Below, one piece after another: positions 1 to 31,487 of a DNA stretch of 31,487 nt. The stretch spans positions 1-31,487 of IMG/VR virus record IMGVR_UViG_3300028739_000020, one strand, 5' to 3'. The notes beneath the pieces are model-generated. The model did not search any database. It was not told where the DNA came from and worked only from the letters and a program-made list of their open reading frames with translations. Position 1 is the stretch's first letter, and each line of letters opens with the position of its first letter. Both the position numbers and the translations under genes were made by a program. The DNA comes from a virus.

Positions 1-1592
1 ACAACACCTGCAAAAGCACCTATAATAAATTGTTCCCATTTAGAAGGATTACCATATACATCTTTAGCTCCTTGAACAAGATTACTTGCTATAGAAGTTA
101 TATATTGGTCAGTTGATTCAGTACTTTTGTTATCTATTTTACCTGATAAAAAGTTATCTAATTCATCTCCAAATTTATTACCTACTCCAGTAGCTACAGC
201 ATTCATCATCATTAATTGATTACCTGCTACTAAAGGATTAGCTGCCATCTTAGCATATTGTTGTAATTTGCTAGGTAATTTAGCAGCATAACTTTCTCCT
301 TCTTCTCCTATAGTTTTTTCTATAAAAGGAGCTAATTTTCTAGCATTTTTATATCCACCTGCATAAGCTTTACCAAATTGAAATATCTCAGCTCCAGTTA
401 ATAATGGTAAGTTAATAGCAAAATCAACATTACTCATTTTAATTCTATCATCAGTAGCTTTCTGTAGATTAGAATTATATCTATCACTAACTTGTTTATC
501 TAATACACTTTGACCTTGTTGATTAAGAACTTTAGCATAAGGATTAGTAGGGTCACCTGTCTCAGCAATTGTATAATACTCAGGGTCTTGAAGTAAAGTA
601 CCTTGTATTTTATCACTAAAGGCTTCTCTATCTTGTCCTATCTTAGCTTGTTGAGTATTAAACCAATCTTGTGAATCAGTTATAGCTGACTGTCTAGCCC
701 AACCTAATGAACCTGCTAAACCCCCTGCTAATTTAATAACAGGTTCTGCATTTTTAAGAGTCTTAGCAGCTGCAAATAATTGTTTATTAAGAGCTATACC
801 ATCTAATACTGCATCTCCTGATTTATAAGCACCAATTACATCTTCATATGTTTTACCTACAGCAGCAGCTCCTTCAAATGCCATCCTAGCATCATTAAGT
901 CCCATTAAACTAGCAGTTAAACCACCAGTAATTTCACCTGCAAGTCCTGCACCAACCATAAAACCTAAGTTTTTAAGTTGCCCACCTAAAAAGTTAGCAG
1001 TAAATATGTTATTATACCATTGACCATTAGCTTCATTTTGTTTCTCAACATCTGTTTGATAGTTAGGTAAAGCTTCTTCAGACCATTTATTAATATCTTG
1101 CATAGCAACACTAAATGGATTCTCTACAAAGCTATCCATAGTACCTTCCTTAGCCATATTACCAAGTCCTGCAATAGTACCTATTAAACCATCAGCTAAT
1201 GTAGTACCTGCAAGTACAGTACCTTTTAAGATACCTGCACCTATTTTATCATACCAAGGTTGTTCTAATGCTCTTGTATTACCTAAATCTTCTCTTTCTG
1301 ATTCATTTTTAACAGCAGAATCATATTCAGATTCACCAAATCCATTACCTCCTACATAATCTGTAGGATTAGCAGATTCATCAGTTAAAGCTTCTCTAGG
1401 ATTGTACTTAAGTTTATTAAAAAATTGATTAGCTTTTTGGTCTAAAGCATCATACTCAGGATTACCAGTTGGTGCTGGAACATCCTGAGTTACTACATTT
1501 TTATATTTACTTTTAGTTTTGTTAACTCCTTGTAATCCATCAATACTTTCAGATTCTTCTCCTGTATCAGTATTTACATATTGTTTTGCCAT
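1..1592 (-). CDS. Large internal virion (cargo-type) protein, C-terminus cut by window edge
   Basis: This open frame starts at an ATG (1590-1592) and runs without a stop to base 1, giving at least 530 residues; the C-terminus lies outside the window. It starts MAKQYVNTDTGEE and has a polar, acidic N-terminal ~110 residues. Two Gly/Ala-rich hydrophobic stretches follow (about residues 117-146 and 207-232), then further Gly/Ala-rich segments. The stretches are too small-residue-rich for ordinary membrane anchors but resemble segments of podovirus internal or ejection proteins. It is the third large gene after the muzzle gene, 13 bases downstream of the 607-residue gene, where crAss-like phages carry proteins packaged in the tail barrel and head. 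I infer an internal cargo protein possibly ejected with DNA. No catalytic motif is visible in the part present, and the missing C-terminus could hold another domain. Confidence 0.75.
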   Translation of the reverse strand, partial: MAKQYVNTDTGEESESIDGLQGVNKTKSKYKNVVTQDVPAPTGNPEYDALDQKANQFFNKLKYNPREALTDESANPTDYVGGNGFGESEYDSAVKNESEREDLGNTRALEQPWYDKIGAGILKGTVLAGTTLADGLIGTIAGLGNMAKEGTMDSFVENPFSVAMQDINKWSEEALPNYQTDVEKQNEANGQWYNNIFTANFLGGQLKNLGFMVGAGLAGEITGGLTASLMGLNDARMAFEGAAAVGKTYEDVIGAYKSGDAVLDGIALNKQLFAAAKTLKNAEPVIKLAGGLAGSLGWARQSAITDSQDWFNTQQAKIGQDREAFSDKIQGTLLQDPEYYTIAETGDPTNPYAKVLNQQGQSVLDKQVSDRYNSNLQKATDDRIKMSNVDFAINLPLLTGAEIFQFGKAYAGGYKNARKLAPFIEKTIGEEGESYAAKLPSKLQQYAKMAANPLVAGNQLMMMNAVATGVGNKFGDELDNFLSGKIDNKSTESTDQYITSIASNLVQGAKDVYGNPSKWEQFIIGAFAGV

Positions 1593-1605
1593 AATTTTTA
1601 TTTTA

Positions 1606-3429
1606 TTATCTACCTATAGGTGAATAAGGGTCTTTATTAGTATCTCCTGCAACTTGATTTAATCCATGTGAAACTACTTGTAATAAACCATCTCTTAATT
1701 GTAAACTAGCTTTTTTAGCTAAGTCTAAACGTCCTTGTTGTATATAACTTTGTACAAGTTTATCTCCATCTTGAATAGTCTTAGTATAATCATCACTTAC
1801 CACATGATTAATTTTATACTCTTTACCACTCTGAGTAGTTACTACTAATCCATTAAATAAAGGAGAGTACTTAATATCAGTTATTAAAGGTTTAGATTTC
1901 TCAGGATTTACTCTATTCTTTTCTAAATCACTTAAACTAACTGTTTTATCTGTATGTAATTTATAACCTTCACTAGCATCTCCAATAGGAGTTAAACTCT
2001 TATTATCTGATGTGACTGCTTGAGTTATAAGATTATCTGCTCCTTTATAATCAGATAGACCAAATCCATAACTTGTATGTCTTGTCTGAGCATGTTGCTC
2101 AGTAAAACCAATTTTATTTTTTACATCTCTCCAATTATCTTTAGTAGTAATACCATAAGATTTTAAATTATTATAATCATCTGTACTAAGTACAGTAGGT
2201 TTTTTCATAGCCATTAATCTAGATACTTCTTTATGATGTACATCTATACCTCTTTGGTCATAGTCAGCTTCAGAGTATCTTTGAGGATTCTTCATCATAT
2301 CATTATAAGATGAACCAGTTGGCATTGATTTATATTTAGCTGATACTGCTGCTATTTGTTTGTCAATATTTTTATTATAATCCATTACACTCTCATATTG
2401 AGCAACTGGATTAATATTTCCATTTCTACTAAATGCTGTACTTAATGGTACACCATTTGCATCAAACAATTTAGATTTAATACCACTAATTTGTTTAGCT
2501 ATTGGAGTATTAATATTATAGTAACTAGAGGTAAATGGTAAAGACCCTGATTCTCCTGAAGGTGCTTGTAAGGCTTTTGCTGCTTTAATTTTAGCAGCTT
2601 CTTCCATATTAAATCTTAATAACCAATCTGCCTCAGGTCTATTCTCTGTTTTACCTAAAGCAGCATATAATCCTTGATTAGCAAATCCTTTAATCTTATT
2701 AACTGCATCAGGAGTACCCCATTGAGTAACACCACTATTAGCTATTGCATTATCTCTAATATTCTTTAATTGTAATGCTATACCTTTTAAATTGGGGTCA
2801 GCATCAGGAGAATTTAATACTTGTTGTATAGTATTAGGGTCAACACCCATTTGAGTCACAATATTTAAGAATCCATGACCTAGTTTTTTAATATTAGGGT
2901 CTTGTATTGTTCTATCAGCAAACTCTTTAGATTGATTAGCAACCTGTTGTAATACTGCTGCACCTGAAGCATACTGAGAAGTAAGAGTAGGATTCTTCAT
3001 AAAATCATCAATAGATGTATTAGAAAAATCTTTATTGAATACCACTGAATTATCTCTAGCTCTTAATTCATTTTGGAATGCTACACCTTTTTGTCTATTA
3101 GTATAAGCTTCTTCAATAGGAGCAATATTACTAGAATAACCTGATTTTAAATCAACAAGTGATTGTCTACTAGTGGGGGTTAATCCACTAGAAGCAAGGG
3201 CACTTGATTGTTGTTTTAAGTTATCTAAATAATCACTATATTGTTTGTAAGCTACTGGGTCTTTAATAGGGTCAAGTCTACCTTTCCAAGCATCTGCTAA
3301 TGTTTCTAATTTACCCTCATCATCCTGTATAGCTTTATGTTCTGTATCTGCCATAGCTACAGGAGCCATCATATCTTGATATGAGAAAGGGTCAAATCTT
3401 GCAGAAGTTACAATCATATTAGAATCCAT
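1606..3429 (-). CDS. Conserved crAss-like virion protein (607 aa), probable cargo/inner tail protein
   Basis: This is a 607-residue soluble, largely helical-looking protein with no signal peptide or membrane segment. The N-terminus, with FDPFSYQDMMAP near residue 12 followed by a region of regularly spaced D, Y, L and W residues, resembles a protein I know from crAss-like and related Bacteroidetes phages after the muzzle gene. Residues ~45-115 (blocks such as DAWKGRLD and APIEEAYTNR) look like a helical bundle. The ATG overlaps the stop of the 908-residue gene by 11 bases, so the two are probably translationally coupled; M5 is a possible alternative start. The next gene begins 13 bases after its stop. 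I infer a structural or packaged protein from position and resemblance. The biochemical role is unknown. Confidence 0.8.
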   Translation of the reverse strand: MDSNMIVTSARFDPFSYQDMMAPVAMADTEHKAIQDDEGKLETLADAWKGRLDPIKDPVAYKQYSDYLDNLKQQSSALASSGLTPTSRQSLVDLKSGYSSNIAPIEEAYTNRQKGVAFQNELRARDNSVVFNKDFSNTSIDDFMKNPTLTSQYASGAAVLQQVANQSKEFADRTIQDPNIKKLGHGFLNIVTQMGVDPNTIQQVLNSPDADPNLKGIALQLKNIRDNAIANSGVTQWGTPDAVNKIKGFANQGLYAALGKTENRPEADWLLRFNMEEAAKIKAAKALQAPSGESGSLPFTSSYYNINTPIAKQISGIKSKLFDANGVPLSTAFSRNGNINPVAQYESVMDYNKNIDKQIAAVSAKYKSMPTGSSYNDMMKNPQRYSEADYDQRGIDVHHKEVSRLMAMKKPTVLSTDDYNNLKSYGITTKDNWRDVKNKIGFTEQHAQTRHTSYGFGLSDYKGADNLITQAVTSDNKSLTPIGDASEGYKLHTDKTVSLSDLEKNRVNPEKSKPLITDIKYSPLFNGLVVTTQSGKEYKINHVVSDDYTKTIQDGDKLVQSYIQQGRLDLAKKASLQLRDGLLQVVSHGLNQVAGDTNKDPYSPIGR

Positions 3430-6145
3430 AATCTAATCCTTTCTTAGTTTTAAGTGGTCCACCATTCTTTTTCTTATTTTTATAAGCAACTTGTCCATCC
3501 ATTAACATTTTATAGTATAATGCAGGATTTGATGCAATCATTTCTCTACTAACAGCTTCTTTACCTATATTACCTAAGTCACCAATAAAGTTATTTCTAT
3601 TAGTATTCTTAGCCATATTAAAATTAGATTTAGCTTGGTCTTTTAACATAGCTGATTTAAAAGCCATTTCATTATTAATACCTTGTTCCCAGTTAGATTG
3701 CTGAGCATTAAACTGATTAGTTCCTCTATTAAAATCTTCAACTCTTTGTCTTTGTCCTAAATTATATTCTTCAGCTTTTTGTGCTAAACTTCCTAATCCT
3801 TCATTATAATTATTATCAGCACTAAGTAATCCTGCTGCATAAGTAGCTCTATTACCACCACTTGCATTAGCTAAACCACTTCTTGTAGCTCCTGCATTAG
3901 CATTAAGTTTATTAATATAATAATCTCTATCCATAGGAGTATAACCTAAATAGTTACCAATTGTTTGACCTTTAACTTTTAATCCTGCTACAGTATTAGC
4001 TGCTGTATAATCAGGTTTATTAGTAACACCTAAAGCATCTGTAAGAGTAGCAATACCTGAAGCAGCTGTTGGTATAAACCTAGCATATCCCATATTAGTA
4101 TCATTAAGAAAACTAGGATTAGTAGGAGGAGTTGCTATATTTTGACCATAAGTTACTCTACTTGCATCTTTAGTAATAGCTCCATTAATATCAGGTATAA
4201 TAGGAGTAGCACCTTCAGCTCTATTACCTAAACTATTACCTAAAATACTTTGGTCATGAGCATATTTATCTATATCAATACCTGTTAAAGCAGGAGGATT
4301 TAAATAATCCATCTGTCCTTGTGTTGCATATATATTACCTCCAAATGCCATCATTTGTGGTTGACCTTGTGGCTGTCCACCTTGTTGAGGTACTTGTAAT
4401 CCTTGACCTCCACCTTGTTGTTGACCTTGTGCAGCTACTTGTTGAGACACTTGCTGTACTAATTGCATGGCTTGTTGTTGAGGAATCCCAGCAGTTACTA
4501 ATTGTCTTATAACTTGCTGTGGAGACATACCTTGTTGAATCCATTGTGATACTTCTTGAATTATTTGTTGCATATTAGGCTCAATTCCTTGAGGACTATC
4601 ACCTTTACTTACTTGTCCACCTTTAGCCATTTCTTGTGGTTGTTGTATTTGTTGAGTTGGGTCTTGTTGTGGAGCAACTGGTTGTGCTGTTTGTGCCATT
4701 TGACCTTGTTTTATAGCAGCAATCTGAGCAGCATTTTGTTGTCTTTGAGTCTTTTTAGTTTTTAATATCTCTTGAGCTTGTTTAAGTTTATTCATTGAAT
4801 CATCTAAACCATTTTTACTAATAGGGTCATTAGGTCTTTCATCTGATTCTTTTGATAATACTTTAGCAATATCTCCAAAAGTTTTATTCTTAAATTTATT
4901 AGGTAATCCAACTTCTTCTAATAATTTATCAGTAGGAGTTAATCTATTACTATAAATATAATCATTATATTTTACTTCACCTTCTTCTACTAAATTAGGT
5001 TTACCATTTTGTCCAATACCTTGAGGTATACCACCTAAAGGATTTTGTTCATGCGTATTACCTGTATTAAAAGCTGTAACACCATTACTAAATGCATTAG
5101 TACCACTTGATATATTACCACCCTCAGCAAACATATCTCCAGTAGGAGTAGATGCTTCAAATCCTTTATAAGCATTTGGGTCAGTAGCTCTAGCTTTCAT
5201 AACATCTGATAATTTAATAGGTCTTAAATAATTATTATGATTAGGGTCAGGGAAATCTCCTAAATAATCAACTCTAGTTGGTTTAGGAGTTATAGTAGCA
5301 GCATTTACATATTCATGTACTTTACCTACATTCTTATCTTGAGCATATTTTAATAAATCTTCTTTACTATTTATATAACCTGTAGGTTTTAAATCTGTTA
5401 AAGCTCTACTTAAAGTATCAGGATTAGATACTAAAGCATTTAAATTATTAAGATATGTTTTAGTATAATTACCATCTTGTAATCCAGTAAACCCACCATC
5501 TGCAAAGTACTGAGATTTAGCTAGATTACTATTATTTATATCTACCTTATTAATTTGAGCATTAAAATTACCCAATTGTTGTTGTCTTAATGCTTGTTCT
5601 CTATTATCTCTTGCTTTATTACCAAATATAGAAGATATACCTCCTGCAAGTAATCCAATACCTGCACCTACTCCCATACCTATAGGTCCTAAAGCAGCAC
5701 CTGCACTAGCTCCTGCCATACCATCTTTTAAAGCAGAACCCATCACATTATTTTTAGCTATTGATACTGGTTTATAAGCATCAAATGCACTAGCAATATC
5801 ATCATTACTATTAGCATTAATAGCAACATTATTTACTTTAGGTACTTTCATATTACCAAATACATCAGAACCTATATTTATTGCTCCTGAAGCTATACCC
5901 ATAGCACCACTAGCACTTAAACCTGATGTAGAAGCAGAAACAGCAGAGTTACCATCAAATGCTCCAGTAGATTTTGCTAAAGAATTTAATTTAGTAGTTC
6001 CTTGATTTACAATAGAATTCATATCTAAAGGATTAGATACAGTAACTCCATCTAAAGGATTTTTGAGATAATTCATCTCATCTCCTAAAGCAAATATGTT
6101 TCCCTTCTTTCTATTTTTAACTTTATTCTTTTTATTAGTAATCAT
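3419..6145 (-). CDS. Gln-rich, Gly-zipper cargo/inner virion protein with repeated GG motifs
   Basis: The frame opens at a TTG at 6151, but the ATG at 6143-6145 (MITNKKNK) is the better start and gives 908 residues. Landmarks in order are: a Gly/Ala-rich hydrophobic stretch (~143-175, GMAGASAGAALGPIG) followed by a basic segment; FADGG (~214) and FAEGG (~339); HEQNPLGGIP with VEEGE (~366-390); a Lys/Gln coiled-coil-like region (~450-500); MAKGG (~506); paired helices built around WIQQGMSPQQV; a Gln/Gly-rich tract (~570-598); MAFGG (~599); and a final NGG near residue 895. The glycine-zipper stretch resembles podovirus ejection proteins that insert in membranes. A promoter precedes the gene, and two more large virion proteins follow. 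I infer an internal cargo or ejection protein; function is not proven by sequence. Confidence 0.8.
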   Translation of the reverse strand: MITNKKNKVKNRKKGNIFALGDEMNYLKNPLDGVTVSNPLDMNSIVNQGTTKLNSLAKSTGAFDGNSAVSASTSGLSASGAMGIASGAINIGSDVFGNMKVPKVNNVAINANSNDDIASAFDAYKPVSIAKNNVMGSALKDGMAGASAGAALGPIGMGVGAGIGLLAGGISSIFGNKARDNREQALRQQQLGNFNAQINKVDINNSNLAKSQYFADGGFTGLQDGNYTKTYLNNLNALVSNPDTLSRALTDLKPTGYINSKEDLLKYAQDKNVGKVHEYVNAATITPKPTRVDYLGDFPDPNHNNYLRPIKLSDVMKARATDPNAYKGFEASTPTGDMFAEGGNISSGTNAFSNGVTAFNTGNTHEQNPLGGIPQGIGQNGKPNLVEEGEVKYNDYIYSNRLTPTDKLLEEVGLPNKFKNKTFGDIAKVLSKESDERPNDPISKNGLDDSMNKLKQAQEILKTKKTQRQQNAAQIAAIKQGQMAQTAQPVAPQQDPTQQIQQPQEMAKGGQVSKGDSPQGIEPNMQQIIQEVSQWIQQGMSPQQVIRQLVTAGIPQQQAMQLVQQVSQQVAAQGQQQGGGQGLQVPQQGGQPQGQPQMMAFGGNIYATQGQMDYLNPPALTGIDIDKYAHDQSILGNSLGNRAEGATPIIPDINGAITKDASRVTYGQNIATPPTNPSFLNDTNMGYARFIPTAASGIATLTDALGVTNKPDYTAANTVAGLKVKGQTIGNYLGYTPMDRDYYINKLNANAGATRSGLANASGGNRATYAAGLLSADNNYNEGLGSLAQKAEEYNLGQRQRVEDFNRGTNQFNAQQSNWEQGINNEMAFKSAMLKDQAKSNFNMAKNTNRNNFIGDLGNIGKEAVSREMIASNPALYYKMLMDGQVAYKNKKKNGGPLKTKKGLDYGF

Positions 6146-6162
6146 AATCAAATCATTTTAAA

Positions 6163-6194
6163 CAAAGATAAGTAAAATTATCTACACTTACAAG
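6163..6194 (-). promoter_or_regulatory. Bacteroidetes-type promoter for the cargo gene unit
   Basis: On the minus strand the sequence reads CTTG, 20 bases, TATCTTTG. This matches the Bacteroidetes primary sigma pattern (-33 TTG element, -7 TAnnTTTG). The -7 box covers 6163-6170, and the ATG at 6145 lies about 18 bases downstream, so the leader would be very short. The site falls between the muzzle-gene terminator and the cargo genes, as expected for a new transcription unit. Confidence 0.75.
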
Positions 6195-6199
6195 TTTTT

Positions 6200-6240
6200 T
6201 ATTAAAAAAATAATAGGAGATAAGTAAAATACTTATCCCC
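6200..6240 (-). terminator. Intrinsic terminator after the muzzle gene
   Basis: Read on the minus strand, an 8-bp perfect stem GATAAGTA/TACTTATC with a 3-base loop is extended by two G-C pairs past one mismatch. A T-rich tract (positions 6214 down to 6204) follows. It begins 8 bases after the TAA of the muzzle gene. Confidence 0.8.
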
Positions 6241-6247
6241 TACCTAT

Positions 6248-9200
6248 TTATACTGTATAGTTTACTACTAAATCATGTAATACAGTTTTATTCTCAGTCT
6301 GTCCACTACCTATTAAACTAAGATATAACCAAGGATTTCTCATCCTATCTACACCAAATCTTCTATGAGAACTACCTGGTCTATTACCTCCTATTCTTCT
6401 TGAAGTATCAGTTGGAATAGTGGCTCTCCATACTCTAAACTTTTGTTTTAAAGTAGATTTTATATTAGCTGTTTCAGTTAATTCATTACTACCAGTCTGA
6501 TACTCATTCCAAACATTTAACATGTCAAATGGTTTTAAATCACTTATCACATTATTAGAATCAAATGTATCAGCTCTAAAACTTATTGTATTAAATACTT
6601 TAGTTCTATGAGGGTCTTTATTAGCAATAACAGTAACCCAAAAAGGTTGTTTAAAATTAAAATACTCTCCATATTTACCAGCATTTTGTTCCCATAAATA
6701 TAAAGTAGTATCTCCATCAGGTACTGTTAAGAAAGGTCTTCTTAATGATAAGAAGGTATCAAAAGCATTAAACATGAATGGAGTAGCTTTATAACTATAA
6801 AAAGATAAAAACTGTTGCATTAATTCTGAATAACCTAAACAATAATCTCCATTTATAAAATATACTATACTATTTACTTTATCATATTGAGATGTAAAAG
6901 TATTGTAAGTACTTGGTAACCAACTAATTTCATTAGTAATATTATTATTAGACCATGAATGGAATCCTAATTTATCAGATAAACACTCAGGTCTATTACC
7001 ATTAAATAGATAAATACCTTTAGTAATATTATCAATAAAATATAAACCAAAATCAGATTGAGTTATACTCCATTTATTTCTAGTTCCTACAGTTGTAGTT
7101 GCATATCTTTTACCATCAACTTTAGCACTATTAGCTATTTCAATAGGTACACCATCTGAAGTATTTACTTGGATTCTACTATTATACTGTATAGTACCAA
7201 TAGCTTTATCTTGGAATACAACTAACTCATTATTTAAATTTCTAATAGCATTAACTGAACCATACACACCATCTAAATCTAAAGTATTAGCTAAAGTTAA
7301 ATTAGTCCATGTATCTATCAAATCTCCTGCTATTTTAGATTTAGTCCATGATATAGTATTAGGAAAATTATCTATATTAAACCTATTATAGTTTAAAGCA
7401 TTATAAGTAAAGAAGTTATTTCTTTGATTATATACTGGATTGAATAAATTAAAATTAATAGGTGTATCTAAAGTATTATCTAAGTTACCTCTATTTTTAT
7501 CAGTTCTACTATCTAAATTTATATGAGTCTCACATAAGAATGATACTACTTCTGATACTGAATTTACATTAGTTAATCCTGCTGTATAAGTCTTTAAACA
7601 ATCATATCTTTGTATAAAAGTATCTCCCTCAGTATAATTAACTGTAAGAGTAGTTAAAGGTAATCCTGTAGTACCAAATAAAGATATTGGTTCACCACAA
7701 GGTAACCATGTATTAGCTTCAAAAGCTTCTTGAGTTTGTCCACCAAATCTATTAGCTATATCTTCATCATCTCTATATAATTCAGCAATCCATAATCCAC
7801 TCTTTCCACTATTAGCTATAGTTATATCATCTTGGCTCATAGTATAAGCATCTGTTCTCCAAAATGAATTTACAGAATCTGTACTAACTTTATTATAACC
7901 ATTTAAACTTGGAGCAATAGTTTGTACTCCACTATTCCATTTAAATCCAAATATAGCATGAGGTGTAGATTTATATTGTATTCTTACAGGCTCATAACCT
8001 ATCTTATAATCTAATGGTAATTCATCATCATTAATAGAATTATCATAAGACATACCACGATTAATAGTATCTATAACACCATTAAAAGCAGCTGTAATAG
8101 GGAAACTACTCCACTTACCATAATCAGTATTATTAGTATTAGGCATTATGATTTTATCCACATTACCTTTATATACTATTTTTGAATTATCTTCTTCAGG
8201 TGAACCTATTTTAGTAATTACACTTTCTGTTGAATTGAATACACTTATATCAGTTATTCCATGAGTAGGAGTCCAAATATTAGCAGATTCTAAATAAGAA
8301 TTATAACCTGCATATCTTAAGTTAGACATTAATTTACTAGCTAACTTAGCACTATAATTAACAACAGATACAGGTTCATTATTTAATGACCTTTCAGCTT
8401 GCCAAGGATAAACCATAAAATCAACTATAGTTCTACCGTGGTCTGTAGCACTATAATCATCATTTTTACTTCTTACAATCCTATCTTTCCATGCTGGTGA
8501 AGTTATTAAAGATTTATAACCATAAGTACTATAGTTTCTGATACCTAAGTTATTAAATCTAAATCCTCCTACATCTTGTTTAGGAGCAGTAGAAGTAGTG
8601 ATACTTAAATTAGAATTGAATCCTGTTATATTAGTAAGCCCTATAATTCTTAATTTAAAATTATTATTCTCAATATTTTTTATATTATCATCAAATTCTA
8701 TCTCAGGAGAATTTAAAGTCATTACTGACTGGTCTATATAAAAATTAGAAGGATAGTAACTTACAAAATCAGTTGTTGCTACATCTCCCAAATAATGTTG
8801 AGTAGGAGTGCCATCATTACACTGAATCTCTCCATTAGTACTACGCCATCCTGGTATACCATAACCATGTCTAAACTCATTCCATTGACCATTATTAATA
8901 GGATTAATATTAGGTTCAACTGGTCCATTAACTATAGGTCTTGAGAACCATGAAGCTATATTATCTACTGAATTATTATATCTATCTCCTACATTAAATA
9001 GAGTAGGATTTAATATTCCTTGTGCTATTACAGACCTATCATTTAATTGTGGATAAACCACAACACCTCTAACCCTAACATATCCTAATCCTATAAGGGT
9101 GGAAATTAAAGTAGAGTCATTAATAGTATAGAATGCTTTAGAACCTTTAACTACTACACCATTTGAGTCTATATAAGTTTGAGGATTAACAGTATTTAAT

Positions 9201-10426
9201 ACATCATTAATCCATATAGTTTCAGACCATTTACCTGATGTATGTTGAGCTTGTATACCAAATCTATAAGTGTCTCTAACTTTAAAAGATTTCTGAGAAG
9301 AGTAAGCATCAGTAGATACATTATCTATAAAAGTTCTATTTCTTAATGTTTCAGGTTTATAACCATAAAAAGAGTTATTAGACTCTTCATAGTATAAATT
9401 CTTTTCACTAAAAGTAATTGTTCTATCAATAATATTTAAAGTTTGTAGAGTTGGTCTATTAATCTTGATATTACCTATAAATAAAGTATTATCTTTTTGA
9501 GCTATATTATCAATTATTAATTCTTCTCCACCAACATATAATAAATCTGAGGGAGTAATAGTACTACCAGCTGTATTAGTATCAGTATAATCAATTATAC
9601 CTGTTAGGTTATCTTTAACTGAGATATCAGTTACTTTTCTCACAGTTGGAGTTGAATCTATACTAGTTCTTATTATACTATATATTCTTAAATAATCAAA
9701 TTTAGTATCTAAGTTAGTAATGTTAATATGGAAACTATTACTTATTTTTTCTTCAGCAGTACCACCTCTTTCTTTAAATGTACTATAATACAAAGGAGAT
9801 ACATAAAATATATTAGTTTCTTGTGCATATTGATTATAATAAGTAAAAGCATATTGTACTGTTCCTGATGGAAACATACCATCACTTAAATCATTCTTAA
9901 CAATACTAACTACTTCTTTTAGTTGTAATGGTTGTACTGTATCAAATGATGTATTAGTATATACTTTAGAAGATACTATATTTACAAATCTTAGTTGATT
10001 CTTAGAATCAGTCCAATATACTTTTATAATATCTTCATTCTCATAAAAAGATAAAGTTTCTATAGGATGCTCATTATCAAGATTTAAGTTACCATTAAAT
10101 AACTGTACTCCTTTAATTACACCACTCTCTTTATAAATTTTATAAATTGTATCACCTAATGTAGTACTATGAGTAAATATAATTAATATATCTTTTACAA
10201 TAGCATATCCTAAAGCATCTCCTTTAAGTGTTATCTTATTATCATCTACATCAGATATATCTACTATCTTATTACCCTTCTCAGTAGATAAAGCTAATAA
10301 TGTATTAGAATCTCTTGATATAAGAGACATATTCATATTTTCATATGCAAATTCACTACTGAATGAAGATTCAGTAATATCTCTTTGCATACCTCTAATT
10401 TTAAATTGCATTGCATCTAACTGCAT
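6248..10426 (-). CDS. Tail muzzle (stabilization) protein of crAss-like phage
   Basis: At 1392 residues this is the largest gene here. Size, position and the N-terminal block QFKIRGMQRDITES followed by ENMNMSLISRDSNTLLAL fit the crAss-like protein usually annotated as tail stabilization protein, which forms the distal muzzle of the short tail. The C-terminal block (GNRPGSSHRRFG, DRMRNPWLYL, ending HDLVVNYTV) is also typical. Between them lie Asn/Thr/Tyr-rich beta-looking segments, including several GIYLFNGN or QFLSFYSY-like strands suggestive of a propeller fold. The start used is ATG 10426 (MQLDAMQFK); M6 is an equally plausible start because homologues often begin near MQFK. It lies 5 bases after the adaptor gene stop and is followed by a strong terminator. 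Assignment to the muzzle family is confident; domain roles are inferred. Confidence 0.9.
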   Translation of the reverse strand: MQLDAMQFKIRGMQRDITESSFSSEFAYENMNMSLISRDSNTLLALSTEKGNKIVDISDVDDNKITLKGDALGYAIVKDILIIFTHSTTLGDTIYKIYKESGVIKGVQLFNGNLNLDNEHPIETLSFYENEDIIKVYWTDSKNQLRFVNIVSSKVYTNTSFDTVQPLQLKEVVSIVKNDLSDGMFPSGTVQYAFTYYNQYAQETNIFYVSPLYYSTFKERGGTAEEKISNSFHINITNLDTKFDYLRIYSIIRTSIDSTPTVRKVTDISVKDNLTGIIDYTDTNTAGSTITPSDLLYVGGEELIIDNIAQKDNTLFIGNIKINRPTLQTLNIIDRTITFSEKNLYYEESNNSFYGYKPETLRNRTFIDNVSTDAYSSQKSFKVRDTYRFGIQAQHTSGKWSETIWINDVLNTVNPQTYIDSNGVVVKGSKAFYTINDSTLISTLIGLGYVRVRGVVVYPQLNDRSVIAQGILNPTLFNVGDRYNNSVDNIASWFSRPIVNGPVEPNINPINNGQWNEFRHGYGIPGWRSTNGEIQCNDGTPTQHYLGDVATTDFVSYYPSNFYIDQSVMTLNSPEIEFDDNIKNIENNNFKLRIIGLTNITGFNSNLSITTSTAPKQDVGGFRFNNLGIRNYSTYGYKSLITSPAWKDRIVRSKNDDYSATDHGRTIVDFMVYPWQAERSLNNEPVSVVNYSAKLASKLMSNLRYAGYNSYLESANIWTPTHGITDISVFNSTESVITKIGSPEEDNSKIVYKGNVDKIIMPNTNNTDYGKWSSFPITAAFNGVIDTINRGMSYDNSINDDELPLDYKIGYEPVRIQYKSTPHAIFGFKWNSGVQTIAPSLNGYNKVSTDSVNSFWRTDAYTMSQDDITIANSGKSGLWIAELYRDDEDIANRFGGQTQEAFEANTWLPCGEPISLFGTTGLPLTTLTVNYTEGDTFIQRYDCLKTYTAGLTNVNSVSEVVSFLCETHINLDSRTDKNRGNLDNTLDTPINFNLFNPVYNQRNNFFTYNALNYNRFNIDNFPNTISWTKSKIAGDLIDTWTNLTLANTLDLDGVYGSVNAIRNLNNELVVFQDKAIGTIQYNSRIQVNTSDGVPIEIANSAKVDGKRYATTTVGTRNKWSITQSDFGLYFIDNITKGIYLFNGNRPECLSDKLGFHSWSNNNITNEISWLPSTYNTFTSQYDKVNSIVYFINGDYCLGYSELMQQFLSFYSYKATPFMFNAFDTFLSLRRPFLTVPDGDTTLYLWEQNAGKYGEYFNFKQPFWVTVIANKDPHRTKVFNTISFRADTFDSNNVISDLKPFDMLNVWNEYQTGSNELTETANIKSTLKQKFRVWRATIPTDTSRRIGGNRPGSSHRRFGVDRMRNPWLYLSLIGSGQTENKTVLHDLVVNYTV

Positions 10427-10431
10427 AACTA

Positions 10432-11124
10432 TTAATGTTTAAAATTTTCTTTTCTACCATTATTAATAAACCCTTCTTGGAATTGATGGTCTCTTATTAT
10501 AAGAGTTCTAAATGAATTAAATAAAGTCTCAGCTTTAGATAAATCAAGTCTTTTAAATTCATTCTCACAAGAACCTACGGCAAATGCATATTGAGATTGA
10601 GTATTAGCTAATACATTTTGATGTAATTTACCTAAATCATAAAGTATAGTAAATACTTGTACTTTTATATAAGCTTCTAAAGCTCTGGTAAAATTACTAT
10701 TATCTGGTAACATAGGGAATCCATTACTATCTGTTAAGAGTGCTCTGTAAGATAATATTATTTCTCCATCACTCATTGAGGTAACTATATTACCTCCCTG
10801 TATAACAAAAGTAGCTTCATTACCTACATCAGGGTTATTTGTAGTAGTACCATCTTGTAATAAGTGGAAACTATCACTAGAGTATCTAATCCTTCTATTA
10901 TTAAAAGATATTTGGATAGTATCTATCCAATCTAAAGGTAATGTACCTATATAATTAGTAACAGGAATTGTAACTACTTTATCTACAAACATTCTTGGTA
11001 CTCCTACTATTCTAAAGAAATCAACTGTATAATCCACTACAGTTTCAAGAGTTAAATCAGCTAATAGAGGATGCCTCATTAACTTATCCATTATAACTCT
11101 TATACTTGTATATTGTTCAGCCAT
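10432..11124 (-). CDS. Ring/head-tail adaptor protein (P22 gp4-like type)
   Basis: This 230-residue protein has a helical N-terminus (VIMDKLMRHPLLADLTLETVV, residues ~9-29) and a beta-rich middle with an LPLDWIDTIQ strand, GGNIVTS and DGEIILSYRA. A helical C-terminal half (residues ~145-215) follows. A helical bundle with a beta insertion, preceding the muzzle gene, is the pattern of tail adaptor or ring proteins under the portal in short-tailed phages, often linked to P22 gp4 or T7 gp11. It sits 10 bases after the IHF-like gene and 5 bases before the muzzle gene. I infer a dodecameric ring component of the tail barrel; which ring number it is cannot be read from sequence. Confidence 0.75.
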   Translation of the reverse strand: MAEQYTSIRVIMDKLMRHPLLADLTLETVVDYTVDFFRIVGVPRMFVDKVVTIPVTNYIGTLPLDWIDTIQISFNNRRIRYSSDSFHLLQDGTTTNNPDVGNEATFVIQGGNIVTSMSDGEIILSYRALLTDSNGFPMLPDNSNFTRALEAYIKVQVFTILYDLGKLHQNVLANTQSQYAFAVGSCENEFKRLDLSKAETLFNSFRTLIIRDHQFQEGFINNGRKENFKH

Positions 11125-11134
11125 AGCTTATTAA

Positions 11135-11671
11135 TTATTTAAATGTAAAAGCATCAATAGTTCCACTACTTGCTGCTTGAAATATTTTCTTTTTTAATTC
11201 TCTATTTATATGTAACATATAAAAAGATTTGTTTGTATATAGAGCCTTACTTTTATTATAGATGACTCTATAATTTTCTTTAGACTCTATTTTTATAAGA
11301 GTTTTATTTGCTTTAGCTTCTTCATCATCATACCAAAGTTTTAATGTAGAATCCCAATCAATAGGAGCTTTATAAACTAATCTACCATCCTCAGATATTT
11401 TAGGTTCTAACTTATACTTTCTTAGTTCTATTCTACCCATCCTTTCAGGTAAATTAATATCTTCTCCATTAGCTAAAAAATCTGCTAACATATTATTAGT
11501 TTCTCTAATAATGGCAAAGTATTGACTTTCAGTTAATACAAACTTTTTATGCTTAGGTTTATGCTTTCTATAAAATTTATAAGCATCATATACACCATAA
11601 GAGTTGACTATTTTATGAACTCTATTAGAAGATACTTTCTTCAAATCTTTTATAAACTCACTATATTTCAT
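11135..11671 (-). CDS. IHF/HU-like protein of the tail module
   Basis: This is a 178-residue basic protein. Residues ~48-85 hold a helix (ESQYFAIIRETNNMLADFL) followed by NGEDINLPERMGRIELRKY. That mimics the HU/IHF layout of helix, G-x-x-[VI]-x-LP, G-[RT]-[FI] and basic strand. Crassvirales genomes are known to carry genes annotated as IHF subunits within the virion block. The C-terminal half (residues ~95-178) is longer than in HU (about 90 residues) and includes Lys/Tyr-rich strands. The ATG overlaps the TAA of the preceding ring gene (TAATG), suggesting translational coupling. It could be a ring or internal DNA-contacting virion protein using the HU fold rather than a free nucleoid protein. 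Confidence 0.65.
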   Translation of the reverse strand: MKYSEFIKDLKKVSSNRVHKIVNSYGVYDAYKFYRKHKPKHKKFVLTESQYFAIIRETNNMLADFLANGEDINLPERMGRIELRKYKLEPKISEDGRLVYKAPIDWDSTLKLWYDDEEAKANKTLIKIESKENYRVIYNKSKALYTNKSFYMLHINRELKKKIFQAASSGTIDAFTFK

Positions 11672-12429
11672 TATGCTCCTGCTTGTGCCCTTGAATAAGG
11701 ATTTTGTAAATTATTTTGTGCTTTCTGATGTGTATTATATTCATCAGCAGCATCATCTTTAGCATTATTAGTAGTATCAGATACTCTAAATTGGGAAGGT
11801 AATAATTCTTTTTCTACCATATCAATTAATATAGAAACTAAATTAGCTTCAAAAGGACATTCAATATCTAAAGGGTCTTTAAATTTACCATTAGAATCTA
11901 AATCAAATTCATTTACTTTAGTAGGGTCCTCAAATATAGTAGTTATTTCTATAGAAGTCAATTCAGTTAATCTACTATCTCCTGATTTTAAATACAAATA
12001 ACCATCAGGATTAATAGAACCATATACTACTTGAGTAAGAAATTTATTAATACCAACATATTTAAATCTATCTTTATTAACATAAGTAATATTACTCCCC
12101 CAGTAATCATTTGGAGATGATAAAGTTATAATCCTTTGTCCACCATTAAGATTAATTATTGAGGGTACTTTAGATTTGGTTCTCATGTATTGTAAAGCTT
12201 CATCTAATTCTCCTATACTACTAGAGGGAGATGCTTGTAACTCTAATTTAAGAGATTGAAAATTTGTATCAGGTATTTCTTTCTTAACATCAGAATACCT
12301 CTGTTTTAAAATAAGAGGTCTAAATTTATTAATAAGAAATGTTATGTGTTCCTCACCAAATATACTATCATCTGATTCAAGTTTTAATTTATCAATTATG
12401 ATGTATATTAATTCTCTATAAGTCGCCAT
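11671..12429 (-). CDS. Tail ring/structural protein (252 aa)
   Basis: Residues 1-60 are helical (MATYRELIYIIIDKLKLES, then EEHITFLINKFRPLILKQRY), a layout seen in crAss-like ring proteins and other tail adaptors. The middle is beta-rich (GGQRIITLSSPNDYW, then GYLYLKSGDSRLTELTSIEI). The C-terminus (~190-252) returns to helices and ends in an Ala/Asn/Gln-rich tail. It starts 24 bases downstream of a terminator-like hairpin and ends in a TAATG overlap with the IHF-like gene. I infer one of the stacked rings between portal and muzzle. It could alternatively be a tail hub protein. No enzyme motif is visible. Confidence 0.65.
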   Translation of the reverse strand: MATYRELIYIIIDKLKLESDDSIFGEEHITFLINKFRPLILKQRYSDVKKEIPDTNFQSLKLELQASPSSSIGELDEALQYMRTKSKVPSIINLNGGQRIITLSSPNDYWGSNITYVNKDRFKYVGINKFLTQVVYGSINPDGYLYLKSGDSRLTELTSIEITTIFEDPTKVNEFDLDSNGKFKDPLDIECPFEANLVSILIDMVEKELLPSQFRVSDTTNNAKDDAADEYNTHQKAQNNLQNPYSRAQAGA

Positions 12430-12450
12430 ATTATTAATTTAGTTTTAAAT

Positions 12451-12500
12451 AAAAAATCCTTGTGCAAGATAAGAAAAAAATCTTATATACACAAGGATTT
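12451..12500 (-). terminator. Long hairpin terminator after the 406-residue gene
   Basis: A perfect 11-bp inverted repeat AAATCCTTGTG/CACAAGGATTT (12490-12500 with 12454-12464) encloses a second short ATAAG/CTTAT stem. On the minus strand it is followed by TTTTTTATTT. It lies between the 406-residue virion gene and the next ring gene. No clear promoter follows, so it is probably partial. Confidence 0.7.
12464..12495 (-). promoter_or_regulatory. Degenerate promoter-like element inside the hairpin
   Basis: On the minus strand CTTG, 20 bases, TATCTTGC has exactly the spacing of the four good promoters in this window. The -7 box matches TAnnTTTG only in its first part (the last two bases are GC, not TG). 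The -33-like element lies in one arm of the hairpin and the -7-like element in the other. It may be a weak promoter for the ring/muzzle genes or coincidence. Confidence 0.3.
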
Positions 12501-12533
12501 AATTAAATTTATTATACTATGTATAATTTACTC

Positions 12534-13754
12534 TTATACAAGAGCTGCAATAGTTATACCACCTACTGTAATAGCAGCTATAATACTATTAGCTAATGCA
12601 ATTTGAGCTGCATTATTTGCTCCAATAGCAGGTACTACAATAGTAAGATGCTTTTGAGATTTCTGTACATTAGTACCTTCTCCTTGATAGAAATAATCAA
12701 TTTCTATGTAATTATAAGCTACAGTTGGGTCAACCAAATAAGCAGTTTTAATTACATTAGGGAAACCTACATTTCTATATTGGTCACCTCTTTCTCCAAC
12801 AAAGAAATATTCCATATCAGCAGTGATTTTACCATTTAAAACTACATTACTAGATGCACTTTTAACAGAAGTACCCCAAACATAATCACCATCAGCTAAT
12901 GTAATTTTATCACATTGAACTAAATAATTAAGAGGTTGAGATTCTTTAGTACCAAGTGTCCAAGGTTGTTCTACTTCTTCAAGTATAATACCTGTAGTTG
13001 TACCTCCAGTTAAAGTTCTAGCAGCTTCAGTTACTAACACTGTAGCATCTGTACCAGTAATATTTACTAAAGGTGCAGCAGTAGCACTTGCATTTATGAT
13101 AGCTTTTAAATCTGCAATAGTCTTAGCAGCAGCAGTTAAAGCAACAGAGATAGCAGAACCTGTAACAGTTACAGCAGCAGTAGCAGCAGCTACGTCAGTA
13201 ATAGCAAAAGTAATTGCATTACCAGCAGTTCCTACATTATCAGCAGTAACAGTAACACCTGCATTAGAAGTTAATACTATAGAAGCAGCAGTACCATTCA
13301 AAGTTACATTTAACAATGGAATTTTTTCTCTTGACATGTTAAGTACTAAAGAAGCAGCCATAGCTTGATAAAACTGTTCAGCAGTCATACCTGTTGTAGC
13401 ATGTACTACACCATGTTTAAAGTATTGGTCATCAAATGATATACTTCCCCATTCATAGAACTTAACTCTAGTTAAATAATCTTGTCCTGCAAGAGGAGCA
13501 CCACCATTAACATTTGCATCTAAAGCTACAGTGTACTTATTAAGAGGTCTACTCATTTTAGTATACTTAAATGCCTGTGCTTGTGTAACATTAGCAAATG
13601 GAATAGAATCTGTTTTAACAGGACCATCTGCTCCTATATATTTTAAAAATAATTCAGTAGAGTTATTATCTACAGATATAGCACCTACACCTGTTGTCCC
13701 TAAAGAATTTGCGACAAATAAATGTCTTACTTGATTTTCTGAAAATGTTGCCAT
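12534..13754 (-). CDS. Conserved crAss-like virion protein with inserted Ala/Thr/Val-rich domain
   Basis: This is a 406-residue structural protein. Residues 1-148 (MATFSENQVRHLFVA, then NGGAPLAGQDYLTRVKFY and MSREKIPLL) and ~256-406 (TGIILEEVEQPW onward) look like the conserved core that I associate with crAss-like virion proteins encoded after the capsid gene. Residues ~151-255 are an insertion rich in Ala, Thr, Val and Gly, with blocks GTAGNAITF, VTVTGSAISVAL and ADLKAIINASA. This is a small beta domain pattern common in phage tail and capsid decoration proteins. The DNA of the insertion is more GC-rich than its surroundings (about 42 % over 13081-13200). The gene is 31 bases after the 227-residue ring gene and is followed by a strong hairpin. 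It could be an auxiliary capsid protein or a tail-barrel component; sequence alone does not decide. Confidence 0.7.
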   Translation of the reverse strand: MATFSENQVRHLFVANSLGTTGVGAISVDNNSTELFLKYIGADGPVKTDSIPFANVTQAQAFKYTKMSRPLNKYTVALDANVNGGAPLAGQDYLTRVKFYEWGSISFDDQYFKHGVVHATTGMTAEQFYQAMAASLVLNMSREKIPLLNVTLNGTAASIVLTSNAGVTVTADNVGTAGNAITFAITDVAAATAAVTVTGSAISVALTAAAKTIADLKAIINASATAAPLVNITGTDATVLVTEAARTLTGGTTTGIILEEVEQPWTLGTKESQPLNYLVQCDKITLADGDYVWGTSVKSASSNVVLNGKITADMEYFFVGERGDQYRNVGFPNVIKTAYLVDPTVAYNYIEIDYFYQGEGTNVQKSQKHLTIVVPAIGANNAAQIALANSIIAAITVGGITIAALV

Positions 13755-13785
13755 TTTTTAAATTTGGATTAAATTAAACAATTAA

Positions 13786-14469
13786 TTATTTATTTTGGTA
13801 ATTATAAACTTTAGTAGCTGTTTCTACAGCTCTTTTAAGTATTAACATATGTAATGATTCATGTAAAGCACATTCTGTTTCAACAGTAACACCATCTATT
13901 TCAGCATCTATTAAAGTATCTAATACAATTGGAGTAGGCATTGCAATATATCTCATTACATAAGTTTCTACAGTATATTTAGATATTAATTCTACTCTAT
14001 TATCTGAGATATCTAACTTTAAAACTTGACTATCATTTGGTCCTCTAAAAGGATTCCTATAGGTTCTAAAGTAATCATCATGAGTTGTTGGTATAACTAT
14101 AGCTGTAGAAGTAGTTCCGCTAGGTAATGTATCATCAACTAGAATAGCTTCTTCATAAGCTATAAACCATGCTTCTGAAGGTATGCTAAATAAATAAGAG
14201 TTATTAGCAGCTAACTTCTCAGAATGTGTATCAGCTAATATAACTGAATTTTTAAATGTTATTACTAATGTAGATAATGCTCTCCTAGCTTCTTCAGTAC
14301 CTTCAAATGAAGTAGTATCTCCTGCTCCACCATAATAAGCTTGTATAACTTCTTTTTGAGCTTGTGTCAAAAATACTGACTTATCATATTCTGATAAGCC
14401 AGGAGCCATATTACTTAAAGCATTATCATACAATACATCAAATTGATTACTGAATTCAGCTGTAGTCAT
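13786..14469 (-). CDS. Tail ring/adaptor protein (227 aa)
   Basis: The N-terminal ~75 residues are helical (FDVLYDNALSNMAPGLSEYD, then SVFLTQAQKEVIQAYYGG). A beta-rich centre (NSYLFSIPSEAWFIAYEEAI, residues ~98-117) and a helical C-terminus (ECALHESLHMLILKRAVETA) follow. This helix-beta-helix layout, and its place two genes after the major capsid gene, match ring proteins of the crAss-like tail barrel. Its ATG overlaps the stop of the 335-residue gene (TAATG). I infer a structural ring or adaptor. No enzymatic motif is visible, and the exact ring assignment is open. Confidence 0.65.
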   Translation of the reverse strand: MTTAEFSNQFDVLYDNALSNMAPGLSEYDKSVFLTQAQKEVIQAYYGGAGDTTSFEGTEEARRALSTLVITFKNSVILADTHSEKLAANNSYLFSIPSEAWFIAYEEAILVDDTLPSGTTSTAIVIPTTHDDYFRTYRNPFRGPNDSQVLKLDISDNRVELISKYTVETYVMRYIAMPTPIVLDTLIDAEIDGVTVETECALHESLHMLILKRAVETATKVYNYQNK

Positions 14470-15476
14470 TATTCTTGTGATTTAAGATTTTTAATTTTAG
14501 CTTCTAACATCAATTTAGTTTCTTGATTCTTAGGTAAACTTAAAAATTTAGCAGCATTACTAATAGTTGGGTCATCATTATTATTACTAAGTGGTGAGTT
14601 ATCACTAGCTAAGTACAAATAATCTCCTCTTTTCTTAATTAAATTAAACTCTAAAGCTTCAGATATTAATACTTTAATATTCAAATAAGGGTCTTGAGCT
14701 ACTTGAACAAATAGTTTAGCATTAGCTTGGATAAGGTCATAAGCTTTACTTTGAATAAATTCTATATCAGATTTAGCACTAATTGGTCTACCATCTATAG
14801 TCTCTACAACTAATTTAAGTATTTTCTTTTCATCTTTAATTTTACCAAATATCATATAAGCTTGCATAGATGCAGTAAGATTCTTATTACTTTCTTTTGC
14901 TTCTTCTTTTTCAGCAATTAATACGAATTGATAAGTGGCTTTAGGACTATCATTTAAGGCAGTTAAATTAGGAGCAATAAAGTCTTTATTGGCTAATAAT
15001 ACCTTATATTTAATATAGTCAGTTGGGTCAGATAATTTTAAATAAGTTTCACCTTTAGTAAGTCTAATACTGAAATTATCCCAAAAATTATTCTGTTTTA
15101 AATATATAGATAAAGCATTAGGTTCTAATCCCATAGCTTCCTCAAGATAATTCTTTTCTGATGTTGTTAATACATTTACAAATGTATTGCTTGTTTCTAA
15201 GATAGGAACTGTAAATGTTCTTGTAGCATTTTCAGCTAAACCACCATAAAAAATATGTTTAGGATTAGTAATCATTCCTGATTCTCTAGGAATATGTCTT
15301 ACTGTGATAACTTCATCCCTCAAACATGATATAGGTGCATCCATTTCAATAGTTTCACTTCTCTTAGTAATTCTTTTTTTGCTAGGTTCTACTATATCAT
15401 TAGTAAAAACCTGTGTAGTTTCATTTAAATCTAAATCTAAATCTAAATCTTTTTTGTTTTTTTCTCCCTCTCCCAT
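14469..15476 (-). CDS. Conserved structural-region protein (335 aa), function unknown
   Basis: This protein directly follows the major capsid gene and its terminator. The N-terminus is charged and low-complexity: MGEGEKNKKDLDLDLDLNE, encoded by four perfect AGATTT repeats, then a basic patch KKRITKRS. Residues ~45-130 look globular (AENATRTFTVPILETSNTF), followed by charged helices and a C-terminus ending in Lys-rich helical sequence. The repeat tract, lying before the globular part, is probably a flexible tail. A capsid-associated or auxiliary head protein is plausible from position, but I do not recognise a domain. It is coupled to the next ring gene by a TAATG overlap. Confidence 0.65.
   Translation of the reverse strand: MGEGEKNKKDLDLDLDLNETTQVFTNDIVEPSKKRITKRSETIEMDAPISCLRDEVITVRHIPRESGMITNPKHIFYGGLAENATRTFTVPILETSNTFVNVLTTSEKNYLEEAMGLEPNALSIYLKQNNFWDNFSIRLTKGETYLKLSDPTDYIKYKVLLANKDFIAPNLTALNDSPKATYQFVLIAEKEEAKESNKNLTASMQAYMIFGKIKDEKKILKLVVETIDGRPISAKSDIEFIQSKAYDLIQANAKLFVQVAQDPYLNIKVLISEALEFNLIKKRGDYLYLASDNSPLSNNNDDPTISNAAKFLSLPKNQETKLMLEAKIKNLKSQE
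15427..15450. repeat. Four perfect tandem AAATCT hexamers
   Basis: Four exact copies of AAATCT (AGATTT on the coding strand) encode the DLDLDLDL tract at the N-terminus of the 335-residue protein. Copy-number change by six bases would keep the frame, so this is a likely length-variable site. Confidence 0.9.
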
Positions 15477-15495
15477 TTTGTTTTTTATTTTTTTA

Positions 15496-15525
15496 TAAAA
15501 AGTAGGGGAGTATTAATCCCCTACT
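15496..15525 (-). terminator. Intrinsic terminator after the major capsid gene
   Basis: An 8-bp perfect stem AGTAGGGG/CCCCTACT with a 9-base loop is the most GC-rich hairpin in the window. On the minus strand it is followed by TTTTTAT. It lies 12 bases after the capsid gene stop. No promoter boxes occur between it and the next ATG at 15476, so some read-through must feed the downstream genes. Confidence 0.85.
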
Positions 15526-15536
15526 AATTAATTTTT

Positions 15537-17027
15537 TTATCTAAGAATAGATGGTATCAATGATATTGTTCTTGTAGCATCTAAGATAAATACACCACCA
15601 GTCCACATTTTATGGATAACAGCAGAATCTTCATCATGAGCCATATTAAAGTTATTTACTTCACCAGTAAAAGGATTTCTTAAACCCCAAATATAACCTC
15701 TAATATCATTTTGACCTTTAATTCTAGCTAACTGAATATTAGGTTGGTCAGTAGACCCAATATAAAGAATATCATATCTATATGATTCAGCTGGACCTCC
15801 ATCAGGATGTTGAATTTTATTTCTAATTTCATCATCATATAATGAATCAACTTCTACTTTTACAGTAACCCCATTAGGTGCTCTAAATTCAGTGAACTGG
15901 AACCCAGCAGCTAAAGCATTTTGATGTAAAGGTGATTGAACTTTCTGAATCATTCCTAATGCATCAGCATTAATTTTGAATGCAGTCCATCCTGATACTT
16001 CATTTAATACTACTTTACTAAATTGAGCAGCACCTCTTTCCCCTGTTTTCATAATGAATACACGGTCATTTAAAGCTAATTTTGAAGAAGATAATTGATA
16101 TAAAGCATCTTCAATTAATTTTAAACTGAATCTATTGTAATAGATAACATTAGATACTTCCATTTGTTCTCTTAAACCAGCACCTTGTTTAATAACATTA
16201 CCTGATTTACCAAAGTTCAAATATTCACCATTTCTATTTCTATTACTTCTACCATACATAGTAACATTATTTTTTTCCTCAGAAAAAGTTGTTTCTACTT
16301 GGTAATCTACGTGGTGCATCCACATATTATCAACTACTTTCTTACCACTTTCATCTAAGAAAGGTATACCAATAGCTAATTTTTTGTTCAACATAGAACC
16401 AGGAACTTTATGTTTGATTCTAATTTGAGACCATTCATTTCTCATTGCAATTGGAGAGCTGAATCTTACATCACCTACACCTCTTGACATTTCTCTTTCT
16501 ACTGGAGAGTATTCAACACTAAATCTTTTACCTAAGGTTAACTCATCAAAAGGCATACCAGTCATAACTCCACCCATAAGTTCAACCTTATAGACTGTAT
16601 TAGAACCTTCTGCTTTACCTTCAGCAAGCAATCTCAATGGGTAAACTTCATTCTTTTCCCCTACAATAACATTACCATCAGCAAACCAATCCTCGTTAAA
16701 TACTAAGTAAAAAGGTTCACCTGCAACACCAGCATTACCTGAAGTGATAACATTACCATTTTGGTCTCTAGCTTCTACTAAAGGAATATTTCTTCTTGAG
16801 CTACCAATAACATCCCAAGTATATTCCTCATCTGTATCAAATTCCTTAATAGGGAATTGAGAAAGATAAGTTTCAAGAGATTTACCTCTTTGTAATGCTA
16901 ACAACTGAACCATTAAGTTAGTTGCTTTCTGTGGTGCTCTTTGGAATATAGCTCCTAAGTGATTGTCTTTAGTAAGACCTTTCCAGTGGCTGAAACCGTA
17001 AGTTTGGAATCTTCCTAATTGTGCCAT
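15537..17027 (-). CDS. Major capsid protein, crAss-like (HK97-fold family)
   Basis: At 496 residues it has the length usual for crAss-like major capsid proteins (about 490-510). The N-terminus (MAQLGRFQTYGFSHWKGLTK) and above all the C-terminus (AVIHKMWTGGVFILDATRT, ending SLIPSILR) are signatures I recognise from this family, which builds the T=9 head of crAss-like phages. Other typical blocks are YTWDVIGSSRRNIPL (~69-83) and VREMSRG-like sequence near residue 180. It lies 43 bases after the scaffold-like gene, the classic scaffold-capsid order. The strong terminator directly after it should enrich its transcript relative to downstream genes. No truncation or frameshift is seen. Confidence 0.95.
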   Translation of the reverse strand: MAQLGRFQTYGFSHWKGLTKDNHLGAIFQRAPQKATNLMVQLLALQRGKSLETYLSQFPIKEFDTDEEYTWDVIGSSRRNIPLVEARDQNGNVITSGNAGVAGEPFYLVFNEDWFADGNVIVGEKNEVYPLRLLAEGKAEGSNTVYKVELMGGVMTGMPFDELTLGKRFSVEYSPVEREMSRGVGDVRFSSPIAMRNEWSQIRIKHKVPGSMLNKKLAIGIPFLDESGKKVVDNMWMHHVDYQVETTFSEEKNNVTMYGRSNRNRNGEYLNFGKSGNVIKQGAGLREQMEVSNVIYYNRFSLKLIEDALYQLSSSKLALNDRVFIMKTGERGAAQFSKVVLNEVSGWTAFKINADALGMIQKVQSPLHQNALAAGFQFTEFRAPNGVTVKVEVDSLYDDEIRNKIQHPDGGPAESYRYDILYIGSTDQPNIQLARIKGQNDIRGYIWGLRNPFTGEVNNFNMAHDEDSAVIHKMWTGGVFILDATRTISLIPSILR

Positions 17028-17070
17028 TTCTTATTAATTTTTTTAATCTTGTTTATAAAATACTTTATTA

Positions 17071-18207
17071 TTATACGTCTAATCTTAGACCTATATGTTT
17101 CTCTTTATCTTCAATACCTCCTACAAACTCTAAGTTACCATTAGATAAACTGCTATTATTGATAAGAGTATGCTCAAATTCTTTCATACTCTTTCTATTC
17201 TCAGCTTTAACAGCACCTTTAATTAAGTTATCCATATTTTTAAACCCATCAGTAAGGGTAAAAATAACAGCTACTTTATGAAGGAAATCAGATTTATTTT
17301 CTTTTTGATACTTTTGAATAGCTGTATAGTAATTACCTTCTTCATCTTTAAAAATAGGTTTACTAGCATTATCAAATATTCTCTTTCTTGTATCTTTATT
17401 AAGTACTATATCAGAGAAAGGCTTCTCTGTTTCTAATATCTTTTTTTCTAGCTCAGCAGCTTCTTTTTTAATAGCTTTCTTTTCATTTTCTACTTCAGTT
17501 CTAGCTGCTTTAATAGTATCTTCATACTTACCAACAAAATGTTCTTTATTACTTACTAATGCTTCTAAAGCATCTTCAATATCAGAACCTGAAGCTATTG
17601 ATTTATTTACTTGCTTTTGTGCTCTTTCTTCTGAGAATCCTTTATTAATATAATCTTGAAATATTAATTGTCCTCTAAGTTTAGTAGCTTGCTCAGTTTC
17701 TTCAGAAATAAACTCTTCAGTTAAACCATTTAAATAACTAATAGTATTCTCAAAATATTTAATCTCTGAGGTTTCTACTCCACTATCAAGAGCATCTTTA
17801 ATTCTTTTTTGTGATTCTTCTAGTTTAGACTCTACTTGCTTCTCCATAGCTGTAACAAAAGTTTCAGCATCAGTAACTGTCTTTAAGAAATCATCATCAA
17901 GGTCAGGTAGGACACCTTCATCTTTTAAAGCTTTAGCAAGAGAAGAGTAGGTGTTGGGAGAAGCACTTTGTTTATCTTTATCTTTCTCAAGATTGGTGTC
18001 CTCCTTGTCCTTGTTGTCTTTATCTTCACTAACTACGCTCTCTGATGTTGGGAATAAATTATTCTCATCCACCTCATTAGTTTCTATCTTTTTATCTTTA
18101 TCTTCATCAGAATTATCTACTTTATCTTTATCTTCAAACCCTAATTCAGTTTCATCCATAAAGATATTTTCAATATCTAATTCATCAATTTTATCAAATC
18201 CTGGCAT
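17071..18207 (-). CDS. Scaffold-like acidic coiled-coil protein
   Basis: This is a 378-residue, strongly charged protein without a recognisable enzyme motif. Residues ~20-85 are a disordered Asp/Lys/Glu-rich tail with repeated DKDK units. Residues ~105-260 are predicted helical with heptad-like patterns (VESKLEESQKRIKDALDSG, then EVENEKKAIKKEAAELEKKI). The C-terminal ~100 residues are more globular (FLHKVAVIFTLTDGF). Charge, coiled coils and place immediately before the major capsid gene are the hallmarks of a capsid scaffold. A promoter lies about 30 bases upstream, making this the first gene of the capsid-tail unit. I infer an assembly scaffold. A packaged structural protein is the alternative. 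Confidence 0.7.
   Translation of the reverse strand: MPGFDKIDELDIENIFMDETELGFEDKDKVDNSDEDKDKKIETNEVDENNLFPTSESVVSEDKDNKDKEDTNLEKDKDKQSASPNTYSSLAKALKDEGVLPDLDDDFLKTVTDAETFVTAMEKQVESKLEESQKRIKDALDSGVETSEIKYFENTISYLNGLTEEFISEETEQATKLRGQLIFQDYINKGFSEERAQKQVNKSIASGSDIEDALEALVSNKEHFVGKYEDTIKAARTEVENEKKAIKKEAAELEKKILETEKPFSDIVLNKDTRKRIFDNASKPIFKDEEGNYYTAIQKYQKENKSDFLHKVAVIFTLTDGFKNMDNLIKGAVKAENRKSMKEFEHTLINNSSLSNGNLEFVGGIEDKEKHIGLRLDV
17968..18136. repeat. Low-complexity ATCTTT-type hexamer region in the scaffold gene
   Basis: Imperfect copies of TTTATC/TCTTTA recur in three clusters and encode Asp-Lys runs (KDKDK, EDKDKK) in the N-terminal tail of the scaffold-like protein. It resembles the hexamer tract in the 335-residue gene in unit length and in encoding an acidic dipeptide. 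Confidence 0.7.
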
Positions 18208-18236
18208 AAATTGTTCTCCCTTTTTAATTTATTAAA

Positions 18237-18268
18237 CAAAGATATGTAAAAAACTTAATATATGCAAA
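18237..18268 (-). promoter_or_regulatory. Bacteroidetes-type promoter for the capsid-tail unit
   Basis: On the minus strand TTTG, 20 bases, TATCTTTG is a full match to the -33/-7 pattern. The -7 box is 18237-18244, about 30 bases before the scaffold-like gene ATG at 18207. It is the best promoter in the window and overlaps the terminator hairpin of the preceding unit. Confidence 0.85.
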
Positions 18269-18284
18269 TCATTAAGTTTTTTAC
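18246..18284 (-). terminator. Perfect 14-bp hairpin terminator overlapping a promoter
   Basis: GTAAAAAACTTAAT (18246-18259) and ATTAAGTTTTTTAC (18271-18284) are perfect inverted repeats around an 11-base loop. On either strand the 3' arm ends in a run of six T. It lies 31 bases after the lysin gene stop and ends one base before the -7 box of the next unit; the loop carries the TTTG of the -33 element. Confidence 0.75.
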
Positions 18285-18315
18285 TTATACTTTGAAATTA
18301 TTTATAATACTAATT

Positions 18316-18741
18316 TTACTCTAAAGTTATAAAAACTTTCTCAGTCTTAATAGCTTCTGTTATTAATTGATTTAACTTATCTGAAGCAACTCTTGATGTA
18401 GTTAACTTACCTTTTGCAGTATTATTACCTACTAAAATACAACCTTCTGTATCTTCAACATCATTACCTGAATGTATTCTAACTCCTGCAAAGGAAGGTA
18501 CATTAATAAGTAAAGGTAATACTCTTTTAAAATGATTAGAGTAAGTCATAGTTACTTCATATTTTCCAAAAGGAATACATGTTTTACTAAATACTTTAGC
18601 TTCATTATTATCAAACTTACCATCTTTATTAATATCTCTGTTAGTATCTTCTAAGGTATCACAGAAATAAACTCCATTTATACTAAGTTTACCTATAGTA
18701 TAATCAGGAGCTAAATATATTCTTTTAACTAATAGTTCCAT
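18316..18741 (-). CDS. DUF5675-type lysin candidate with EF-hand-like loop
   Basis: This 141-residue protein has the blocks of the DUF5675 family common in phages of Bacteroidetes. They are CDTLEDTNRD (~27-36), IPFGKYEV (~56-63), GVRIHSGN (~86-93) and EGCILVG (~99-105). The His90 and Cys101 pattern resembles L,D-transpeptidase-like active sites (H...G...GC), so a cell-wall cleaving or modifying role (endolysin) is likely but not proven. Residues 36-47 (DINKDGKFDNNE) follow the EF-hand calcium loop spacing D-x-N-x-DG-x-[hydrophobic]-x3-E. There is no signal peptide, so export would need a holin-like partner. It starts one base before the stop of the preceding gene region ends, is the last gene of its unit, and is followed by a terminator. 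Confidence 0.75.
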   Translation of the reverse strand: MELLVKRIYLAPDYTIGKLSINGVYFCDTLEDTNRDINKDGKFDNNEAKVFSKTCIPFGKYEVTMTYSNHFKRVLPLLINVPSFAGVRIHSGNDVEDTEGCILVGNNTAKGKLTTSRVASDKLNQLITEAIKTEKVFITLE

Positions 18742-18742
18742 A

Positions 18743-19186
18743 TTATTTTGTTATTAATTCAGCTAATAAAGGTGAGTATCTTGGGTCAATTGATGTATTT
18801 TTTAAATCTTCAACATCAATAAGAATAAGTTTAATCACATATTCTTTATCCATATCTTTCTCATACTCTTTCATTAACTCTGTATGTTTCTCTCTTTCTT
18901 CCTCAGATAGTAATTTAAGAGCATCAAAGAAATTAAGATTATCAATTGATTCTTTTGCTTCAATCATTTCTTTTTTCTTTAATTCTAAAGCTTCCCAAGC
19001 TTTCTTTTCCAAGTCTTTTAATTCTTGAGATACACATTTATCTATGATTTCTGTAGCATCTTTTAAAAGAATTAAATTTTGATTCAATCTAGTAGTAAGA
19101 ACTATATTTTTAATGTTTTGTTTATAACAATAGTTTAATAGTTCTGATACTCCTTCAAATAGCATTTTTACTTTGTAATTTTTCAT
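18743..19186 (-). CDS. Small coiled-coil protein, function unknown (147 aa)
   Basis: This 147-residue protein has a short hydrophobic N-terminal third (LLNYCYKQNIKNIVLTTRLN) and then a long charged helix (~55-95, ELKDLEKKAWEALELKKKEM). A second helix follows (SEEEREKHTELMKEYEKDM, ~95-113) and the end is a beta/helix KLILIDVEDL block. The layout resembles small helical proteins encoded between fibre and capsid genes in many phages, sometimes thought to assist assembly, but I cannot assign a family. It lies 23 bases after the 91-residue gene and 1 base before the lysin gene, so it is in the same transcript. Confidence 0.6.
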   Translation of the reverse strand: MKNYKVKMLFEGVSELLNYCYKQNIKNIVLTTRLNQNLILLKDATEIIDKCVSQELKDLEKKAWEALELKKKEMIEAKESIDNLNFFDALKLLSEEEREKHTELMKEYEKDMDKEYVIKLILIDVEDLKNTSIDPRYSPLLAELITK

Positions 19187-19209
19187 CTCCCCTTTTTAAA
19201 ATTAATTAA

Positions 19210-19485
19210 TTATTTACTTATTGTAGTATAGATATCATCTACATCTCCTACTATTAATTTTTTATTATCAATAGTACAATCAGCAGAAAAATTAATATTA
19301 CTATTAGATGTAATCCCTGAAGGATATACATTAAAAGTAGCTATATTTTTACTATCTATAACTGCATTTCCATTTAAACTTAGAACTTTAGAATCCTTTG
19401 ATACATAGTTAAAAGTATAAATAATACTACCTATAATTACATTAGCTTCTGTAGTAGTAGTTTCATTTGTTTTTGTAATTTCCAT
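19210..19485 (-). CDS. Small beta-rich protein, function unknown (91 aa)
   Basis: This 91-residue protein is rich in Thr, Ser, Asn, Ile and Val and is predicted to be nearly all beta. It includes ANVIIGSIIYTFNYVSKDS, NGNAVIDSKNIATFNVY and DCTIDNKKLIVGD. There is no signal peptide, membrane segment or cysteine pattern. It is the first gene after a promoter with the fixed 20-base spacing and precedes the coiled-coil and lysin genes. A small decoration or fibre-associated protein is possible. I do not recognise it. Confidence 0.6.
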   Translation of the reverse strand: MEITKTNETTTTEANVIIGSIIYTFNYVSKDSKVLSLNGNAVIDSKNIATFNVYPSGITSNSNINFSADCTIDNKKLIVGDVDDIYTTISK

Positions 19486-19518
19486 AATCTTTTTTTATTA
19501 TTTTATTAAATTAATATA

Positions 19519-19550
19519 CAAATATAAGAAAAATATTTTATATATACAAG
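19519..19550 (-). promoter_or_regulatory. Bacteroidetes-type promoter for the small-gene/lysin unit
   Basis: On the minus strand CTTG, 20 bases, TATATTTG fits the -33/-7 pattern. The -7 box is 19519-19526, about 34 bases upstream of the ATG at 19485. The 120-base gap it occupies (19486-19605) holds no gene; I see no convincing terminator for the fibre gene there. Confidence 0.7.
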
Positions 19551-19605
19551 CTATTTATTATTTTATTAATACTAAACTGAATATGTATATGTATTTATCA
19601 CTATA

Positions 19606-22311
19606 TTAATATCCCATAGCTAACCAGTTACCAGTATTTGTCTTTCCATACTCATTAAAGTAGAAACTAGATAGGGTTAAACTAGTTATAGAGAATGCTT
19701 CTGTATTATTGTTTGATATATTGCTACCACCTATATAGAATACTCTTGTAGTAAATGCAACTGGGAAATAAACTGTATTGTTTGCTGTTGCTTGTCCCCA
19801 TTGTATTATGAATCCATTACTAAGTTTCTGATATCCATTTGTAACATAACTTGCTGCAGAACTTGCTAAATAACCAGCTGATGTCCAAGGAGTACCAAAT
19901 GCTGTTTGTAAACTAGCAATATTTCCACTATGAAATATCTGTTTCCAAGTACCTTGATTGCCATTTATATCGCGACCTCTAAATGCAATCTCCTCTTGAC
20001 CACTAGCACTATCATTACCAAAAGCAATTTGAGAGCCATAACTATTAGCATTAGTTGAATACCAATTAAAATTCATAACAAATCCATCGAATGCAGCACT
20101 GTTAAATGTAGGTATACCAGTAGTCCCAACTCCATATTGGGCAAATTGGATTGAATTACCATTTGATGTATAGAATGTGTTTAGGTTTGTTATAGCTGTA
20201 CCTAGACTAATACCATTTGCACTTCCTGCATAACCTGCACTGCCTGCTGTAGATGCATAGTTTACTGATTGTGCACCAATAGAACTACTATCAATAACTG
20301 TTTTAGTTCCTAATTTTAAAGTTATATCGCTTGCCCCTTGAAATGCTTGTCCTGAAACTTGGTCAAATTTTAAAATATGTCCATTTTCATTTCCAAAACC
20401 CCATATACCTGCACCTACCCAATTTCCTGTAAGTATAGCAACATTAGAGTAAGTTGCTGTTGTCATATTAAGCCAATTAGAACCAGTTATATTTAGTGAA
20501 CCACTTAATGAACCACCTGTTAAAGGTAAATAATTAGATGGTGAAAAATTTTTAGTTGTCCATGCTTTTGTTGTACAAGTTGCAGTAACATTTAAAAAAG
20601 ATGTTGAAAATGATACTCCTATACTATTTTTCCAATTAGTAGTAGATGCTGCATAACCTAAAATAATATCTCTTACTGATACTTGTGGGTAAGACCATGT
20701 TGTAGAAGTTTCACCTATATAAATCACAAAGTTAGTCCCATTATGACCTAATCTAACTGTATAATCAGCACCATATACTATAGCAAATGGACTATTAGCC
20801 CATGTATTCCCAGTATAGGTATATCCACCAACTTGAACAGAAAAGCTAGTATCAGCAGCATAGTTATAAACATCTATCCACATGCTTGTCATAGTAGCAC
20901 CTATTGAAGCAGGTAGAGTTATAGTTATTGCTCCTGTAAAACCTCCATTAGATGTTATAAATAATCCCCCATTTGGAGATGACATATAATAGTCACTTTT
21001 AAATAAGCCACCAGTCCCTGTTACACTACCACTTACATTTATAGTAGCTGACTGTTGAGAGGTTTGATTCCAAATATATGCATTGACTCCACTTGGTATA
21101 TCAGCTGATTGTAAATATCTGAATGATGGATTACCTGCACTTCCATTAGGTGATGCATATACCATATTAGCAGTTTGACTACCTAGTGCATTTGTTATTT
21201 GTGAACTTGTTATGCTACTAATATAATTATTAGGATTGGTAGCATTATATGGAGTAAAACCTAAAGCTGTAGTAATTTGACTTGAGGTAATACTAGTTAG
21301 ATATCCCCCATAGTTTCCTAAATTATTAGTAAATTGGGATAACTGTGTGGGGAAGTCTAATACTTGTGATTTAGTTATACTAATTCCTGTAGACTTATTC
21401 CAAGCAGTAAATATGGGGTCAGTCTCGGTATATGAAGTAAGGTAACTTCCAACTGGTTGATATATTCCACTATGGCTATGGTCACCATAAGCTGCTGTAA
21501 CATGACTAGTACCAAATCCAGGAAATGTAACTTTAGCATTAAAAACTAAAAAGTCTGTATAAGTAAGTAATCCTGTTGTTGTACCATTAGCTGTATATTG
21601 TGCAGCTCTAGCCATTGTATCAGTATACTGAGTAGGAATAGTAGGAAAATTAACCCATTGTTTTAATCCATTAAAGTATTGATTACTATTACCTAATCCT
21701 ATAATTCTTTCATAGTTACTATTAATATAACTAGAACTATAAGTTTTAGTTAAACTAACTTGAGTATCATCTAATAATAATGTAGGGTCACCCGCAGGAC
21801 CTTGTGCATATACACCAGTATCTGTAGTACCAATAAACCAATTACCATTAGTCCCAATATTAGGACTTATACCTGCTATACCATTAGCAGAAATACCTGT
21901 ATCTAATTGACTAATCCACCAATTACCATCTTGTATATAAGGAGTATTACCATCTCTTCCATCAAAATAATCAACATTTTTAACTGGAGTATGTCCATCA
22001 AAATAGTCTTTACCTTTAATTGGAGTATAACCATCTACACCTCTACTACCATCAAAATAATCTACTCCTTTTATAGGAGTATATCCATCTTTTCCTTTTT
22101 GTGCTTTAGTAAAATCATCTAAAGAGCCAGTAAATCCTGCATCTTGAGAAAGTTCAAAAGCAGACTTACCATCTCTACCAGCTGGTCCCCTTTCTCCTAA
22201 ACTTTTCCATCTTATACTATTTGCTTGTATAACATAAGACCTTATGATATTTTTTACAACAACATTATAGGATTGAGTAGTTTGGTTAACTATTATCCTG
22301 AAAGTTTGCAT
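19606..22311 (-). CDS. Collagen-like phage fibre (head or tail fibre, receptor binding)
   Basis: This is a 901-residue modular fibre. Residues ~1-35 are a short N-terminal anchor. Residues ~38-120 are collagen-like (GERGPAGRDGKSAFELS, then three DGYTPIKG/YFDG-type repeats). Next comes a GNWFIG-type segment and a long Ser/Thr/Asn-rich shaft with HSHSGIY (an HxH motif as in metal-binding trimeric fibres). The shaft also carries ETDPIFTAWNKSTG and two SSQIT-x-ALG units. Near residues ~755-815 is a pyocin-knob-like block (AFRGRDINGNQGTWKQIFHSGN). The C-terminus (SNGFIIQWGQATANN to GNWLAMGY) matches the gp53-like fibre tip. It is coupled to the upstream anchor-like gene by TAATG. In crAss-like phages the fibre near the portal gene can be a head fibre, so head versus tail placement is open. 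Confidence 0.85.
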   Translation of the reverse strand: MQTFRIIVNQTTQSYNVVVKNIIRSYVIQANSIRWKSLGERGPAGRDGKSAFELSQDAGFTGSLDDFTKAQKGKDGYTPIKGVDYFDGSRGVDGYTPIKGKDYFDGHTPVKNVDYFDGRDGNTPYIQDGNWWISQLDTGISANGIAGISPNIGTNGNWFIGTTDTGVYAQGPAGDPTLLLDDTQVSLTKTYSSSYINSNYERIIGLGNSNQYFNGLKQWVNFPTIPTQYTDTMARAAQYTANGTTTGLLTYTDFLVFNAKVTFPGFGTSHVTAAYGDHSHSGIYQPVGSYLTSYTETDPIFTAWNKSTGISITKSQVLDFPTQLSQFTNNLGNYGGYLTSITSSQITTALGFTPYNATNPNNYISSITSSQITNALGSQTANMVYASPNGSAGNPSFRYLQSADIPSGVNAYIWNQTSQQSATINVSGSVTGTGGLFKSDYYMSSPNGGLFITSNGGFTGAITITLPASIGATMTSMWIDVYNYAADTSFSVQVGGYTYTGNTWANSPFAIVYGADYTVRLGHNGTNFVIYIGETSTTWSYPQVSVRDIILGYAASTTNWKNSIGVSFSTSFLNVTATCTTKAWTTKNFSPSNYLPLTGGSLSGSLNITGSNWLNMTTATYSNVAILTGNWVGAGIWGFGNENGHILKFDQVSGQAFQGASDITLKLGTKTVIDSSSIGAQSVNYASTAGSAGYAGSANGISLGTAITNLNTFYTSNGNSIQFAQYGVGTTGIPTFNSAAFDGFVMNFNWYSTNANSYGSQIAFGNDSASGQEEIAFRGRDINGNQGTWKQIFHSGNIASLQTAFGTPWTSAGYLASSAASYVTNGYQKLSNGFIIQWGQATANNTVYFPVAFTTRVFYIGGSNISNNNTEAFSITSLTLSSFYFNEYGKTNTGNWLAMGY

Positions 22312-22712
22312 TATAATTTAGTTATAGGGTTAGTTATTTTCCATTGTCCTTTAGCAAATCCAGTGATTTTATCACCACTAGCTAAGGTAATATTAAAGTC
22401 AAAGTCATATGTACCATGAGTTAAAGTGGGTATATGTTCAGGCATAATTATCTTATGTGTAACACTTTGAGTAACACCATTAATTATTTCAGTAGTACCA
22501 ATAACTAGTTTACCATTATCAGTAGAATATATAGCATGAACCATGTTAGATTTAACACAGTTCATAATAATAGAAGCTCCTGTTAAATCAACAGGAATAA
22601 GAGTAGGGTCAACTGACCCTTCTACTGCTATTTCTTCATATACTTCTAATTCTACTCCTGGAAAAGTACTACCCTCAGAAACTACATCAAATATTACTAA
22701 TAAATCATCCAT
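22311..22712 (-). CDS. Fibre-anchor/baseplate-like beta protein (133 aa)
   Basis: This 133-residue beta-rich protein contains the block PVDLTGASIIMNCVKSN (~40-56) and a late block GTYDFDFNITLASGDKITGFAKGQWKI (described here in parts: GTYDFDFNI, then GDKITGF and GQWKIT). That pattern, a DLTGA strand followed by G-x-Y-x-[FY]-D and a final G-x-W/F strand, is common in small proteins encoded just before phage fibres, such as BppU-like N-terminal domains. It ends in a TAATG overlap with the fibre gene and begins one base after the stop region of the membrane coiled-coil gene. I infer that it links the fibre to the capsid or tail. Function is not proven. Confidence 0.65.
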   Translation of the reverse strand: MDDLLVIFDVVSEGSTFPGVELEVYEEIAVEGSVDPTLIPVDLTGASIIMNCVKSNMVHAIYSTDNGKLVIGTTEIINGVTQSVTHKIIMPEHIPTLTHGTYDFDFNITLASGDKITGFAKGQWKITNPITKL

Positions 22713-22713
22713 A

Positions 22714-23067
22714 TTATTTTGCCTTAATATTTATTTTTTTATCACAAGTAAGAGCATTATTACAGGTCATTTTCTCTACAGTATTTTCAAGAGCTTTAAT
22801 CCTATCATCTAACCTATGAACAGTTTTAATTAATTCTTCATTTTGTATTAATAATCTTTTATTATGTTCAGTCATAGTTTTAGATAAAGTATCATAGAAT
22901 TTTATTTCTTCTGTTCTTGTATCTAATTCTATCTTTTTAGTTTCAGCTGTACTTTTAGCAGTATCAGCATCATTTTTTCTAACCTCTGAATCATTTTTTC
23001 TTATACCTACCACATATCCTAGGATAATTAGAAGTGCTGATATTAATCCTCCTATTAGTGTTGTCAT
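22714..23067 (-). CDS. Single-pass membrane coiled-coil protein, possible holin or spanin component
   Basis: Of its 117 residues, 4-22 (LIGGLISALLIILGYVVGI) form one clear transmembrane helix. A charged coiled coil (~25-95, with RKNDSEVRKNDADTAK and HRLDDRIKALENTVEKM) follows. The C-terminus has two cysteines eight residues apart. There is no lipobox. The topology fits an inner-membrane spanin-like or lysis accessory protein. It is next to another membrane coiled-coil gene but separated from the lysin gene by the fibre gene. Assignment to lysis is inference; a DNA-injection or membrane-anchoring role is an alternative. Confidence 0.6.
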   Translation of the reverse strand: MTTLIGGLISALLIILGYVVGIRKNDSEVRKNDADTAKSTAETKKIELDTRTEEIKFYDTLSKTMTEHNKRLLIQNEELIKTVHRLDDRIKALENTVEKMTCNNALTCDKKINIKAK

Positions 23068-23077
23068 GTATCTTTAT

Positions 23078-23725
23078 TTATTTAAATATTTGTATGAATC
23101 TATCTTGGTCTTTTATGATATAAGGATTACTATCTTTAATATTTACTATTATAACCTCTTGTTTCTTCTGAAACCATCTTAATAAAAAGAATTTTTTAGG
23201 AGGGTTAATAGTTTCTTTTTGTCTTGATATAAAAATCTGTTTAGTATTTACAATTGATATAGAGTCAGTTATGATATTAGGATATTGTAATCTTAAATTA
23301 AGAGTATAAAATTTATCTCCAATTATAGTATCTATATCTAAACCTTTAACAAAAGTAGTATCTCTTAAAATAGTAGTATCTTTCTTAGTAAAATGGTCTT
23401 TAATACTCTGCATAGCAATTAAATTTTTATCTTTAATTTTTAGAGCTTTCTTAGTATCATTCAAAGAAACATTTAAAGAATCTTTGCTATCATTTAATTG
23501 GTCTATAGTTAATAAGAAAACTCTTGTATTATTCTTAAGAGTTGAGTTTTCATTACTATATGCCTTATTATTAATAACAGAAGCATTTAAATCTTTCTCA
23601 AGTTTATTAATAGTAGACTTCATTATTACTATAGTTAATAAAGTTATTAATATACCTATAGTACTTATTAAAACTTTCTTATGTTTTAATATAAAATCTT
23701 TAATTAAATTTAAAATTATAATCAT
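23078..23725 (-). CDS. Membrane-anchored coiled-coil protein of Bacteroidales phages, spanin-like
   Basis: This is a 215-residue protein. A transmembrane helix occupies residues ~17-36 (VLISTIGILITLLTIVIM), preceded by basic residues, so the C-terminal part is probably periplasmic. Residues ~38-110 are coiled coil. Then come KKDTTILRDTTFVKG, a short beta domain, ETINPPKKFFLLRWFQKK and NPYIIKDQDRFIQI near the end. This C-terminal block is one I recognise from proteins in crAss-like phages and Bacteroidales prophages (probably the DUF6549 group; the accession is from memory). It follows the portal gene by 8 bases. Topology suggests an i-spanin-like lysis role, but no test of this is visible. 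Confidence 0.65.
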   Translation of the reverse strand: MIIILNLIKDFILKHKKVLISTIGILITLLTIVIMKSTINKLEKDLNASVINNKAYSNENSTLKNNTRVFLLTIDQLNDSKDSLNVSLNDTKKALKIKDKNLIAMQSIKDHFTKKDTTILRDTTFVKGLDIDTIIGDKFYTLNLRLQYPNIITDSISIVNTKQIFISRQKETINPPKKFFLLRWFQKKQEVIIVNIKDSNPYIIKDQDRFIQIFK

Positions 23726-23733
23726 TATATTTA

Positions 23734-26148
23734 TTATTTAGTAGTTTTCTTATTAGCATTCTGTCTCTTAATAGCAATGTCTTGCTTTTTAATATCCATA
23801 TTATCAGCATGAACTTTCTTCTTAAATTGTAAATCATCAATTTTTAATCCATGTTCTAAACTAAATTGTTTCATATCTTCAAACAATTTAGCTTGTGCAA
23901 CTGGGTCATATTCTTGAGTATCTTCCTCTTGGGTTTGTTGTTGTTGACTCTTAGCATTAGCAGTTATAGTAGCAACTGTTATTTTAGTTTCATTATCTCT
24001 TTGATTCATTGAATCTAATAATTGATTACTATTAATAATATTTTGTTGCTTCATTTGCTCAATAGATTGTTCATGTTGTTGTTGAGCTTGCTCAGATTTT
24101 TGTTTATTTTCTTGCATAGCTTGTTCATTCTTTTCTACAATTCTTTGAGTCTCAGCTAATGAAGTAGTAGTATATATCTTCATAATAGTAGAGAAGTCAA
24201 GTGTTTGATTCTGTAATGCTGCTTGAGCTAATGTATCTAACTTAGAAGCTAATTCAGCTGTACCATTAGAATTATCTATAACACAACCATAATCACATTC
24301 AGCAAATTCATCACCATCAATATCCATTAATCTATAAGAAGCATCAGGTAAGATATATTGAAATTTCTTACTTCTACCTTTCATAGCTACTTTAGCTGTT
24401 TCTATAAAACACTCTAAACTTCTTTTTTTAGTATTATCATGTTGTAAGAATAACCATTCAGTTATGTGTGATGATTGTAAATTAGACCTTTCAACTCCTC
24501 CAACTGTTTCTCTATTACTTATTTGTCCCTCTCTTTGTTTAGAAATACCTGCTACTTCAGCCATTTCCATTTTAATAAACTCAAGTAGATTTATATGTTG
24601 TTGAATATAAGAACCTGTTTCAGCATCAATTACTCCCTTAGAAGCATTATTCATTGACCCTGCTAACTTACCTGTAGCTATTCCAATATTACCCTCTTTA
24701 AAACTATCTTTAATAGCTATATGATTAATTTTAGCATAGTATAACCATTTCTCAACATCCCATCCTTTAGGAACTAATGCTAAATCTAACTCAAGTATTT
24801 TACCCCAGTTAGAAGCAATTGCTTTATTTAATCTATCATGAGTAGCATCATACATATAATTATAAGGTTTCATCATATCAACCATTGAGAATGGTCTAGA
24901 ATCATTTAAATTATATAATGTTCCTACTATTCCAAAGTGACATCTTGATGGATTACTTAATCTATTATACTGAACTAATCTAGGTCTCATATTCAAATAA
25001 ATATGTTGTCCTATTTTAGTACCTTCCCAAGCTTCATTAATCCAATAAATACTTTCTTCTTCTCCTTTATTTTTATCTATTGTATAAGTTTCAGGATAAA
25101 ATTTAAAATCAGGTTCACCTGTTTCAGGGTCATAGAATTTTACTTTTTTAATTTTTCTTTTAGACTTCCAATATACTCTAAGTACTTTAATATTACCACT
25201 ATTATCATAGTAATTATTAGTAGCTGATGGTCCTGTAAATAATGCATAACTATCAATTACTACACCTTCTTCTGTAGTACCACTTAAATCATTAACATTA
25301 ATAAAGGCTCTTCTTTCATCTATATTACCCATTTGGTCTGCATAAGCAGCTTGAGGTAAATGTTCAATATAATCCATATCTGCTGGAGATAATGCATCAT
25401 AATAATTATCAATAATTCTACCAGGACTCCAAAAATCTTCAAGCACAATAATATCAGCATCTTCTATTCTGTTAGAGAATCCTGACCTAAATATTCTTAT
25501 TTTTAATGGATTAATTCTTTGAAAGGTTGGTTCTCCTGATACTATATCAGATTGATAAATTTCTTCACCAACACTCATAGCGTCTACAAAACCTGCGTTA
25601 AATGTAGTAGGAATTTCTAATTCTTTAGTATAATGTTGTATTAAAGCATTAGCTCTAATCTCTCTAATATCTTGATACTCATAACTATAATAGTCATTTA
25701 TTTTATCTAGTTCACCATTAAACTGGTCATCTGATAAGCCATTCTTAGATACTAATTTTTTTACATCAGCAAATAATAATTCTTTCTTTTTATCTTCTAT
25801 CTCAGATATAGCATTTGGATTGGTTACTATCATTCTGAAATCAAATCTTCTTTTAGATTCTTCACCTCTAAGAACATTTAATTTAGCATTCATAATAGGA
25901 TAATGAGTAATATGTTCAGGTATAAATCCTGCTTGTATAGAGTCAGGATTTAATACTTGATTCATATCATCTACATTAAGTTTACCATTAAGTAAATCAT
26001 AATTGATTCTTTTATGTATAACAGAGTTTCTTACTAAACTATCAGTAGCAAATGTTCTGTGGTCTGCCCAGTCTAAATGTTTCTTTCTCCATTCTTTATT
26101 TTTTCTTAAGAAGGATATTTGTTGTGGAGGTAAATTATTTTGAAACAT
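23734..26148 (-). CDS. Portal protein, crAss-like
   Basis: At 804 residues it has the usual length of the crAss-like portal. The N-terminal region has the typical RINYDLLNGKLN and a following PIMNAKLNVLRGEE block (~83-97). The central part carries RPRLVQYNRLSNPSRC and PFSMVDMMKPYNYMYD, and the stem region GITKQREGQ-like block (GISKQREGQISNRE, ~535-548). The last ~130 residues are Gln-rich and coiled-coil (QENKQKSEQAQQQHEQ). The portal forms the dodecameric DNA channel at the packaging vertex and binds the terminase and the ring proteins. It lies just after the terminase gene, behind its own promoter, and leads the transcription unit that runs to the fibre gene. Confidence 0.93.
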   Translation of the reverse strand: MFQNNLPPQQISFLRKNKEWRKKHLDWADHRTFATDSLVRNSVIHKRINYDLLNGKLNVDDMNQVLNPDSIQAGFIPEHITHYPIMNAKLNVLRGEESKRRFDFRMIVTNPNAISEIEDKKKELLFADVKKLVSKNGLSDDQFNGELDKINDYYSYEYQDIREIRANALIQHYTKELEIPTTFNAGFVDAMSVGEEIYQSDIVSGEPTFQRINPLKIRIFRSGFSNRIEDADIIVLEDFWSPGRIIDNYYDALSPADMDYIEHLPQAAYADQMGNIDERRAFINVNDLSGTTEEGVVIDSYALFTGPSATNNYYDNSGNIKVLRVYWKSKRKIKKVKFYDPETGEPDFKFYPETYTIDKNKGEEESIYWINEAWEGTKIGQHIYLNMRPRLVQYNRLSNPSRCHFGIVGTLYNLNDSRPFSMVDMMKPYNYMYDATHDRLNKAIASNWGKILELDLALVPKGWDVEKWLYYAKINHIAIKDSFKEGNIGIATGKLAGSMNNASKGVIDAETGSYIQQHINLLEFIKMEMAEVAGISKQREGQISNRETVGGVERSNLQSSHITEWLFLQHDNTKKRSLECFIETAKVAMKGRSKKFQYILPDASYRLMDIDGDEFAECDYGCVIDNSNGTAELASKLDTLAQAALQNQTLDFSTIMKIYTTTSLAETQRIVEKNEQAMQENKQKSEQAQQQHEQSIEQMKQQNIINSNQLLDSMNQRDNETKITVATITANAKSQQQQTQEEDTQEYDPVAQAKLFEDMKQFSLEHGLKIDDLQFKKKVHADNMDIKKQDIAIKRQNANKKTTK

Positions 26149-26169
26149 ATTTTTTTAAATTTTAAAATA

Positions 26170-26201
26170 CAAAGATATGTAAATTTTATGATATATACAA
26201 T
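26170..26201 (-). promoter_or_regulatory. Bacteroidetes-type promoter for the portal-fibre unit
   Basis: On the minus strand ATTG, 20 bases, TATCTTTG. The -7 box is 26170-26177, about 22 bases before the portal ATG at 26148. The -7 box and the bases next to it (TTTACATATCTTTGT) are the same as at the promoter at 18237, apart from the position of the surrounding T tracts. Confidence 0.75.
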
Positions 26202-26210
26202 AAGATAATT

Positions 26211-26238
26211 AAAAAACTAATGTATTTAGGTATAGTTT
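26211..26238 (-). terminator. Weak terminator candidate after the terminase gene
   Basis: On the minus strand AAACTA, 13 bases, TAGTTT is followed by more T (six in a row ending the stem). The stem is only six AT-rich base pairs. It lies between the terminase stop and the portal promoter, which is where a terminator is expected. Confidence 0.4.
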
Positions 26239-26248
26239 ATTACTAAAT

Positions 26249-28618
26249 TTACTCTTGATTATTATCTAAATGTAGTCCTAATGCCTTGTAATTCTTAGTA
26301 AAAGTATCTTCTTTATAAGGTTTATAGTTATTTGTAAAAAATGGGTCATCTGCTAATTCACTTCCTCTCTCTTTACCTAAAGATTCTGAAGGAGTATTAG
26401 TACCAAATAACCTTAACTTATCTTCTCTTATTAACATAAGCATAGCTAAAGCATCATGTCTATCAAAGTTACCATCAGGATTCCATAGTATTAATTCCTT
26501 GATAAGTGCTCTTGAGTTAAGTTGAGTAAGAAAAGGTACTTTTACATCTACTTCTTCTTTATCAATAACTTTAGTAACAGTATAAGGTTTTAATAACCAT
26601 TCTTTAATTGCTCTCCTACCATAAGCTTTAATAGGAGCAGATGATATAGTACCTTTAGCTTTATTTCCATAGTTTGCTTCAACCTTAGTAGAAGCTTTAT
26701 CTTTTAAAAACTCAAGATTATCTGATAATAAGTAAGTACAATTATGAGTAGAAAAATAAGTAAATAAACCTTTCTTATTATTTTCATAGTTACACTCAGC
26801 ATTATACATTAATAAAGCTCTTCTACAAATCTCATAAAAATCATTAGCAAACATAGGTCTACCTGTATATTCAAATACAATTTTATCAGTATATAAATCT
26901 AAAATATATAAAGAACCTAAAGATAAAGTACCTGAAGCATCATCATCATAAGGGTCAATACCTGCAATATATCTACCTCTATAAACTTTATTATTAGAAT
27001 CCATTACTGGTAATGCATGTATCTCAATACATCCTTCTAATTTATTATCTTTATGTGGGAATTCTCTAATAGGTTTAACTTCACTACTAGGTTTAAATCT
27101 AACTACAGCATCCTTATCTAAAGAGATGAGTCCTACTAAGATATCATCATAACTTTTAGGATTAAAATCTAATTCATTTAATCTATCTGTAAGGTCAGCT
27201 ACTGGATAAATAGTTCCCTCTCTTTTCATTACAGCTTCTTGAATAGTAATAGCTTGCTCTGCTTTTTTTCTAGTTAAAGCCATTGAGTCACTACTATTAT
27301 ATTTAACTTTAAACCTAGCTTCAAACTCTCTAGTTAAAGCTAATATAACATCAGATACTCCATCCTTATTATAACATCCTTTTCTATTTAGATAAGAACC
27401 AAAAAAGAATACAGTCTTTTGTTTACCTTGACTATTTTTATCATATACATTAGGTAAAGCATATACACCATAACCAATAGGATTATAAATCATTTCTAAA
27501 GCTCCACTAAAATCTGAACCTTCAGAACCTCCTGTACCAAATCCTACAGCTTGACCAAATACAATATCATCTTCCTGAACATTTGATTTATTAACTCCCC
27601 ATGTATCAATAAATTTAGGGAAAGCTCCAAATTCTTCATAGATAAAAATATTAGACCTTTTACCCCTGGATTTATCAGTATTATCTTTTGCTGATATACC
27701 TAAAACTTCATTACCTGTACCCTTATTAGTATTAGTATCAGCATCTTTATATCCCATCATCCATGACATATCTGCCAAAGAATCCTTTAATCTTTGAGAA
27801 GGAAATTGAGTATGTTCAGCATTAAAATCTATAATATCAATAAACTTATTAAGAATACCATCTTTAGTTAAATACTCTTTCTGATAAGCTGTAACAGCTC
27901 CTTTTACTGACTTACATGCTAACTCATTCTCTCCACATATAAATAGCTTGGCAAGTCTTGCAGCAGCACTATAACTCTTACTAGCTCCACGTCTAGCTAT
28001 CTGTATAGCATGTTCTGCTCCTTCCCAATTATTATATATACCTCCATTTCTAGCTTGGTCTTGATAATGAAACCATAAGTAAATACCTTCCCATACCTCA
28101 GGGAAGTCAATAACTCTATCAGCTTGTTTAGTACCTTCTCTAATTTTAGATTGAATAATTGGAGTATAGTTTAAATAAAAATACATATCTCCTGTAATCC
28201 ATTCACCATCACTAGGTCTAACCATTCCATACCAAATTCTTAACTTTTCTTGTCTTAACCATTTACCAAATTCACTACTAGGATTAGCATTAGGTCTTAA
28301 GTTAGTAAGTGTACCATGTTGTCTAAAATGATTACCTGTTGGTCTAAAATATTCCATATCTTCAAGTATATGAGGATTAACTATATCTACTATAATTCTA
28401 TTCTCAATTACTCTTGTATTAGTAGTAATATCAGTAACTATACTTACTGCTCTTCTATCTAAATCTTTAGCATATTTTCTATCAGGACTTATTAATCTTT
28501 TTATAAATTCAATATTAGTAATAGCATCTAATAAATCATCTTTTACTTCAGGATTTAGAGATTCTAAATACTCTTCTGTAATAGGAGTTTGATACTTATT
28601 TAATATTATTTCTTCCAT
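26249..28618 (-). CDS. terL: Terminase large subunit
   Basis: This 789-residue packaging motor cuts and translocates DNA into the prohead. The ATPase part has a deviant Walker A at ~208-215 (ARRGASKS) and a Walker B-like IFIYEEFG at ~324-331 with the catalytic Glu pair. The C-terminal nuclease (RNase H fold) has GIDPYDDD at ~553-560, giving the first metal-binding Asp, and HDALAMLML at ~721 for the last one. Length is normal for crAss-like TerL. The start ATG overlaps the 99-residue gene by 13 bases. It is followed by a weak terminator and a new promoter before the portal gene. No nuclease residue appears to be missing. Confidence 0.95.
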   Translation of the reverse strand: MEEIILNKYQTPITEEYLESLNPEVKDDLLDAITNIEFIKRLISPDRKYAKDLDRRAVSIVTDITTNTRVIENRIIVDIVNPHILEDMEYFRPTGNHFRQHGTLTNLRPNANPSSEFGKWLRQEKLRIWYGMVRPSDGEWITGDMYFYLNYTPIIQSKIREGTKQADRVIDFPEVWEGIYLWFHYQDQARNGGIYNNWEGAEHAIQIARRGASKSYSAAARLAKLFICGENELACKSVKGAVTAYQKEYLTKDGILNKFIDIIDFNAEHTQFPSQRLKDSLADMSWMMGYKDADTNTNKGTGNEVLGISAKDNTDKSRGKRSNIFIYEEFGAFPKFIDTWGVNKSNVQEDDIVFGQAVGFGTGGSEGSDFSGALEMIYNPIGYGVYALPNVYDKNSQGKQKTVFFFGSYLNRKGCYNKDGVSDVILALTREFEARFKVKYNSSDSMALTRKKAEQAITIQEAVMKREGTIYPVADLTDRLNELDFNPKSYDDILVGLISLDKDAVVRFKPSSEVKPIREFPHKDNKLEGCIEIHALPVMDSNNKVYRGRYIAGIDPYDDDASGTLSLGSLYILDLYTDKIVFEYTGRPMFANDFYEICRRALLMYNAECNYENNKKGLFTYFSTHNCTYLLSDNLEFLKDKASTKVEANYGNKAKGTISSAPIKAYGRRAIKEWLLKPYTVTKVIDKEEVDVKVPFLTQLNSRALIKELILWNPDGNFDRHDALAMLMLIREDKLRLFGTNTPSESLGKERGSELADDPFFTNNYKPYKEDTFTKNYKALGLHLDNNQE

Positions 28619-28905
28619 TTTATATAGTTTAATACTTCTTTTGTAAACTCAATACTTACTTCATTCCAGTTATTTAATTCTTCTACATCAGTAGTACATT
28701 TATTACTTCTAATACTTCTTAATACTGATACTATTTCTTTACCTATTTCTTTGTATAATAGTTCAATAGTAAAGATTTTAATAGCTCCAAAGAGTTCATT
28801 CTTTTCTATGTTTCTTTTAATAACATAAAGTCCTTTACTTCCAGTAAGATTATTTAAAGCTATTGCTAAATCCTCTACTCTTAATGTATATTTTATATTA
28901 GCCAT
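28606..28905 (-). CDS. Small protein before the terminase (99 aa), function unknown
   Basis: This 99-residue protein is mixed alpha/beta. The N-terminus has MANIKYTLRVEDLAIALNN, then KGLYVIKRNIEKNELFGAI and two helices (LLYKEIGKEIVSVLRSI and EFTKEVLNYI). No motif is recognised. It overlaps the terminase start by 13 bases and begins in a TAATG overlap with the 182-residue gene, so all three are likely co-translated. A small terminase subunit or packaging helper could sit here, but the sequence does not show a DNA-binding motif. Confidence 0.6.
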   Translation of the reverse strand: MANIKYTLRVEDLAIALNNLTGSKGLYVIKRNIEKNELFGAIKIFTIELLYKEIGKEIVSVLRSIRSNKCTTDVEELNNWNEVSIEFTKEVLNYIKWKK

Positions 28906-29453
28906 TACATACCATCCTCACATATTTTCTTTTCTTTTTTACCTCTCATTCTACTATTCTCAGTAATTTCTTTAGATATTTCTTTCTCAGCAACAGTTAA
29001 GTCTTTAGCTAATTTAGGCATCTGATTAACAGCAGAAGTAATAGTATTAATAGTATACTTTGGTTTACCTTTATCATCAGTAGCATCCATATCTAATTCT
29101 CTTAAAAACTTCCTAATTTTAGCTATAGCTCCTCTAGTATCTTCTAATAATAATGAACTAGTTGTATTAACTAATGGTAAATAATCTTTAATAGCTGCTA
29201 ATATTAATTTATCAGGTTTCCAATTAGAAGGTAAACCTTCACTTTGTTTAATCTTTTCAAATCTTTCATTTTCATCATCAAGATACATGTAGTCACTTCT
29301 TGGGTCACATTGAAAGTAAATAAATCCTAATTCTGATAAAGCTTTACTTTTATCTACTGATTTATCTCTATCCCATAGAGCTGCAAAAGACTTTATAAAT
29401 AAAGCTTCTTCACTTATAGTAAGTTTATAATTCTCAAATTTTACTAGTTTCAT
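28905..29453 (-). CDS. Conserved phage protein upstream of terminase (182 aa), possible small terminase
   Basis: This 182-residue protein has the block SEEALFIKSFAALWDRDKS (~14-32) followed by LGFIYFQCDPRSDYMYLDDENER. I recognise this block in proteins of several Bacteroidetes phages near terminase or capsid genes. The second half is helical (KLILAAIKDYLPL, then AIAKIRKFLRELDMDA) and ends in a Lys/Glu-rich tail. Its stop overlaps the ATG of the 99-residue gene. A hairpin terminator lies just upstream, so the gene is probably expressed by read-through or from an unseen promoter. A small-terminase role is only positional inference. Confidence 0.6.
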   Translation of the reverse strand: MKLVKFENYKLTISEEALFIKSFAALWDRDKSVDKSKALSELGFIYFQCDPRSDYMYLDDENERFEKIKQSEGLPSNWKPDKLILAAIKDYLPLVNTTSSLLLEDTRGAIAKIRKFLRELDMDATDDKGKPKYTINTITSAVNQMPKLAKDLTVAEKEISKEITENSRMRGKKEKKICEDGM

Positions 29454-29467
29454 ATTTTAATTTATAT

Positions 29468-29498
29468 AGAAAAAGCCTAACTGGTAAGAAAGGCTTTT
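29468..29498 (-). terminator. Intrinsic terminator after the GroES-like gene
   Basis: On the minus strand AAAAGCCT, 12 bases, AGGCTTTT is followed by a further T, then CTATATA. The 8-bp stem is perfect. It lies 12 bases after the stop of the 148-residue gene and before the ATG at 29453, with no promoter box in between. Confidence 0.8.
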
Positions 29499-29510
29499 AA
29501 TTGTTAAGTA

Positions 29511-29957
29511 TTATGGTAATATTAGATTGGTTGGTGGTAAAATTAAATTACTTTTCTCTTTAGGTGGTTCCATAACTGGGTCATCTACTTCTTCAAATTC
29601 ATCTACTACATATTTGATGTCATCATCATATAATTGCAAACATAACTCATCATTAATCTCAATGAAATTAAAATTATAACTAACAACTGTATTATAATTT
29701 TCAACCATAGCTTCTTTGGTGCTATCCTTACCATACTTTCTAACTTCATATCTTTTAGGATTTACACAAATCATATCTCCTACTTTACAAGCTCTAACAG
29801 AACTACCAATTGATATTACAGTCTGATACTCTTTTAAAGCACCTTTCTTAGTTTTACCATCAATTATACCTGCTGCTGATACACTATCTTGCTCATATAC
29901 ATCAGCAGTGGTGATAATACCATTAAACATTGGTGTAATTTTCTTTAATTTAATCAT
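29511..29957 (-). CDS. GroES-like co-chaperonin
   Basis: This 148-residue protein aligns by eye with GroES along most of its length. Residues 27-32 (SAAGII) correspond to the GroES mobile-loop block SAGGIV that contacts GroEL. Residues 43-50 (EYQTVISI, then GSSVRACKVGDMICV at 51-65) correspond to the strand, G, and KVGD-[IM]-[VI]-[FV] block. Residues 99-119 (IEINDELCLQLYDDDIKYVVD) correspond to the C-terminal EEVLIMSESDILAI block. It is longer than GroES (about 95 residues), with an extra basic loop (~70-85) and a Pro/Leu tail (NLILP repeated). Phages such as T4 encode gp31, a replacement for GroES used for capsid folding, so a similar role is likely. No GroEL-like gene is seen here. Confidence 0.7.
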   Translation of the reverse strand: MIKLKKITPMFNGIITTADVYEQDSVSAAGIIDGKTKKGALKEYQTVISIGSSVRACKVGDMICVNPKRYEVRKYGKDSTKEAMVENYNTVVSYNFNFIEINDELCLQLYDDDIKYVVDEFEEVDDPVMEPPKEKSNLILPPTNLILP

Positions 29958-30237
29958 CTTTCTTCTCCCTTAAATTTTTAATATAGATTCTTCTCTTTTT
30001 TATTTTTTCTAATTTATCCCAAGTTACATATAGTTTACCTATACTAGGTATATTAAAGTTAGTTCTTAATTTATTAAACTCTTCTTCAGTTATACCTTCT
30101 TTTAGTTCTAATTCTTTTATAGTAGATTTTACAAACTCCCAATAAGACCTATAAGCTACTGTAATAACTTCTTCAGGTAAATTATGTTTAACTGCTAATT
30201 CTTTAATAATTTTTTGAAATAACTTGTCATATATCAT
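29950..30237 (-). CDS. Small protein with HU-like segment (95 aa), function unknown
   Basis: This 95-residue basic protein has two N-terminal helices (MIYDKLFQKIIKELAV, then YRSYWEFVKSTIKELEL). A block FNIPSIGKLYVTW (~66-78) and a Lys/Arg-rich C-terminal helix (KKRRIYIKNLREK) follow. The [FY]-N-I-P-x-[IL]-G-K-[LF] block is reminiscent of the [VI]-x-[LI]-P-G-[FI]-G-x-[FL] strand of HU/IHF proteins, so a small DNA-binding protein is possible. It overlaps the GroES-like gene by 8 bases, implying coupling. I do not regard the HU relation as established. Confidence 0.55.
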   Translation of the reverse strand: MIYDKLFQKIIKELAVKHNLPEEVITVAYRSYWEFVKSTIKELELKEGITEEEFNKLRTNFNIPSIGKLYVTWDKLEKIKKRRIYIKNLREKKDD

Positions 30238-30238
30238 A

Positions 30239-30619
30239 TTACTTTAACTCAAAATGTAATATTAGTCTAAATTCTCCAGCATTTTCCTCAATATTAGGAA
30301 TATACTTTTTATTTATTTTACCATCAATTATAAGTTTATTCTTTTTTAATTTACTCATAATCACTTGAAAATGAGAAAGAGTAATGTCACATTCTTCTCT
30401 AATTTTCTTTTTAGTATCTTCACTCATGACTACCTTATCTAAAATATCTTCATCTTGAATTACTTTAGATAATAAATACCTATGTTTAATAAAAGAGGTA
30501 ATAACATCAATCTCTCTCCCAGTTAACTTATGTACTGGTTCTAAAAATTCAAACCAATATCTAAAAAACTTAGTATTTAATGAGGTAGGTATTCTAAGTA
30601 TATTTATATTTTTAGCCAT
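30239..30619 (-). CDS. Winged-helix-like protein, putative regulator
   Basis: In this 126-residue protein the block LTGREIDVITSFIKHR (~32-47) begins a helical region. The stretch TKKKIREECDITLSHFQVI (~69-87) has helix-turn-helix character, followed by MSKLKKNKLIIDGKI as a recognition-wing-like turn and strand. This layout is common in small phage proteins of Bacteroidetes annotated as winged-helix or replication/transcription regulators. The final FRLILHFELK is a strand. It lies one base before the 95-residue gene and 12 bases after the coiled-coil gene. A regulatory role in late transcription is inference from fold and place. Confidence 0.6.
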   Translation of the reverse strand: MAKNINILRIPTSLNTKFFRYWFEFLEPVHKLTGREIDVITSFIKHRYLLSKVIQDEDILDKVVMSEDTKKKIREECDITLSHFQVIMSKLKKNKLIIDGKINKKYIPNIEENAGEFRLILHFELK

Positions 30620-30631
30620 ACCTCTTAATAT

Positions 30632-30955
30632 TTATTTTTTTAAATCAGGAATAGTCATACTACTCTCAATTTCTTTTGCACATTTATTTACAAATGATGG
30701 TGGAAATGATTTATTAAACTGTACTACTTTAAATAAAAAGTCTAATCTAATATAGAATGATTCTTGTTGAAGTCTTTGTAACTCTTTTTGAAGCATTTCT
30801 GTTTGTTGAGTAGCTTGTATAGCAATTGTTTTCATTTGCTCATAAGATACTTCTTGATTAACCTCTTCTTGTTTAGATTGAACACTTTCTAATACTTCTT
30901 TGTCATCAGATATTGTTTCTTTTTCTACAATATGTAGTTTATTTCCTTTTTCCAT
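30632..30955 (-). CDS. Coiled-coil protein (107 aa), function unknown
   Basis: This is a 107-residue acidic protein. Residues ~20-70 form a long Glu/Gln-rich helix (SVQSKQEEVNQEVSYEQM, then QQTEMLQKELQRLQQE) with coiled-coil spacing. The rest is a short helical tail with FNKSFPPSFVNKCAKEI. There is no membrane segment or catalytic motif. It overlaps the zinc-ribbon gene by 17 bases and precedes the winged-helix gene. A scaffolding or partner role for its neighbours is possible but unproven. Confidence 0.6.
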   Translation of the reverse strand: MEKGNKLHIVEKETISDDKEVLESVQSKQEEVNQEVSYEQMKTIAIQATQQTEMLQKELQRLQQESFYIRLDFLFKVVQFNKSFPPSFVNKCAKEIESSMTIPDLKK

Positions 30956-31166
30956 CTTCTTCTTTTTTGTTTTTAACTAGTTGTAAATAATTATTTATAT
31001 GAGTAGATTCTATTTCAGTACTACCACAATCATCACAGTAACTTATACTATTATCGTAATTCATTATTTTTAATGAGAGACATTTACTACAATAATGTAC
31101 AGGAATATTATTATATTCTTCAGTAGTAGTCTTATTCTCTACTGGCAACTTTTTTGTATTCTCCAT
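30939..31166 (-). CDS. Small zinc-ribbon protein (75 aa)
   Basis: The ATG at 31164-31166 (MENTKKLPVENK) gives 75 residues. A longer frame from a GTG at 31247 exists but its extra 27 residues are in a different frame over the upstream gene, so I reject it. Cys26-x2-Cys29 and Cys44-x2-Cys47 (CSKC and CDDC) form a classic zinc ribbon, flanked by short Lys/Glu-rich tails. Zinc ribbons of this size often serve in transcription or protein-protein contacts. It overlaps the end of the partial upstream gene by 35 bases and the coiled-coil gene by 17 bases. Confidence 0.7.
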   Translation of the reverse strand: MENTKKLPVENKTTTEEYNNIPVHYCSKCLSLKIMNYDNSISYCDDCGSTEIESTHINNYLQLVKNKKEEDGKRK

Positions 31167-31487
31167 AAATGTCTTTTTTAATCTCATTAATTTTTTTATC
31201 TTTCCTATTATTAAAAGGTCTATTAGGAAACTCTTCTCCATTAACACTTGTATGACCTCTTCTCATAGCTCTCCATACAGATTTATGTTTTCTAGTACCA
31301 TCAAAATAAACTAAATCATGAGGTTTTTCTAAGTCAATACCTTGATTCTTAAGATTATTAATCCTTCTATCCTCAAAACTTTCTCCTACTTCAAGAGCTT
31401 TTACTTGTACTGGTAATTCATCTACATCTTCTTTATAATCAGGAAACTTTTCTTTTACAGTATCTTGTACTTTTCTATTAAATGTCT
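31132..31487 (-). CDS. Unknown protein, N-terminus cut by window edge
   Basis: Reading frame 3 from the right edge runs from 31485 to a TAA at 31132-31134, giving 117 residues of a C-terminal part. It contains LVYFDGTRKHKSVWRAMRRG and EEFPNRPFNN, is Lys/Arg-rich, and has no stop in frame. It overlaps the zinc-ribbon gene by 35 bases, typical of this compact layout. Start, full length and function are not visible. It was not shown as an open frame with a start because the start lies outside. Confidence 0.6.
   Translation of the reverse strand, partial: TFNRKVQDTVKEKFPDYKEDVDELPVQVKALEVGESFEDRRINNLKNQGIDLEKPHDLVYFDGTRKHKSVWRAMRRGHTSVNGEEFPNRPFNNRKDKKINEIKKDIYGEYKKVASRE

Follow-up and report, generated by a model that had tools for sequence, protein, structure and literature searches.

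Promoters of the Bacteroidota primary sigma factor, as defined by dRNA-seq in Bacteroides thetaiotaomicron, carry a -7 box of TAnnTTTG and a -33 box of TTTG (PMC7366714). Few viruses of the human gut are as abundant as the crAss-like phages. In the portions of the published accounts available to us, the late genes of crAss001 and phi14:2, including the structural genes, are described as probably read by the host RNA polymerase and the virion polymerase is assigned to the early genes (PMC8375218, PMC10136315), with late genes beginning 30-60 min into infection (PMC8375218). Those portions name no promoter sites for the late genes, and give neither a late promoter sequence nor a hairpin-promoter element. 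A further point of comparison is the recycling of RNA polymerase at terminators. In vitro, the E. coli enzyme remains bound to DNA once it has stopped at an intrinsic terminator, and it is able to begin again close by (PMC6978380), while restart after termination in vivo is said to be not yet demonstrated (PMC6978380, PMC11347151). Recycling has also been argued to be of little benefit to lytic phages, the phages treated being T7, T3, and SP6, which have their own polymerase (PMC11347151).

The window analysed in this study was an entire virus record of 31,487 bases (IMGVR_UViG_3300028739_000020) and is, by its sequence, a 31-kb piece of a crAss-like phage close to Steigviridae. The terminase, portal, and major capsid protein matched crAss-type PHROG families and stood in the typical late gene order of Crassvirales near Steigviridae. 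The gene order of the fragment was that of crAss001, and the capsid region was about 66% identical at the nucleotide level to crAss001, cr106_1, and cr126_1. An 84-kb contig with a 100% identical capsid protein represented the same phage. No Rfam family was found within the 31-kb window.

The original prediction had placed four boxes of the form NTTG-N20-TAnnTTTG on the minus strand, each ahead of a transcription unit. All four were present with the sequences given for them (three TATCTTTG and one TATATTTG), the ranges including one extra 5' base, and three of them were letter-identical in the 84-kb contig, which stops before the fourth. Exact TTG-N20-TATCTTTG matches were found at 26170-26200, upstream of the portal gene (23734-26148), at 18237-18267, upstream of the gene at 17071-18207 that precedes the capsid gene, and at 6163-6193, upstream of the gene at 3419-6151, while the exact TTG-N20-TATATTTG match lay at 19519-19549, upstream of the gene at 19210-19485. 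The 19519 and 18237 promoters were among those identical in the contig, and relatives have sites at the gene equivalent to that behind the 18237 promoter. A fifth promoter on the same strand, TTG-N20-TATCTTGC at 12464-12494 (relaxed match, upstream of the gene at 11671-12429), had been overlooked because its -7 box is TATCTTGC, so that it agrees with the Bacteroidota primary-sigma consensus only in part; among 49 distinct upstream regions of orthologues, 29 had the strict N20 form. The original list was correct in its four entries and incomplete, omitting also an exact minus-strand match within the reading frame of gene 11671-12429 (11931-11961) and the hairpins described below. The in-gene match is probably due to chance, phage coding DNA having no peak at a spacing of 20.

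The pattern TTG-N20-TAnnTTTG occurred 5 times in the window against 0.91 expected, a number that was not attained in any of 100 dinucleotide shuffles and is more than chance would give. According to the ORF table, there were five gaps of at least 90 nt (6152-6247, 12430-12533, 18208-18315, 19486-19605, and 26149-26248), and each contained exactly one site ahead of a gene, with none in shorter gaps. Start codons followed the box by 21-34 nt at four of the five noncoding sites. At the 6163 site the first ATG, 6 nt downstream, opens a two-codon frame only, and the 910-aa gene likely starts at the ATG about 17 nt downstream of the site. An E. coli type sigma-70 reading of the window was rejected (108 matches against 124 expected). 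The box TATCTTGC (window 12464-12471, minus strand) was also seen in the relative L219 and resembles TAnnTTGY, a motif of another promoter class in Flavobacterium psychrophilum (PMC9723704).

Distances of 12 to 29 between TTG and TAnnTTTG were tallied separately for the noncoding and the coding DNA of 11 related genomes. This set excluded four Intestiviridae/Suoliviridae genomes as well as the window itself, whose sites are found again in the 84-kb contig. The spacing was exactly 20 in 83 of the 106 noncoding pairs within 17-23, while the coding DNA of the same genomes showed no peak at 20. Intestiviridae gave weaker, mixed signals at 19 and 20, and one Suoliviridae genome gave no signal at 20. 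With slightly looser letters the N20 pattern was found at 19 places in genome contigs, nearly all from Bacteroidota; an N21 scan of genome contigs and an N23 scan of 41 family genomes each returned 0, and these scans are a merely accidental control because their letters differ from those of the N20 pattern.

For the hosts, counts were made in 400 kb of a Prevotella genome and in 400 kb of a relative's genome from the same Bacteroidales family. The noncoding DNA of one had 32 of 49 pairs at 20, and that of the other had 18 of 52 at 20 and 15 at 19. Since both host-family genomes also peak at 20, this spacing is normal host promoter geometry; the identical 20-base spacing of the original prediction is real and is no peculiarity of the phage. 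The assignment to the Bacteroidetes primary sigma pattern fits accordingly: like Bacteroides sigma-ABfr promoters (PMC7366714), the phage sites have the -7 TAnnTTTG, a -33 TTG or TTTG, an AT-rich spacer, and CA past the -7 box. They differ in an extra conserved ACTTA and in being often fused to a hairpin. The ACTTA, located at -10 to -6 before the TTG and again just before the -7 box, about 30 bp apart, was absent from the host promoter set, and may belong to the hairpins or act as a signal of its own. With the 20-base geometry, late promoters in crAss-like genomes can be located by a simple rule.

Of 66 distinct relatives, 49 had a strict site ahead of the portal gene. Across eight complete Steigviridae genomes, sites preceded 41 of 384 late-strand genes and 12 of 483 opposite-strand genes (odds ratio 4.7, p = 6e-7). 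Seven of the 12 other-strand sites preceded the largest RNA-polymerase gene (gp50 of crAss001), one per genome, and two preceded a 472-473-aa gene (the RNA-binding protein Gp96 in crAss001 and a gene of the same length in cr106). This late-strand preference and the literature support, short of proof, the original suggestion that late genes are probably read by the host RNA polymerase, a polymerase that we infer in agreement with what is already proposed in the available text on crAss001 and phi14:2. Host-type promoters alone are no explanation for the onset of late genes at 30-60 min. The interpretation was largely expected, and the less expected result is the fusion of promoters with hairpins.

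The clearest fusion, termed class B, was found upstream of gene 11671-12429, a virion-structure gene. An inverted repeat on the minus strand, AAATCCTTGTG..CACAAGGATTT (12454-12500), encloses the entire promoter, so that the -33 to -7 region forms the inside of the stem and a T-run comes next; with the T-run, which extends to 12447, the element spans 12447-12500. The RNA fold of 12430-12540 had a free energy of -27.7 kcal/mol (z = -5.95, 0/200 shuffles). In the hairpin-score test, in which a terminator-like score had to exceed the 5% shuffle level, the entire promoter lay inside a passing hairpin at 23 of 26 nonredundant orthologous sites of this gene. With any class of hairpin admitted, 24% of portal sites and 12% of host promoters passed. 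At the 8-nt tail position, T made up 70% at class B sites and 39% at portal promoters (p = 8e-12).

The flanks of the class B element change together across relatives (CTCTTG..CAAGAG, CCCTTG..CAAGGG, GACATTG..CAGTGTC, ACTGTTG..CAGCAGT, and others). When the 5' flank of one species was paired with the 3' flank of another, the mean stem was 5.7 bp against 9.3 bp for true pairs (z = 14.4, 0/500). For the named structure, 99.1% of cells were paired in the 13 sequences of one register against 76.6% in shuffles, and slid versions paired 41-56%, a count that is favoured because complementarity itself was used to assign each sequence to a register; the flank-crossing test is independent of that assignment. 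The covariation score was 0.672 against 0.204 in shuffles, with 26 cells, in pairs outside the boxes, changed on both sides, and a second register of 7 sequences agreed with the first. These controls leave shared ancestry in, and the negative controls were the same boxes at the portal gene and in hosts, where the class B stem was absent (z = -1.2 at portal promoters and z = -0.2 at host promoters). A dimeric operator reading of the repeat was rejected, as the arm letters change while the pairing is kept. In the distant relatives L203, L206, L207, L209, and L211, the -33 TTG upstream of the orthologue is lost and a hairpin (e.g. GGCTCA..TGAGCC) stays, with a TAnnTTTG-type -7 box in or beside its 3' arm.

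A second arrangement, class A, was confined to a minority of sites. At the 18237 site, an AT-rich hairpin on the minus strand, GTAAAAAACTTAATG..TATTAAGTTTTTTAC (18246-18284), has the -33 TTG in its loop and a T-run in the spacer; its RNA fold gave z = -2.9, with 3 of 200 shuffles at least equally stable. Class A calls were made with a shuffle threshold, which replaced an initial scan that had included weak AT-only stems. The class was enriched in genomes pooled without the class B gene (z = 7.4) and at portal genes (z = 4.6), while the value in host promoters was not significant (z = 1.6). At the 6163 promoter, a separate terminator-like hairpin with a T-run (6204-6240, minus strand) lies upstream of the -33 box, with its end about 10 nt away from it. 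The 19519 and 26170 promoters had no clear hairpin in the initial scan, which scored the identical sequence as it occurs in the 84-kb contig.

Both classes have the stable RNA stem followed by a T-run that is expected of an intrinsic terminator. The usual loop of 3-8 nt and G-C rich stem were not seen, the class B loop being about 28 nt, some of these loops with inner pairs, and none of the hairpin promoters of the window was called when terminators were scanned for with standard settings (loop 3-8, at least 3 G-C pairs). Because of this long loop, and because the standard scan calls neither of the two window elements, the elements are called terminator-like rather than standard terminators.

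Taken together, host primary-sigma promoters of the sigma-ABfr type probably start each late unit, many of them merged with intrinsic-terminator-like hairpins (probability about 0.7). Comparison of the relatives demonstrated, at the level of sequence, that promoter boxes, spacing, position, and pairing are conserved together with a T-rich tail. The best reading of class B is a combined terminator and promoter that would insulate late units from one another; the fused element is strongly conserved at a single gene boundary, with a putative terminator function. By such a merger, the same 50-60 bp would both close one late unit and open the following one. RNA arriving from upstream would fold the hairpin and transcription would stop at the T-run, which in class B covers the expected start site and in class A is the spacer itself, the -33 TTG lying in the hairpin loop. 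The next transcript would have its start at the 3' arm or immediately beyond it, and would therefore be without the hairpin. No overlapping terminator-promoter element in these phages was found in the literature searched, which lacked most subscription journals.

The pairing might have a simpler origin, in that the sites would be plain host promoters, and the hairpins would arise as a by-product because the DNA is AT-rich and because TTGCA and TTTGCAA are partly self-complementary. The TTG can pair with CAA past the -7 box in any such promoter, this pairing supplies 3 of the 9 class B pairs, and many sites have no hairpin. Against this, the 26 cells that changed on both sides lie outside the boxes, and no class B stem is present at portal and host promoters, whose boxes are the same, so the by-product account is unlikely overall and already disfavoured for class B. 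The hairpin might instead be an RNA processing site (e.g. for RNase III) or a stabilising 3' end of the upstream mRNA, as would suit its presence only in RNA arriving from upstream and the long loops with inner pairs. The T-run right behind the 3' arm is a terminator feature for which processing has no need, and processing is judged quite improbable as the explanation, the two roles not being exclusive.

The early promoters of coliphage N4 are hairpins. The repeat could in the same manner act as DNA, either as an extruded hairpin for the phage virion RNA polymerase or as a cruciform that controls the promoter, and Crassvirales resemble N4 in that they carry a giant virion polymerase (PMC10136315). 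That polymerase is assigned to early genes in the published accounts (PMC8375218, PMC10136315) and the genes here are late. The class B loops of about 28 nt also depart from the N4-type promoter, which has a 5-7 bp stem and a 3-nt loop and serves early genes, and the T-run on the RNA-like strand suggests RNA, all of which makes a DNA hairpin highly improbable.

Within the preferred reading of a combined terminator and promoter, host polymerase released at the T-run would already sit on the next promoter and could, speculatively, restart quickly. That the element evolved for this purpose, the hairpin halting host polymerase atop the promoter of the following late unit and a limited polymerase pool thereby passing from unit to unit, is a tentative and rather doubtful proposal; if true, termination and reinitiation would here be coupled in a natural and conserved element. 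Similar to recycling termination (PMC6978380, PMC11347151), a terminator and the next promoter lie within reach of a retained polymerase. Different from it, the promoter boxes here are inside the hairpin and the arrangement is kept by covariation. If read by host polymerase, crAss-like late genes are also a different case from T7, T3, and SP6. The promoter-in-hairpin arrangement provides a compact natural test of whether a terminator-released polymerase restarts at an overlapping promoter.

Some further sites were recorded. Polymerase-gene promoters with N20 spacing were located on the opposite strand at 64785 in crAss001, 64295 in cr85, 12779 in cr126, 62755 in DAC15, 63654 in cr106, 40412 in cr128, and 39939 in cr116. 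In crAss001, a host-type promoter with 20-base spacing (1626-1656) stood directly ahead of the tRNA cluster. In the window, intergenic terminator-like hairpins with no adjoining promoter box were found at 15495-15525 and 29468-29498, and the former was also called by the standard terminator scan (15501-15525).
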